Positions 1 through 57,159 of a stretch of 57,159 bases of DNA are shown here, in pieces. This stretch comes from Motilimonas eburnea (GTDB lineage: Bacteria; Pseudomonadota; Gammaproteobacteria; Enterobacterales; CBDFNC01). The position numbers and the translations under genes were made by a program. The stretch lies in the NCBI RefSeq assembly GCF_021295345.1, contig NZ_JAIMJB010000003.1, positions 205,863 through 263,021 of the forward strand. The letters are read 5' to 3'. The notes under the pieces are model-generated. The model did no database searches, was not told where the DNA came from, and saw nothing but the letters and a program-made list of their open reading frames with translations. Positions within the stretch are counted from its first letter, which is position 1. Each line of letters starts with the position of its first letter.

Positions 1-288
1 CATCCCACGGCAACGACCGCGAGGGCGGCACTCAATATAGTGGGATTAGCAGAATACCAATACATCAAAGCGCACTGCTACGCTCAGTTGGAGTAACATC
101 CCACGGCAACGACCGCAAGGGCGGCACTCATCATAGTGGGATTAGCAGAATACCAATACATCAAAGCGCACTGCTACGCTCAGTTGGAGTAACATCCCAC
201 GGCAACGACCGCAAGGGCGGCACTCATTGTAGTGGGATTAGCAGAATACCAATACATCAAGGCGCACTGCTACGCTCAGTTGGAGTAG
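1..288. repeat. Three tandem copies of a 96-bp repeat
   Basis: Units lie at 1-96, 97-192 and 193-288 and are nearly identical; the array may continue to the left of the window. Each unit has an outer inverted repeat ATCCCAC/GTGGGAT (unit positions 2-8 and 40-46) enclosing CCGC/GCGG (17-20 and 25-28), then a second CCAA...AGCG/CGCT...TTGG structure. Differences between units fall mainly at unit positions 21 and 35-37, which are unpaired in this fold. One plus-strand frame (frame 3) stays open from the window edge to a stop at 297-299 and would encode a 32-residue repeat, but no start codon or ribosome binding site is visible, so coding is unproven. The remaining bases to 315 hold nothing I recognise. 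Confidence 0.95.
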
Positions 289-315
289 CCTTAGTTTAAA
301 GGCCACTTCGTTCAA

Positions 316-2544
316 CTAAAGCCTCGAGCCGAGAAAGAAGTAAACGGCATTATTGCCCCCTTCCGCCCAGCCACTGGCGAGGGTGATCGGCCCTAAGCGA
401 GTATCCACTGAAATACCCAAGCTAGCGGCTGTTAGCATATTATCAACACGGATATCACGGCTGTTTTGCCAAATATTGCCTTGTTCAAAAGAGCCCGATA
501 AATAGACAGGTAGTTTAATCGCACCAAAATCATTATCAAATAAACGGTAGCGGTAAACCACGGCGGCAAATACCTTATGGGGCCCCGATAACTCATGGTG
601 AAGGAAGCCAGACAGGTTTTGATACCCCCCTAACTCAGGTAGCAAGGTTGGGATCCGCGTTTCTAACTCAGTGCCAGCATATTGCGCGTTAAGTTCAACG
701 ACATGACGCTGCCAACTGTGCACATTTTGCCATTGCAATTCACCTCGCCAGCCATGATCTTTAAGTGAATCATTTTCCCCCTCGATCCACTGCAACTTGC
801 TGGTGAAACGCGTGCCTTTAGTGGGGAAAAAGGGATGATCTAAGCTGTCTACCCCAAGATAAAGATAGGGGCTATAAAAGTGAAAGCGAGAGTCAAAGCT
901 CGATCCCACCAATTCCAGCTCACCCGTTTCCACTAATCCTCCTAATTCAAGGATAGCGTGTGAGGCGAGGTTGATGCCTAAGGAAGTAGCCAAACCTAAA
1001 GTACTGTAATCCGCCCGCCAATATCTCAGCTCTTCGGAGCCGGCCTCATCAGGAAAAAAATAATTACGCTGATCGGCAAGGTAGTAAATTTCCCCGTCCC
1101 AGTAGAACTTTTGTTCGACATCTAATGGAAAATAGAGCTCGGTACTCAGTAGCGTTTTCGTACCCAAAATCAGTCGATTACGCCACTCCGCGCCATAACG
1201 GGATAAATCGGTCTGGGTATAGGACAGCCCGAAATAGATATCGGTACTATCGCCACTGGTTTCTTCCATGCCCGCCATAAAATCAAAAAAGCCTGGCCCC
1301 CATGGCTTTTCCTTCGCGTAGACATTTAGCACCCGCTCACCTTCGCGCATATCAAAGCCATAGTCGACCCGCTCAAATACACCTTCTGCGTACAAGGCCT
1401 CAATGTTTTTTTCCAATTGCTGCTCGGTATAGGGTTCACCTTCAACCACTTTCAACCTTGCTAAAATCGTTTCCTCTGCAAGCCTTGCATCAGTGGCGAC
1501 TTCAACGCGATCCACCACAAATTCATCACCCACAGGAATGCCTGCTCGCACCGTCATTTTTGACGCGTGATAGCGTTGATAGTCTTGTTCGGACACAGAT
1601 AAAGAGGCTAACTCATGTCTTTGCAACTGAGCAGCCACGACACCTAACGGCAATATTTGTGCCATGCGCTCAAAATCACCGGTGCCAAAGGCGTTAATGG
1701 CGGGTTGGATCAAGATGTCTTGCTCTGTCATTAACGCGATCTGCTGTTGGGTACTCGATTGCGTCATAAAATTGGTTAACTGATCCAACACCATCAAATA
1801 GGAATCAAGCTGCTCCTTACTGCTTAATGGTGAAGCGATATCCACCGCGATGACGATATCCGCCCCCATTTCTTTTAGTACATCAACAGGTAAGTTATTC
1901 ACTATACCGCCATCGGCCAACAAGCGGCCGTCAATTTCCATCGGTCTTAGCACCCCTGGCACCGACATACTGGCTTGCATGGCATTAGCCAAGTTACCCG
2001 AATCAAGCACATAAGGTTGCATCGAAGCCAGATCCACCGCTACCGCCCGAAACGGGATAGGCAGAGAGTCAAAGCTGGTAAAATATGGCAGGTTTAGGGT
2101 TGATTCTCGTAATAATCGCGCCATGGTTTCGCCTTGGATCACACCATGAGGTAAGGCGATTTTTTTACCATCGAAACCGATGTCTGACTGCAACATAAAT
2201 TGCTCGGTTTGTTTCTTTTTCCGATAACTTAAGCTATCGCGGCTGACCTTGTCGGAAAAACCTCGGCTCCAATCGGTGCCCAGCATACGCTGCTCAATTT
2301 CATCGGCCGATAAGCCCGAGGCATACATGCCAGCCACATACGCCCCCATCGAGGTACCAGCAATATAATCAACCGGAATGTTGAGCTCCTCAAGCACCTT
2401 AAGCACGCCAATATGAGCCGCCCCCTTTGCCCCACCACCACCAAGGGCAAGACCAATTTTTGGCCGCTCATTGACCACGCGCTCACTCGCCACACTGTAT
2501 GATGCAACCAACAGCAATGTGATAACCCATAAAATCCGCAACAT
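316..2544 (-). CDS. Patatin-like phospholipase with POTRA and outer-membrane beta-barrel (PlpD-like, type Vd)
   Basis: The 742-residue product starts with a signal peptide (about residues 1-20). The patatin domain follows (about 28-220): an oxyanion glycine loop GGGGAKGAAHIG, the nucleophile elbow GTSMG and the DGG motif that supplies the catalytic aspartate. A POTRA-like segment lies around 335-410, and the C-terminal third has the alternating pattern of a surface-antigen/Omp85-type barrel. Known PlpD-family proteins are lipases carried across the outer membrane by their own barrel; the same role is inferred here. The gene stands alone, pointing away from the polysaccharide locus. The C-terminus (GSRL) lacks the usual terminal aromatic residue, a small oddity. 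Whether the lipase is released or stays attached cannot be told from sequence. Confidence 0.88.
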   Translation of the reverse strand: MLRILWVITLLLVASYSVASERVVNERPKIGLALGGGGAKGAAHIGVLKVLEELNIPVDYIAGTSMGAYVAGMYASGLSADEIEQRMLGTDWSRGFSDKVSRDSLSYRKKKQTEQFMLQSDIGFDGKKIALPHGVIQGETMARLLRESTLNLPYFTSFDSLPIPFRAVAVDLASMQPYVLDSGNLANAMQASMSVPGVLRPMEIDGRLLADGGIVNNLPVDVLKEMGADIVIAVDIASPLSSKEQLDSYLMVLDQLTNFMTQSSTQQQIALMTEQDILIQPAINAFGTGDFERMAQILPLGVVAAQLQRHELASLSVSEQDYQRYHASKMTVRAGIPVGDEFVVDRVEVATDARLAEETILARLKVVEGEPYTEQQLEKNIEALYAEGVFERVDYGFDMREGERVLNVYAKEKPWGPGFFDFMAGMEETSGDSTDIYFGLSYTQTDLSRYGAEWRNRLILGTKTLLSTELYFPLDVEQKFYWDGEIYYLADQRNYFFPDEAGSEELRYWRADYSTLGLATSLGINLASHAILELGGLVETGELELVGSSFDSRFHFYSPYLYLGVDSLDHPFFPTKGTRFTSKLQWIEGENDSLKDHGWRGELQWQNVHSWQRHVVELNAQYAGTELETRIPTLLPELGGYQNLSGFLHHELSGPHKVFAAVVYRYRLFDNDFGAIKLPVYLSGSFEQGNIWQNSRDIRVDNMLTAASLGISVDTRLGPITLASGWAEGGNNAVYFFLGSRL

Positions 2545-2652
2545 TTAACTTCCCTACCCCCTACAGGCAAACCACCCTCGCAGATTATACCCCTGCGCCG
2601 ATGAAAAATAGACCACATAACTTGCATTATGCAGCTCCCCCCCCATTGGGTG

Positions 2653-2667
2653 ATTGCAATTTGCAAT
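2653..2667. promoter_or_regulatory. Inverted repeat ATTGCAA-T-TTGCAAT upstream of the first polysaccharide promoter
   Basis: A perfect 7+7 bp inverted repeat with one central base. Its centre lies about 70 bp upstream of the -24 element at 2727-2743, a normal distance for a sigma54 activator site. It shares a TGCAA/TTGCA core with the palindrome at 9421-9448. Binding by the SypG-like activator encoded at 18645 is inferred only. Confidence 0.35.
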
Positions 2668-2726
2668 TAAATATCAAACAGCTCATTTCAGCATTATTTA
2701 ATCAATTGAATTAATTAATAAAAATA

Positions 2727-2743
2727 TCGGAACGTTTTCTGCT
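2727..2743 (+). promoter_or_regulatory. Candidate sigma54 promoter upstream of sypM-like gene
   Basis: The sequence TCGGAACGTTTTCTGCT carries GG and GC separated by exactly 10 bases, the -24/-12 geometry of sigma54 promoters. It lies about 50 bp before the acetyltransferase start. In V. fischeri, sypM is preceded by a SypG-dependent sigma54 promoter. The -24 box (CGGAAC) departs from TGGCAC, so this is a moderate match. Confidence 0.55.
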
Positions 2744-2792
2744 TAACCCTAACACAAGACAGTCAGCATTATCATGAAGATGAGGAAACACC

Positions 2793-3530
2793 ATGACAAC
2801 ACTTAGTTTAACCCACGCCAAACAGTGGTTAAAAACGAGCCCGCACCCCTTTGCCCGCGGCTTGTTTAATACCCTTAAAACCCTGATGCAATGTTCAATT
2901 CCAGCTCCCAAGTGGCTGTTTAAACCTATATTTTGGTTTTATACCAGTTTAACTGGTCTGCTTAGCTGGCTAAGTCGCAGCTTATTTTGGACGCCGATGT
3001 TTAAAAGCCAATGTCGACAAACCGGCAAAGGACTTTTTCTCTACGGTGGCATGCCCTACATCAGTGGCTCACCATATATCTCCCTGGGTCACCATGATCG
3101 CATTAGTGGCCACATCACCATCTCTGGCCGTAGCCAAGAAAAAAGACCAGAGCTCATTGTCGGTGACAATGTCGATATCGGTTGGATGACCACCTTAGCC
3201 GTTGGCAGCCAAATTATTCTCGAAGATAACGTTCGCATTGCAGGACGCGCCTTTCTAGCGGGTTACCCCGGCCATCCGTTAGACAATGCCATGCGCGCAG
3301 CGGGCATGCCGGATACACCTGATCAAGTAGGCAAAATTCATATCAAAAATGGCGCGTGGCTAGCAACCGGGGTCAGTGTGATGGCCGGTGTGACCATTGG
3401 CGAAGGCAGTATTATTGCAGCTGGCAGTGTGGTTACAAAAGACATTCCCGATTTTGTTGTCGCTGCAGGCTCACCTGCTAAGGTGGTCAAACAGCTTACT
3501 CCTAGCGCCGCCTGTAGCCCAAAATCCTAA
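2793..3530 (+). CDS. sypM: Hexapeptide-repeat acyl/acetyltransferase of polysaccharide locus (SypM-like)
   Basis: The 245-residue product has a positively charged, partly hydrophobic N-terminal region (about 1-75) and then a left-handed beta-helix of hexapeptide repeats (about 90-235), ending in the typical GEGSIIAAGSVVTKDIP and SPAKVV segments of O-acetyltransferases. It would add an acetyl group to the sugar polymer or its lipid-linked precursor in the cytoplasm. The start is supported by GAGGAAA seven bases upstream. It is the first gene of a same-strand run to 20081, behind a sigma54-like element, and its place just before N-O-P-Q-R equivalents is what suggests the syp name. The acetyl acceptor is unknown. 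Confidence 0.8.
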   Translation: MTTLSLTHAKQWLKTSPHPFARGLFNTLKTLMQCSIPAPKWLFKPIFWFYTSLTGLLSWLSRSLFWTPMFKSQCRQTGKGLFLYGGMPYISGSPYISLGHHDRISGHITISGRSQEKRPELIVGDNVDIGWMTTLAVGSQIILEDNVRIAGRAFLAGYPGHPLDNAMRAAGMPDTPDQVGKIHIKNGAWLATGVSVMAGVTIGEGSIIAAGSVVTKDIPDFVVAAGSPAKVVKQLTPSAACSPKS

Positions 3531-3548
3531 CCAAATGAGGGCGTAACC

Positions 3549-4700
3549 ATGACAAGATCTATGTTGGTGTTTGGTGAAGATTGGGGCGGCCTACCCAGCA
3601 GTAGCCAACACCTCATTAAAGGCCTGGTGCAGCAATACCACACTCGCGTAAATTGGGTCAATTCCATTGGCCTGCGCCAACCTCGAGTGAGTATTCGGGA
3701 TCTTAAGCGCGTGATAAGCAAGTTAGCCAGTAAAGGCTCAGCCCAAGTACCACTTGCTGAAACAACCCCGCAAACAAATCAAGCCAAGCCCTTTAAGGTA
3801 TTAGCTCCCAAGGCTTGGCCTGCACCACAACATCATTGGGCCAGAGCCATCGCCAGCCAAATGCTCGCCAAGCAATTAGCCGCATACAGTGCTGACATCA
3901 TTTTCACGGCATTACCCACCGCAATTGACACTATCAATCAATTGCCTCATCAGGCCTTAGTTTATTATGCTGGGGATGATTTTGGCGCTTTGGCAGGCGT
4001 CGATCACACCACCGTTTTGGCCAGAGAGCACACCTTGTTACAGCAAGCCGATTTGGTGATTGCTGCCAGCAACGCCTTAGCCGATTTACTTCATTCAAGG
4101 GCCCCGCAGCAAAAGAATATTCAGGTTTTACCTCACGGCGTTGACCTGGAGTTATTTCAAAGTGCGGCTCCCCCTGCCGCTGAGCTAGGCTCAGGTCACC
4201 TCGTTGCAGGCTTCTACGGCAGCCTGTCCGAGTGGCTTAATCAACCCTTGCTCGTTGAGGTTATGCACGCCCTCCCTCATTGGCAGTTTGTGTTTATCGG
4301 CAAAATAGAAACCGATATTTCAATGCTATTGGCCATGCCTAATTTTGTTCATCTAGGGGCTAAGCCCCATCATCAATTACCCCGTTACAGTCAACACTGG
4401 CACGCAAGCCTGTTGCCTTTTGTTGATAACCCTCAGATCCAAGCCTGCAATCCACTTAAGCTACGGGAGTACCTCGCCGCCGGTCGCCCCGTGCTGAGCA
4501 CCTATTTTCCGGCATTGGAGGAATACCGTGACAGTGTCCACCTAGTGCAAAATAGCCAAGATTTAGTACAGCATTTACGCGCAATTGAGCAAAACCAGCC
4601 TAGAATTCAACTAGCATGCCGACTTGGCTTACAACAAGTGCAACAGCAAAGCTGGCACCACCGCGTAACCCAATTAGCCACTTGGCTGGAGCGCTTATGA
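3549..4700 (+). CDS. sypN: Glycosyltransferase, GT-B fold (SypN-like)
   Basis: The 383-residue protein has a family 1/4-type two-domain layout. The C-terminal nucleotide-sugar half includes NIQVLPHGVDLELF, an HLGAKPHHQLPRYSQHW-type segment and NPLKLREYLAAGRPVLST, all typical of GT-B enzymes. It would transfer a sugar from a nucleotide donor during assembly of the polysaccharide repeat unit. It follows the acetyltransferase by 18 bases and its stop overlaps the next start as ATGA, which implies translational coupling. The syp assignment rests on gene order. The donor sugar and acceptor cannot be deduced. Confidence 0.82.
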   Translation: MTRSMLVFGEDWGGLPSSSQHLIKGLVQQYHTRVNWVNSIGLRQPRVSIRDLKRVISKLASKGSAQVPLAETTPQTNQAKPFKVLAPKAWPAPQHHWARAIASQMLAKQLAAYSADIIFTALPTAIDTINQLPHQALVYYAGDDFGALAGVDHTTVLAREHTLLQQADLVIAASNALADLLHSRAPQQKNIQVLPHGVDLELFQSAAPPAAELGSGHLVAGFYGSLSEWLNQPLLVEVMHALPHWQFVFIGKIETDISMLLAMPNFVHLGAKPHHQLPRYSQHWHASLLPFVDNPQIQACNPLKLREYLAAGRPVLSTYFPALEEYRDSVHLVQNSQDLVQHLRAIEQNQPRIQLACRLGLQQVQQQSWHHRVTQLATWLERL

Positions 4701-6142
4701 AAACCCAAACCAAGAGTCTAAGCTACCGTTTTTATTGCATTTTAGCCGGAGGCTGGCGACAACGTTACCTCATCGTTATGCCAATTTTGTTGATGCCGAT
4801 ATTGGGGGCGCTGATCGGCATAATGACGCCTAAGCAGTACCACGCTCACACGAGCATGTTGATTCAAGAAACCTCCAAGATGAATCCGTTTCTCGAAGAT
4901 TTTGCCGTTTCCGCCATGCTCAAAGAGCGTATCGCAGCGCTGCAAACCTTATTGCATAGCCGTCATATTTTAAGCGCCGTTGCCCGTGAGCGCGGTTTGA
5001 TCAATGAGGATAGCTCTGCCAGTGAGCATGACAGCGCCATCGCAAAATTGTCCAACGCGCTCAACATGAGCATGGCTGGAAAAGACTTAATTCGGATCGA
5101 CTATAAAAGCCACCAGCCCGCTGGCATGAAAGAAACCCTCACAGTGGTCAGTGAGCATTTTATTGAGCAACTATTGGCACCCGAGCGCTCATCAATGCGA
5201 GATTCAACCCAGTTTTTGGCCGACCTATTGGTCGAGCGTAAAGCCGACTTAGCCCAAGCAGAGCAAGCACTCGCCGAGTATAAAAATATCAACGCCGCAC
5301 AACTGCCCGAATTACATGTCAGTAGCGTGGCGCGCTTGTCGCAATTACAGCAAACCTTAGCCGAGAAAGAAGCCGAACTTGCTGGAGCTCGAAAAAGCTT
5401 GGGCAGCCTAGATGCGCAACTGTCCAAAACCAACCCAGTGGTGGGGCGCTTAGAAGAACAAATCGTAACCTTACAATCTGAATTGGCTGTATTAAGAGCG
5501 CGGTATACCGACAATCATAGCCAAGTGTTAGGAACCATACGTAAAATTAATCGCCTTGAAGCCGAACGCCAGAAAGCCCTCACCAATAATGACGCCGGGA
5601 TCAACACCAGCCAATTGTGGGATATCGCCAGTACCGTTAGCCAGGATCAAAACCGCCCCAACAGCCAGCCATTGCTGATATCACAAATGGAAAACTTACA
5701 GGCAGCCCGTAGCCAAGTCACCCGTTTAGAAGAAGAAACGGCAAGCTTGGTAAAGCTGATTAAACCATTACAACAACAGGTTGCACGCTACGGTGAACAA
5801 GAACGCAGTTTGTCACAACTCATCCGTGAGATTGACGTTAAACGCGAGCTGTATCATGAGCTCGCTCAGCGCCATGAGATGGCCCGAGTGACCGGTTCCC
5901 TTGGTAACTACGAACAAGAGAAAAGAATAAAAATCATTGACTTGCCTTACACACCTAGCAATCCGAGTAACCTTCCTCTCATCATTTATGTCGTACTTGG
6001 GTTAATAGCAGGTATTGCCCTTGGCGTCGGTTTAGCCACCTTAATTGAGGTATCCGACACCACCATACGCCGGCAAGAGCAATTAATTTTACTCACTGGC
6101 AAGCCTGTTTTGGCGCGGATCCCACCATTGCAGGCTAATTAG
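4697..6142 (+). CDS. sypO: Polysaccharide chain-length/export protein, Wzz/GumC family (SypO-like)
   Basis: I place the start at the ATG overlapping the preceding stop (ATGA), giving 481 residues; an in-frame upstream start at 4616 would add 27 residues inside the previous gene and is less likely. A transmembrane segment at about residues 23-45 and another near 440-465 flank a long periplasmic region rich in coiled coil (about 170-420), the classic Wzz topology. The C-terminal cytoplasmic tail is short and has no kinase domain, so an ATPase partner is expected; the CpsD-like product encoded at 12911 is the obvious candidate. The protein should set polymer length and connect inner-membrane synthesis to the outer-membrane exporter. 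Confidence 0.87.
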   Translation: MKTQTKSLSYRFYCILAGGWRQRYLIVMPILLMPILGALIGIMTPKQYHAHTSMLIQETSKMNPFLEDFAVSAMLKERIAALQTLLHSRHILSAVARERGLINEDSSASEHDSAIAKLSNALNMSMAGKDLIRIDYKSHQPAGMKETLTVVSEHFIEQLLAPERSSMRDSTQFLADLLVERKADLAQAEQALAEYKNINAAQLPELHVSSVARLSQLQQTLAEKEAELAGARKSLGSLDAQLSKTNPVVGRLEEQIVTLQSELAVLRARYTDNHSQVLGTIRKINRLEAERQKALTNNDAGINTSQLWDIASTVSQDQNRPNSQPLLISQMENLQAARSQVTRLEEETASLVKLIKPLQQQVARYGEQERSLSQLIREIDVKRELYHELAQRHEMARVTGSLGNYEQEKRIKIIDLPYTPSNPSNLPLIIYVVLGLIAGIALGVGLATLIEVSDTTIRRQEQLILLTGKPVLARIPPLQAN

Positions 6143-6162
6143 CAAAACGCAATGCAGCCTGC
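6130..6162. promoter_or_regulatory. Inverted repeat GCAGGCT-N19-AGCCTGC overlapping the sypO stop
   Basis: Seven-base arms at 6130-6136 and 6156-6162 are centred about 70 bp upstream of the -24 element at 6214. The left arm lies within the last codons of sypO. Position relative to the promoter resembles the inverted repeats before the other two sigma54 elements, and TGCA cores recur, so an activator site is possible. It could equally be chance or a weak hairpin. Confidence 0.25.
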
Positions 6163-6213
6163 TTTTAGCTAACAAACAAAAACAAAAAACCATTAATTAA
6201 CAAAGAGTTATTA

Positions 6214-6230
6214 TTGGCACAAAAAATGTA
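6214..6230 (+). promoter_or_regulatory. Candidate sigma54 promoter upstream of sypP-like gene
   Basis: TTGGCACAAAAAATGTA has a perfect -24 box (TTGGCAC) and correct spacing, but the -12 element reads GT instead of GC. It lies about 35 bp before the glycosyltransferase start at 6265 in a 122-bp gap, the only sizeable gap between sypO and sypR. SypG-dependent transcription from a promoter before sypP is known in V. fischeri. Confidence 0.6.
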
Positions 6231-6264
6231 CTTCTTCTTTTATCATCAGTAGGGGGAAGTCATC

Positions 6265-7347
6265 ATGGCACAACACAACTCGATTCAAGTGGTACAACAT
6301 TTAAAACCTGGCGGCATTGAAACCTTAGCGCTCGAGCTCGATAAGCTCAGCCCCAGCAAAGGAAACCGGTATATCTTAAGCCTAGAAGGTGAACGCCAAC
6401 ATGCCTTGAACACCTGGCCTCGCCTACAACCTGTCGCCAACCGACTTATCTTTATGAACAAGCAGCCAGGATTACGACTCGGCTTAATATGGCAGTTGGC
6501 TCAGTTATTTCGCCAGCTCAATATCAGTACGGTGCACAGCCACCATATTGGCCCACTTTTTTATGCTGGAGCTGCGGCTCGCCTTGCTCGCGTGTCACAC
6601 TTGATCCACACCGAGCACGACGCTTGGTACCTGCGAGAAATGAAAAATCGCCGCTTACAAAAACGCCTTTGTAAACTGCTGCAACCCAAAATTATCGCCG
6701 ACGCCAAACGCGTCGCGCTAGACGTAGCCAGCTACCTCAAGTGCCCTCCCCCTCAAGTCATTTTAAATGGGATCGATAGTCAGTATTTTAAGCCTGGCAA
6801 TTCGGTATTGGCACGCGCCAAATTTAACTTACCCTACACCAAATACATCATAGGAAGCGGCGGTCGTTTAGCACCAGAAAAAGGCCATAAGTACCTTATA
6901 CAAGCGCTGCCTTTATTGCCTAAACAAACCCATTTGGTGATTGCTGGCCACGGCTCAGAGTTTGTTCCATTAAACGAATTAGTAACCAAATTAGGCTTGT
7001 CCGATCAGGTGACCTTTTTAGGCCGAGTTGATGATATGGTGAGCTTCTACCAAAGCTTAGACGTGTTTTGTTTGCCTTCATTGAATGAAGGCATGCCACT
7101 GGCCCCTCTTGAGGCACAAGCCTGCGGTGTGCCAGCTGTCGTCACGGCCACTGGCGCATCCCGTGAAGCGCTTTGCCCCATTAGCGGCCGTATCGTACAA
7201 AAGGCCAATCCTCAAGCCCTTGCGGCGGCTTTACTTGAAGCCATGCTCAGTGAAACACAGGCCAGCATTCCCAGAGGCTTTGTCACCGATCATGCAGACA
7301 TTCGCCGCACTATCGCAGCTTATCAAGCATTAACAAACGTATCTTAA
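6265..7347 (+). CDS. sypP: Glycosyltransferase family 4 (SypP-like)
   Basis: The 360-residue product is a GT-B enzyme. The N-terminal half has the glycine-rich HLKPGGIETLALEL acceptor-domain signature, and the C-terminal half has GSGGRLAPEKGHKYLIQAL, a GRVDDMVSFYQSLDVFCLPS segment and the retaining-enzyme EGMPLAPLEAQACGVP motif (about residues 275-290). It should be a retaining glycosyltransferase acting on lipid-linked sugars at the cytoplasmic face. The start follows a GGGGAAG ribosome site. It begins a new transcription unit behind a sigma54-like promoter and is followed within 17 bases by the next glycosyltransferase. Donor and linkage are unknown. Confidence 0.88.
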   Translation: MAQHNSIQVVQHLKPGGIETLALELDKLSPSKGNRYILSLEGERQHALNTWPRLQPVANRLIFMNKQPGLRLGLIWQLAQLFRQLNISTVHSHHIGPLFYAGAAARLARVSHLIHTEHDAWYLREMKNRRLQKRLCKLLQPKIIADAKRVALDVASYLKCPPPQVILNGIDSQYFKPGNSVLARAKFNLPYTKYIIGSGGRLAPEKGHKYLIQALPLLPKQTHLVIAGHGSEFVPLNELVTKLGLSDQVTFLGRVDDMVSFYQSLDVFCLPSLNEGMPLAPLEAQACGVPAVVTATGASREALCPISGRIVQKANPQALAAALLEAMLSETQASIPRGFVTDHADIRRTIAAYQALTNVS

Positions 7348-7364
7348 CGAGAAGGAAGAGCATC

Positions 7365-8633
7365 ATGCAGTCCACTCAAGTTTACCTCCTCATCACAGAT
7401 TGGCTAGGGGTCATTGAGGCCGACCTCAATCAAGGCCCATTAGCGTGGTTCACCTTAATCTGTATCACACTGGTCATTTATCATCACGTGGCTTACCCCT
7501 TGCTTCTAAAATGGATTGCCAGTCGCAAAATGGAGCCCGCCACCCCATCAGTGACCATTTCATCTTGGCCAGACATCACCATTTTGATGCCTGTGTTTAA
7601 CGAGGCGAAATATATTGAAAGTAAAATTTACAACTTAGGTACGCTGGATTACCCCAACACCAAATTGAAAATTGTGATTGGGTTTGATGGTTGTAGCGAC
7701 GATTCCGTGCAGCGCGCGCAGCACGCACTTGCCATGCCCGAAAACAGCCACCTCAATTGCCAGTTAGTCATCAACCCACACAACCAGGGTAAAGTGGGCT
7801 TAATCAATCAATTAATGCAAGGTGTGACGGCCACAACGGCTGCGGCTGACACTTGGGTCGCCTTAACCGACGTCTCGGCCTTGATCTCTTTCGACGCCCT
7901 AACCCTAGCCGCACAGCATATCGCCAACAGTAGCCATCAAGTGAACCAACATAAACCGGTTGGCGTGATTTGCAGTCATTATCAAATGTTACAACCCGGT
8001 AGCGAAGGCGAAGCGACCTATTGGCGCTACCAAAGTAACATCAAGCGACAAGAAGCCACCTTTGGTGCCACGTTAGGAGCGCATGGTGCCTTATATCTAT
8101 TTAGACATGATTTGTTTTCTCCCCTCGCCAACGACACCATCAATGATGACTTTATCTTACCCATGCAAATTGTGGCCAAGGGCTATCGCTGTCTCTATGA
8201 ACCCAATATGAACGCGGTGGAGCTAGAACAGGCTAGCCAACAAATGGACAGCCTAAGACGCAAACGCATTGCAGCCGGAAACACGCAACAACTTGTTCGG
8301 TTGCGTTCACTCTTATTGGGTAAAGCCGGGCTGGGGGTCGCCTTTACCTTTCTCTCAGGTAAGGCGTTAAGGGTATTAATGCCCTTTTTAATGCTGGCCA
8401 GTCTGATCTTAAGCGCTTGGCTAAGTTATCAGTCATGGATCTTTGCCAGCTTATGCTTGATTCAACTGAGCCTGTATACCTTGGCACTGCTCGCTCCCTT
8501 GCTTGATCCCCACTGCCCTAAGATCATTCGCACCATTAATTACTTGGTACTAGGGCACTGCGCTAACCTAGTGGGTAGCACCCGATACCTATGTGGCCTA
8601 GAGCAGCACAGATGGCAAAAAATTGAAAAATAA
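7365..8633 (+). CDS. sypQ: Membrane glycosyltransferase family 2 (SypQ-like)
   Basis: The 422-residue product has one N-terminal membrane segment (about 27-47), a GT-A domain with ITILMPVFNEA and the IGFDGCSDDS nucleotide-sugar binding motif, the later NDDFILP acidic motif, and at least two C-terminal membrane helices (about 325-385). This is the layout of processive or membrane-anchored GT2 enzymes such as those making chitin- or PNAG-like polymers, though a terminal QxxRW motif is not clear. Because the window contains no Wzy-type polymerase, this enzyme deserves attention as a possible polymerising transferase, but V. fischeri SypQ has the same place in the cluster. The start follows an AAGGAAGAG ribosome site. 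Confidence 0.86.
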   Translation: MQSTQVYLLITDWLGVIEADLNQGPLAWFTLICITLVIYHHVAYPLLLKWIASRKMEPATPSVTISSWPDITILMPVFNEAKYIESKIYNLGTLDYPNTKLKIVIGFDGCSDDSVQRAQHALAMPENSHLNCQLVINPHNQGKVGLINQLMQGVTATTAAADTWVALTDVSALISFDALTLAAQHIANSSHQVNQHKPVGVICSHYQMLQPGSEGEATYWRYQSNIKRQEATFGATLGAHGALYLFRHDLFSPLANDTINDDFILPMQIVAKGYRCLYEPNMNAVELEQASQQMDSLRRKRIAAGNTQQLVRLRSLLLGKAGLGVAFTFLSGKALRVLMPFLMLASLILSAWLSYQSWIFASLCLIQLSLYTLALLAPLLDPHCPKIIRTINYLVLGHCANLVGSTRYLCGLEQHRWQKIEK

Positions 8634-8675
8634 CTTGTTTACAACTCGCATTATTAAAGATCAAAGAGGCTCACT

Positions 8676-9359
8676 ATGAACACACTCCCATTTAAAACCG
8701 TAAGCGTTGACAGTGTTGCAGATGAATCTAGCTATATCGACCCCATGACGCGTCGCTGTAAACGTGCTTTTGATTTAATCATCGCCACCACCGCCTTGGT
8801 GATGCTACTGCCTTTGTTTCCATTAATAGCCCTTGCTATCAAATTTGATTCCAATGGCCCAGTGCTGTTTAGCCAACCACGTATTGGTCGAGCCAAAGCG
8901 CAGCAGACGGCTATTTTTAACATGCTAAAATTTCGAACCATGGTTGCCGATGCCGAACGATACAGTGGTGCAGTATGGGCGCAAAAATCCGACCCGAGGA
9001 TCACCCGCATGGGTAAGTTCTTGCGCAAAACGCGTTTAGATGAGATCCCTCAACTGATCAATGTCGTTCGCGGTGACATGTCCTTGGTTGGCCCCCGTCC
9101 TGAGCGACCAGGTTTCTATGCAAAATTAGAACAAGCCATCCCATACTTTGCTGAACGCACCTATGAAGTATCGCCCGGCATAACAGGGCTTGCTCAGGTG
9201 AATCAAGGTTATGACACCTGCATTGAAGACGTGAAGAACAAAGTCGCCTTTGATCATGGCTACGCCTTAAGTTTATCGTCGCCTTGGCGCTGGTTAAAAA
9301 CCGACTGCGCCATTTTACTTAAAACCTTACTGGTGATGATCACTGGCCGCGGTCAATAA
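8676..9359 (+). CDS. sypR: Polyprenyl-phosphate sugar phosphotransferase (SypR-like)
   Basis: The 227-residue product is a short-form initiating transferase: a single membrane segment (about 28-52) and the conserved catalytic region with FNMLKFRTM, an RKTRLDEIPQLINVVRGDMS block and the LVGPRPERP motif. It lacks the N-terminal multi-helix region of WcaJ/WbaP-type enzymes, as in PglC-like small forms. It would place the first sugar phosphate on undecaprenyl phosphate at the inner membrane, starting polysaccharide assembly. It ends the M-R biosynthetic group; a 211-bp gap with regulatory sites then precedes the sypA-like gene. Confidence 0.9.
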   Translation: MNTLPFKTVSVDSVADESSYIDPMTRRCKRAFDLIIATTALVMLLPLFPLIALAIKFDSNGPVLFSQPRIGRAKAQQTAIFNMLKFRTMVADAERYSGAVWAQKSDPRITRMGKFLRKTRLDEIPQLINVVRGDMSLVGPRPERPGFYAKLEQAIPYFAERTYEVSPGITGLAQVNQGYDTCIEDVKNKVAFDHGYALSLSSPWRWLKTDCAILLKTLLVMITGRGQ

Positions 9360-9420
9360 GCGTCCCCAATAGCAAGGACGCGATGATGCCCCACCTCATT
9401 TATCCTCACCTTCTGTGATG

Positions 9421-9448
9421 GCAAGCTGCAAAGCGCTTTGCAGCTTGC
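9421..9448. promoter_or_regulatory. Perfect 28-bp palindrome between sypR and sypA
   Basis: Arms of 14 bases meet with no loop, and symmetry is exact throughout. It lies 64-91 bp upstream of the sigma54 -24 GG at 9513, a typical location for an enhancer-binding-protein site. There is no T-run on the correct side for either strand, so an intrinsic terminator is less likely. It shares a TGCAA/TTGCA core with the inverted repeat at 2653. I infer a SypG-type activator site; other regulators are possible. Confidence 0.5.
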
Positions 9449-9510
9449 AAAAAATACCAATCCCGGGTCTCACCAAATAATTAAAACCTACAAATTCAAT
9501 ACCTTACACA

Positions 9511-9528
9511 TTGGCACTGGTTATGCAA
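9511..9528 (+). promoter_or_regulatory. Sigma54 promoter upstream of sypA-like gene
   Basis: TTGGCACTGGTTATGCAA matches the sigma54 consensus TGGCAC-N5-TTGCA almost exactly, with GG and GC 10 bases apart. It is 43 bp before the STAS gene. The sigma54-dependent activator gene at the end of the same locus is the natural regulator, and sypA in V. fischeri has an equivalent promoter. Confidence 0.85.
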
Positions 9529-9570
9529 ACTCCTTTACTGTGAAAACACTTATGCAAAAAGGGGAAAACC

Positions 9571-9891
9571 ATGGATATTTATACCAATACACCACAACAA
9601 GATGAGCTCGTCACCTATTTGAGTGGTGACTTTGATGCCCTCAACATCAACCAAATTCGTCAACAATTAGAAGAGGTTGCCAGCCAACATCAAGCTAATC
9701 GCATTATTTTGGACCTCTCACATGTGAACTTCATCGACTCTTCGGGAATTGGTGCCATCGTATTTTTGTTTAAACGCCTACATAAAGAAAAACGTCAACT
9801 AGAATTAATCGGAGCACAAGGACAACCTAGGCAACTTCTTGAATTGTTGAGAATTCATCAAGCAATGCCCGTGACATGGGCGAACGTATGA
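9571..9891 (+). CDS. sypA: STAS-domain anti-anti-sigma-like regulator (SypA-like)
   Basis: This 106-residue protein is a single STAS domain. The DSSG motif at residues 56-59 (NFIDSSGIGAIVFL) places Ser57 where SpoIIAA/RsbV-type proteins are phosphorylated. In V. fischeri, SypA is a positive biofilm regulator that is switched off by SypE phosphorylation and reactivated by SypE dephosphorylation. The locus encodes a matching kinase-REC-phosphatase at 17102, so the same partner switch is likely. The start follows an AAGGGGA ribosome site, and the gene heads the A-B-C-D-F-E-G group behind the best sigma54 promoter in the window. Confidence 0.9.
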   Translation: MDIYTNTPQQDELVTYLSGDFDALNINQIRQQLEEVASQHQANRIILDLSHVNFIDSSGIGAIVFLFKRLHKEKRQLELIGAQGQPRQLLELLRIHQAMPVTWANV

Positions 9892-9963
9892 AAGCGCATA
9901 AAGAAAGAGTTTAGCCGCCACGCCCATTGACGATCAGGTGATAGGTTAAAAACAGGAGCCAAT

Positions 9964-10761
9964 ATGAAAGACAAGCTATTGAGTTTAATCGCCAGCCTCG
10001 CCCTTCTTTCTGGTTGCAGTCAATGGGCTGAACCGGGACAAGGCGGCATGGCGGAGCACAATTTGTCCGAGCTCATTCCAGTGGAAGCAGAGCAGCCTTT
10101 GACTGCCGATCACGGCCTGCGGTTTGACTTTGAGTTGCAACGCCAACTACTCGATACCTTAGTCAACCAAGGCGCACAGCTATGTTACCCCGCGACGGTT
10201 TCTCAACTGCAACAAAGAGAAAACCGCATTGCTCGCGAGCTCAAAGCGGGCATGAGTCAAGATGCTGCCAATACCTTACTGGTTCAACGCCAACAAACCG
10301 CTCAATTGGAGCGCCAGTTAAACCAAGCGTTAGCAGAGTCTGATTGCGTCATTACCCAGCGCGCACATCAAACCGCCACCCAAGTGGGCATGACCATAGA
10401 GCAACTATTAAATGCCGATAATCAGTTCGCCCTCAACTCAAGTGAACTCAACCCCAAATACATCGGCCGCCTTGCCGAAGCCGTTGCCTTATTAAAACAA
10501 CAAGATCATTACCGCTTAATGATATACGGCCACGCCGACAGCAGCGGCAGTGAACAAGCCAATCAGGCTCTTTCACAAGCCCGTGCCGAACAAGTCTCTC
10601 GATACTTAGCTATTTTAGGCTTAGACCCGGCCCGCTTTGAGGTGGCCGCGATGGGCGAAAGCGCGCCGCTTTTCGATCAAGAAGGGGCAGAAAATCATTT
10701 AGTTAACCGCCGCGTTAGCATTACCTTGATTGAAAACGCGCATCAAACCCAAGCGCAATAA
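9964..10761 (+). CDS. sypB: OmpA-family lipoprotein (SypB-like)
   Basis: The 265-residue product has a lipoprotein signal with lipobox LLSGC near residue 18, a helical middle region rich in Q and R (about 60-140), and a C-terminal OmpA-like peptidoglycan-binding domain (about 145-255; IYGHADSSGSEQANQALSQ and the LVNRRVSI ending). It should sit in the periplasm anchored to a membrane and bind cell wall, possibly bracing the export complex formed with the SLBB protein downstream. The start has an upstream AGGAG. V. fischeri SypB has the same domain. Confidence 0.88.
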   Translation: MKDKLLSLIASLALLSGCSQWAEPGQGGMAEHNLSELIPVEAEQPLTADHGLRFDFELQRQLLDTLVNQGAQLCYPATVSQLQQRENRIARELKAGMSQDAANTLLVQRQQTAQLERQLNQALAESDCVITQRAHQTATQVGMTIEQLLNADNQFALNSSELNPKYIGRLAEAVALLKQQDHYRLMIYGHADSSGSEQANQALSQARAEQVSRYLAILGLDPARFEVAAMGESAPLFDQEGAENHLVNRRVSITLIENAHQTQAQ

Positions 10762-10793
10762 CGATAACGAACAGCGTGCTCAAGGAGGCCACC

Positions 10794-12902
10794 ATGTGGG
10801 GATGGATTCAACGTTTAGTCATAGTCATCATGTGCACCTTATGGGGGTCAGCATGGGCAGTGCCATCGCAACAATTAACCCAAGTGGGTGATTTGATCTA
10901 TGTTAACTTACCTGGCGAAGACAGCTTAACAGGCGAATATGCCATTGATGAGCGAGGACGCATTATCCTGCCCGAGGCTGGCAGTGTCGAGGTGGCGCAA
11001 TTAGATGAAATCGCGCTAAAAGAAAAAGTGAAAGAAACCTTGAAGCGGGTTTATCGCGACCTCGATAGCCTAGAGGTCTACGTGCTTGAAAAGCGCTTAC
11101 TGCTGAAAGTCTATGGTTATGTCGAAAACCCCGGTTTAGTGGTGTTACCAGCCGATGCCAGTGTTCAGATGGCCCTCGCTAAAGCGGGCGGTTTACGCGC
11201 AGGGGCGCAGCTAAATAAGTTGCAATTACGACGCGATAACCAAACGCAAACCTTTAACTATAAAGCCTACCTTGATTCAGGCGACAGCAGCACTCTGCCG
11301 GCACTTGAGCCACTGGATACCCTATTTGTTCCCGCCTCCCCCATGACGGGTAACATAGAGGTTGAATTTGATCCGGCCAAAATGGCGCTTTCAGGTGATG
11401 CTTCGGAAACTCGCAGTGCTATCAAGGTATTTGGCGAAGTCAACAGCCCTGGCAGCTTCTCCTACAAACCCGGCAATAGTTTAGTGGATTTGATCATGCA
11501 AGCCGGCGGCGTCACTCGCTATGCAGGGGTCGAGCAAATCCGCGTGATCATCGATAACGAGCCAAAAACATTTAATTTAAAACGGTATCTGGATACGGGT
11601 GACAGCAGTCATTTACCACAAATCGCCGAGGGCACCACGATATTTGTTCCCAAACAGGAAGAAGAAATCAAATCAGGAGCCAATACCGTGTATGTCATGG
11701 GGGAAGTGTTTAAACCCGGTGCCTATGAAGGTAAAGAAGGGGCCACCTTTATCGATATTCTCGCTAATGCTGGCGGCCCAACCCGCTTTGCAGAAAGCCG
11801 TCAAATTCGCATTATCAAAGGAGATGGCAGCATAGTGCCCTTTGATATGACGGCTTACACCGAAGGGCAGCTCGCTCGGATCCCGAGCGTACAATCGGGC
11901 GACGCGATTTTTGTGCCAGAAAAAACCGACATGAATGAAAAATCTTGGCTAAAAGTAGCGCCGGATCGCGCCGTCAATGTGATTGGTGAAGTGGTACGGC
12001 CCGGCCGTTATGAATGGTCTAATGAAATGTCATTGTTAGATTTACTCGCCCATGCTGGCGGCCCCACGTCACGAGCCGATACCAGCAATATCGATGTGTT
12101 GATCCCACAAGGCGGCAGCACCAACACCATTAAGTTCAACCTAGATAATTACATCAAAAGCGGCGGCAAGGGCGCCCCCTTACCCGCTATCTATGCCGGT
12201 ACGATTATTCGCATTCATGATTTGCCCCAAGATCCCAGTGATAACAAATCCCAATGGGTTCGCCAGTCATCTGAAAAATCCATCTATATCTTCGGTCAAG
12301 TCGGTGCACCGGGTCGTTATCGCTTCAATGATGATATGCATTTTCTCGATATCTTGTCGGCCGCCGATGGACCCACAGATCAAGCTGACATTCACAATAT
12401 TCGAGTCAGCCATCGCAACGGCGGCCACGCCCGCGTCAGTAAACTCAACCTAGCCTTGTATTTTGAAACCGGCGATGAACATATACTGCCTAAAGTGCAA
12501 ACCGGCGATACCATTTATGTCCCCGAAAAAGATCGGCTTTGGCTAAGCCAATCAAAAGAGACGACGGTTCGTGTGTTAGGCGCGGTTAACAAACCAGGGC
12601 GCTATCGCTTTGATGACACCATGACGATCCTCGATTTGCTGGCAGAGGCTGGCGGCCCTACGGACAAGGCTTATTTAGAAAAAGTCACCATAGTCAATTT
12701 ATCTTGCTGTAAAGATAAGGCCACTACCTTTGATTTGCTGGAATTTAGTCAAACCGCCAATTTTGATTCGCTGCCCTTAGTTCGTGTCGGCGATACCGTT
12801 TATGTCCCCAGTAAAGAAGACAGCAACTTATACAAAGCCCGTGAAGGCTTGACAGATATCTTCCAGCTGGTGTCGATTGCGGCATTAATCGGTTTATTCT
12901 AG
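10794..12902 (+). CDS. sypC: Polysaccharide export protein with six SLBB repeats (SypC-like)
   Basis: I choose the ATG at 10794, preceded by AAGGAGG at ideal spacing, over an in-frame GTG at 10776 that would contain that site. The 702-residue product has a signal peptide without a lipobox, a Poly_export domain (about 25-100) and six SLBB modules, each with a G-x-V-x-x-PG and a following AGG(P/L) motif, at roughly 110, 215, 305, 395, 500 and 595. The hydrophobic C-terminal segment (about 685-702) may form the outer-membrane helix as in Wza. This is about twice the size of E. coli Wza, implying a longer periplasmic tunnel. It should export the polymer with the Wzz-like protein encoded at 4697. 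Confidence 0.9.
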   Translation: MWGWIQRLVIVIMCTLWGSAWAVPSQQLTQVGDLIYVNLPGEDSLTGEYAIDERGRIILPEAGSVEVAQLDEIALKEKVKETLKRVYRDLDSLEVYVLEKRLLLKVYGYVENPGLVVLPADASVQMALAKAGGLRAGAQLNKLQLRRDNQTQTFNYKAYLDSGDSSTLPALEPLDTLFVPASPMTGNIEVEFDPAKMALSGDASETRSAIKVFGEVNSPGSFSYKPGNSLVDLIMQAGGVTRYAGVEQIRVIIDNEPKTFNLKRYLDTGDSSHLPQIAEGTTIFVPKQEEEIKSGANTVYVMGEVFKPGAYEGKEGATFIDILANAGGPTRFAESRQIRIIKGDGSIVPFDMTAYTEGQLARIPSVQSGDAIFVPEKTDMNEKSWLKVAPDRAVNVIGEVVRPGRYEWSNEMSLLDLLAHAGGPTSRADTSNIDVLIPQGGSTNTIKFNLDNYIKSGGKGAPLPAIYAGTIIRIHDLPQDPSDNKSQWVRQSSEKSIYIFGQVGAPGRYRFNDDMHFLDILSAADGPTDQADIHNIRVSHRNGGHARVSKLNLALYFETGDEHILPKVQTGDTIYVPEKDRLWLSQSKETTVRVLGAVNKPGRYRFDDTMTILDLLAEAGGPTDKAYLEKVTIVNLSCCKDKATTFDLLEFSQTANFDSLPLVRVGDTVYVPSKEDSNLYKAREGLTDIFQLVSIAALIGLF

Positions 12903-12910
12903 GAGGCCCT

Positions 12911-13681
12911 ATGACTCAATTAGCCCCGATAACGAACGAGTATGACGGCGCCTTTAACGCCAGCGCTAAATTGCACCAATACCAAGAGCTAGAACAGATC
13001 TACAATCAAACCTTTGGTCAAGGGATCCGTACCCTAGCCGTAGTAGGGTGCGCGCCTAAAGAAGGCGTGACCACCCTGATTAGCGCCTTGGCTGAGCGCA
13101 CCTTGCTCGCCGGTAAGTCAACCTTAGTGGTTGATCTCAATTTACATCACCCCAGTCTGGCACGTTTACTCCCCAGCCAAGATACGGCAACGAATACCGA
13201 TATATCAACACAAGATAACCAAGCAGAATTGGTGAGTATTAACCACAGCCAAAGTGTTTTCACGGGTATATGCATAAGCCAACGCCGAGAATGGCTACAG
13301 AAATGTCGTGAGCCGCAATTTCTCAAGCAACAATTAGCCGGCTGGCTTGAAGAATTCGACCATGTGCTCGTCGATACCAGTGCCTTAAACCAACGTAATC
13401 AGCAAAATATTCCGGCTGAATTAGTCGCCGCCGCAGCCCAAGGCTGCGTTCTCGTCGCGCAAGCGGGGCAATCAACCGAAGGCATGCTCCAATCTGCGCT
13501 CGCCCGCTTGGACGAAGCCAGCGCTAACTTGCTCGGTTGTGTCATTAACGATCAATACAACCCCCGTTTAGCGGACGAAATATGCAGGGAAGTTAGGCGG
13601 TTACAAAACAAATTGCCCAAGTTAGCAGCTTGGCTATGTCAGCGGGTCAAACAAACCCGTCTCCTTAACACCGAAATTTAA
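12911..13681 (+). CDS. sypD: CpsD/BY-kinase-like ATPase with degenerate P-loop (SypD-like)
   Basis: The 256-residue protein has the MinD/CpsD fold signature: a beta strand leading into a Walker A region GCAPKEGVTTL (about residues 46-56), an A-prime-like VVDLNLHHPSLARLL and a Walker B-like HVLVDTS. The lysine that should precede the Ser/Thr pair is replaced by valine, although an upstream lysine typical of the deviant P-loop remains. The C-terminus ends without the tyrosine cluster of autophosphorylating BY-kinases. It may be an ATP-binding partner of the Wzz-like protein rather than a true tyrosine kinase. It lies eight bases after sypC with an AGGAGG site. Confidence 0.82.
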   Translation: MTQLAPITNEYDGAFNASAKLHQYQELEQIYNQTFGQGIRTLAVVGCAPKEGVTTLISALAERTLLAGKSTLVVDLNLHHPSLARLLPSQDTATNTDISTQDNQAELVSINHSQSVFTGICISQRREWLQKCREPQFLKQQLAGWLEEFDHVLVDTSALNQRNQQNIPAELVAAAAQGCVLVAQAGQSTEGMLQSALARLDEASANLLGCVINDQYNPRLADEICREVRRLQNKLPKLAAWLCQRVKQTRLLNTEI

Positions 13682-13710
13682 CCTGTCATCGATAGAATAA
13701 GGTCAGCATT

Positions 13711-16700
13711 ATGAGCTTCAGGATTAAAAATACCCTTGCAACCCTCATTCTCACCCTGCTGATTTTAGTGGCCAGTCTAGGCTACTTGCACTATCACATG
13801 GCGAAACTACATCAGCAACAGGTTCAACACCAAAGCCAGTGGTTAGCCAAACAACTCATTGCACAGCTTCAACAAACAGACCAAGATGCGTCAAGCCTCA
13901 AGCAAGCCTTGCAAGCTCTCATAAAACGCTCCCCCCTACTTCAGGTGCGCCTGCTTGATGATAACCAGCGTGTGTTGGTTGAAGCCAATACCACCTTAAG
14001 CCAACCCGTTGCACCTTATACCTTCATTCACCCTTGGCCCAATGAAAAGGGCGGCATCAGCCAGCTAGCCTTGGTGATTGACACGTCACAAATCGCTCCC
14101 CCATTACCCGTATCCACCAGCTTGGGCGTTGCGATGAGTATTTGGATACTCAGTGGGGTGATTGCGTTTTTTATTTCAAGTGCCATTAGTCGTCAATTAG
14201 AAGATTTAAAGCAAGGTGCCATTTTGGTTCAGACCATGGGGCCGGGCCACCAACTGCCCGAGTTAGTCAATCACGAGCTCAGTGAGGTCACGCAAGCATT
14301 TAACCGCATGTCCCTTGAGCTTGCCAATAATCAGCAAAGCTTACAAAGCTCCAATCAACAGCAGCAAAAAATTGCCACTATCGCTAATAAAAACACCGCG
14401 TTAAACAAAGCGATCCTATCTGCCTCCCTCGATGGCATTATTACTATCGACCATCAAAGTAAGATCATCGAATATAACCTACAAGCACAAGCCATGTTTG
14501 GTTGGAGCCGCGAGGAAATGCTAGGCCAATCCCTAACGGATCGCATTATTCCTCCTGAGTTTCGTGAAGCGCACACTAAGGGGATGAAGCATTATATGGC
14601 CTCAGGGGAAGGCCCTGTGTTCGGGCGGCGCTTAGAATTAGTCGCCTTGCATAAAGACGGCCACACTATCCCGATTGAAATCGCTATCTCACCCATTCGC
14701 TATGGCGGCGAAGCCCTGTTTACCGCATTTATTCGCGATATTTCCGAGCGACTTGAAGCTGAGCAAGAACTCAAATTAGCAGCCCATGCGTTTGACTCTA
14801 TTGAGCCTATGTTTATTACCGATGCCCAAGGCACCATATTGCGTAGCAACCGGGCCTTTTCCATGGTCACCGGGTTTAGCGCTGAGGAAGCCATCGGACA
14901 AAATGCGCGACTGTTATCTTCGGGTAAACATGATCCCGCCTTTTACCGCGAAATGTGGCGTGCTCTATTACAGAATGGCCAATGGCACGGTGAGATCTAC
15001 AATCAACGTAAGAATGGCGAGATTTACCCCGAGCATCTTACGATTACCGCGGTAAAAGATGCAGATTTAAATGTCAGCCATTACATTGCACACTTTATTG
15101 ATATTAGTGCACAAAAGAAAAATGAAGCCAGATTAAAACAAGCTCGCCAAGAAGCAGAGCAAGCCAGTGAGGCGAAAAGCCGCTTTTTAGCCACCATGAG
15201 CCACGAAATCCGTTCACCCTTGAATGCCATTATTGCCATGACGGATATGTTACTGGAGTCCGAACTTAACGCAGAACAGCAAGAGCTGGCCCAGCTGGCT
15301 AGCCAAGGAGGCCATACCTTAATGGCCTTGATAAACAACATTCTCGATTTTAGTAAGATTGAATCCGATCATTTGGTGCTGCAACAAGATTGGTTTAGCT
15401 TACAACAAACTGCCGAAGCCGTGGTCACTCTGCTCGCCCCCCAAGCACAACAAAAAGACATTGCCTTGTGTTTAGCCATCGATCCCGACTTGAAACAAAG
15501 TTACTTTGGTGATCCACTCAGGTTAAGCCAAGTGTTAATTAACCTGATCAGCAACGCTATTAAGTTTACCGAGCAAGGCGGCGTTGCCGTCACCATCAGC
15601 ATCGTTCGCCAGCAAGGTATCGATATTCAAGTCAGAGACACGGGGATAGGCATCAGCGAAGCAGACCAAGCCAATATTTTCAGTGAATTTGTCCAAGCGG
15701 AAAGCAGCTCTAATCGGCGCTTTGGCGGCAGTGGTCTTGGTCTTGCCATCAGCCAACGCATCATTGAGTTAATGGATGGCACCATAGAAGTCGCAAGTAC
15801 CTTAGGACAAGGCTCTGTCTTTACGGTTTGGCTGCCACTGCAAGCAAGTAAGGATGCGGAGCTCGTCATCCCAATCAAACAACGCGGAAACCCCCACCAA
15901 TTGCACTTTTATCACGCGATTGATAATCAAGTGCTCATCGATAGCTTGACCAAGCAGCTCGCTTGGTTTGCACTCCCTTTGATCGATATTCGCAGCCAAT
16001 CAGCCAAACTTGAGCAACCCAGCCTGGTATTTATTGATAACGATCTTTCGGGCCAGCGACGTCAAGCGCTCTCCATCGAGAACACGGCGCAATTAGAATT
16101 TATTAACCTACTGCCTCTGGATAAACAAACCCTATTTCATACCCAGCGCCCAGAAGGTTATCAAGGCAGTTTGGCGCTGCCGATCAAGCTTAACAGCCTA
16201 GTGCAATTACTTGGCAGTGGCAGTGTCACTAAACATCATCTTCACGCTCATCAAGTTGAGGCTAACCCCAGTATCACCGCCAGTCCAAATCCTCAACATA
16301 TTCTCTTGGTTGAGGACAGCCCAACGAATCAAGCCGTGGCCAAGGCGCTGCTAAAGAAAATAAACCCTGTCATCAGTGTGGCTGAAAATGGCAAAGACGC
16401 CGTTCAGCAATGTAAGCAACAAAAGTTTGCTTTGATCTTAATGGATCTGGCGATGCCCGTGATGGATGGGCTAACGGCCACCGAGATGATCCGCAATGGC
16501 GCGGGATTGAACCAACAAACCCCAATTATCGCCATGACGGCCAATGCGTTTGCCGAAGATAAGAACCGTTGCTACCAAGTTGGTATGAATGACTTTCTTA
16601 GCAAACCTTTGGATAAAGACGTATTTCGAAGTACCGTGCTGGAGTGGTTAACACTGGCGGCCAGTGTCAACGACCCCGATGAGCAGCCAACCGCACAGCC

Positions 16701-17121
16701 AACACAAGAGCAGCAGGCGGAGCCCGCTGCAGAATCAACACAAGCTGCGCCGGTGTCGGTGAATAAATCAACCCTAAAACAACTTAAAAAAGACATCCCA
16801 ACCCAGGTATTGAATGACATTTTGGCCATATTCAGCCAAGAAAGTGAGCAAAGGATCGCCGATATTCACCATCACTATCAACAGCAGGATTGGCGCTTAC
16901 TTGAAATTGAAGCTCACAGTTTAAAAAGCAGTGCGGGTAGCTTTGGCCTGGAACAATTACAGCAGCTGGCAAAAGCCATCGAAGACCTTAGCCACCAACA
17001 GCAAGCGTCCGACTTGGCGCCCTATATTGAGAAATTAGCGCACGTCTTTAACACGTCACAACAAGATTTGCAGCTCGCACTTGCGGCGATGGAGAGCCAA
17101 GATGAAAAAGCAACTGATTGA
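13711..17121 (+). CDS. sypF: Hybrid sensor histidine kinase with PAS, REC and HPt (SypF-like)
   Basis: The 1136-residue protein has two membrane segments (about 7-27 and 140-160) around a small periplasmic domain, a HAMP-like linker, two PAS domains (about 230-350 and 355-475), HisKA with phosphoacceptor His498 (MSHEIRSPLN), an HATPase domain (G-box GGSGLGLA), a REC domain with Asp912 (LMDLAMPVMDG) and an HPt domain with His1069 (EAHSLKSSAGSFG). In V. fischeri, SypF passes phosphate through its HPt to SypG and SypE. The same phosphorelay is inferred here. The next gene starts 20 bases before its stop. The input signal is unknown. Confidence 0.9.
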   Translation: MSFRIKNTLATLILTLLILVASLGYLHYHMAKLHQQQVQHQSQWLAKQLIAQLQQTDQDASSLKQALQALIKRSPLLQVRLLDDNQRVLVEANTTLSQPVAPYTFIHPWPNEKGGISQLALVIDTSQIAPPLPVSTSLGVAMSIWILSGVIAFFISSAISRQLEDLKQGAILVQTMGPGHQLPELVNHELSEVTQAFNRMSLELANNQQSLQSSNQQQQKIATIANKNTALNKAILSASLDGIITIDHQSKIIEYNLQAQAMFGWSREEMLGQSLTDRIIPPEFREAHTKGMKHYMASGEGPVFGRRLELVALHKDGHTIPIEIAISPIRYGGEALFTAFIRDISERLEAEQELKLAAHAFDSIEPMFITDAQGTILRSNRAFSMVTGFSAEEAIGQNARLLSSGKHDPAFYREMWRALLQNGQWHGEIYNQRKNGEIYPEHLTITAVKDADLNVSHYIAHFIDISAQKKNEARLKQARQEAEQASEAKSRFLATMSHEIRSPLNAIIAMTDMLLESELNAEQQELAQLASQGGHTLMALINNILDFSKIESDHLVLQQDWFSLQQTAEAVVTLLAPQAQQKDIALCLAIDPDLKQSYFGDPLRLSQVLINLISNAIKFTEQGGVAVTISIVRQQGIDIQVRDTGIGISEADQANIFSEFVQAESSSNRRFGGSGLGLAISQRIIELMDGTIEVASTLGQGSVFTVWLPLQASKDAELVIPIKQRGNPHQLHFYHAIDNQVLIDSLTKQLAWFALPLIDIRSQSAKLEQPSLVFIDNDLSGQRRQALSIENTAQLEFINLLPLDKQTLFHTQRPEGYQGSLALPIKLNSLVQLLGSGSVTKHHLHAHQVEANPSITASPNPQHILLVEDSPTNQAVAKALLKKINPVISVAENGKDAVQQCKQQKFALILMDLAMPVMDGLTATEMIRNGAGLNQQTPIIAMTANAFAEDKNRCYQVGMNDFLSKPLDKDVFRSTVLEWLTLAASVNDPDEQPTAQPTQEQQAEPAAESTQAAPVSVNKSTLKQLKKDIPTQVLNDILAIFSQESEQRIADIHHHYQQQDWRLLEIEAHSLKSSAGSFGLEQLQQLAKAIEDLSHQQQASDLAPYIEKLAHVFNTSQQDLQLALAAMESQDEKATD

Positions 17122-18619
17122 TATAGAAAGGGCTGCCAACCTTGAAGAGATAAGTTTAGTACGCCACTTATTGGCGCGCGTCCTTGCTACGCTGGCGATT
17201 TCCTCCGCCAATCAAAATAACATCTTACTTTGCTTTGCCGAACTCACGAGCAATATCATCTTACACGCCAACCCTAGCGCTAAAGTCATCCGCAGCCAAC
17301 TCACTTGTGACAGCGACACCTTGCAATTGTCATTGCTTCACGATGGTCAAGCCTGGCAACCAGAGCGCCCTCAATCCCTCAAACTAGATAACAGTATCAG
17401 TCAGCAAACCCATGGGCGAGGCTTGGGTCTACTCCAAGCCTTATGCCCTGATTGGCAATTTCAACTCACCCCCATGGCAGGCATTGTGATGCGCTGGCCT
17501 AATCCGCCTGTGCCTCAAGCCGATAAACTCTTGCTGGTTGAAGACGACAACACCATGCGCACACTGTTATCGGCCTATTTAAGCACCGACTATGAGATAG
17601 ATTGCGCCAATAATGGCCAACAAGCGTGGCAAATGCTGCAGCAAAATAACTACTTATTAGTGCTATCCGACATTCATATGCCCACCATGGACGGCCTTGC
17701 TTTACGGGAAAAGACCTTAAGTTTACAAAATACCAGCTTGACCCCGTTTATTTTCATTAGCGCTGATTCAGCGGATACCATCAAGAGCCGCGCGAACTTA
17801 CTGGCCATTGATGACTATTTAGTCAAGCCCATCGACAAGCAAGCCCTGTTACAAACGATAGACCGGGTATTGATGCGCTATCATCAACTCAGTCATGATT
17901 TCAGCGCCATTATCAACCAAAGGATCAGCAATAGTCTGCCTTGCCTTACCCCAAGGGACACCCATGATTGGCGCTTTGCACTCATTGCACGTAATACCGG
18001 CCAAGGAGGCGGTGATTTACTCCGCACTTACCCGCAGGGCGATAACATTAGGCTTATGCTGTGTGATGTAGAAGGCCATGATATTGATGCTAAATTTTTT
18101 GCTCATGCTTGGGCGGGGTATTTACATGGGCTATGTAAAACACAAGCAGCCAACCCCTTATCCCTGTTGTTACAGCAAATATCCCAAGCCGCCTTTGCCG
18201 ACCAGTTATTGCAACAAAAGCTACTCACCCTCCTTGCCCTCGACCTGGCTCCCAAGGGACACTTTAGTTATGCCTGTGCTGGCCACCCGGCGCCACTGTT
18301 AATTTGCCAGCAAGAAGTTAAACAACTCAGTGGCTCAGGCATGTTGGCGGGGTTAGTGGCGGATACTCAATACCAAACCATGCACGGCCAACTTGAACCG
18401 GGACAACGATTATTGCTGTTTACTGATGGTTTATTTGAATCCGCCAAAACGACATCACAACGCCAACAATTAGAGCACACCTTACTCGAACAACTCCCCC
18501 TTACCCTGACACTTCCTATAAAACAGGCAGCGCGTCATTTAATGTCTGTTTTTGAGCAATACGCCACACTAGACAGTGATGATACCTTGCTATTATTAAT
18601 TGAACTCAATGACAATTAA
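17102..18619 (+). CDS. sypE: RsbW-like kinase / REC / PP2C phosphatase fusion (SypE-like)
   Basis: I set the start at ATG 17102, which overlaps the hybrid kinase gene by 20 bases and follows GGAGA; it gives 505 residues. The N-terminal domain (about 1-140) is an RsbW/SpoIIAB-type serine kinase with the ELTSNIILHAN N-box and a GRGLGL G-box. A central REC domain follows, phosphoacceptor Asp190 (LSDIHMPTMDG), then a C-terminal SpoIIE/PP2C phosphatase with metal-binding DVEGHD, YACAGHPAP and LLLFTDGLFE motifs. This is the exact order described for V. fischeri SypE, which both phosphorylates and dephosphorylates SypA depending on its REC state. The STAS protein encoded at 9571 should be the substrate. 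Confidence 0.92.
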   Translation: MKKQLIDIERAANLEEISLVRHLLARVLATLAISSANQNNILLCFAELTSNIILHANPSAKVIRSQLTCDSDTLQLSLLHDGQAWQPERPQSLKLDNSISQQTHGRGLGLLQALCPDWQFQLTPMAGIVMRWPNPPVPQADKLLLVEDDNTMRTLLSAYLSTDYEIDCANNGQQAWQMLQQNNYLLVLSDIHMPTMDGLALREKTLSLQNTSLTPFIFISADSADTIKSRANLLAIDDYLVKPIDKQALLQTIDRVLMRYHQLSHDFSAIINQRISNSLPCLTPRDTHDWRFALIARNTGQGGGDLLRTYPQGDNIRLMLCDVEGHDIDAKFFAHAWAGYLHGLCKTQAANPLSLLLQQISQAAFADQLLQQKLLTLLALDLAPKGHFSYACAGHPAPLLICQQEVKQLSGSGMLAGLVADTQYQTMHGQLEPGQRLLLFTDGLFESAKTTSQRQQLEHTLLEQLPLTLTLPIKQAARHLMSVFEQYATLDSDDTLLLLIELNDN

Positions 18620-18644
18620 GTCACCTATTTTTCAGGAGCAATCC

Positions 18645-20081
18645 ATGCATGTAATGCCCAAAGTGTTACTGGTTGAAGATACCCTATCACTGGCTGCAAC
18701 CTATAAGCATTACCTGAGCAACGAAGCCATTTTTTTAACCCATGTTGATAGTGGCGAACGGGCGAAGCAGGCCATCGCTGATTTATTACCCTCTTTGGTG
18801 CTATTAGACCTCAAGCTACCCGATATGTCAGGTCAGGAGGTGTTAGCCTGGATCCGTGAACACGAATATCCCTGTAGTGTTGTGGTCATGACAGCCCATA
18901 GCTCGGTGGATGTTGCGGTAGATGTTATGCGTCTCGGGGCACAAGACTTTCTGGAAAAGCCCTTTGATGCAGCCCGCCTTCGCACGACGGTCATGAACGC
19001 ATTAAAACAGCACCGGCTCAACCATATCGTGGCAGAAATTCAAAGCACGGCACGCACCAATTACCACGGTTTTATTGGCTCAAGCCTTGAAATGCAAGCG
19101 GTTTATCGCATCATCGATGCCGCCGCCCCCAGTAAAGCCACGGTGTTTATTACCGGCGAAAGCGGCACAGGCAAAGAAGTGTGTGCTGAAGCTATCCACA
19201 AACAAAGCCCACGAAAAAACAAACCTTTTATCGCCTTAAATTGTGGCGCCATTCCCCGTGACTTAATGGAAAGTGAAGTCTTTGGCCATGTTAAGGGGTC
19301 GTTTACCGGTGCTTCAAGTGAGCGCCAAGGGGCTGCAAGTTTAGCTGATGGAGGCACCTTGTTCCTTGATGAAATAGGGGAAATGGATCTCGATCTTCAG
19401 ACCAAGTTACTGCGCTTTGTACAAACCGGCGTGGTACAAAAAGTGGGTGGCAGCAAAGCCGAGCAGGTTGATGTACGGTTTATTTGTGCCACTAATAAAG
19501 AGCCTTTAGCCGAAGTCGCGGCAGGACGTTTTCGCGAAGATCTGTACTACCGATTACATGTGGTGCCCATTGCCCTGCCCCCTTTGCGTGAGCGCGGTGA
19601 TGATATCATTCGCATTGCCGAGGCCTTTCTCGAGCAATTTAGCCAAGAAGAGAGCAAAAACTTTAAAGACTTATCTCAACCTGTGATTGAGCGGCTATTA
19701 GATTACCCTTGGCCGGGTAATATCCGCCAGCTACAAAATATAATCCGCAACGTAGTGGTGCTAAATGATGGCGAATCGGTGTCACTTGAACATTTACCGC
19801 CGCCCCTTAATCAAGCGACGCCACAAAAAGCGGCTGAAACTAAGCCGAAGGCCGCGCCCAGCCAGTCCATCCCAGCCCCCCGAGAACAAACAAGCACCCG
19901 TGTCGCCGAAGCCGCTACGCTGTTAGACATGCCAGTACGCCCTCTCGCCGAGGTGGAAAGAGACACCATAGAGCACGCGATTAACCTTTGTGATGGTAAT
20001 ATCCCTAAAGCCGCCGCCCTGTTAGCCGTGAGCCCCTCTACCATCTACCGCAAGAAAATGGTCTGGGATCAAGGCGAATAA
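18645..20081 (+). CDS. sypG: Sigma54-dependent response regulator (SypG-like)
   Basis: I choose ATG 18645 because AGGAG lies six bases before it; an in-frame TTG at 18600 is weaker. The 478-residue product has an N-terminal REC domain (Asp55 in LLDLKLPDMSG), an AAA+ sigma54 activation domain with Walker A GESGTGKE, the sigma54-contact loop GSFTGA (a serine variant of GAFTGA) and Walker B LFLDEIGEM, and a C-terminal Fis-type helix-turn-helix. V. fischeri SypG activates the syp promoters when phosphorylated by SypF. The sigma54-like elements at 2727, 6214 and 9511 are the expected targets. Confidence 0.93.
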   Translation: MHVMPKVLLVEDTLSLAATYKHYLSNEAIFLTHVDSGERAKQAIADLLPSLVLLDLKLPDMSGQEVLAWIREHEYPCSVVVMTAHSSVDVAVDVMRLGAQDFLEKPFDAARLRTTVMNALKQHRLNHIVAEIQSTARTNYHGFIGSSLEMQAVYRIIDAAAPSKATVFITGESGTGKEVCAEAIHKQSPRKNKPFIALNCGAIPRDLMESEVFGHVKGSFTGASSERQGAASLADGGTLFLDEIGEMDLDLQTKLLRFVQTGVVQKVGGSKAEQVDVRFICATNKEPLAEVAAGRFREDLYYRLHVVPIALPPLRERGDDIIRIAEAFLEQFSQEESKNFKDLSQPVIERLLDYPWPGNIRQLQNIIRNVVVLNDGESVSLEHLPPPLNQATPQKAAETKPKAAPSQSIPAPREQTSTRVAEAATLLDMPVRPLAEVERDTIEHAINLCDGNIPKAAALLAVSPSTIYRKKMVWDQGE

Positions 20082-20096
20082 CTTTCACCTACAAAA

Positions 20097-20121
20097 AAGC
20101 CGAGGGAAACAACCTCGGCTT
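20097..20121. terminator. Bidirectional intrinsic terminator between sypG and trpS
   Basis: Nine-base stem AAGCCGAGG/CCTCGGCTT with a 7-base loop. On the minus strand the hairpin is followed by a T-run (A-run at 20093-20098 on plus), so it ends the trpS transcript well. On the plus strand the tail is weaker (ATAATCT), but it probably also serves the polysaccharide operon. Confidence 0.85.
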
Positions 20122-20149
20122 ATAATCTAGCTAAGTGTTTAGCAAACCA

Positions 20150-21157
20150 TTAACGCGGACGGGGAATAAAGCCCACCGCATCGTACACCGCTTTTAAGGT
20201 TTTCTCGGTGCGAATCGATGCCTTTTCAGCACCCAGTTTCATGATCCGCTCTAACTCGGTTTGATCTTCACGGATCTGATGGAAACGCTGCTGAATAGGC
20301 TCAATCATGGCGACCATGGCAGCTGCGGTATCTTTTTTCAGATGGCCGTACATTTTATCTTCGTATTCAGGCACTAAGTCAGCAATGCTGCGCCCCGTTG
20401 CCACCGAAAGTAGCGTTAATAGGTTAGAAACGCCCGGCTTCTCTGTGGTATCAAAGTAAATACGGGCTTGCTCATCGGAGTCCGTTACCGCACGTTTGAG
20501 CTTTTTCTCAATTTGCTTTGGCTCATCTAACAACATGATGTAAGCGCCAGGGTTTTCGTCTGACTTAGACATCTTCTTGGTTGGCTCTTGCAGACTCATC
20601 ACGCGCGCGCCTACCTGCGGAATAAACGGATCCGGCACCTTAAATACCTCACCGTACAAGTTGTTAAAACGCGTAGCGATGTCACGAGTCAACTCTAAGT
20701 GTTGCTTTTGATCTTCACCCACTGGCACCTTGTCGGCTTGGTAAATCAAAATATCGGCCGCTTGCAATGATGGGTAGCTAAATAAGCCCACATTGATATT
20801 GTTAGCATGCTTGGCAGATTTGTCTTTAAACTGCGTCATACGATTTAACTCACCCATTTGGGTGTAACAATTTAGTACCCAAGCCAACTGGGCATGCTCT
20901 GGCACTTGAGACTGGACAAACAGCGCCGATTTTTCAGGATCAATGCCGCACGCCGTGTACAGCGCGACACCATCAAGCACACGGTCGCGTAAAGCTTGTG
21001 GCTCTTGACGCACAGTAATCGCGTGTAAGTCAGCCAGCATATAGAAACAATCATGGTCCTGCTGTAAATTCAGCCACTGGTTGATTGCACCGATATAGTT
21101 TCCTATTGTCATGCCACCGGTAGGCTGAATGCCACTTAATACAACGGGTTTTGCCAT
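20150..21157 (-). CDS. trpS: Tryptophanyl-tRNA synthetase
   Basis: The 335-residue protein charges tRNA-Trp in the cytoplasm. It has the class Ic hallmarks: N-terminal [17 protein letters not shown], which contains the HIGH-equivalent (GNYIGA), and KKMSKSDEN around residue 192, which carries the KMSKS loop. Length fits bacterial TrpRS. It closes the aroK-aroB-damX-dam-rpe-gph-trpS cluster, an order well known in gammaproteobacteria, and is followed by a terminator. A start at 21157 follows AAGGAAAG on the minus strand. Confidence 0.97.
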
Positions 21158-21202
21158 AATTCTTTCCTTTATTTTCTACTTTTGCTGATTGTCATTTGGC
21201 CG

Positions 21203-21898
21203 TTAAGCGCTGACATTACAAGCTAATGAATGCAACAATTCTGAAATATTTTCTAATACTAAATCGGGTTCAGATAAGCGAATATCTTCACCGTAGTTAT
21301 AGCCATAAGTTAAGCCTGCCACTGCCATGTTAGCGGCTTTGGCTGCGAGGATATCATTTTTTGAATCACCGACCATCAAGGTTTGCTCAATCTTGCTACC
21401 TAGCACCTCACAAGCATGCAATAAAGGAGCAGGATCGGGCTTACGTACAGGTAAGCAATCCCCTGCCACCACTAAATCAAATAAACCGGTTAGACCATAA
21501 GCCGACAAAATCGGCGCCATGTATTGACCAGGTTTATTGGTCACTATGGCCAATTTGTAGCCCACTTGTTTTAGGCTGATCAGGGTCATTCGCACATCGG
21601 GATACAACTGGGATTTATCACTTAAACACGCCGCATAGTGCTGTTTAAACAATAAATGCGCCTGTTGCAGTTCGTCAGCACAAATATCAGCCGAAATATC
21701 CACCGAACCCGATAAGGCGCGCTTAAGTAATACATTGGCACCATTACCTACCCAGCCGCGCACTTGCTCTTCGGGAAACGAGGATCTCCCCATCGCAACT
21801 AAGGTTTGGTTAACGGCTTGCGCTAAGTCCGGCGCACTGTCGAGCAAGGTGCCGTCCAAATCAAATAAAACAGTATTTATATGTTGATAGTCGCTCAT
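21203..21898 (-). CDS. gph: Phosphoglycolate phosphatase
   Basis: The 231-residue product is a HAD-superfamily hydrolase. Motif I is [10 protein letters not shown] near residue 12, motif II is the threonine in IVTNKPG, and motif III/IV is the KPDPAPLL and MVGDSKNDI region. It removes phosphate from 2-phosphoglycolate made during repair of oxidatively damaged DNA ends. The start overlaps the rpe stop by four bases, so translation is coupled. Other small phosphosugars could be substrates, but the rpe-gph-trpS context makes gph the best call. Confidence 0.94.
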
Positions 21899-22569
21899 GC
21901 CTTCACCTTAGCAAGTTCAGAGCGCATGTTATCTATCACCGCTTTATAATCAGGTTGGTTAAAAATAGCCGAGCCAGCAACAAACATATCGGCGCCAGCC
22001 GCTGCAATTTCAGCGATGTTATTAGCGCTGACACCACCGTCCACTTCAAGGCGAATATCATAGCCGCTGGCATCAATTTTGGCGCGAACTTGACGTAGCT
22101 TATCTAGGGTTGATGGAATAAATGACTGACCACCAAACCCAGGGTTCACCGACATCAATAGGATCACATCTAACTTATCCATCACGTAATCAAGGTAATG
22201 CAGTGAGGTGGCAGGGTTAAGCACTATGCCCGCCTGACAACCGTGATCTTTAATTAACTGAATGCTGCGGTCGATATGCTCAGATGCTTCGGGATGAAAG
22301 GTGATGATTGACGCGCCCGCCTTAGCAAAATCGGGAATAATTCGGTCGACGGGCTTAACCATAAGGTGCACGTCAATCGGCGCGGTCACGCCATGATCGC
22401 GCAGCGCTTGGCACACCATAGGTCCTATGGTTAAATTAGGCACATAATGATTGTCCATCACATCAAAATGAACAACGTCGGCACCGGCTGCTAATACATT
22501 ATCGACTTCTTCACCTAAACGCGCGAAGTTGGCCGATAAAATCGAAGGGGCAATCAAAAAATCTTTCAT
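21895..22569 (-). CDS. rpe: Ribulose-phosphate 3-epimerase
   Basis: The 224-residue TIM-barrel enzyme interconverts ribulose 5-phosphate and xylulose 5-phosphate in the pentose phosphate pathway. Family motifs include [16 protein letters not shown] at the N-terminus, [19 protein letters not shown] with metal-binding His and Asp, [12 protein letters not shown] and the phosphate-binding VDGGVSANN and AGSAIF. Length is normal. It overlaps gph by four bases; the 356-bp interval back to dam on the same strand is occupied by a small gene on the opposite strand. Confidence 0.97.
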
Positions 22570-22698
22570 TTTATTATTCTCTGGTAGGGCTCGCGGTGCA
22601 TTTTACCTAAGGCGTCCGCTTCAAGCTAGTGCGGATTATTTGGCCAATGGCAAAGCTAACCCTGTGAGCCCGATTAGGGACAAAATTAAGGCGTGTCT

Positions 22699-22923
22699 AT
22701 GAAACCATCCGATTTTGATAACAAGACCGACAACCCCCAACCGACTTCTTTTAAAGCTAATTTTCTCAGTGCCTTAGCTGCGTTGTTTGGCATTCAATCA
22801 CAGCAAAATCGAGAGCGTGATTTTAAAGCCGCTTCTCCATGGCGATTTGTGGTAGCGGGGATCATTGCCATCGTCTTGTTTTTAGGACTGCTGTTGCTGG
22901 CTGTACAATGGGCGCTGAGTTGA
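22699..22923 (+). CDS. DUF2970 family small membrane protein
   Basis: A 74-residue protein (ATG at 22699 with TAAGG upstream; an in-frame GTG at 22693 is an alternative). The N-terminal half is polar with an ALFGIQS segment, and the C-terminal half is a single transmembrane helix (about 50-72) starting at the conserved PWRFVVAGI. This matches the DUF2970 pattern seen in many marine gammaproteobacteria. Function is not known. It lies on the plus strand inside an otherwise minus-strand cluster, with its stop two bases from the convergent dam stop. Confidence 0.75.
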   Translation: MKPSDFDNKTDNPQPTSFKANFLSALAALFGIQSQQNRERDFKAASPWRFVVAGIIAIVLFLGLLLLAVQWALS

Positions 22924-22925
22924 GT

Positions 22926-23744
22926 TTAACTAAAGCAGGCTAATAACTCGGCGACCTTGTTGCGCTTACTGCCTTTGCTACTAATGGTGCGCTTTACTTG
23001 AACGACATTGAGCTTTGCACCATGGTAAAGTTCTCGCGTCAACGGAATATCGTGATTACTCACTAACACGGGAATGTCATTAGCGGCTGCTTTGCGACTT
23101 AATCGGCCAAGAATAGCCTGATCGTCCAAGGTAAATCCATTGGCTGCATAGGAGGTAAAGCTCGCACTGGTACTCAATGGCGCATAAGGCGGATCGCAAT
23201 AAATCACATCACCACTTTTGGCGCGCTTAAAGGTGTCGCCATAGGATTCACAGACAAACTGAGCACGTTGTGCTTTTTCAGCAAAAAACCACAATTCTGC
23301 AGCCGGAAAATAAGGTTTTTTGTAGCGACCAAAAGGCACATTAAAACCGCCTTTTTTGTTATAACGACACAAGCCGTTATAACCATGGCGATTGAAATAG
23401 AGAAACAAAAGTGCACGCTCAAATTTATCTTGGCAAAGATTAAATTGACTGCGTAGGCCATAGTATTGCTCTGCATCATTGTATTTAGTTGCGAAAAATT
23501 TCTCCGCTTCTTTGATGTATTCGGCAGGCTGCTGTTGCAATATTTGATACAAGTGGATCAAGTCTGGGTTAATGTCGTTGAGCAAATACGCTTGATAATC
23601 GGTGTTCAAAAACACCGAGCCCGCACCGACAAAGGGTTCAATCAAGCGCTGTGAAGCGGTCGTCTGGGGTAAGTGGCGCGTGATATCTTCAATTAAGCCA
23701 AACTTGCCGCCTGCCCATTTTAAAAAAGCCCGATTTTTTTTCAT
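22926..23744 (-). CDS. dam: DNA adenine methylase (GATC)
   Basis: The 272-residue protein methylates adenine in GATC, guiding mismatch repair and replication timing. It opens with KNRAFLKWAGGKF, has the AdoMet-binding IEPFVGAGSVFLN motif and the catalytic CDPPYAP (DPPY) motif around residue 181, and ends with the usual VSNHDIPLTRELY and SKGSKRNKVAELL segments. These match the alpha-group Dam family closely. It follows damX by eight bases, as in E. coli. Confidence 0.97.
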   Translation of the reverse strand: MKKNRAFLKWAGGKFGLIEDITRHLPQTTASQRLIEPFVGAGSVFLNTDYQAYLLNDINPDLIHLYQILQQQPAEYIKEAEKFFATKYNDAEQYYGLRSQFNLCQDKFERALLFLYFNRHGYNGLCRYNKKGGFNVPFGRYKKPYFPAAELWFFAEKAQRAQFVCESYGDTFKRAKSGDVIYCDPPYAPLSTSASFTSYAANGFTLDDQAILGRLSRKAAANDIPVLVSNHDIPLTRELYHGAKLNVVQVKRTISSKGSKRNKVAELLACFS

Positions 23745-23752
23745 TATTATTG

Positions 23753-25378
23753 TCAGTCAATCGCTTCTTGCTGGATTTGTTTATAACCCTTGGCCCACGG
23801 TTTTAAGGTGCGCAGATTAGTGGGTAAGGTTTTTATCGCACTCATCGCTTCACGGCGTGATTTGTACTCGCCATATATCACTAGGTAAGCGGTTTTACCT
23901 TTACGGTTAATTTTAAAGTAGGTCGCACTTTGTTCTATTTCGTGTTCTTTAACAAAGGCCTTAAGCACAGGTAGCGAGCTGACCGCTGCAAGCTGTAAAC
24001 TAAAATAATTGCTTGGAACTTGCTTTAACTCGGCGACTGAGGTCATCTGAAAGCCTGCTTTTGACGCGGTTTGTTGCGCAACCACCTTCGGCTCTGGTGT
24101 CATCTCAACAATCAATTCAGCCTTAGGCACTGAACTTTCCTCTTGAGCGCGTTCATTTAGCTCAATCTCATTCGATGACTCAACTTCACTGTGCGCCTCT
24201 GCTTCGATGGGTTGATTTAACACCTGATTTAACTGAGCAACGGAGTTGACGGTCACATTATCAGCCGATACTTGGTCGGGACTAAGTTGTGCTTGAGCCG
24301 CACTGACGTCATTGCTGACACTGCCTAAATCCGCAATAGCCTGCTCTGTGAGGGTTACGCGTTTTCGTCCATCGTCTAACTTAACCAGCTCTAGTTCAGA
24401 AGGCTCAACCTGTTCAGGCAAGGCTTTATCATCTTGCCAACGACTGACTAAGGCATCGGGGGTGACCGGTGTTTCCGTTGGCTCATTCGTTGGTGCGGCC
24501 ACCGTTACGCCTTGGGCCGGTTCATCCAGCAAGGCCATCGCCAAGGTGTCGTTATTCTCTGCCAGCTCCACATCATCTTGGGGGACGATAAAGTAATAGA
24601 AGGCGCCAGACATCAACAGCGCTGCAATCACCATCAATCCAATTAAGAGCAGTTGATTGTTTGTTTTCACTTTAGCAACAGGCTGCTCGGTTGATGGCTC
24701 ATTAACAATGACATCGACGAGCTGTTGTAAGCAGGCGGGTAAACCATGACAAGCTTCAATCTGTCTATGTATCGCAGCATTATTTTCAACTTTAGCCTGA
24801 TAATCGGCGCGCGCTAATAAGCCACGCACAAACTGATGACTTTCCGATTCCGATAACGCGGGTATTTCCATTTCAATCGTCGGTTGTTCGGTTTTACCTG
24901 CTAGCAAAGCCACTTGTTGCTGACACCAAGTCGGTTCGGCAAATAGCAGCACATTAATGTGATGATTAAAGCCTTGAAAACGATTTTCTAATAACAACAA
25001 CCACAATTCGCTAATCACATCCTGTGGTAAGAAATGCGCATCATCAATCACCAATAATATATCTTGCGGTGCCTCTTTGATTAACTGGAAAAAGCTTTCA
25101 CCCAAGTTATCGGCTGGATTAAATAGCGGATTAGGCACTAATTGCGACAGCAGTTGCTCACGTGCCGTGTTTGCCCTCAGGCCTGGCGCACAACTAAGAA
25201 GGCTTTGATTGGATTCAAGATCTTGGTCCAACAAACGCTGAATGATGATACTTTTGCCTGAGCCCGCTTCACCGGCAACAAAAGTTAGGTTTGAGCTAAA
25301 TTTAACAAGATGTTGCAGCCTGTCGACAAGCTGCAACTGAGAGGGGATGTCAGCCAGTTGGATATGTTGATCCAGCAT
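23753..25378 (-). CDS. damX: Cell-division SPOR protein with AAA domain (DamX)
   Basis: The 541-residue product has an N-terminal AAA ATPase region with Walker A GEAGSGKS (about residues 37-44) and Walker B LLVIDDAH, a transmembrane helix near 245-267, a long acidic, disordered periplasmic linker, and a C-terminal SPOR domain (about 450-530) that binds denuded peptidoglycan at the septum. In E. coli DamX the ATPase part is largely lost, whereas longer forms like this one are common in Shewanella and Vibrio. It sits between aroB and dam as usual. Septal localisation is inferred from SPOR. Confidence 0.92.
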   Translation of the reverse strand: MLDQHIQLADIPSQLQLVDRLQHLVKFSSNLTFVAGEAGSGKSIIIQRLLDQDLESNQSLLSCAPGLRANTAREQLLSQLVPNPLFNPADNLGESFFQLIKEAPQDILLVIDDAHFLPQDVISELWLLLLENRFQGFNHHINVLLFAEPTWCQQQVALLAGKTEQPTIEMEIPALSESESHQFVRGLLARADYQAKVENNAAIHRQIEACHGLPACLQQLVDVIVNEPSTEQPVAKVKTNNQLLLIGLMVIAALLMSGAFYYFIVPQDDVELAENNDTLAMALLDEPAQGVTVAAPTNEPTETPVTPDALVSRWQDDKALPEQVEPSELELVKLDDGRKRVTLTEQAIADLGSVSNDVSAAQAQLSPDQVSADNVTVNSVAQLNQVLNQPIEAEAHSEVESSNEIELNERAQEESSVPKAELIVEMTPEPKVVAQQTASKAGFQMTSVAELKQVPSNYFSLQLAAVSSLPVLKAFVKEHEIEQSATYFKINRKGKTAYLVIYGEYKSRREAMSAIKTLPTNLRTLKPWAKGYKQIQQEAID

Positions 25379-25384
25379 GACTGG

Positions 25385-26458
25385 TTAGCTACCTGAAATA
25401 ACGTTTCTCAGCACATCTTCACAAACATCGGCAAAGATATCTGATTTACCTATGTCGGTAGGCAAGATTAAACGTAACTGGCCATTTAAGACTTTTTTAT
25501 CGATTTGCATATGATGCATAAATGTCTCAAATGTCATTTCAGCGGGTGCCTTGGTCGGTAAGTCAAACGCGGCGATCAAAGCTTGGATCCGCGCCACTTG
25601 TTCTTCTGTGAGCATGGCCAGCGCTTGAGCCGTTTGCGCCGCCAATACCATCCCCGCGGCAACCGCCTCACCATGGAGCCAGTTACCATAGCCCTGTTCG
25701 GCTTCAATGGCATGGCCAAAGGTGTGACCTAAATTCAATAGCGCTCGTGTTCCTCGCTCTTGTTCATCTTGGCTCACAATCTCGGCTTTAATGGCACAGC
25801 AGCGCTTAATAACATGAGTGAGCGCGTCAGTATTGAGGGCTTTTAACTGCGCAATATTCGCTTCAATCCAACAAAACAGCTCGTAATCGTAAATGATGCC
25901 GTATTTTATGACCTCAGCCATACCCGCAGCAAATTCTCGCTCGGGGAGCGTTTTTAAGCAGTCAATATCAATGGTAACGAGGTTAGGCTGATAAAACGCA
26001 CCGATCATATTTTTGCCAAGGGGGTGATTAACAGCGGTTTTGCCACCAACAGAGGAGTCAACCTGTGACAATAAGGTGGTAGGTACTTGAACAAAGTCCA
26101 CTCCGCGCTGGTAACACGCCGCGGCAAAACCTGCCATGTCACCCACCACGCCGCCACCAAGGGCAACCACACAGGTATCTCTGGCATGACGCTTAGCCAG
26201 CAAGCCATTAAGGATCTGCTCAAACGAGGCTAAGGTTTTGTATTGTTCACCATCAGGTAAAATGACTTCATCAATTTGGTAATCCACTAACGTCTGCTTT
26301 AATTGCTGCAGATACAAAGGCGCGACCACGTCATTGGTCACAACCATGATTTTTTTCGCTTTGATCGCAGGCGTGAACAGTTCAGCCTGAGCGAGCAGCC
26401 CAGAACCAATGTATATCGGGTAACTGCGGTCACCTAAGTCGACGTTAAGGATTTCCAT
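25385..26458 (-). CDS. aroB: 3-dehydroquinate synthase
   Basis: The 357-residue enzyme makes 3-dehydroquinate from DAHP, step two of the shikimate pathway. It has the NAD-binding [14 protein letters not shown] motif, a [20 protein letters not shown] block with catalytic lysine, [11 protein letters not shown] and the zinc-binding [10 protein letters not shown] and LHGEAVA histidines. Length matches the family. It follows aroK by five bases, so the two are co-transcribed. Confidence 0.98.
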
Positions 26459-26463
26459 ATCTA

Positions 26464-26979
26464 TTAAAAGTCCAGTAATTTGATGATCTGATTAGCGACC
26501 ACTTTAGCGCTTTGCTCATCCGTTTTCACGGTGTAGTCCGCAATTTCTTCGTATAAAGCATTACGCTCTTGCGCTAAGCCTTCTAGCACGCCTCGTGGGT
26601 CATCGGTTTGTAATAACGGACGGCGTTTATCACGTTGGGTACGCGCTAATTGTTTGTCTACCGTCGTTTCAAGGTACACGACGATGCCGCGCGCCGATAA
26701 ACGATTGCGGTTATCTTTGTTTTTGACTGATCCGCCACCCGTTGCAAGCACGATGCCTTGACGTTGTGAGAGTTCATCGATCGCTTCCTCTTCACGTTTG
26801 CGAAAGCCTTCTTCTCCTTCAACATCAAACACCCAAGCTACATCAGCTCCAGTGCGTTTTTCGATTTCAGTGTCTGAATCGACGAATTCAAGATGTAACA
26901 TCTGAGCCAGATGTCTGCCAATTGTACTTTTGCCTGCGCCCATTGGGCCGACCAGAAAAATATTTCGTTTCTCTGCCAT
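26464..26979 (-). CDS. aroK: Shikimate kinase I
   Basis: The 171-residue P-loop kinase phosphorylates shikimate with ATP. Walker A is GPMGAGKST (residues 11-19), the shikimate-binding [11 protein letters not shown] follows, then FRKREEEAI, the ATGGGSV loop and the LID arginine region RDKRRPLL. It is the first gene of the aroK-to-trpS run, with a gap of about 130 bases back to the pilQ terminator where its promoter must lie; I could not assign -35/-10 boxes with confidence. Confidence 0.97.
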
Positions 26980-27102
26980 GGTCCTACGTATTCTAAATAA
27001 AGCTGTTTAAACGTCAGCACAGTTCGACTGACCCGTATAACCTGTATATCCGTGATTAAGGCGGTGATTATCTCAATTGTCGGGGGGAGTTTGCAACCAT
27101 TG

Positions 27103-27140
27103 AAAAAAAATGAGGCCACATTTTATTATGTGGCCTCATT
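27103..27140 (-). terminator. Intrinsic terminator of the pilMNOPQ operon
   Basis: A 13-bp perfect stem AATGAGGCCACAT/ATGTGGCCTCATT with a 6-base loop, followed on the minus strand by eight T residues (A-run 27103-27110). It lies 24 bases after the pilQ stop and separates the pilus operon from aroK. Confidence 0.93.
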
Positions 27141-27163
27141 AATTGTTTGATTAATGCACGAGC

Positions 27164-29431
27164 TTAGTCAGAAAATGCATCTTGAGTAATGATCTTAGGT
27201 GTAACAAAAATCAATAACTCATCTTTACGCTGTTGTTTAATCGTGGTTCTAAATAACGCTCCTGCCCAAGGAATATCCCCCAGTAGCGGTACTTTTTGCA
27301 CGGTGTCGCTGATTTGCTGCTGGTAAATACCACCTAGTACGATGGTTTCGCCATTTTCAACCAACACTTGGGTGCCGATTTCTTGGGTATCGATTGATAC
27401 CGCTTGTCCCACGGCTGTGGCGACCACTTCACCCTTACTGTCTTGGGTGATCACTAAGTCCAGAATAATCTTGTTATCTGGCGTGATGTGCGGCGTTACA
27501 TTCAGGCTCAGTACCGCTTTCTTAAAGGATACCGAGGTTGCACCGCTGGAAGCAGATTCAACATAAGGGATCTCGGTACCTTGCTCGATGTAAGCCGTCT
27601 TTTGGTTTGCCGTGGTGATCCTTGGGCTGGCAATGATTTCGGCTTTGTTTTCACGCTCTAATGCCGATAACTCTAAATCAAGGATTTGACCATTAGCGAG
27701 CTTAGCCACTTGGAATGCGATGGACCCTGCTGGGTTAGCCACAGGTAAATTCACATTCAAGCGGTCATCTAAGCTAGGGACAGTCGGCGTACCCTCAACA
27801 CCAGAAGCTGGATTAGTGCCTTCTAAACTACCCGAGGTAGTCCCATTTTCAGTAGCCTTCGTAATACCCCAGCGCACGCCGAGCTCTTCACCGATATTGT
27901 CGCGCACCGTTACCATACGCGATTCAATCAACACTTGCTTGACCGGAATATCGAGAATTTCAATCATGCGTTTAACGCTATCGATCACATCTGCTGTATC
28001 TTTGATTAATAACGTATTGGTACGCTCATCAACCGACACACTGCCGCGGCTAGATAAAAGTGAAGCATCACTGCTAGACAGCATACGAGAAATATCACCG
28101 GCCTTAGCATAGTTAATTTGAATGAACTCAGAATAAAGCGGCGCTAGCTCACTCACTTCTCTCTGGCTCTCAAGCTGGGCTTTTTCTTTCGCCGCTAACT
28201 CAGCCGCAGAGGCAACCATCAATACGTTACCTTCCATCCGTTTACCTAGACCTTTTACTTTAAGGATAATGTCTAGAGCTTGTTCCCATGGCACTTCATC
28301 AAGACGTAAGGTGATATTACCTTGCACTGAATCCGTTGTAACGAGGTTAAAGCCATTGGTGTCGGCCAAAATCTGCAGCACGGTGCGCACAGAGATATCT
28401 TGGAAGTTAAAAGAAATCAGCTTGCCTTGATAAACGGTTTTCTTCTCATCACGCTTTTTCTTTTTAACATCAATAACAAATAGACTATCTAACTGGTCGT
28501 AGCGATACTCAAAGTCACCCGCAATTTCCATCTCAAAGCGGGTTTTACCATTGGCCGAAAACGTCTCAACATTTTTCACCGGTGTCGCAAAGTCAAGCAC
28601 GTCCATCACATAGATAAGTTCATCCTCGATGTAAGTACTTTGGAACTCTGCCAATAATTTTGTACCTCGTTTACGGATATCCACTGCGATGGTGGAGTTA
28701 TCAAGCTTAACTAATAACTGACCATTACCTTCTTCGCCGCGTTTAAAATCAATAGATTCAATGCTGTTAACGAAACCTTTCGGCGTGCCCGTTGCCGCAG
28801 TGTTGGTGACCACTGCCGGCTTAACAATGGGTGCCGGTTTTGCCGCGGGTTTTGTTTGCTTGGCAGGCTCAACCACTTTTACAGGCGCAGGAGTCGGTTT
28901 AACCGCTGTGGTTTCTGTCGCAACCGTTGCGGCGACTGCTGTGGTGGTGACTGGCGCAACAGGTTTGTTTTGCTGTACAGACTCAACAATGGTCTGCTCT
29001 TTGGCCGAAGCGGGTTTACGCGCAGTACTTGCAACATCGCCAAACCGAACCGTTAACTTGTTATTGTCATGCTGGAGACGATACGGCATCAGTTGGCGCA
29101 GTGAAATAATCACTTTCAAGCCATCACTGGTTCGTTCAGCTTTAACCAACTCAACCCCATCTTTATCAACCGGTACGGGATTAAGCTTCAGCACGGATGA
29201 TGCATCTTTAACATCAATCACTAATTGATTAGGACGGTAATGTAACTTATCCGTATAACGCACAACGGGCTCACTGAACTCCATTTCGAGTTCAACCTTG
29301 CCGGCGATTAAGGAATTCACATTCAGCTTATTTAACTGGGGCTCAGCAAAACCTAGGCTTGAAAACAGTGTCGCCCCTAAAATGGCTGCACTCAGCTTGG
29401 CCATATTTATTTTAAATTTATTGGTGCTCAT
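27164..29431 (-). CDS. pilQ: Type IV pilus secretin PilQ
   Basis: The 755-residue outer-membrane secretin forms the pore for the type IV pilus. A signal peptide is followed by two AMIN domains that bind peptidoglycan (about 35-135 and 225-330), a Pro/Ala/Thr-rich linker between them, an STN/N0 domain (ISFNFQDISVRTVLQILAD), an N1 domain with VDERTNTLLIKDT, and the C-terminal secretin domain with the VPLLGDIPWAGALFR signature. It is last in pilMNOPQ and is followed by a strong terminator. Confidence 0.97.
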   Translation of the reverse strand: MSTNKFKINMAKLSAAILGATLFSSLGFAEPQLNKLNVNSLIAGKVELEMEFSEPVVRYTDKLHYRPNQLVIDVKDASSVLKLNPVPVDKDGVELVKAERTSDGLKVIISLRQLMPYRLQHDNNKLTVRFGDVASTARKPASAKEQTIVESVQQNKPVAPVTTTAVAATVATETTAVKPTPAPVKVVEPAKQTKPAAKPAPIVKPAVVTNTAATGTPKGFVNSIESIDFKRGEEGNGQLLVKLDNSTIAVDIRKRGTKLLAEFQSTYIEDELIYVMDVLDFATPVKNVETFSANGKTRFEMEIAGDFEYRYDQLDSLFVIDVKKKKRDEKKTVYQGKLISFNFQDISVRTVLQILADTNGFNLVTTDSVQGNITLRLDEVPWEQALDIILKVKGLGKRMEGNVLMVASAAELAAKEKAQLESQREVSELAPLYSEFIQINYAKAGDISRMLSSSDASLLSSRGSVSVDERTNTLLIKDTADVIDSVKRMIEILDIPVKQVLIESRMVTVRDNIGEELGVRWGITKATENGTTSGSLEGTNPASGVEGTPTVPSLDDRLNVNLPVANPAGSIAFQVAKLANGQILDLELSALERENKAEIIASPRITTANQKTAYIEQGTEIPYVESASSGATSVSFKKAVLSLNVTPHITPDNKIILDLVITQDSKGEVVATAVGQAVSIDTQEIGTQVLVENGETIVLGGIYQQQISDTVQKVPLLGDIPWAGALFRTTIKQQRKDELLIFVTPKIITQDAFSD

Positions 29432-29452
29432 TTAAGACTTCCCTGCTCTCTC

Positions 29453-29971
29453 TTATTCTTCGCCAACCAAGGCAATTTGTGTGGTGCGCTCACTCCAACA
29501 CCCTTCGCCATCTGGTACCAGTTCTAACAAGTTAATTTCATCTTTCTTGACTGAAAGGATCCGACCGTGATGCTGTCCCATATAATAGCCAGCCTTAACA
29601 CGGTGTAGCTCACCACCACTGACTTGCACAAGGGCCCAAAGCTCCTTATCCAACTCAATGGTGCCGCGCATAAATAGGTTATCAACTGAAAAGTATTCCA
29701 ACGGCTGCTTTTGCCTTGAAGTATTCGGTTGAGGACAAGTATCCGGCGCCCCAGGCTTACCCGAAGCGGTCTCAGGTTTAGGAATGGAAAACGGTTTACG
29801 TTTGCTTTCACCTAAATACGGGACAACTTCTATTTCCTGAATTTCAGGAACCTTGTCATTTATAGGATAACTTTTTGATTTAATATTTGCCACATAGGAA
29901 TTAAGGTCATCATTATTAGCCTGACATCCCATTAACGATACCACTACCCCAACTAACAAAAGGCGCTTCAT
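29453..29971 (-). CDS. pilP: Type IV pilus assembly lipoprotein PilP
   Basis: The 172-residue lipoprotein (lipobox LMGC near residue 16) links the inner-membrane PilMNO platform to the PilQ secretin. After a disordered N-terminal region it has the beta-sandwich HR domain (about 90-170), including SVDNLFMRGTIE, KAGYYMGQHHGRI and the LLELVPDGEGCW ending. It overlaps pilO by four bases and lies 21 bases before pilQ. Length is normal. Confidence 0.95.
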   Translation of the reverse strand: MKRLLLVGVVVSLMGCQANNDDLNSYVANIKSKSYPINDKVPEIQEIEVVPYLGESKRKPFSIPKPETASGKPGAPDTCPQPNTSRQKQPLEYFSVDNLFMRGTIELDKELWALVQVSGGELHRVKAGYYMGQHHGRILSVKKDEINLLELVPDGEGCWSERTTQIALVGEE

Positions 29972-30540
29972 TGTTTGGCCTCCTTGTAAGTATAAGTCTT
30001 CGCGGTTAGTTCTACATTCAGCACCTCGTTATCGACTTTTTTAATTGAAATATTATCTAGGATAATAATTCGTGGTAGCTTGGCGATATCAGCGGAAAAT
30101 TGGCCTATTTGATCATACGAGCCAATCACTTCGATGGCATAAGGAACCTCAACAGAGAACTCGTGTTCAACCTCAGGCAAAGGTTTAAAACGTTTAAACT
30201 GCATACCATTGTCGCTACCAATGAAGTTAACATTATCAAGTAGAGTGGAGACCTCACTTTTACTCGGCAGCTTTTTCACTAGCTGGGCAAGTAGCCCTTC
30301 TATTTGCACCATCTGCTCACGATAAGCTTCCAAGTTTGACGCCAACGCCGCTTTTGCTTCAAATTGGCGTTTGATTTCCACTTCTTTTGTTTGTGCCTGC
30401 TCTAAAGATTTAATTTGATCATTGAAAATAAAATAATAAAAACCACCCACGATCAATCCAGCAATAATGACAAGGAAGATGCCTTTAAAAAGAGGGGGCC
30501 AATTACCAATATTCTCAAAATCTAACTCATTTACATCCAT
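29968..30540 (-). CDS. pilO: Type IV pilus assembly protein PilO
   Basis: The 190-residue inner-membrane protein has a short cytoplasmic N-terminus, one transmembrane helix (about 21-42), a coiled coil (about 48-95) and a ferredoxin-like periplasmic domain. It pairs with PilN in the alignment complex of the pilus machine. It begins at the last base of pilN (TAATG-type overlap) and overlaps pilP by four bases, so the operon is tightly coupled. Confidence 0.95.
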   Translation of the reverse strand: MDVNELDFENIGNWPPLFKGIFLVIIAGLIVGGFYYFIFNDQIKSLEQAQTKEVEIKRQFEAKAALASNLEAYREQMVQIEGLLAQLVKKLPSKSEVSTLLDNVNFIGSDNGMQFKRFKPLPEVEHEFSVEVPYAIEVIGSYDQIGQFSADIAKLPRIIILDNISIKKVDNEVLNVELTAKTYTYKEAKQ

Positions 30541-31115
30541 TATTGAGCCCCTCCTGCTGCTTGTTCTTTTGCAACCTGACTCAAGACTTCAAAGGTCATA
30601 TCAAATTTAAATAGCTTGATAGGCTTTGTCTCTGCTGCATAAATACCGCCTAAGGCCTCATTGCCCACTCGGCTCGACTCTTCAATATTTCTAAACATTC
30701 TTGAGATGCGGGATTGAGATTCACCCTTACCGCTGATCGCAATTTTAACATCATTAAACGTAAGAGATTCGAGAAAGACACCATTAGGGGTAATTTCAGG
30801 CAAGGAGTTAAACAAGTCTGTAGGCCAGTTGCGTCGCTCTTGCAGCTGCTGGATAAGATTAATGCGTTTTTCTACTTCCGCTTTTTTCTCTTTGATGTTT
30901 TTAATTTCGGCAATCTGGCGATCTAAAATACTTATTTCGTTATTAAGATAAGCATTGCGTTGGTTTTGCTTATCAATTTCGCCATCAAGGTAAACTTTAC
31001 CGGCAAACATCAAAGCCCCTGTGACGAGACAGACTAAAAATAGCAAACCATAAAAGTCTTTTTCTTTACGCTTACGCTGGGCTTCACGCCAAGGCAATAG
31101 GTTTATATTTGACAT
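30540..31115 (-). CDS. pilN: Type IV pilus assembly protein PilN
   Basis: The 191-residue protein starts with the conserved NINLLPWRE motif, the cytoplasmic tail that binds PilM, followed by a transmembrane helix (about 25-43), a coiled coil and a ferredoxin-like domain. It forms a heterodimer with PilO. Its start lies 13 bases inside pilM. Confidence 0.96.
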   Translation of the reverse strand: MSNINLLPWREAQRKRKEKDFYGLLFLVCLVTGALMFAGKVYLDGEIDKQNQRNAYLNNEISILDRQIAEIKNIKEKKAEVEKRINLIQQLQERRNWPTDLFNSLPEITPNGVFLESLTFNDVKIAISGKGESQSRISRMFRNIEESSRVGNEALGGIYAAETKPIKLFKFDMTFEVLSQVAKEQAAGGAQ

Positions 31116-32173
31116 GGTGTAAAACTCCTCAATGCCAAGCCTAAGGCCGTCATGTATTTGGGACCATTCATTGCCATTAATTTTTCATCGGCCGTATTAG
31201 CATAACTAAATTCAGTGAATGGATTGGCAAGCAGCAATGGAATTTCGAGTTCAGATTCGATTTGACTGACTAGTTCAGGTAATAAGTTACCACCACCGGT
31301 CAATACCAACTTGTCAACCTGTGAAAAGCCGCTCGAACTACAAAATAGTTGAATATTACGGCGGATATGCTGAATAGCGGATGTGACAAATGGTGCGAGT
31401 ACATCAGTGTCGTAATCAGCCGGTAAAGTATTTGCAAGTTTATCTTTTTCAGCCTGCTCAACACTCATGCTATAAAAATTGGCGATGGCTTGAGTAAAAT
31501 TTTGACCGCCATAATTTTGCACTCGCGCATACACGGTTTCGCCTTTGTTCATCATCGCGAAGGTCATCATGGCTGCACCGACATCAATAGCGGCAACGAC
31601 CTTATCAAAATCGTCATCATCAAGCACTAATTGGCAAGCACGGCCTAAGGCATGAGATTCGATATCAATAACCTTAGGTTCAAGTCCAGCATCTTCAAGA
31701 CAAGACGCCTTGGTAACGATGGTGTCCGTTCTTGCGGCACTAATCAGGACATCGTTACGCGATGGATCGGCAAGATTTTTGTTGAGCACTTCAAAATCAA
31801 TGCTGATTTCATCTATCGGAAAAGGAATCAGGTGCTCTGCTTCAAGCTCAATTTGCGCTTCGAGCTCAGATTCATTGAGATCGACATCCATCTGCACCAC
31901 ACGCGTATAAACATCCGCTCCCGAAACTGCAGCAGCCGCATATTTGAACTTAGCTGGGAAGTTACGTTTAACTTGTTTAATCACTTGGGCCACTTTATCG
32001 ACTTCGATAAGTTGGCGGTCGGAGATTGCACCCTTAGGCACACTCATTTCTGCAACACCTTCAACTTTATAGCTTTTACCTGATTTTGATAAGGCAACAG
32101 CCTTCACAGAATGCGATCCTAAATCGATTCCGATCATAGCGTAGGTTTGCTTTTTCCTTAATCCTGATAACAT
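31103..32173 (-). CDS. pilM: Type IV pilus actin-like ATPase PilM
   Basis: The 356-residue cytoplasmic protein has the actin/FtsA fold: phosphate-1 loop GIDLGSHSVKAVALS, a second loop AAIDVGAAMMTFA and the adenosine motif LVLTGGGNLLPEL. It binds ATP and the PilN tail to form the cytoplasmic ring of the pilus apparatus. First gene of pilMNOPQ, divergent from mrcA across 175 bp. The start at 32173 has a weak ribosome site; Met13 (32137) is an alternative but would begin right at the phosphate loop. Confidence 0.96.
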   Translation of the reverse strand: MLSGLRKKQTYAMIGIDLGSHSVKAVALSKSGKSYKVEGVAEMSVPKGAISDRQLIEVDKVAQVIKQVKRNFPAKFKYAAAAVSGADVYTRVVQMDVDLNESELEAQIELEAEHLIPFPIDEISIDFEVLNKNLADPSRNDVLISAARTDTIVTKASCLEDAGLEPKVIDIESHALGRACQLVLDDDDFDKVVAAIDVGAAMMTFAMMNKGETVYARVQNYGGQNFTQAIANFYSMSVEQAEKDKLANTLPADYDTDVLAPFVTSAIQHIRRNIQLFCSSSGFSQVDKLVLTGGGNLLPELVSQIESELEIPLLLANPFTEFSYANTADEKLMAMNGPKYMTALGLALRSFTPCQI

Positions 32174-32279
32174 AACGTCCCAGTTCTATCTTGATAACTA
32201 AGTGAAAAGTAGCGTATTTTCGCCGCTATAATAAGCGCAAATATAACTTTCTTCCAATGCTTTAAATCACAAATCACTG

Positions 32280-32307
32280 TTTAACTGCAAGATATACAGG
32301 ATATACT
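32280..32307 (+). promoter_or_regulatory. Candidate sigma70 promoter for mrcA
   Basis: TTTAAC at 32280-32285 and TATACT at 32302-32307 are separated by 16 bases, 41 bp before the mrcA start. The -10 box is good, the -35 box is poor. A tentative call. Confidence 0.35.
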
Positions 32308-32348
32308 AGTCACTCTTTGTGTTTTTTGTTAACTAAGTAGGAATTTTC

Positions 32349-34919
32349 ATGTGGAAATGGTTTAAGCGATTACTGTTAGTCGCACTATTTTTAGGTTTTG
32401 CAGGTATCGCTGCTATCGTAGGCATGTATTACTATGTCAAGCCTGATCTTCCTGACGTAAAAACCATTACCGAAGTTCAGTTGCAAACCCCAATGAAGGT
32501 TTACAGCAGTGATGGCATGCTGATTTCACAATTTGGTGAAAAACGGCGTATCCCATTAGCCATCAATGAAATCCCACCACAAATGATCGATGCTTTTTTA
32601 GCAACCGAAGACAGCCGTTTTTATCAACACCCAGGCATAGACCCTATTGGTATTGTCCGTGCAGCCTCTGTGTATATTGCTAGCGGCCACGCCAAGCAAG
32701 GTGCCAGTACCATCACCCAACAAGTCGCAAGAAACTATTTTTTGACCCGTGAAAAAACCCTGATTCGAAAAATCAAAGAAGTGTTTATTGCACTGCATAT
32801 TGAACAGCTACTCACGAAGGATGAAATTTTAGCCCTGTATTTAAATAAGATTTCCCTTGGCTACCGCTCTTTTGGTGTCGGTGCTGCCGCGCAGGTCTAT
32901 TATGGAAAATCCGTTGATGAACTCACTCTAGCCCAAACCGCGGTCATCGCCGGTTTACCTAAAGCGCCTTCCAAGCTAAACCCGATATATTCACCGGAAA
33001 ACGCAAGGAATCGTCGTGCTGTGGTATTGATGCGTATGCTCGAAGAAGGTCATATTACTCGAGCACAATATGAAGAAGCGAATGCGGCCCCTATCACGGC
33101 TCGCTATCACGGCGCTGAAATTGAACTTAGCGCCCCCTTTGTTGCAGAAATGGCCCGCCAAGAGTTGGTCGCGATGTTAGGTGAAGAACAAGCTTATAGC
33201 CAAGGGCTTAACGTCTACACCACTATCACAGAAAAACCTCAGCTTGCTGCCAATGCCGCCTTAGTCAACAATTTATTAAGCTACGATCTGCGCCATGGCT
33301 TTCGTGGGCCCATTGAAAAGTTATGGGATGAGACCAAGGGTGAAGCTCCTTGGGATATGCAGCGTGTTTTTGACCATTTAAGCGAACAACCTTTTTACAA
33401 CGTCCTCTCTCCTGCTGTTGTCACTAAAGTAAACGACAAGGATATTGAGGTACTTGTTAAAGGCGGTAAGGCCGGTACTATCAACTGGGATGGCCTAAAA
33501 TGGGCGCGCCGCTTTGTTAATGACAAACGCCAAGGGCCTGCGCCTAAACGAGCCAATGAAATAGTCAGTGCCGGTGATATGGTTTGGGTTAGAACCGATA
33601 ACGAAGAATTAGTGTTATCTCAACTACCCGACACATCAGGCGCATTTGTTGCAATCAACCCTAAGGACGGTGCGATCCAAGCGCTGACGGGTGGCTTCGA
33701 TTTCAAACACAGTAAGTTTAACCGCGCCACCATGGCTAAGCGCCAAGTGGGCTCGAATATCAAGCCTTTCCTCTATTCCGCCGCATTGGAAAATGGCTAC
33801 ACCCTTTCAACCCTAGTTAACGACTCTCCCATCAACCATTGGGATGCAAGTCTAGGTAAAGCTTGGCGTCCCAAGAACTCGCCTGCTGTCTACGACGGCC
33901 CAATTCGCATTCGCGTGGCGCTGGCGAAGTCTAAAAACGTCGTCTCGGTTCGTTTAATCCGCAGCGTAGGTGTGGATGGCGTCATTAACCATCTCACTAA
34001 GTTTGGCTTCAAAAAAGAAGACTTACCTCCTTACGAAACCCTTGCGCTAGGCGCTGCTGAATTAACTCCTCTTGAGGTTGCAACCGCATATGCCATCATA
34101 GCAAACGGCGGTTTTAAAGTTTCGCCCTATATTATTTCTCGAGTAGAAGACGCATATGGCAACCTGATATACCAAGCGGCCCCTGATCTTGCGTGCATGA
34201 CCTGTGGCCCAGAAGTACCTGTAGCAGGTCAGCCCCTCACCGAAGAGCAAGCTCTGGCGCAATTCGATGAAGAGATTTTAGCTTCAAGTGAGCTTGAAAC
34301 TGAAATAACGCCAGCTGATGATCAGCAAACATACCAACCGCCTCAGTCAAAAATGGCGAAGCGCGTCATTTCCGGCGCCAATGCATTTTTGATCAAAGAA
34401 GCCTTATATAGCGCTATTTGGGGGGGGAGAGCCAATGGTGAACATTGGAATGGCACAGGCTGGCGAGCAGCCAGAGAGCTGAAACGTCATGATGTTTCAG
34501 GCAAAACCGGGACCACCAATGAAGCCAGAGATGCTTGGTTCTCTGGTATGACCCCATACTCTGTGGCCACAGCTTGGGTTGGGTTTGATAATCATAGCCG
34601 CGCCCTAGGCTATGCTTCCTACAACCCGAACCTAGGCAATCAACAAGTCACGGGGGGGGAGTTTGGCGGACGGACCGCACAACCTGCTTGGATAGCATTT
34701 ATGGCCAGTTTTCTGGCTGATCATCCCGAACAGAAAAAAGCCATCCCCACAGATATTGTTAAAAAAGTAATCGATCTAGAAACAGGCTTGTTGGCAAACG
34801 GTTCGGGACGGGAGTCACGTACAGAGTATTTTGAAAAAGGCACCGAGCCAACTCGATATGTACCTGAAGATCAAACCGATATCTTTACTAACCCTGATGA
34901 AGAAAGTGAACTATTCTAA
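32349..34919 (+). CDS. mrcA: Penicillin-binding protein 1A
   Basis: The 856-residue bifunctional enzyme polymerises and cross-links peptidoglycan. A membrane anchor (about 8-30) is followed by the GT51 transglycosylase domain (catalytic Glu in ATEDSRFYQHPG and the GASTITQQVARN motif), an OB-like insertion (about 300-430), and a transpeptidase domain with the active serine in RQVGSNIKPF, SKN (KSKNVVSVRL) and KTGTT motifs. The divergent position next to pilM is the standard gammaproteobacterial arrangement. Length and motifs are normal. Confidence 0.97.
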   Translation: MWKWFKRLLLVALFLGFAGIAAIVGMYYYVKPDLPDVKTITEVQLQTPMKVYSSDGMLISQFGEKRRIPLAINEIPPQMIDAFLATEDSRFYQHPGIDPIGIVRAASVYIASGHAKQGASTITQQVARNYFLTREKTLIRKIKEVFIALHIEQLLTKDEILALYLNKISLGYRSFGVGAAAQVYYGKSVDELTLAQTAVIAGLPKAPSKLNPIYSPENARNRRAVVLMRMLEEGHITRAQYEEANAAPITARYHGAEIELSAPFVAEMARQELVAMLGEEQAYSQGLNVYTTITEKPQLAANAALVNNLLSYDLRHGFRGPIEKLWDETKGEAPWDMQRVFDHLSEQPFYNVLSPAVVTKVNDKDIEVLVKGGKAGTINWDGLKWARRFVNDKRQGPAPKRANEIVSAGDMVWVRTDNEELVLSQLPDTSGAFVAINPKDGAIQALTGGFDFKHSKFNRATMAKRQVGSNIKPFLYSAALENGYTLSTLVNDSPINHWDASLGKAWRPKNSPAVYDGPIRIRVALAKSKNVVSVRLIRSVGVDGVINHLTKFGFKKEDLPPYETLALGAAELTPLEVATAYAIIANGGFKVSPYIISRVEDAYGNLIYQAAPDLACMTCGPEVPVAGQPLTEEQALAQFDEEILASSELETEITPADDQQTYQPPQSKMAKRVISGANAFLIKEALYSAIWGGRANGEHWNGTGWRAARELKRHDVSGKTGTTNEARDAWFSGMTPYSVATAWVGFDNHSRALGYASYNPNLGNQQVTGGEFGGRTAQPAWIAFMASFLADHPEQKKAIPTDIVKKVIDLETGLLANGSGRESRTEYFEKGTEPTRYVPEDQTDIFTNPDEESELF

Positions 34920-34939
34920 TTTAGGGTGTTAATAACATA

Positions 34940-34975
34940 ATGCGTTACCTCCCGACGATAGGGAGGATAACGCAT
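34940..34975. terminator. Long hairpin between convergent mrcA and oxyR
   Basis: ATGCGTTACCTCCC pairs with GGGAGG-A-TAACGCAT (14 bp with one bulged A) around a 7-base loop. It lies just after mrcA and just after the oxyR stop, so it probably terminates both, but neither side has a good T-run. It might instead act as a transcript 3'-end stabiliser. Confidence 0.55.
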
Positions 34976-34990
34976 CAAGATTCAGTACGA

Positions 34991-35887
34991 CTATTGTGCC
35001 CTTTTACTGATCTTTTGTTTTATCAGCTTGCCAAGCTCATTGAAACAAGGCCTTCTAACGCTATTTTTGCGATACAGCAACACAATTTCACGCGCGGGCT
35101 TAGGCTCGGTAAATGGGACGTACACCAAACCATCCTTACTGCGCCCTTTTGGCACAGCTAAACGTGGCAATAGCGTAATGCCTATGCCAGAGCTAACCAT
35201 ATGCCGCAAGGTTTCTAAGCTGGTCGCTTTAAAGGTGGTATCTTCATCTGCGCCGGCCGTAAAACAAAACCCCATGGCTTGATCCCGTAAACAATGACCG
35301 TCTTCCAACATCAACACCCGCTCACCTTCTAGGTTTGATAGATTGATCTCTGGCTGATTAGCCCACTTATGATCTTGCGGTATCACGAGCTCTAGCGACT
35401 CGTGATACAAACTAATGTGGCCATAGCCTTCCATCCCGGGTAACAAGGCGAGAATCAAACAATCTAGTTCCCCTTCCTCCAATTGGCGCAGCAACACATG
35501 GGTTTGATTTTCATAAAGGTACACGTCTAAGTCCGGAAAAGCTTGGCGCATTGGCGGCACAATGGCTGGGAGTAAATAAGGTGCGACAGTTGGGATCAAA
35601 CCAACATGTAAGGGGCCGTTCATTGGCTCACTGTATGAACGGGCCGCTTCCTTAATTTGTTTAACGTCTAATAATACCTTGCGAGCCTTTGCCGCAATAT
35701 CAAGTCCAGCTTGAGTAAATAAAACCTTGCGGGAAGATCGCTCCATCAACAACACACCAAGCTCATCTTCAAGTTTGCGAATTTGGCCACTCAAAGTAGG
35801 TTGACTCACAAAACATTTTTCCGCTGCTTTGCGAAAATGCTTTAATTCCTCAAGTGCCACTAAATACTCTAAATCTCTTATGTTCAT
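34991..35887 (-). CDS. oxyR: Hydrogen-peroxide sensing regulator OxyR
   Basis: I set the start at 35887, after AGGAG, giving 298 residues beginning MNIRDLEYL exactly like known OxyR; an upstream in-frame start would add 16 unrelated residues. A LysR-type helix-turn-helix (about 1-60) is followed by a regulatory domain with the redox pair: Cys199 in DGHCLRDQAMGFC and Cys208, matching E. coli numbering. Oxidation forms the disulphide and activates antioxidant genes such as katG and ahpC. None of those targets is nearby. Confidence 0.96.
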   Translation of the reverse strand: MNIRDLEYLVALEELKHFRKAAEKCFVSQPTLSGQIRKLEDELGVLLMERSSRKVLFTQAGLDIAAKARKVLLDVKQIKEAARSYSEPMNGPLHVGLIPTVAPYLLPAIVPPMRQAFPDLDVYLYENQTHVLLRQLEEGELDCLILALLPGMEGYGHISLYHESLELVIPQDHKWANQPEINLSNLEGERVLMLEDGHCLRDQAMGFCFTAGADEDTTFKATSLETLRHMVSSGIGITLLPRLAVPKGRSKDGLVYVPFTEPKPAREIVLLYRKNSVRRPCFNELGKLIKQKISKRAQ

Positions 35888-36006
35888 CTCGACTCCTACT
35901 CGGGATCGACTGCCTTCAGTTGGCGAAAATACCACCGAGTTCGCATAAATAACCGATACCTAGGCTAGATCCACTGCTAACACCTTTATAAATACAGATA
36001 TAAACG

Positions 36007-36035
36007 TTAACATGCCAGCGGATTATTTATTTATA
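36007..36035 (+). promoter_or_regulatory. Candidate sigma70 promoter for the Ig-like lipoprotein gene
   Basis: TTAACA at 36007-36012 and TTTATA at 36030-36035 with 17 bases between them, 44 bp before the chosen start. Tentative, based on box similarity in an AT-rich region. Confidence 0.35.
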
Positions 36036-36079
36036 AAAGCATGACTATCATGTTTTTAAACACATTGAGGGAGAAGATA

Positions 36080-39000
36080 ATGTGTTGGCGTAAATTAGCA
36101 GTGTTAACCTCAGCGATACTTTTAAGTGCGTGTGGCGGCGGTGGTTCCGACCTAAGTGGAGGCGATGATGGTGGTGGTACTGTACCGTCAACAGCGCCTA
36201 CTATTGCACCGACACCAGAGCCCCTTCCCTATAGTATCAACCTTCAGTTACTCGATTGTAACGATGTTGCAGGTGGTTGGGATCGCACCGTACGCAATCC
36301 TGATGAATGTACAGCTACAACAAGTGTTACATCAACCAAACCAGCTATTGTTTATGTTGCTGTTACTGACACCTCTGGTAATCCAATTGCCGAGCATGTT
36401 GTATCAGGCGACTCAACTTTGGGCGAACTAAAACCTGATTCCAAAACAGCGCTGACCGACGCTAACGGCATCGCCATTTTAGACTTACAAGCAGGCACTG
36501 TATCGGGAGCTGGCACAGTAACAGTATCTACACTTTCAGGCGACAGTGTACAAAGTGATGCAAGTAAAGGTTTCCAAGTTAGCGTAGGTGATATTGATAC
36601 TGACGCGCCAGTTACTCTTGAAGTTAGACTTCTAAACTGCCCTGATGATTGGGATCGTGTGACTCGGGATGCTGATTTGTGTAGCGAAACAACGGAAGTT
36701 AAATCTTCTGCACCTGCTATTTTATACGTTACAGCTTCACAAGGTAATTCACCTGTCGCTAACAAATTGTTTTCGGCATCAACCACACTCGGCGAGATAA
36801 CTCCAGCATTAACAGCCTTAACTAATGCAAACGGCATAGGCATCTTGGATTTAGAAGCAGGTAGCACAGATGGTGCAGGTCGGGCGACTATCCAAATAGA
36901 TATCAATGGCGAAGTCACCTCTACTGCTATTGATTATGCAATCGGGATTGATGGTATTACAAGTGAGCAAAACGTAAATATCAACCTGACTATTTTAGCT
37001 TGTCCTGAAAACTGGGATCGAACAATCAGAGACCCTAAGCTTTGTCAAGAGACCGTGGATGTTGCGACAGGAAAACCTGTTGTTCTTTACATTCAACTGC
37101 TACAAGGAAAAGTTCCATTAGCATCACAAGTTGTATCAGGCGAAACTACTTTAGGTATATTGAAGCCTGAAGTAAGTAAAACGGCATTAACCGATGGTAA
37201 CGGGGTTGCCCTACTTGACCTCTACGCTGGAGACACGGATGGTGCAGGTATTGTTACGGTCAAAAGCTCCGCATTAGGCGCAGCTGCATCAACAGAGAAA
37301 GGTTTCAATGTAGGGGTCAGTGATATCCAACTGAATGTAACCACAAGTTTAGAGGCAAATGAAGAAGCGCAGCAAAACTCAACCGTTCTAATTACAGCAA
37401 CTGTCACTGAAGAAAGTGGTGAGCTATTTAATGTACCATTACAGATAAACTTCAGTTCACGTTGTACTAGCACTGGCGATGCAGTTATCGATGCCTCTTC
37501 TTTTACAGTTAACGGTGTTGCAACTGCCACGTACAAACCAACAGCATGTGTAGACCAAGACATAATAACTGTAGAAGCCCCAGCTAATAACCTTATTAAA
37601 GATGTTACCGTCGATATTGCTGCAACTAAAGCGCAAAGTATTCGCTTTATTAAAGCAACACCTGATTATATTGCCATAAAAGGGACTGGCGGGGCCGGTC
37701 GTCAAGAGACCTCCGAGGTAAGCTTTAAACTGGTTGATCAAAACGGTAATCCTGCTCGTCAACAAATGGTTAGGTTTAGTTTAGAAACCTTTCCTGTTGG
37801 CACCTCAATTAGCCCGATGACGGCTCAAACCAACAATGAAGGTATAGTAAGTACAGTTGTTGAAAGTGGTGAGGTAAATGGTGTAGTTCGTGTCAAAGCC
37901 AACTACGACATCAAGGACCAATCAGGAAACTTCATTAAAACTATTTCCAGTGTTTCTGACCAACTTACAGTAAGTACAGGTCTACCTGAGCAGTCCAGTG
38001 TATCTTTGGCATTCTCACAACGCATTTTGGATGGCTGGACTCTAGACGGAAACACGACTCAAGTAACCATTCGTTTGGGTGATATCTTTAATAACGATGT
38101 TCCAGATGGTACTGCTGTTTCATTTGTAACCGAAGGTGGACGAATTGGTAGCTCTGGGCAAGGCTCTTGTACCACAACGGACAGTACATGTACCGTAACT
38201 CTAACAACGCAAAATCCACGCCCACCGGGTAACAAACTACAAGATTTCTCAGGTCCTGGTGGTTGTGCAGCGTACTCCTTTGGAGATGGTGTTGCGCCAT
38301 GTATCAACCCAGGTGGTATGGGGCAACCTTACGGAGGCCGAGTTACAGTAACAGCATTTGCTGTGGGTGAAGAAACCTTCTTTGATAACAAGCCAGCAAA
38401 TGGTCAATTTGATAAGGGCGAAACCTTTCATGACCTACACGAAGTTATCTACGATTACAACGAAGATGGATTGTACCAACAGCTCGAAGTGGCTAAGCGA
38501 AGCCACAATCCGGATACCGTGGTTAGTGATACTGAGTATGCTGCGTTAAAGAATGCTTATTTAGCATCGTCTCTAACTCCCGTGACAGGTGAAGATGATA
38601 ATGAAACTTGGCATGAATTTGATCAAAAGTACCTAGACTCTAATGACCCAAACAATCCATTTGATAGACCTTCACCTGGTAATAACCTCTACAATGGTAC
38701 TTTGTGTACTTTAGAAAGTGAGAGCAATGGATTATGTAGTCGTGAGTTTGTAGAAGTTAGTAACTCTGCAGCAGTTATTTTTGCTACAAACAAATATTAT
38801 ATTCGTGCTCAAGCGCAAGACCCAGTTACAAAAGTATGGTATGACACTGAATCAATCAGCTTGTGTAAAACTGATTGCAGTGATTCTGAAGAGCAGCCTA
38901 TCAAAATGCGCTTCTGGATTGCCGATGAACATAATAACCCTCCTGTTTCTGGTGGTGTGATAAAAGTAGAAACAAACAATGGTCGATTATTAAGTGATCC

Positions 39001-39178
39001 AGAAATAGCGATTCCAGACACAGTTAGGGGCATTGACGAAGTCTCACCACATCCTGTTTTGATTACTATAACGCCCGAAGCCGTTGCTAATGGGACAGAT
39101 AAGGGTATATTTACGCTATCACTTGAAGTAAGGCAGCATACAAGTTTGGTAGAAATTACAGTCATTGATAAAGGCTAA
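36080..39178 (+). CDS. Large surface lipoprotein with repeated Ig-like (invasin/Big_1-type) domains
   Basis: The start at ATG 36080 (AGGGAGAA upstream) gives 1032 residues beginning with a lipoprotein signal and lipobox LLSAC followed by a glycine-rich linker. An in-frame ATG at 36041 is less likely. Three related repeats of about 105-110 residues follow (start near residues 53, 172 and 294), each with a paired-cysteine signature: C-x-WDR-x-x-R-x-x-x-x-C, then a Big_1-like beta domain ending TDANG(I/V)A(I/L)LDL and GAG. More Ig-like domains follow (about 415-640), then a region with calcium-loop-like aspartates (DYNEDGLY). It is probably an outer-membrane-anchored adhesin or matrix protein; the ligand is unknown. 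It stands alone between oxyR and malic enzyme. Confidence 0.82.
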   Translation: MCWRKLAVLTSAILLSACGGGGSDLSGGDDGGGTVPSTAPTIAPTPEPLPYSINLQLLDCNDVAGGWDRTVRNPDECTATTSVTSTKPAIVYVAVTDTSGNPIAEHVVSGDSTLGELKPDSKTALTDANGIAILDLQAGTVSGAGTVTVSTLSGDSVQSDASKGFQVSVGDIDTDAPVTLEVRLLNCPDDWDRVTRDADLCSETTEVKSSAPAILYVTASQGNSPVANKLFSASTTLGEITPALTALTNANGIGILDLEAGSTDGAGRATIQIDINGEVTSTAIDYAIGIDGITSEQNVNINLTILACPENWDRTIRDPKLCQETVDVATGKPVVLYIQLLQGKVPLASQVVSGETTLGILKPEVSKTALTDGNGVALLDLYAGDTDGAGIVTVKSSALGAAASTEKGFNVGVSDIQLNVTTSLEANEEAQQNSTVLITATVTEESGELFNVPLQINFSSRCTSTGDAVIDASSFTVNGVATATYKPTACVDQDIITVEAPANNLIKDVTVDIAATKAQSIRFIKATPDYIAIKGTGGAGRQETSEVSFKLVDQNGNPARQQMVRFSLETFPVGTSISPMTAQTNNEGIVSTVVESGEVNGVVRVKANYDIKDQSGNFIKTISSVSDQLTVSTGLPEQSSVSLAFSQRILDGWTLDGNTTQVTIRLGDIFNNDVPDGTAVSFVTEGGRIGSSGQGSCTTTDSTCTVTLTTQNPRPPGNKLQDFSGPGGCAAYSFGDGVAPCINPGGMGQPYGGRVTVTAFAVGEETFFDNKPANGQFDKGETFHDLHEVIYDYNEDGLYQQLEVAKRSHNPDTVVSDTEYAALKNAYLASSLTPVTGEDDNETWHEFDQKYLDSNDPNNPFDRPSPGNNLYNGTLCTLESESNGLCSREFVEVSNSAAVIFATNKYYIRAQAQDPVTKVWYDTESISLCKTDCSDSEEQPIKMRFWIADEHNNPPVSGGVIKVETNNGRLLSDPEIAIPDTVRGIDEVSPHPVLITITPEAVANGTDKGIFTLSLEVRQHTSLVEITVIDKG

Positions 39179-39202
39179 GCTTAATACTTAAGTTCTACCA
39201 AA

Positions 39203-39228
39203 AAGCCCTTCATTCGAAGGGCTTTTTT
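39203..39228 (+). terminator. Intrinsic terminator of the Ig-like lipoprotein gene
   Basis: Nine-base stem AAGCCCTTC/GAAGGGCTT, 4-base loop and six T residues, 25 bases after the stop codon. Confidence 0.95.
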
Positions 39229-39385
39229 ATTTTCAGCCATAAACACGGCTCAGGCCACACCAATTCAATGATGGATTATCGCCAATCTAAATAGAGCAGA
39301 AATACTTTAAAAGTTATATTAAGGTGGCCAGATTTGGTTGACCACTACACAGTTATTTACTTCATATATTATCTTGACGCTTGAG

Positions 39386-40630
39386 TTACCCCTGCATATA
39401 CCCCTGCGGCATTTCTATCTGCGCCACCCCAGAAGTCACCGCCGCCTCAGCTACGGCTCTGGCGACTTTAGGGAGCAAACGCGCGTCCATTGGCTTAGGG
39501 ATAATATAGTCACGCCCAAAGCTTAAGGCCTTGTCACCACTAGCAGCCAACACTTCAGCTGGTACAGGCTCTTTAGCGAGCTCACGAATGGCATGAACGG
39601 CTGCTACCTTCATTTCATCGGTAATAGCACGAGCACGAACATCTAAGGCGCCTCGGAAAATAAACGGGAAACACAAGACGTTATTAACTTGGTTGGGGTA
39701 ATCACTGCGCCCCGTCGCCATGATCAAATCGTCACGTACGCTGTGAGCCAGTTCTGGTTTAATTTCAGGATCTGGATTTGAACATGCAAATATAACTGGG
39801 TTTGACGCCATTAATGCGACGGCTTCAGCGGGCAACACATCCGGGCCAGAAACACCAACAAACACATCCGCACCGGCAATCACATCTTCTAAAGTGCGTT
39901 TGTCAGTATTGTTAGCAAATAGCTTCTTATATTCGTTTAAGTCTTCACGACGCGTGTGGATCACACCTTTGCGATCTAACATGTAGATCTTCTCTCGCAT
40001 CGCGCCACATTTGATCAATAGCTCCATACATGCGATCGCGGCAGCCCCTGCGCCCATACACACTATGGTCGACTCAGCGATGTCTTTACCTTGTATTTCT
40101 AGCGCATTGATCATACCCGCTGCGGTGACGATGGCGGTGCCATGTTGATCATCATGGAACACGGGAATACTACAACGTTGCACTAATGCTTTTTCTATTT
40201 CAAAACACTCAGGTGCCTTGATGTCTTCGAGGTTAATGCCACCAAAGGTATCGGCAATATTCGCCACCGTATTAACAAACTCTTCCGCAGTGCGGTGCTT
40301 AACCTCAATATCAATCGAGTCGAGCCCTGCAAAACGTTTAAATAATAACGCCTTACCTTCCATCACAGGTTTTGACGCCAGCGGACCTAAGTTACCCAAG
40401 CCCAAAATCGCACTGCCGTTGGTGATAACCGCGACAAGATTACCCTTACCTGTGTAACGGTAAACCTCATCTGGGTTCATGGCGATCTCTTTTACTGGCT
40501 CAGCCACACCTGGGCTATAGGCCAGCGCAAGATCTTTGGCTGTTTCAGCAGGTTTAGTCAGTTCAATGCTAATTTTACCTGGCGTAGGTAAAGCGTGATA
40601 ATCAAGGGCTTGCTGGCGCGCATCTGTCAT
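39386..40630 (-). CDS. Malic enzyme (malate dehydrogenase, oxaloacetate-decarboxylating)
   Basis: The 414-residue enzyme converts malate to pyruvate and CO2 with NAD(P). It has the ALAYSPGVAEPVKEI malic motif, KGKALLFKRFAGLDSIDIEVK and the metal/substrate region FGGINLEDIKAPECFEIE, then VPVFHDDQHGTAIV-like sequence and an NAD(P)-binding GAGAAAIAC (about 187-195). It is the short, single-domain class without the phosphotransacetylase-like C-terminus of E. coli MaeB. It neighbours rpmE and priA as in Shewanella. Cofactor preference is not certain from sequence, so no symbol is given. Confidence 0.93.
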   Translation of the reverse strand: MTDARQQALDYHALPTPGKISIELTKPAETAKDLALAYSPGVAEPVKEIAMNPDEVYRYTGKGNLVAVITNGSAILGLGNLGPLASKPVMEGKALLFKRFAGLDSIDIEVKHRTAEEFVNTVANIADTFGGINLEDIKAPECFEIEKALVQRCSIPVFHDDQHGTAIVTAAGMINALEIQGKDIAESTIVCMGAGAAAIACMELLIKCGAMREKIYMLDRKGVIHTRREDLNEYKKLFANNTDKRTLEDVIAGADVFVGVSGPDVLPAEAVALMASNPVIFACSNPDPEIKPELAHSVRDDLIMATGRSDYPNQVNNVLCFPFIFRGALDVRARAITDEMKVAAVHAIRELAKEPVPAEVLAASGDKALSFGRDYIIPKPMDARLLPKVARAVAEAAVTSGVAQIEMPQGYMQG

Positions 40631-40789
40631 GATGTTAGGTCCAATATCCTGTTTCGGAAAAAGAAAGTACTAAAATTAAGAAATGTGATGATAGTCAAGT
40701 ATTGGCCAGATTCCCAGCAAAAACAAACGGGAATGATTCAATCGCTATAATAGTGAGCAGATGTTAAAACGAGGTAAATTTTAGGCATA

Positions 40790-40813
40790 AAAAAAGGCGC
40801 TAAGCGCGCCTTT
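40790..40813 (-). terminator. Intrinsic terminator of rpmE
   Basis: On the minus strand, AAAGGCGC-loop-GCGCCTTT is followed by a T-run (A-run 40790-40795 on plus). It lies 20 bases beyond the rpmE stop. Confidence 0.9.
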
Positions 40814-40832
40814 ATTTGAACATTTTGCAAGC

Positions 40833-41045
40833 TTACTTCTTGCCAAGTACTGCAAAACGCTTCTTGAATTTGTCAACACGACCACCAGTATCAACAACAC
40901 GTTGAGTACCAGTGTAGAATGGGTGACATGCACCACATACGTCTAGGTTTAGATCTTTACCAACGGTAGACTTAGTTGTGATTACGTTGCCACAAGAACA
41001 AGTCGCAGTCACTTCTTTGTATTCTGGGTGGATACCAGCTTTCAT
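40833..41045 (-). CDS. rpmE: 50S ribosomal protein L31 (zinc-binding form)
   Basis: The true start is the ATG at 41045 (GAGG upstream on the minus strand), giving the standard 70 residues beginning MKAGIHPEY; longer in-frame extensions have no family support. Four cysteines (CSCG near 16-18 and CGAC near 37-40) make this the zinc-binding C+ type of L31. It sits on the large ribosomal subunit central protuberance and bridges to the small subunit. It is divergent from priA. Confidence 0.97.
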
Positions 41046-41258
41046 AGGGATAACCTCATCAGGGCCGTGTCGCCATCTGGTCAAATTTTGCCAGATACCA
41101 CACGTCATTAATAAAGTGCAAATATGCACGTGAAATTTAGGGTGCGAATAATAATCCATCAATTGCAAGCTAGCAAGCTTTGCTTTGCGATATTTGCACT
41201 CTTATTTTAACTAGCTTGCCGTTACACTAAGCCCAGTTAACTTGATTGCGAAGCGACT

Positions 41259-43454
41259 ATGATTTGTACCCTAGCCTTACCTGTGCCCCTACGTCGACAT
41301 TTTGATTATCAGATCCCTGAAAGCTGGCAGGTTGAGGTTGGCTGCAGGGTCAAAGCCCCCTTTCGCAATAAAGATAAAATTGGCTTAGTGATTGAGGTAA
41401 AGACCACCAGCGAATTTGATATCGCTAAATTAAAATCCCTGACTGAAGTGATTGATACTCAGCCAATCGTACCGCCAGCTATGCTTAAGCTATTCCAATG
41501 GGCCAGTGACTACTATCATCACCCGATTGGCGATGTCATTGCACAAGCCTTGCCAGCCCTACTAAAACAAGGTGAACCCGATCAATTAAAGCCCACTCCC
41601 CTATGGCAGCTAACTCCGCTGGGATTACAGGCCGAACCAAGCCAATTCAAACGCAGTCCAAAACAACTCATTGCATGGTCCCTACTAAAAGGAAAAAGCC
41701 TAACCAGCAGTGAGCTCAATTTAGCTGAGGTCAGCTCCGCTACCTTAAATGCCCTAGCCAAAAAAGGACTGGCCGAGAAAACCCAACAACAAGCACTATA
41801 TCAGAGGGATTGGTATACTGACTTTGGGCTCAGTGAAACCAAGCCTGAGCTCAATTCCGAGCAAGCCGTTGCCGTGGCTAGTATTAACAGCGCAGATAAA
41901 TTTGCCTGTTACCTACTTGAAGGCGTCACCGGTAGCGGTAAAACCGAAGTATATTTGAACCTGATCGAACACGTGTTAAGTCAGGGCAAGCAAGCGCTGG
42001 TGTTAGTACCCGAGATTGGCTTAACACCGCAAACCGTGGCCCGCTTTAAATCACGCTTTAACGTGCCTATTTATTTGGTTCATTCAGAGCTAACGGATCG
42101 CGAGCGTTTAGACACGTGGCTACACGGTCGTGAGGGCAGTGCTGCCATCGTCATTGGCACGCGCAGTGCCATTTTCACCCCGACACGTCACCTTGGTATC
42201 ATCATCATAGACGAAGAGCACGATAGCTCGTTTAAACAACAAGAAATGTTTCGCTATCATGCCCGCGACTTGGCCGTGATGCGCGCTATGCGCGAACAAG
42301 TCCCCATAGTGCTGGGCTCGGCGACGCCGTCGTTAGAAAGTTTAAATAACGCCTTAACCGGTAAATATCATCATTTAAGCCTCAAGCAACGCGCCGGCAA
42401 TGCCCAACACGCACGTCATTACTTGCAAGATATTAAAAATGTGTCATTGAGCGCCGGCCTATCACCGCAACTGATGGAGCTAATGCACAAACACCTAAAG
42501 CAAGGCAATCAGGTGATGCTGTTTTTAAATCGTCGCGGCTATGCGCCAGCCTTGCTGTGTCATGAATGCGGTTGGCTGGCCAAATGTCAGCGCTGTGACG
42601 CCTTTTACACTTGGCACCAAGGCGATAACGCCATGATTTGTCATCATTGTAATAGCCACCGAAGCGTGCCTTATCAATGTGAGGATTGTGGCTCAACGCA
42701 ATTGGTTGGCGCGGGCGTGGGCACCGAGCAACTCGAGCAAACCCTTGCTGAGCTATTTAGCCAATACAAAGCGGTGCGTATTGATCGCGACAGCACCCGC
42801 CGCAAGGGCAGCTTAGCCGACTATTTAGACGGCATTCAAAAAGGCGAATATCAAATATTGATCGGCACGCAAATGCTCGCCAAGGGACACCATTTTCCCG
42901 ATGTCACCTTAGTTGGCATCCTCGATGTGGATAGCTCATTATTTAGCAGTGATTTTCGCGCCCCAGAAAAACTGGCTCAACTGTTTACCCAAGTTGCGGG
43001 GCGGGCAGGACGCGCTAGCAAACCCGGCCAAGTGGTATTACAAAGTCATCATCCCGAGCATTATTTACTGCAAGATCTGGTCAATAATGGCTATCAAGAC
43101 TTTGCCCGCAGCGCCCTCACCGAACGCCAAGATGCCTTGCTGCCCCCATTTTCCTTTCAAGCCTTATTTCGCGCCGAAGCGACTTATGCCAACTTGCCTC
43201 TCACCTTTCTCGAAGAGATGAAGGCTATCTTTGAGCCTTACGTCCAGCAATACCCGCAAATTGAGTTGATTGGGCCAATGCCAGCCATTATGGAACGCCG
43301 CGCGGGCAAGTATCGCTTTCAATTGTTAATTCAAGCGCCTAACCGAGCGCTGATTGCGGGTTTACTCGGCTCATGCATGTCTGAGGTGGAAAAAATAAAG
43401 TCAGGGCTCAAAGTGCGTTGGTCTTTGGATATTGACCCAACCGACTTTATTTAA
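41259..43454 (+). CDS. priA: Primosomal replication-restart helicase PriA
   Basis: The 731-residue 3'-5' helicase reloads the replisome at stalled forks. It has the N-terminal DNA-binding domain (PLRRHFDYQIPE), Walker A GVTGSGKTE (about residues 224-232), a DEEHDSSFKQ DEAH-type box, helicase motif GSATPSLES, and a zinc region with paired cysteines (CHECGWLAKCQRC and CHHC...CEDC, about 430-480). Length is normal. It is monocistronic or reads toward argS after a 110-bp gap. Confidence 0.97.
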   Translation: MICTLALPVPLRRHFDYQIPESWQVEVGCRVKAPFRNKDKIGLVIEVKTTSEFDIAKLKSLTEVIDTQPIVPPAMLKLFQWASDYYHHPIGDVIAQALPALLKQGEPDQLKPTPLWQLTPLGLQAEPSQFKRSPKQLIAWSLLKGKSLTSSELNLAEVSSATLNALAKKGLAEKTQQQALYQRDWYTDFGLSETKPELNSEQAVAVASINSADKFACYLLEGVTGSGKTEVYLNLIEHVLSQGKQALVLVPEIGLTPQTVARFKSRFNVPIYLVHSELTDRERLDTWLHGREGSAAIVIGTRSAIFTPTRHLGIIIIDEEHDSSFKQQEMFRYHARDLAVMRAMREQVPIVLGSATPSLESLNNALTGKYHHLSLKQRAGNAQHARHYLQDIKNVSLSAGLSPQLMELMHKHLKQGNQVMLFLNRRGYAPALLCHECGWLAKCQRCDAFYTWHQGDNAMICHHCNSHRSVPYQCEDCGSTQLVGAGVGTEQLEQTLAELFSQYKAVRIDRDSTRRKGSLADYLDGIQKGEYQILIGTQMLAKGHHFPDVTLVGILDVDSSLFSSDFRAPEKLAQLFTQVAGRAGRASKPGQVVLQSHHPEHYLLQDLVNNGYQDFARSALTERQDALLPPFSFQALFRAEATYANLPLTFLEEMKAIFEPYVQQYPQIELIGPMPAIMERRAGKYRFQLLIQAPNRALIAGLLGSCMSEVEKIKSGLKVRWSLDIDPTDFI

Positions 43455-43564
43455 ACCCGTCCTTCGCTTGCCTTGCGCCCGTTTCCGTTCTGGTTTTCGC
43501 GGCGCAGACACGTTAAAATCAGGCTCTTATTTTTTTAGTCTCGATTTATTGGCGGTCATCCTGA

Positions 43565-45313
43565 ATGAAACAGCAACTTCAACAACTACTTGAGCAAACA
43601 GTCGCATCCCTAAAGCAACAAGGCATTATCCCAGCAGAAGCTGAGCCTCGCATTCAAGTTGACCGAACCAAAGACAAAGCCCATGGTGATCTAGCCACTA
43701 ACCTGGCAATGATGCTCGCCAAAGCAGCCGGTAAGAACCCGCGTGAATTAGCGCAATTGATCATCGACAACCTCCCAGCGTCAAGCCTAATCACTAAGGT
43801 AGATATCGCAGGCCCAGGTTTTATCAACTTCTTTTTAAACCCAGCTTGGTTAGTCGAGCAAATTGAGGTGGCGCTGGCGGATGAGCGCCTAGGCATAAAT
43901 CAAGTCGAAGCCCCACAAACGATTGTGGTGGATTACTCATCGCCAAACTTAGCCAAAGAAATGCACGTGGGTCATTTACGCTCATCTATTATCGGTGACG
44001 CCGTAACACGCACCCTTGAATTTCAAGGCCATCACCTCATTCGTCAAAACCACGTAGGTGACTGGGGCACTCAATTTGGCATGCTGCTCGCCTATATGGA
44101 AGAACTACAAGCCAAGGGTGAAGAGATCGATTCTAACCTTTCCAACTTAGAAGTGTTCTACCGCGCCGCCAAGCAACGTTTTGATGAATCAGAAGAGTTT
44201 GCAACTCGTGCGCGTAACCTAGTGGTTGAACTACAAAGCGGTGATGAGCATTGTAACAAGCTATGGCGTGAATTTAACGAAGTGAGCTTGTCACACTGTC
44301 AAGAAACCTACGACCGTCTGGGCGTTAGCCTTAAGCGCAGCGACGTTCGCGGTGAAAGTGCTTACAATGATGATCTGCCACAAGTGGTGGCCGACTTAGA
44401 CCAACTTGGTTTATTACAACAAGACCAAGGGGCAAACTGTGTCTTCCTTGAAGAGTTCAAAAATAAAGAAGGCGAGCCACTGCCGGTGATCATCCAGAAA
44501 AAAGACGGTGGTTACCTATACGCAACCACAGACTTAGCTGCAATGCGTTATCGTCAAAAAGAGCTTAATGCCGATCGCGTGTTGTATTTTGTTGATGCTC
44601 GCCAAGGCTTGCACTTCCAACAGGTGTTCACCGTTGCACGTAAAGCCAACTTTGTTAAGCCGGAAACCAGCCTAGAGCACATGCCATTTGGCACCGTGAT
44701 GGGCGAAGACGGCAAACCATTTAAAACCCGCTCTGGCACAGTGGCCAAGCTAGCGGATCTTTTAACCGAAGCGCAAAATCGTGCTTACGACTTGGTTAAG
44801 TCGAAAAACCCAGACATGGCAGAGCAAGACTTGCGCAATATTGCCGATGTCGTGGGCATTGCCTCGGTGAAATATGCTGATCTGTCGAAGAACCGCACCA
44901 GCGATTACATGTTCAGCTTTGATCAAATGCTGAGCTTTGAAGGCAACACGGCGCCTTATCTGTTATACGCTTACACCCGAGTGGCGAGTGTGTTTGAAAA
45001 AGCGGAGATCCAACCCGAGCAGCTAACGGGTCAAGTGATCTTAGGCCATGAAAAGGAAACGGATCTCGCGGGCAAACTCGTTCAGTTTAATGAAGTGATC
45101 GCCAGCGTAGCACGCCTAGGTTACCCACATTTATTATGTAACTACTTGTACGAGTTAGCGGGATTATTCTCAAGCTTCTACGAAGCCTGTCCAATATTGA
45201 AAGCCGAAGATGAAGCGCAAAAGCAAAGCCGCTTGAAACTGGCTTGGTTAACAGCGCGCACCTTAAAGCAAGGCCTAAACTTACTTGGCATTGATACTTT
45301 GGAGCGTATGTAA
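43565..45313 (+). CDS. argS: Arginyl-tRNA synthetase
   Basis: The 582-residue class I synthetase charges tRNA-Arg. It contains the HVGHLRSS signature (HIGH equivalent, about residues 135-142), [11 protein letters not shown], the GKPFKTRSG region replacing a canonical KMSKS, and the C-terminal DALR anticodon-binding domain. Length matches the family. Its TAA stop shares one base with the ATG of the SPOR gene, a coupling seen in related genomes. Confidence 0.98.
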
Positions 45314-45900
45314 TGGCACGGGACTACGTCGGTAATCAACCGAAAAAACGTAAAAGTAATACCAAGCGTAGTCCTGCCAAGTCTGCTGGACCAAAGCGCC
45401 TGCCCATCGTTGCTATTGTCCTAGCCACATTGGGATTATCGGGCTTTGGTTATTTTCTTTACAGCATCAGTGGCTCAGCGCAACAAGATGAAGTCAGCGA
45501 ACCTATAATCAAACCGACTCCCAAACCAAAACCGAAGACAAGCGCAACCGAAAAGCCCTTGCCTGAAAAACCAAAAGAGAAGTGGGATTACATTGAGCAA
45601 CTAGAAAATAAAGAAGTGGAAGTGGATGTACCCGATGATCCACCGCCCGCGATTCCGTATCAGATGCAATGTGGTTCATTTAGAGCCATGGATCAAGCTG
45701 AAACACTCAAAGCAAAAATTGCTTTTCAAGGTTTAGAAAGCCAAGTGCGAAAAGTAAATGGCAACTCAGGAATTTGGTATAAAGTGATTTTAGGGCCATA
45801 CGAGCGTAAGCGCTTAGCACAAACCGACTCACATAAACTCAACCGAGCCGGCATTCGCAACTGTCAAATCTGGCAGTGGCAAGGTCCCCTGCCAAAATAA
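45313..45900 (+). CDS. SPOR-domain cell-division protein, FtsN-like
   Basis: The 195-residue protein has a basic cytoplasmic N-terminus ([14 protein letters not shown]), one transmembrane helix (about 34-54), a Lys/Pro-rich periplasmic linker and a C-terminal SPOR domain (about 115-190; YQMQCGSFRAMDQAETLKAK). The N-terminal RDY motif and topology are those of FtsN, which triggers septal peptidoglycan synthesis, and its place just before hslVU matches E. coli ftsN. It is shorter than E. coli FtsN (319 residues). It starts on the last base of the argS stop and ends at a good terminator. Confidence 0.88.
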   Translation: MARDYVGNQPKKRKSNTKRSPAKSAGPKRLPIVAIVLATLGLSGFGYFLYSISGSAQQDEVSEPIIKPTPKPKPKTSATEKPLPEKPKEKWDYIEQLENKEVEVDVPDDPPPAIPYQMQCGSFRAMDQAETLKAKIAFQGLESQVRKVNGNSGIWYKVILGPYERKRLAQTDSHKLNRAGIRNCQIWQWQGPLPK

Positions 45901-45908
45901 ACCAACCC

Positions 45909-45933
45909 TCCCCACTTAGGTGGGGATTTTTTT
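45909..45933 (+). terminator. Intrinsic terminator after the FtsN-like gene
   Basis: Seven-base stem TCCCCAC/GTGGGGA, TTAG loop and seven T residues. It ends the argS-SPOR unit immediately before the heat-shock promoter of hslVU. Confidence 0.95.
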
Positions 45934-45953
45934 AGGGAAAAACCCTCACCACG

Positions 45954-45982
45954 CTTGAAAATGCACTCTCCCTCCCCCATCT
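45954..45982 (+). promoter_or_regulatory. Sigma32 heat-shock promoter of hslVU
   Basis: CTTGAA at 45954-45959 and CCCCATCT at 45975-45982 are separated by 15 bases, a near-perfect match to the RpoH consensus CTTGAAA-N11-16-CCCCATNT. It lies 51 bp before the hslV start. HslVU is a classic sigma32 target. Confidence 0.92.
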
Positions 45983-46033
45983 TGTTTTTTATCTTGCAAG
46001 TTATCTTGCGCTTGAATACTGATGAGGTATCCC

Positions 46034-46558
46034 GTGACTACGATAGTTTCAGTTCGCCGTGGTAATAAAGTGGTAATTGGTGGCGATGGCCAAGTCTCCC
46101 TAGGCAATACAGTAATGAAGGGTAACGCCCGTAAAGTTCATCGCCTTTATAATGGTCAGGTTTTGGCTGGATTTGCCGGTGGCACCGCCGACGCATTCAC
46201 CCTGTTAGAGCGCTTTGAAGCCAAACTCCAAGCTCACCAAGGTCATTTAGAGCGTGCCGCGGTTGAACTCGCCAAAGATTGGCGCACCGATCGCATGCTG
46301 CGCAAATTAGAAGCCTTGCTCGCCGTTGCTGACAAAGAAAAGTCTTATATTATTACCGGCAATGGTGACGTGGTGCAGCCTGAGCATGATTTGATCGCCA
46401 TTGGCTCAGGGGGCGCATTCGCCCAATCTGCCGCTCTTGCCCTACTTGAAAATACCGACCTAGAAGCCGATGCGATTGTTGAAAAAGCGCTAACGATTGC
46501 GGGCAACATTTGTGTTTATACCAACACCAACCAGACCATTGAAGTACTGGAATACTAA
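46034..46558 (+). CDS. hslV: ATP-dependent protease subunit HslV
   Basis: The start is the GTG at 46034, with GAGG upstream, because it gives 174 residues and puts threonine at position 2 (MTTIVSVRR). After methionine removal this Thr is the N-terminal nucleophile of the proteasome-like peptidase, so an extension from the ATG at 46022 would inactivate it. GGDGQVSLG and [12 protein letters not shown] are family motifs. HslV forms a double hexamer capped by HslU, encoded 57 bases downstream. Confidence 0.97.
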
Positions 46559-46615
46559 CCCATTTTTGTCAGCTGACCCGTTACACTCAGCTGGCCCTAA
46601 AACAGGATTGATATT

Positions 46616-47950
46616 ATGTCTGAAATGACGCCGAGAGAGATAGTAAGTGAATTAGATGACCATATCATAGGTCAAGACAACGCCAAACGAGCGGTTTCAA
46701 TTGCATTGCGTAACCGCTGGCGTCGTATGCAATTAGAGCCTAGCATCCGCCAAGAAGTCACGCCCAAAAACATCCTAATGATAGGCCCAACGGGTGTAGG
46801 TAAAACCGAAATTGCTCGCCGTTTGGCAAAACTCGCTAACGCACCTTTTATTAAGGTAGAAGCCACTAAGTTCACCGAGGTGGGCTATGTCGGTAAAGAA
46901 GTCGAAACCATCATTCGCGATTTAGCCGATGTCGCCCTAAAGATCACCCGTGAACAAGAAATGGAAAAGGTGAAATTTCGCGCCGAAGAACAAGCGGAAG
47001 AGCGTATTCTTGATGCCCTGCTACCACCAGCCAAAACCAGTTGGGATAGCAGTGATAACAAACCGGAAGATGGCCATGCTCGTCAAGTATTTCGCAAAAA
47101 GCTGCGCGAAGGCCAGCTTGATGATAAAGAAATCGAGATAGAGGTTGCGGCGCCACAAGTAGGCGTGGAAATCATGGCTCCTCCGGGCATGGAAGAAATG
47201 ACCAACCAATTACAAGGCATGTTCCAAAACCTGTCGGGCAACAATACCACCAAGAAGCGTAAGCTAAAGGTGAAAGAGGCCCTTAAAGCCTTAGTCGAAG
47301 AAGAAGCGGGCAAACTGATTAACCCAGAAGAGCTCAAAGAAAAAGCGATTTTTGCTGCGGAAAACAACGGCATCGTCTTCATTGATGAAATCGATAAGAT
47401 TTGTAAACGTGGCGACAGTTCAGGCCCAGATGTGTCTCGCGAAGGGGTTCAGCGTGATTTACTCCCCTTGGTTGAAGGCTCAACCGTGAGCACCAAACAC
47501 GGTATGATCCGCACCGATCATATCTTGTTTATCGCATCAGGAGCCTTCCAAGTCGCGAAGCCATCGGATTTGATCCCTGAACTGCAAGGTCGACTGCCTA
47601 TACGCGTTGAGCTAGAGGCCCTCAAAGCCGACGATTTTGTCCGTATTTTAACCGAGCCACACGCTTCATTAACCGAGCAATATGCTGCCCTAATGGCAAC
47701 CGAAGGGGTTAAGGTTGAATTTACCGAAGAAGGCATTCGCCATATCGCTGATGCGGCTTGGCGTGTCAATGAGAAAACAGAAAACATAGGTGCACGTCGC
47801 TTACATACCGTGATGGAGCGTCTAATGGAGTCCTTGTCTTTTGACGCATCTGATCGTGATGGTGAAAGTATCATCATTGATAAAGATTATGTTATAAAAG
47901 CCCTAGACGAACTCGTTGAAGACGAAGATCTCAGTCGTTTTATTCTGTAA
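46616..47950 (+). CDS. hslU: HslU ATPase subunit of the HslUV protease
   Basis: The 444-residue AAA+ unfoldase feeds proteins to HslV. It begins [14 protein letters not shown], has Walker [10 protein letters not shown] (about residues 58-66), pore-loop [10 protein letters not shown], the intermediate I-domain (about 110-240), Walker [11 protein letters not shown] and the sensor/C-terminal [13 protein letters not shown] and conserved SRFIL tail that docks into HslV. Length is normal. It is co-transcribed with hslV from a sigma32 promoter. Confidence 0.98.
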
Positions 47951-47963
47951 TCGAGAAAGAAAC

Positions 47964-47989
47964 AAGGCCGTGCAATACGGCCTTTTTTA
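47964..47989 (+). terminator. Intrinsic terminator of hslVU
   Basis: Eight-base stem AAGGCCGT/ACGGCCTT, 5-base loop and a six-T tract. Its T-run overlaps the last bases of the convergent protease gene, so the two genes are packed end to end. Confidence 0.93.
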
Positions 47990-48742
47990 TTTCAACAAGG
48001 CTTTCGCATAACGAATAGGAATGGCATAGGAGATGCCGCTCGGATGGGTTAATGCGGCTTCCTTTGAGCCTTGCACAAAAACTTTATTAATCACGCCTAT
48101 CACTAACCCTGTCTCAGGATCGTATACCGGGCTACCACTATTGCCAGGGTAAGCTGTCGCATCTAGCTGAAACACCTTGTATGGTTTACGTAACTGCTTA
48201 ATCATTTGTGGCGTAATTTGTTGACTACTGATTTGTGGCGTCGCAATCGGCGTGATCGCCGATATAATGCCACGATGAGTCGCAGCATAGAGCCCCAAAA
48301 TCGCGCCAATAGGATAACCGGTGAAGGCAATACTTTGCCCTTCGCGAACATGACTATCATTTCCGAGGCGCAGGGGCGTTAATTTTACCCCCTTTACTTT
48401 CAATATCGCTAAATCATGTACTCGGTCTGACGCAATCAGTTCGGCATCATATACCTTAGGCTTACGGCCCTGGCCGACAAACACCACCAACTGCTCTCGT
48501 TTACTGGCGTTAAGATCACTGGGCACCACATGATAGTTGGTCACGATTAAACTGCCGTCACCCACCACAAAGCCGGTACCACTGAACTCGGATTGGGGGC
48601 TGCCGATAGGACTATGACTTCCCACCGCAACAATGGATGCCTTAACTCGCGCGACCGTGTTCGCCAAGTTAGCAAAGGCGGTTTGGCTAAAGCCCAAGTG
48701 TATGATCAACAAAGCGACGCTTAAATGCCGTACACAATTCAT
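47987..48742 (-). CDS. Secreted trypsin-like serine protease (S1 family)
   Basis: The 251-residue product has a signal peptide (about 1-24) and a trypsin-like domain with the catalytic triad in order: His in VTNYHVVP, Asp in VHDLAILKV and Ser in YPGNSGSPVYD. There is no PDZ domain, so it is not a standard DegP/DegS. It would act in the periplasm or outside the cell. It stands alone, convergent with hslU. Substrate unknown. Confidence 0.87.
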   Translation of the reverse strand: MNCVRHLSVALLIIHLGFSQTAFANLANTVARVKASIVAVGSHSPIGSPQSEFSGTGFVVGDGSLIVTNYHVVPSDLNASKREQLVVFVGQGRKPKVYDAELIASDRVHDLAILKVKGVKLTPLRLGNDSHVREGQSIAFTGYPIGAILGLYAATHRGIISAITPIATPQISSQQITPQMIKQLRKPYKVFQLDATAYPGNSGSPVYDPETGLVIGVINKVFVQGSKEAALTHPSGISYAIPIRYAKALLK

Positions 48743-48851
48743 TTTTTTGCCTGTTTTGACAAAGTATTAAGCTAAGTTTAGCCGATCGTATCGGGCAAGA
48801 ATTGAAAATTACTCCATACTTTTAATATGTCGATGCTGGAGTTGTCTCTAC

Positions 48852-49811
48852 ATGAATCAAGCAAACAATCATCATAATCGGGAAATGCCCCCTGGCTCAG
48901 AGTCTTCTTCTTTCGTCGGTTCCAGCTCATCCCCCTTGAGCACAACACCTTGGCCACAGACGAATGGTAATACGGGTGAGCGCTATTTAGTGCCCATTTT
49001 TGCGGGCGGAGGCACTCGCCTGCCCGCTCATATTGGTATTTTACAAGCCCTTCATGATTTAGAAGTGCACTTTGATCACCTTGTTGGCGTGTCTGGTGGC
49101 AGTATTATCAGCTCGCTGTATGCCAGTGGCTTAAGCCTAGACACAATAAAAGGCATCGCATTAGACACCGACTTTGAGCAGTTCAAAGGCTTTTCTTTAC
49201 TCAGTTTGCTGCGTAACGGTGGGCTATGCTCCGGTGATAAATTTGAAGCTTGGTTAGACCATCAACTCGGAGGTAAGCGCTTTGCCGATCTCCCTATTAA
49301 TCTGCATGTGGTCGCCACCGACGTACGCTCCGGCACCCCCGTGGTGTTCGATGCACTGAATACACCCAATGAAAAAGTATCCCGTGCGGTTCGCTTTTCC
49401 ATGTCTATCCCACTCATTTTTGCCTTTAAGCCTTACGAGAATCATTTGATGGTGGATGGCAGTATTCTCTCTGAAGATGCCTTACATCAAGACTGGGCGG
49501 AGAATGGCACGCCGGTGATTTGCTTTCGTCTACGCGGTGATGGCGATACTCACCCCATCAACACCAATAAGCTGTTTCCTTTAGCCTCATATATTTCCTT
49601 GCTAATCAGAACCTTTATGACCACGATTTCAAGAGAATACGTAAATGAAAAGTTCTGGCATCGAACCATAGTCGTTAACACGGGCAACACCTCCCCGGTT
49701 GATTTTCATATGTCGATGGAAGACAAGAAGCGACTTTATACGATAGGCTACGACACCGCGGTGAATGTTGTCCCTTTAAAAATATGGCAGCAACCACAGC
49801 AAAAAAAATAG
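48852..49811 (+). CDS. Cytoplasmic patatin-like phospholipase
   Basis: The 319-residue product lacks a signal peptide; its first 45 residues are Ser/Pro-rich and probably disordered. The patatin core has the oxyanion loop AGGGTRLPAHIG, nucleophile elbow GVSGGS (GxSxG) and the catalytic aspartate in VDGSI, where DGG/DGA is the usual form. It resembles RssA/ExoU-like patatins and should cleave acyl esters from lipids. It is separate from the barrel-fused patatin at 316. The start follows GGAG. Confidence 0.85.
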   Translation: MNQANNHHNREMPPGSESSSFVGSSSSPLSTTPWPQTNGNTGERYLVPIFAGGGTRLPAHIGILQALHDLEVHFDHLVGVSGGSIISSLYASGLSLDTIKGIALDTDFEQFKGFSLLSLLRNGGLCSGDKFEAWLDHQLGGKRFADLPINLHVVATDVRSGTPVVFDALNTPNEKVSRAVRFSMSIPLIFAFKPYENHLMVDGSILSEDALHQDWAENGTPVICFRLRGDGDTHPINTNKLFPLASYISLLIRTFMTTISREYVNEKFWHRTIVVNTGNTSPVDFHMSMEDKKRLYTIGYDTAVNVVPLKIWQQPQQKK

Positions 49812-49963
49812 AGACATAATCTATTTCAACAAGATATATTGGAATGTAAATATAAAATACATATAAAAATCAGCATAATCCTAAATTTAGTCAACCCCGA
49901 TACTGTATTACTCTGTTTACATAGCAACAAACTATTTCCTATTGATAATTATTGGAGTGACTT

Positions 49964-50386
49964 ATGACATTACGTCTTCTTCCCCTAGCCGCAGCCACCC
50001 TTTTCCTTAGCGCATGTGCAAGCAATGATACTCATCAAACCGTAAGCGTAGAGGACATCACAGGACAAAAGTGGCAATTAGTCAGCGTAGATGGGGAATC
50101 CATTACACCGCTTGGTAATAAAATACCGCAATTGCAATTAGACACTTCCCTAAAGGCTAATGGTGTAGCAGGATGTAATAACTTTTTTGGTCAAGCACAA
50201 TGGCAAGATGGCCAATTGAAGATTGAAAATATGGGCATGACCATGATGATGTGTCCAGAAGGGTTAGATCAAATTGAGCAAAAAGTCAGCGCGACCTTAT
50301 CCCAATGGAGCACCGCGAGCTTAGAGGGTAATCAATTAACCTTAACAGGTAACGAGCACACGCTTATTTATCAATACGAAGATTGA
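49964..50386 (+). CDS. META/HslJ-domain lipoprotein
   Basis: The 140-residue product has a lipoprotein signal with lipobox LSAC near residue 18, then one META domain like E. coli HslJ: GQKWQLVSVDGE, the GVAGCNNFFGQ motif and MGMTMMMCPEGLDQIEQ. HslJ is an outer-membrane-associated heat-inducible protein linked to novobiocin resistance; a precise role here is unknown. It is preceded by a 152-bp AT-rich gap in which I see no clear element, and ends two bases from the convergent ybjD-like stop. Confidence 0.85.
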   Translation: MTLRLLPLAAATLFLSACASNDTHQTVSVEDITGQKWQLVSVDGESITPLGNKIPQLQLDTSLKANGVAGCNNFFGQAQWQDGQLKIENMGMTMMMCPEGLDQIEQKVSATLSQWSTASLEGNQLTLTGNEHTLIYQYED

Positions 50387-50388
50387 TC

Positions 50389-52044
50389 TTAACCGGCTTG
50401 ACTCCTTGCTAAGGCGATAAGGCGATTCAACATACGTCTTAGCAATAACGGCACTGAATCTCGTCCGTTTAATTCAACCGCTTCGGCAATGGCTAACGCT
50501 AAACGAGGTTTAGAGCTTCGACCTATCGCCTTATCAATGACCTTAGTGATCCCGAGCTTATCCAGCTCGGGTCGCTTCACTTTGCCTTGGCGTAAATACA
50601 CATCACTAAAACCATTGTTGAACAAAAAATGTTCAATATCCTTGTCGGGTAAACAAGTTAACCGCTCTCTAAGCCCCTCATGCCCAAGCAATGCCTTAGC
50701 CTGCGCACTGTATTTTTTACCCGCTTCGTCACCATCGGTTAATAAGTGCCATTCGATACCAAAATCCTTTGCGACCTTAATCAAAGGCGGTAAACCACAT
50801 TGAGCAAACTCAACGATGCGCACTCCCTCGGCAGCAAAACTAAAGCCACATACTCGGGCCAGTTCCGTCAGTAGCCAGAGTTCAGTTTCGCCTTCAACCA
50901 ATAGCCAACACCGCGCGAGTAAACTCGCAGGGCGATTGATTCTGACATGGAATGCGATCCGCCTAAATTCATCACTGGCAAACATGGCTTCATTCAAAGT
51001 GTGTACTAACGTTCTATCAAAATGGCGCACAAGGCGAACAATATCGTCTAACTTAAAGGCCGCCAATAAGTCACATGAATTGGTGGTCACCAACTTTTGA
51101 ATCGGAAGTTGATCCAAAAAAGCCCAACTAGTGAGTAGATTAATGGGGTGTAAGCGGGCTTCGGGATCTTCAACCAATAAGATTGGACTACTTCCTCTGC
51201 GCAGCAAGCTTGGCCCTCGCGCCCTTAAGAAAGAGCCGAGTAATACCAACAAAGCGGCCCGGTTATGTTTGCCAGCCGTGACTTTTAACAACTCACTGAA
51301 ATCGTCAATCGCACGAAATGAGATCGGCTTTAAGCCCATTTCACGTACTTTTCGTGGCTGGCTAGGTTGATCGGCTAAGGTAAAGCGGGGGGTTAAATAG
51401 TGTTCAAAAAGATACTTGGTCGCCATGATGGCTTGCTTCAGTTCTCGCTCGGGCAGTGGTTGCGAGGAAGCATGCAAGCGAAGCACAGTCTTTTCCACTA
51501 ATAGCTCAGATTGAATGCGTTCCGAAGTATCTGCAATATCAGACATCCATGGCTGCAGGCTGCACTCTTGACTGATCCTTAACACAGGAAAGAATGACAT
51601 TAATTGCTTGGCTAGCTCATTGGTATTCTCAAGGGCTAACACATCCCCTTGACTATTGAGGAAAGCACGCTGGGTATGGACTTGATTATCTTCACCTAAA
51701 CTGCCTTCGACTTGGTAGTAAATACGCTTTTTGTATTTAGGGGCACCTATCCACAACGGGGCAATAGATCGAAATCGCGCGCGTAGATGTTGACCAACAT
51801 GCGCTTCCTCGAATGTAAGCACTAGGGTGATTTGGCGATGAGTTATCTCTGTTTCAGGCGCAACATGAAAGTCTTCTAGGTGAAATTTGTATAAGCGCTG
51901 AGCACTATTGAGCAGCAAGCTTAAGGCATCTAATAGACTGGACTTACCCCACGCATTTTCACCGATTAAGACGCAAGTCGACGATAACTCAAGTGATAAC
52001 CTCGCGATACCTCTGAATCCGACTATCTCTATATGCTTAAGCAA
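50389..52044 (-). CDS. ybjD: OLD-family ATPase/TOPRIM protein (YbjD-like, DUF2813)
   Basis: I choose the TTG at 52044 because GAGG sits five bases before it and the product then begins MLKHIEIVGFRGI, matching the start of E. coli YbjD; an upstream TTG at 52062 is possible. The 551-residue protein has an SMC/ABC-type ATPase domain (Walker A GENAWGKSS, Walker B ILLVEDPEARLHP) and a C-terminal TOPRIM domain (LLVEGETELWLL and LLTDGDEAGKKY). OLD proteins are nucleases, some acting in phage defence. The precise role of YbjD is unknown. Confidence 0.87.
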   Translation of the reverse strand: MLKHIEIVGFRGIARLSLELSSTCVLIGENAWGKSSLLDALSLLLNSAQRLYKFHLEDFHVAPETEITHRQITLVLTFEEAHVGQHLRARFRSIAPLWIGAPKYKKRIYYQVEGSLGEDNQVHTQRAFLNSQGDVLALENTNELAKQLMSFFPVLRISQECSLQPWMSDIADTSERIQSELLVEKTVLRLHASSQPLPERELKQAIMATKYLFEHYLTPRFTLADQPSQPRKVREMGLKPISFRAIDDFSELLKVTAGKHNRAALLVLLGSFLRARGPSLLRRGSSPILLVEDPEARLHPINLLTSWAFLDQLPIQKLVTTNSCDLLAAFKLDDIVRLVRHFDRTLVHTLNEAMFASDEFRRIAFHVRINRPASLLARCWLLVEGETELWLLTELARVCGFSFAAEGVRIVEFAQCGLPPLIKVAKDFGIEWHLLTDGDEAGKKYSAQAKALLGHEGLRERLTCLPDKDIEHFLFNNGFSDVYLRQGKVKRPELDKLGITKVIDKAIGRSSKPRLALAIAEAVELNGRDSVPLLLRRMLNRLIALARSQAG

Positions 52045-52112
52045 ACTTACCTCGACGACCAACAGCCCTACTATGACTTATAACCGAAAAAACTGAAGTT
52101 GGGTAAGTAAAA

Positions 52113-52150
52113 AATAAAAAACTGCGCGATCAAGCACTTGCTTGTAGGCG
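52113..52150 (-). terminator. Probable terminator after the receiver-like gene
   Basis: CAAGCA-CT-TGCTTG with outer CGC/GCG pairing (52125-52150) precedes a T-rich tract on the minus strand (A-rich 52113-52121). It lies 14 bases beyond the stop at 52164. The stem is short and interrupted. Confidence 0.5.
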
Positions 52151-52163
52151 ATAATTCGGAGGC

Positions 52164-52514
52164 TTAATGGTTTCCGTACTGATGACCCAATGCCATTAAC
52201 TTAGTTGATTGAATTTTATCAGGTAGCGCCTCTTTTGCCCCCACCTGCATGGCTTGAACAGCTTGATTCACTCCTTTACACTCGGTCACCACTACATTAA
52301 CATCCTGAGCAATATCTGGATATTGTTCGATTAGTGATACAATTGATCCGCTATCTAATTGAAATGTTGACACAAGCATCGCTAAAAGTGACTTTTTCTG
52401 GTCAAGAACAAATTCAGCAGTCGATTTATACTGCTTAATTTCAATATCAGAAGACTCCAGCCAAGTGGAGAATACATCAGGCACGCTTTGATAGCCTAAC
52501 AAGCCAATTTTCAT
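52164..52514 (-). CDS. Small receiver-like protein without a phosphoacceptor motif
   Basis: I do not recognise a named family. The 116-residue product looks like a degenerate response-regulator receiver: an N-terminal KIGLLGY strand and a C-terminal VVVTECKGVNQAVQAMQVGAKEALPDKI that resembles the alpha4-beta5 region of REC domains (AVEAMKxGAxDFLxKP). The acidic pocket and the DxxMP phosphorylation motif are not visible. It is divergent from the sensor kinase gene at 52690 across an AT-rich region with repeated GGTTAA boxes, so it may be a stand-alone modulator of that pair. A start at 52514 is the only clear ATG; the REC relationship is my inference. Confidence 0.6.
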   Translation of the reverse strand: MKIGLLGYQSVPDVFSTWLESSDIEIKQYKSTAEFVLDQKKSLLAMLVSTFQLDSGSIVSLIEQYPDIAQDVNVVVTECKGVNQAVQAMQVGAKEALPDKIQSTKLMALGHQYGNH

Positions 52515-52538
52515 GATTAATGTCTACATGATGAAGTG

Positions 52539-52629
52539 ATAGGTTAATGATAAGGGCGAATAACGCACTTCTGAATTAGGGATTTCCCATAGGTTAACCC
52601 GAAAGTTAACGATTTAACCATAGGTTAAT
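52539..52629. promoter_or_regulatory. Cluster of ATAGGTTAA boxes between divergent signalling genes
   Basis: ATAGGTTAA(T/C) occurs at 52539, 52589 and 52620. Related TTAAC half-sites between them create the palindromes GGTTAACC (52592-52599) and TTAACC-ATA-GGTTAA (52614-52628). The layout suggests an operator for a dimeric regulator acting on one or both flanking genes, perhaps the LuxR-type regulator encoded at 54144. The regulator is not proven. Confidence 0.5.
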
Positions 52630-52689
52630 CCAGGCATTAGCCCATAAACAGTAATCATACGCACACCCATATTTTAAGGGGGGGAAAAC

Positions 52690-54147
52690 TTGAAAACCAT
52701 CTATAAAGACAGTGTGTTGGCAAAGAAGCTCATCATTGGCACCGTGCTTTGTAGCTCAATTATCACCCTTATCCTCACTTCCATCACCTTGTATACCCAA
52801 TACTCACGCGATATCAACCAGTTGAATCAGTCCGAGCAGATTATTAAAAATTCATTGTTGAATAGCTTAAGTGAAAGTATTTGGGATTACGATGATAAAC
52901 TCATTCGGTTGCAACTTGAGGGAGTCCTCAGCCAACCCTATATCGTCAAAACACATCTCGCCCTCGTCGACGGTCAACGATTTAGTTCAGGCGTTATCGA
53001 ACATGACTGGGTGAAGGTATATAGCTTTCCAATTCACCATCAACATCGAGACAAGCAACGAGAGCTCGGCATACTCACTGTCACTGCCGACCTTCATGAT
53101 ATTTATCAAGAGCTGGTCAATGCCGCAGCGATGACATTGCTGTTCAATGCGATCAAAACCTTCGCTGTTATGCTGTTTATGCTATTTCTTATCGATAGAT
53201 TAGTGGGTCGCCACCTCGTTAAAATTGTGGCCAACTTAGAGCGGGTAACGCCAGATCAACCACCGCATCCAATCCAACTCAACCGCACCGGCAAACAGCA
53301 ACCCGATGACATGGATAAATTGGCCATCGCCATCAATGCGATGCAACAAAGGTTGTTCGATGCCCATCAAGCAGAGCGGCTAGCCAGCCAAGAGAGGGCT
53401 CAGCTACAAGAAAAAATAATCAATCAAAATCAACAGTTAGCACAACTTGATCGCGTTTTTACTATGGGCGAGATGGCCACCTCTTTAGCCCATGAGTTAA
53501 ATCAGCCCTTAGCCAGCATTACTGGATTTGCCGATATCTGTAAGCGGCTCGTAGGCCAAGATCCAATCAACACCCCGATGGTTGAAAAAACCTTAGAGAA
53601 GGTATCCAGTGAGGCCATGCGCGCCTCTGAAATCATAAGACGCACACGAGAGTTTGTAAGAGATCGAACACCACAACGTGGCTCACATAAAGCCACCCTG
53701 CTAGTCGCAGAATCTATCGCCATGCTGCAAGATATGGCAACAAAAACGCAAGTTAAAATTGACTTTGAAGCGCAGTCACCTTCCCCTTCTATGGACGTGG
53801 ACAAGGTGCAATTACAACAAGTGCTGATTAACCTGATACGCAATGCCATCGAAGCATTAAAACAACAACACGATGCGCAGGTGAAGGTCAGGATAGAAGA
53901 ACTTAATCAAATAGTCATGATTCATATCGCCGATAATGGCCCAGGTTTGGCACCCAAAGTGATGCAAAACCTATTTAAGCCTTTTATCACCACAAAAGAA
54001 CAAGGAATGGGAGTTGGCTTGTCGATTTGTCATAGTATTATTGAAGCCCACGGCGGCAATATTATGGTGACTAGTGAAGCAAACAAAGGCGCTTGCTTCT
54101 CAATACAACTGCCATTAAGTCCAAATCAGGAGAGTGCATCTAAATGA
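52690..54147 (+). CDS. Membrane sensor histidine kinase
   Basis: Translation probably starts at TTG 52690 after an AAGGGGGG ribosome site, giving 485 residues. Two transmembrane helices (about 12-35 and 143-170) flank a periplasmic sensor region of about 105 residues. A HAMP-like linker and coiled coil lead to HisKA with His268 (SLAHELNQPLASITGF, the FixL/TodS-type sequence) and an HATPase domain (N-box LINLIRNAIEAL, G-boxes DNGPGLAP and GMGVGLSI). The stop overlaps the regulator start (ATGA). The signal is unknown. Confidence 0.92.
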   Translation: MKTIYKDSVLAKKLIIGTVLCSSIITLILTSITLYTQYSRDINQLNQSEQIIKNSLLNSLSESIWDYDDKLIRLQLEGVLSQPYIVKTHLALVDGQRFSSGVIEHDWVKVYSFPIHHQHRDKQRELGILTVTADLHDIYQELVNAAAMTLLFNAIKTFAVMLFMLFLIDRLVGRHLVKIVANLERVTPDQPPHPIQLNRTGKQQPDDMDKLAIAINAMQQRLFDAHQAERLASQERAQLQEKIINQNQQLAQLDRVFTMGEMATSLAHELNQPLASITGFADICKRLVGQDPINTPMVEKTLEKVSSEAMRASEIIRRTREFVRDRTPQRGSHKATLLVAESIAMLQDMATKTQVKIDFEAQSPSPSMDVDKVQLQQVLINLIRNAIEALKQQHDAQVKVRIEELNQIVMIHIADNGPGLAPKVMQNLFKPFITTKEQGMGVGLSICHSIIEAHGGNIMVTSEANKGACFSIQLPLSPNQESASK

Positions 54148-54767
54148 GCCAAGAAAGCCCGATTATCTATATCATAGATGATGATGAATCCATCCGAGAA
54201 ATGCTTGAAATGATGGTTGCCAGCGTCGGCCATCAGTTTAAAAGCTACAGCGACGGTCAGCAGTTTCTCGACGACTTTGAAGAACAACATGGCTGCATTT
54301 TGCTAGACATCCGAATGCCGGGCCTGTCCGGAATGGTGGTACAAGACAAATTAAACGAACTTAATGCACTCTTACCCATCATATTCATCACCGGCCACGG
54401 TGATATCGCAATGGCTGTTGAGGCGATGCAAAAAGGCGCCTTTGACTTCATGGAAAAACCATTTCGTGAGTTTGAGCTGTTAGAAAAAATCGACAAAGCC
54501 CTCGCCCAAGACAAAGAGCAACGCCATGATCTTACTAAAAAACATGAAATAGATCAGCGTATCGCCTCTCTGACTAAGCGAGAGCGCGAGATTATGGACT
54601 TGGTCGCTCAAGGCCATGCCAATAAAGTCATCGCGATCGATCTTAATATTGCACAAGGAACCGTGGAAATACATCGCTCTCGCATCATGAGCAAAATGAA
54701 AGCGCGTAGCCTAGCGCAACTCATGCGCATGCTCATGGTTGCAGGCGAACTCAAAGGTGATGACTAA
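54144..54767 (+). CDS. LuxR/FixJ-family response regulator
   Basis: The 207-residue protein has an N-terminal REC domain (DDD at 11-13, phosphoacceptor Asp55 in LLDIRMPG, KPF lysine near 107) and a C-terminal GerE/LuxR helix-turn-helix (SLTKREREIMDLVAQGHANK, about 140-200). It is the partner of the kinase that overlaps it by four bases. The FixJ/TodT-type pair usually controls metabolism or respiration genes. The GGTTAA boxes upstream of the operon are possible autoregulatory sites. Confidence 0.93.
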   Translation: MSQESPIIYIIDDDESIREMLEMMVASVGHQFKSYSDGQQFLDDFEEQHGCILLDIRMPGLSGMVVQDKLNELNALLPIIFITGHGDIAMAVEAMQKGAFDFMEKPFREFELLEKIDKALAQDKEQRHDLTKKHEIDQRIASLTKREREIMDLVAQGHANKVIAIDLNIAQGTVEIHRSRIMSKMKARSLAQLMRMLMVAGELKGDD

Positions 54768-54772
54768 ACACC

Positions 54773-55891
54773 ATGGCAAATGCGCATAATAAACATCAAT
54801 ACTATATAGGGTTGATGTCAGGCACCAGCCTAGACGGTGTGGATGTTAGCATCGTCAATTTCGCATCTTGGCCAATTGAGCCCATTTATAGCCAAACTTT
54901 TGAGCTCCCAAAAGGTATGAAAGAGAGTATATTAAGCATTTGCCAAGGCCAGTCTCTCACCTTGTTACAACTTGGCACGCTAGACCATCAAATCGGCCTG
55001 TTTCACTCTCAATGTGTGGATAACACACTTTACCAAGCCGGGATTTCTGCAAAAGAAGTCATCGCTATAGGAAGCCATGGCCAAACCGTATATCATCATC
55101 CCAGTGGTGATTTCCCCTTCACACTGCAAATCGGCGATGCCAATATCATTGCCGCGCAAACCAACATTACCACCGTCGGTGACCTTCGCCGTATGGATAT
55201 GGCATACAAAGGCCAAGGCGCACCGTTAGTCCCCGCATTTCATCAGGCTATTTTTACGCCAGAACAAGGCACCAATATCGTGTTAAACATTGGTGGCATT
55301 GCGAATATTACAGTGCTGAGACAAGAACAAGCCACCGTTGGCTACGATACCGGGCCTGGTAATATGTTAATGAACGCTTGGATCGAGGAGGAACTGAACC
55401 ATCCCTATGACAAAAACGGGCACTGGGCGGCTCAAGGAAACCTGATCCCGGAGCTGCTAGAGACATTGCTGCAAGATCCTTACTTTGCATTGCCTGCTCC
55501 CAAAAGCACAGGTAGAGAACATTTCAATCTAGCTTGGTTAAAGCAGTATTTACAGCCCGAGTATCGAAGCGTTGATGTTCAACATACCTTGATGTATCTC
55601 ACCGCACAAACCATTGCCGATCAAATCAATTTATTTAGCGGGGTAAAGCGAGTCATTATCTGCGGCGGTGGTATTCACAACCACACTCTATTCGAAACAC
55701 TTAAGAAATTGTTGCCTGGACGGCAAGTGATCTCCAGCATAGAGTATGGAATGGACCCCAACTATGTCGAAGCGATTGCCTTTGCATGGCTCGCTAAACA
55801 ACGAGTCGATAAACAGGCTGGCAATCTACCGCACGTCACCGGCGCACAACAAGCAGCCATCTTAGGCGCGATATATGAGCCAACAACCTAG
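54773..55891 (+). CDS. anmK: Anhydro-N-acetylmuramic acid kinase
   Basis: The 372-residue sugar kinase phosphorylates and opens 1,6-anhydroMurNAc during recycling of cell-wall fragments. Family motifs: IGLMSGTSLDGVDVSIV at the N-terminus, GSHGQTVYHHP, GDLRRMDMAYKGQGAPLVPAFH, LNIGGIANI, GYDTGPGNMLMNAW and CGGGIHN. Length is normal. It follows the response regulator by five bases, so read-through is likely even though the functions look unrelated. Its stop overlaps that of the convergent DUF3624 gene within one CTAG. Confidence 0.97.
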   Translation: MANAHNKHQYYIGLMSGTSLDGVDVSIVNFASWPIEPIYSQTFELPKGMKESILSICQGQSLTLLQLGTLDHQIGLFHSQCVDNTLYQAGISAKEVIAIGSHGQTVYHHPSGDFPFTLQIGDANIIAAQTNITTVGDLRRMDMAYKGQGAPLVPAFHQAIFTPEQGTNIVLNIGGIANITVLRQEQATVGYDTGPGNMLMNAWIEEELNHPYDKNGHWAAQGNLIPELLETLLQDPYFALPAPKSTGREHFNLAWLKQYLQPEYRSVDVQHTLMYLTAQTIADQINLFSGVKRVIICGGGIHNHTLFETLKKLLPGRQVISSIEYGMDPNYVEAIAFAWLAKQRVDKQAGNLPHVTGAQQAAILGAIYEPTT

Positions 55892-56118
55892 CTCTTATTC
55901 GTTAAATGGCGCACTAACCAGACTAAAATATGAAGTAAGAATAAACTCCCAGAAGCGACAGCGAAAAACATTGCAGCAATAGCTTCAACACTGTTGGGCT
56001 TATCTAAATAATACCAACTCGCAGCACTCAAAAAGAACAATAGACCTGTTTGAAACATACAAGCATGACATCGACCTAACTTCTTAATAAACCAATCACT
56101 GCAACGCTGACAATTCAT
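55888..56118 (-). CDS. DUF3624 family small membrane protein
   Basis: The start at 56118 (AAGG upstream on the minus strand) gives 76 residues beginning MNCQRCSDWFIKKLGRCHACM. A longer in-frame extension overlaps the neighbouring divergent gene and has no family support. Two CxxC motifs (residues 3-6 and 17-20) look like a zinc ribbon or redox pair, followed by two transmembrane helices (about 24-43 and 50-70). This matches DUF3624, common in Vibrio and Shewanella. Function unknown. Confidence 0.8.
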   Translation of the reverse strand: MNCQRCSDWFIKKLGRCHACMFQTGLLFFLSAASWYYLDKPNSVEAIAAMFFAVASGSLFLLHILVWLVRHLTNKS

Positions 56119-56171
56119 AAAAAAAACCTTATCCTTATAAATTAAATTGTTGCTCAAGGAAAGATAAAGGC

Positions 56172-56705
56172 ATGAAACAAAAATATAACTTGTTGTTATT
56201 GATAGCATGTTTTGCTCACAGCGCCCATGCTGACAAGGTATATACATGGGTTGATGATAATGGCGTTGCACACTTTTCTCAAGATAAGCCAAAAGGTGTG
56301 AATGCCAAACAAGTGCAATTTGTTGCTCCGCCACCCGTTGATGAACTGCCAGCTGCCAGCACAGTACAAACGAGTAATGATGACAATAAATCAGATGAAA
56401 TGATTTCAGGCAACTGGATAACATCGCCAAGTACACTGCGTAAATCAACCCTGATCCTTAAACCAAATCGGCAATTTAGCTATCAATCTCTTAACGATCC
56501 GAAAAACTCCGTTGATCTTATCGGCACCTGGCATTATGAAGAGGGATTTCTTCAGCTCCAAGTGAATAAGAAAATCGTCCTAAAGCGTGGGAAAAAGTCA
56601 GAAAGCTATGAAAATGAGCCTATTGATGTACAAGTGTTACAATTAACAAATAATAAAATGAGCATCATGATTGACGATCAAAATATCGACTTAGCTCGAT
56701 TTTAA
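56172..56705 (+). CDS. DUF4124-domain secreted protein
   Basis: The 177-residue product has a signal peptide (about 1-20, ending AHA) and a short DUF4124 domain (KVYTWVDDNGVAHFSQDKP, about 22-55), a beta-hairpin module found in many periplasmic gammaproteobacterial proteins. The C-terminal part (about 80-175) is beta-rich, resembling a lipocalin-like or DUF-type barrel fragment (SGNWITSPSTLRK, LIGTWHYEEGFLQLQ), but I cannot name it. The start follows AAGG. Function unknown; it lies before the rRNA operon end. Confidence 0.8.
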   Translation: MKQKYNLLLLIACFAHSAHADKVYTWVDDNGVAHFSQDKPKGVNAKQVQFVAPPPVDELPAASTVQTSNDDNKSDEMISGNWITSPSTLRKSTLILKPNRQFSYQSLNDPKNSVDLIGTWHYEEGFLQLQVNKKIVLKRGKKSESYENEPIDVQVLQLTNNKMSIMIDDQNIDLARF

Positions 56706-56795
56706 GCTATATCCTTAATTTCGGCTCCTCAATCCTTCTCACCCGTATCAGGATCTTTAGAGCCGAGCTTGCTCGGGGAAGAGCCGTATCAAGTT

Positions 56796-57017
56796 TTCTT
56801 TTCAGTAGACGAAAATAAGCCCAAGTCATTTGATTCAGGTTTAGTGTGGGAGCATGATAAGAGGGGTGTCCTACTCTGCTTTGTTGCTGGTCTTTAAGGA
56901 GAGATGTTGCTTTCAGCAGACGTAAATAAGCCCAAGTCATTCAACTCAGGTTTAGTGTGGGAGCATGATAAGAGTGGTGCCCTACTCTGCTTTGTTGCTG
57001 GCCTTTTAGGAGGGATG
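56796..57017. repeat. Two tandem 111-bp copies of an eroded 5S-end/terminator segment
   Basis: Copies at 56796-56906 and 56907-57017 share their first half with 57018-57049 at the same 111-bp offset. On the minus strand each copy contains GAGTAGG(A/G)CACC, like the 3' end of the 5S rRNA gene, then a degraded version of the terminator hairpin ending in CTTGGGCTTAT. They lie just downstream of the rRNA operon terminator. I read them as remains of duplicated 5S-terminator units. The stretch 56706-56795 contains only a small CCGAGC/GCTCGG hairpin at 56763-56776. Confidence 0.85.
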
Positions 57018-57033
57018 TTGCTTTCAGCAGACG

Positions 57034-57064
57034 TAAAAAAGCCCAAGTCGTTAGACTCGGGCTT
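57034..57064 (-). terminator. Intrinsic terminator of the rRNA operon
   Basis: On the minus strand, AAGCCCGAGTC-TAAC-GACTTGGGCTT is followed by a T-run (A-run 57035-57040 on plus): an 11-bp stem with one G-U pair and a 4-base loop. It lies 12 bases after the 5S 3' end. Confidence 0.93.
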
Positions 57065-57075
57065 TCTTGTTTGGA

Positions 57076-57159
57076 GCTTGGCGGTGTCCTACTCTCACAT
57101 GGGGAAGCCCCACACTACCATCGGCGCTGCTGCGTTTCACTTCTGAGTTCGGCATGGAA
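57076..57159 (-). rRNA. rrf: 5S ribosomal RNA, 3' part (cut by the window edge)
   Basis: The minus strand matches the conserved 3' two-thirds of gammaproteobacterial 5S rRNA, including CCGAACTCAGAAGTGAAACG, GCGCCGATGGTAGTGTGGGG and the GAGAGTAGG end. The 5' third lies beyond the window, so the rRNA operon extends to the right and is transcribed leftward. The exact 3' end (about 57076) is estimated. Confidence 0.96.

Follow-up and report, generated by a model that had tools for sequence, protein, structure and literature searches.

Vibrio fischeri is a squid symbiont, and Motilimonas eburnea is a marine bacterium unrelated to it. The 18 syp genes of V. fischeri (A to R) are organized in four operons (PMC10804989), which start at A, I, M and P, and the V. 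fischeri SypG site is TTCTCA-N3-TGM (PMC10162802). The wider family of scv loci has been described from 148 species of 28 genera, two Shewanella among them, and in some Vibrio the member genes lie about 15 to 1,612 kb apart (PMC8941931; Liu et al. 2022); the main text of that report does not name Motilimonas, and we found no operator analysis in its accessible text. The scv locus of V. parahaemolyticus lacks E, F and M (PMC8941931), whereas M. eburnea has all three. The Vibrionaceae eps cluster belongs to the same family as the M. eburnea locus; outside the Vibrionaceae its gene order varies and blocks are inverted, and in V. breoganii FF50 the P-Q-R genes are located 60 kb away (PMC5801674).

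The stretch of DNA that we analysed (the window) is 57,159 nt long, and 13 adjacent plus-strand ORFs occupy positions 2793-20081 of it in the order M-N-O-P-Q-R-A-B-C-D-F-E-G. The initial annotation had matched these genes to sypM-R and sypA-D, F, E, G, with the two blocks swapped and F ahead of E, and both the matches and the order hold: each of the 13 ORFs is the reciprocal best match of the named V. fischeri Syp protein (37-63% identity; two syp sets compared), and 12 contain the expected Pfam domains, the SypD-like ORF giving weak Pfam matches only. The annotated features are as follows.

316..2544, minus strand: patatin-like phospholipase with POTRA/Omp85 matches, left flank (Pfam; synteny)
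2653..2667, no strand: candidate SypG operator ATTGCAATTTGCAAT upstream of sypM (sequence; the 4.59 Mb genome has a single copy of its 13-bp core TTGCAWWWTGCAA)
2728..2742, plus strand: weak sigma54-like -24/-12 site upstream of sypM, motif score 11/14
2793..3530, plus strand: sypM, hexapeptide acetyltransferase (45% to V. fischeri SypM, reciprocal best; Pfam)
3549..4700, plus strand: sypN, GT4 glycosyltransferase (48%, reciprocal best; Pfam)
4694..6142, plus strand: sypO, Wzz-like chain-length protein (55%, reciprocal best; GNVR)
6215..6229, plus strand: sigma54-like site upstream of sypP, motif score 11/14
6265..7347, plus strand: sypP, GT4 glycosyltransferase (41%, reciprocal best; Pfam)
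7365..8633, plus strand: sypQ, GT2 glycosyltransferase (44%, reciprocal best; Pfam)
8676..9359, plus strand: sypR, initiating sugar-phosphate transferase (58%, reciprocal best; Bac_transf)
9437..9451, no strand: candidate SypG operator TTTGCAGCTTGCAAA upstream of sypA (sequence)
9512..9526, plus strand: sigma54-like site TGGCACTGGTTATGC upstream of sypA, motif score 13/14
9571..9891, plus strand: sypA, single-STAS switch protein (43%, reciprocal best; alignment)
9964..10761, plus strand: sypB, OmpA family (46%, reciprocal best; Pfam)
10776..12902, plus strand: sypC, Wza-like exporter with SLBB repeats (63%, reciprocal best; Pfam)
12911..13681, plus strand: sypD, ATPase-like (37%, reciprocal best; weak AAA_26 and BcsQ Pfam matches only)
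13711..17121, plus strand: sypF, hybrid kinase with two PAS, HisKA, HATPase, REC and Hpt (39% in the kinase core, reciprocal best; Pfam)
17102..18619, plus strand: sypE, HATPase_c_2 - REC - SpoIIE/PP2C (37%, reciprocal best; Pfam; alignment)
18645..20081, plus strand: sypG, REC - sigma54 activator - HTH_8 (56%, reciprocal best; Pfam)
20150..21157, minus strand: trpS, right flank, then gph, rpe and dam (Pfam)

Beyond dam, the right flank continues into a run that we take to be damX-aroB-aroK-pilQPONM. Judged by reading frame only, sypO probably starts at 4694, and the refined starts of sypE and sypG would be 17102 and 18645. The 28 window ORFs run against Pfam include no transposase or integrase. 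In G+C content the locus (48.7%) differs little from the right-hand part of the window (45.6%).

The window block does not include sypH, I, J, K and L, and the flippase and polymerase are among these five. They lie beside lpdA on another contig of the same genome (4.59 Mb, 71 contigs; G000:C1:26869-33349) as five full-length ORFs in syp order, 36-59% identical to their V. fischeri counterparts. Every one of the 18 V. fischeri genes is therefore present in M. eburnea, split over two distant sites, and across both sites the set of exporter, glycosyltransferases, flippase, polymerase and priming transferase is complete, with a linked SypG of REC-sigma54-HTH_8 architecture. Because both blocks are interior to their contigs (176 and 263 kb), they are separated by at least about 64 kb. 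On the evidence of these sequence comparisons, the window block is half of an 18-gene syp/scv exopolysaccharide system that, unlike the single contiguous A-R locus of V. fischeri, is in two pieces and reordered (M-R, A-D, F, E, G). The proposal of a syp locus outside Vibrio thus stands, with Motilimonas as host, although such loci (28 genera; PMC8941931) and altered gene orders outside the Vibrionaceae (PMC5801674) had already been published. The detached block differs from that of V. breoganii FF50 (PMC5801674): it is H-L rather than P-Q-R, and it lies at genome rearrangement junctions.

The control circuit was also annotated as kept, and Pfam and alignments bear this out: the STAS protein SypA with its target serine, the kinase-REC-phosphatase SypE, the HisKA-REC-Hpt hybrid kinase SypF and the sigma54 activator SypG all retain the domains of the V. 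fischeri circuit. Ser57 of SypA aligns with the phosphorylated Ser56 of V. fischeri SypA; at the position of Arg27, a residue that SypE control requires in V. fischeri (PMC4517449), M. eburnea has Asn. SypF has two PAS domains, whereas V. fischeri SypF is without them. Within the M. eburnea genome, the best-scoring SypG paralog is 40% identical, other paralogs reach up to 45% over shorter stretches, and SypE has no further match at E<=1e-20.

Examination of the upstream regions revealed sigma54-like sites at all four of the V. fischeri operon starts (A, I, M and P) and an extra one at H. Scores of at least 11 occur upstream of 5/5 syp operon starts and of 6/107 control genes (Fisher 3.4e-6); the M and P sites reach just 11/14, and sigma54-like sequences are frequent once up to two mismatches are allowed (the window has 92, against 73.7 expected). 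TGCA-N3-TGCA palindromes are found upstream of M, A and I; in all three cases the palindrome precedes the sigma54-like site by 75 bp. None was found upstream of P or H. This candidate operator was first spotted by eye and tested afterwards. In 216,365 bp of the M. eburnea genome there are three perfect TGCA-core 6-3-6 palindromes, all at syp promoters, including one within the H-L island; the looser WWTGCA-N3-TGCAWW has six matches in 216 kb, four at syp and two elsewhere, and 8/100 window shuffles gave at least the two matches seen in the window. Among the 107 control genes, a single one has such a TGCA-core palindrome at a distance of 200 bp or less; the patatin gene has its upstream region in common with sypM.

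The V. fischeri enhancer TTCTCANNNTGMDWN has no counterpart here: TTCTCA-N3-TGM is absent upstream of sypA in M. eburnea and in 40/40 non-Vibrionaceae loci, was not seen in the remaining window promoters, and occurs upstream of sypA in 6/29 Vibrionaceae (81 loci compared, 12 of them without a usable sypA upstream region). Exact TTGCA-N3-TGCAA shows the opposite distribution, being present upstream of sypA in 13/40 non-Vibrionaceae loci and 0/29 Vibrionaceae. Only this exact core distinguishes the two groups; the TGCA motif does not, either at 10/12 matches (Vibrionaceae 10/29, others 20/40; p 0.23) or at 11/12 (1/29 and 7/40; p 0.13). The gene set thus makes the locus a syp/scv member, one that lacks the V. 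fischeri type of operator. The presence of sigma54-like sites and palindromes at both halves suggests that one SypG probably acts in trans over both, via an operator unlike the TTCTCA type.

The flanks of the two sites place the split at a rearrangement that sets M. pumila apart from the other three Motilimonas genomes. In M. pumila, lpdA adjoins patatin and trpS is next but one to trpG; in M. eburnea and two further Motilimonas genomes (G001 and G003), patatin is on the trpS side, directly adjoining trpS in G001 and G003, and lpdA is on the trpG side. The syp halves of M. eburnea sit at the patatin/trpS and lpdA/trpG junctions, that is, at both junctions of the rearrangement, and no repeat is common to the two. 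We infer that the lpdA/trpS exchange was a single rearrangement; a reading as one inversion would turn on how the unlinked contigs are oriented towards each other. G001 and G003 share the M. eburnea arrangement, have no SypC or SypL (E<=1e-15) and no SypE (E<=1e-20), and yielded no syp remnants in their empty junction sites; they must either have lost both halves or never have had them. The M. pumila syp locus is of a different lineage, at a third site and in a different gene order. The initial annotation had suggested that the whole module is a transferable unit. Horizontal acquisition is supported by the absence of SypE, SypC and SypL from two of the four genus genomes and by the separate M. 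pumila locus, but transfer of the whole module as one unit is not, because 5 of the 18 genes, flippase and polymerase included, are elsewhere in the genome.

We favour, at a probability of about 0.6, a reading in which an 18-gene syp system was acquired separately from the M. pumila locus, was once contiguous, was cut by rearrangement, and is served by one SypG acting on both halves in trans. By analogy with V. fischeri, SypR would prime the lipid carrier, SypH, I, J, N, P and Q would add sugars, SypK would flip the repeat unit and SypL would polymerise it; chain length would be set by SypO and SypD, export would use SypB and SypC, and SypM would acetylate. SypF would phosphorylate SypG, which would drive the sigma54 promoters, and also SypE, which would dephosphorylate the SypA serine and so switch SypA on. 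A chromosomal rearrangement would have left M-N-O-P-Q-R-A-B-C-D-F-E-G between patatin and trpS and H-I-J-K-L at lpdA, with SypG reaching both halves via TTGCA-N3-TGCAA-type operators; the cut would be tolerated because the operons retain sigma54 promoters and SypG operators of their own. The scheme predicts SypG binding and a biofilm output. If it is true, a symbiosis-type biofilm system has remained whole in gene content though cut in two by genome rearrangement, kept so by operons with their own SypG/sigma54 promoters.

Alternatively, H-L and M-R/A-G may have been gained as two modules whose insertion sites are rearrangement junctions by coincidence. Syp modules are shuffled elsewhere: three contiguous orders are seen in other genomes, sypL alone is displaced in Psychromonas marina, H-L is at least 3.6 kb from M in Marinagarivorans, and in Lamprocystis sypH and sypL are on a different contig from M-Q/A-D. 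A 21-row SypL tree gives no link between H-L and the relatives of the main block and shows no common source for the two. However, separate arrival needs two insertions at both junctions of one rearrangement, and the same palindrome type is present in both halves; we regard it as rather unlikely. It is far less probable still that the main block is a degenerate remnant that lost its flippase and polymerase, with the H-L genes belonging to another polysaccharide: several vibrio eps clusters have been reported without K and/or L (PMC5801674), but the five H-L ORFs are full-length and keep the syp order, and sigma54-like sites and a palindrome accompany them.

The trees bear on the origin of the locus. 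Of 342 relatives 80 were kept, and the top 3-4 candidates per genome were scored; 42 of 82 protein sets were chosen for the larger tree, and 15 were dropped for the 27-row tree. In the 27-row C+D+E+G tree the window groups with the Agaribacterium haliotis and Marinagarivorans algicola loci (L128/L215, L103/L217/L209; SH-aLRT 92); support is 9 when Marinifaba is added to the group, and the 42-row tree leaves the window's position without resolution. The nearest rows by path length are L066 (highest identity, 56%), L059 and L065, which do not show the F-E-G order. The window gene order is not peculiar to M. eburnea: Agaribacterium and Marinifaba also have R-A-B-C-D-F-E-G, and Marinagarivorans has A-B-C-D-F-E-G. 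In Agaribacterium, H-L is ahead of M with one gene between. An ancestral Motilimonas locus, rearranged in M. eburnea and whole in M. pumila, would explain why both species have syp, and the M. pumila and Psychromonas loci do group together in the 27-row tree; Motilimonas has been placed in Psychromonadaceae (PMC13182010). Yet a single clade of the two Motilimonas loci is rejected by the AU test (p 4e-141), as is a position of the window inside a group of M. pumila and three Psychromonas (p 6.6e-5), and the two loci are at different sites in different orders. Vertical inheritance is strongly disfavoured.

The operator comparison allows a further, tentative idea, which we think has the odds against it. 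TTGCA-N3-TGCAA, the LuxO site of vibrios, may be the ancestral SypG operator. Vibrionaceae SypG would have moved to TTCTCA-N3-TGAGAA, its HTH changing in step from NIPKAA-like to NVLNAA/NVLKAA. The overlap between SypG and LuxO sites at V. fischeri qrr1 would then be a leftover of the common operator, and the same operator would let the cut syp locus act as one regulon in trans. If true, this gives a testable account of the origin of that overlap, and TTGCA-N3-TGCAA becomes a sequence handle for locating split syp parts in other genomes.

A plasmid-borne source is not supported: a SypE relative on plasmids was confined to two Plesiomonas plasmid records, at 32%. A supposed IS110 transposase remnant upstream of sypH (L048:6809-6880) was rejected; the 24-residue peptide had neither a Pfam nor a plasmid match, and the DNA there is a sigma54-like promoter of a kind that also precedes H in Marinifaba and further loci.

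The thirteen plus-strand ORFs at 2793-20081 of the window were compared with the syp locus of V. fischeri emors.2.1, a reference of 18 ORFs in A-R order to which letters were assigned by ORF position. All thirteen are reciprocal best hits at 37-63% identity (reciprocity being between the two syp sets, not whole proteomes), in agreement with the initial annotation, which had matched thirteen adjacent genes to V. fischeri Syp families; its observation that blocks M-R and A-G are swapped, with F before E, was likewise right. SypG is 56% identical to V. fischeri SypG versus 40% to its best-scoring own-genome paralog, and other paralogs reach up to 45% over shorter stretches. Missing from the block are sypH-I-J-K-L, the flippase (K) and polymerase (L) among them. 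We searched the window's own genome (4.59 Mb, 71 contigs), where flippase families occur in three places and the five genes lie together at a second site. Domains in the window are Pfam matches.

Window 2793-20081, plus strand: sypM, hexapeptide transferase; sypN, GT4; sypO, GNVR/Wzz; sypP, GT4; sypQ, GT2; sypR, Bac_transf
then, same strand: sypA, STAS; sypB, OmpA; sypC, Poly_export/SLBB; sypD, ATPase, weak matches only
then, same strand: sypF, PAS-PAS-HisKA-HATPase-REC-Hpt; sypE, HATPase_c_2-REC-SpoIIE; sypG, REC-sigma54-HTH_8
Own-genome contig, G000:C1:26869-33349: sypH-I-J-K-L, five full-length genes in syp order, at 36-59% identity to their V. fischeri counterparts

With flippase and polymerase outside the block, the proposal that it represents a whole, transferable module does not stand. 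Because both blocks are interior to their contigs (of 176 and 263 kb), they are at least ~64 kb apart. What makes the locus interesting lies outside the window: the syp system is split, and its two halves share a candidate operator.

The two syp sites are the two junctions of a rearrangement relative to M. pumila. There, lpdA is followed directly by a patatin gene and then by ORFs of 487 and 865 residues, the longer of which we take, from its length and start, to be acnB; a single gene separates trpS from an ORF that, on the same grounds, is presumably trpG. In two other Motilimonas genomes (G001, G003), trpS is followed by patatin across a gap of ~230-300 bp, with lpdA on the trpG side. The window's own genome has this second backbone, with sypM through sypG between trpS and patatin and sypH-L beside lpdA. 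Neither G001 nor G003 has a SypL or SypC match (E<=1e-15) or a SypE match (E<=1e-20), and their gaps at the corresponding sites hold no detectable syp remnant. In the simplest account, drawn from a collection with four genomes each for the genus and the family, a contiguous syp locus would have been cut by the rearrangement and then lost in G001 and G003. An old site at lpdA/patatin would imply the ancestral order M-R, A-G, H-L seen in Marinifaba, and one at trpG/trpS the order H-L, M-R, A-G seen in M. pumila. One inversion would suffice if the two sites, on unlinked contigs, face opposite ways on the chromosome.

V. fischeri syp comprises four sigma54 operons, whose first genes are A, I, M and P (PMC10804989). 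Here, sigma54-like sites precede M, P and A within the window, and H and I within the island, and a fixed score at -90 to -15 finds 5/5 syp starts versus 6/107 other genes from the own-genome stretches with at least 100 bp upstream (Fisher 3.4e-6). Sequences that fit the consensus alone are common: with up to two mismatches it occurs 92 times across the window versus 73.7 expected. Exactly 75 bp upstream of the sigma54-like sites at M, A and I are perfect palindromes, candidate SypG operators: ATTGCAATTTGCAAT (M), TTTGCAGCTTGCAAA (A) and AATGCACTCTGCATT (I). Own-genome stretches totalling 216,365 bp contain 78 perfect 6-3-6 palindromes of any sequence and three with a TGCA core, all three at syp promoters; the looser WWTGCA-N3-TGCAWW has six matches (four syp, two elsewhere). 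The window contains two WWTGCA-N3-TGCAWW matches, a number reached by 8 of 100 shuffles. The motif was first spotted by eye, and none of these own-genome counts is independent of that.

Other genomes give evidence that is more independent. The 83,759 bp from M. pumila contain two copies of TTGCA-N3-TGCAA, which precede A and I; 79.6 kb of G001 and G003 have zero matches to the 15-bp palindrome pattern. The exact core TTGCA-N3-TGCAA lies upstream of sypA in 13/40 non-Vibrionaceae versus 0/29 Vibrionaceae loci (shuffled rate 0.1%; Fisher 3.7e-4, overstated, as are all cross-locus p-values here, because the rows are related). The thirteen are the window, M. pumila, two Psychromonas, Thalassotalea, Agaribacterium, one MAG and six Aeromonas, whose stretches have no SypG annotated; the other 27/40 lack the exact core. 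Conversely, TTCTCA-N3-TGM precedes sypA in 6/29 Vibrionaceae versus 0/40 others, and a looser TTCTCA-N3-TGAGAA score in 19/29 versus 0/40 (4e-10); looser TGCA scores (10/29 versus 20/40) do not separate the groups. An excerpt of PMC10162802 quotes the TTCTCA motif and a LuxO site, TTGCAWWWTGCAA, and places SypG and LuxO at overlapping sites at qrr1. In the window's whole genome TTGCAWWWTGCAA, stricter than the palindrome patterns above, occurs once, upstream of sypM, a count that likewise followed the sighting by eye. The SypG HTH reads NIPKAA (variants NIPRAA, NIPQAA, NVPRAA) outside the Vibrionaceae and NVLNAA or NVLKAA within, and so appears to track the same divide, as a correlation only.

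The SypA/E/F/G circuit is kept, as had been claimed. In alignment, Ser57 of SypA falls on V. fischeri Ser56, and SypA retains the Lys-Arg pair on which activity depends; the position of Arg27, required in V. fischeri for SypE control (PMC4517449), is Asn. SypE, in an alignment of 18 sequences that includes it, retains the positions that are invariant in the HATPase, REC and phosphatase domains, and SypF has the kinase, REC and Hpt of V. fischeri SypF plus two PAS domains absent from the latter. Judged from sequence, the circuit most probably operates the way it does in V. fischeri, on another input. In M. pumila, a PF12974 phosphonate-type periplasmic binding protein lies between sypE and sypF (L044:17629-18510), with relatives at the same position in two Psychromonas; some vibrios are reported to have such a protein between D and F (PMC5801674). 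The PF12974 protein could be a periplasmic sensor partner of SypF.

The M. pumila syp locus is contiguous at a third site (H-L, M-R, A-E, the PF12974 gene, F, G). In a quick-search tree of concatenated SypC+D+E+G (27 rows, 1,911 columns, LG+G4), M. pumila groups with Psychromonas (SH-aLRT 100) and the window with Marinagarivorans and Agaribacterium (SH-aLRT 92), both of which share its A-B-C-D-F-E-G order; adding Marinifaba to the latter group drops support to 9. A clade of window and M. pumila is rejected (p-AU 4e-141), as is one that also includes three Psychromonas (p-AU 6.6e-5). A 42-row tree leaves the window's position without resolution, and a poorly resolved SypL tree rejects neither window plus M. 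pumila (p 0.19) nor window plus Agaribacterium and Marinagarivorans (p 0.14). The C+D+E+G tree argues that the window locus was not inherited together with that of M. pumila. The nearest rows by path length in that tree (L066, L059, L065) are at most 56% identical, and the locus therefore has no known close source.

Gene order was compared in the named loci that surround the best 80 of 342 SypE relatives: A-B-C-D-F-E-G recurs in L092, L103, L104, L114 and L128, C-D-F-E-G in L120 and F-E-G in L101. SypL, SypM and SypC were placed in 13 genomes. Agaribacterium, P. aquimarina and the genomes of L087 and L091 have H-L / M-R / A-G; Marinifaba has M-R / A-G / H-L; V. fischeri and L066 have A-G / H-L / M-R, with a Thalassotalea variant, C-D-F-E-G-H-K-L-I-J-M-N. 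SypL and SypC are on separate contigs in 5/13: Marinagarivorans (3.6 kb of other genes before M, hence H-L not adjacent), P. marina (L alone), Lamprocystis (H and L interior to a 27.6-kb contig), and two MAGs, in which contig ends and rearrangement are not fully separable. In Psychromonas marina only sypL is on the other contig (L210:10168-11574), H-I-J-K still adjoining M-R, and an exo/endonuclease/phosphatase-family gene lies between sypR and sypA (L219:14514-15527). SypE (E<=1e-30) occurs in 4/369 class and 28/394 order genomes, own genome counted and scoring limited to the 3-4 best candidates in each genome.

Directly upstream of sypM in Agaribacterium (L215:11818-13650) and Marinifaba (L216:5815-7656) is a gene with glutamine amidotransferase and SIS domains, the pair found in glutamine-fructose-6-phosphate transaminase, which hints at amino-sugar precursor supply; two MAGs (L213, L214) have ORFs of similar length there, known by length alone.

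Syp/scv loci outside Vibrio, two Shewanella included, are reported in part of PMC8941931, and an excerpt of PMC5801674 describes altered order outside Vibrionaceae and P-Q-R split off by 60 kb in V. breoganii. The main text of PMC13182010 has no syp-prefixed word, and the open-licence matches listed include no report of a Motilimonas syp locus or of a TTGCA operator of non-Vibrio syp. Elsewhere in the window are an OLD-like protein with a TOPRIM domain (DUF2813; 50389-52062, minus strand) and a 1045-residue protein, possibly a surface protein, whose sole match is bacterial Ig-like (Big_1; 36041-39178). Another own-genome region (L051:1275-18643, contig G000:C2) has Wzz-, priming-transferase- and GT-like ORFs, ~6 kb from which lies a sigma54 regulator that shares 40% identity with SypG.
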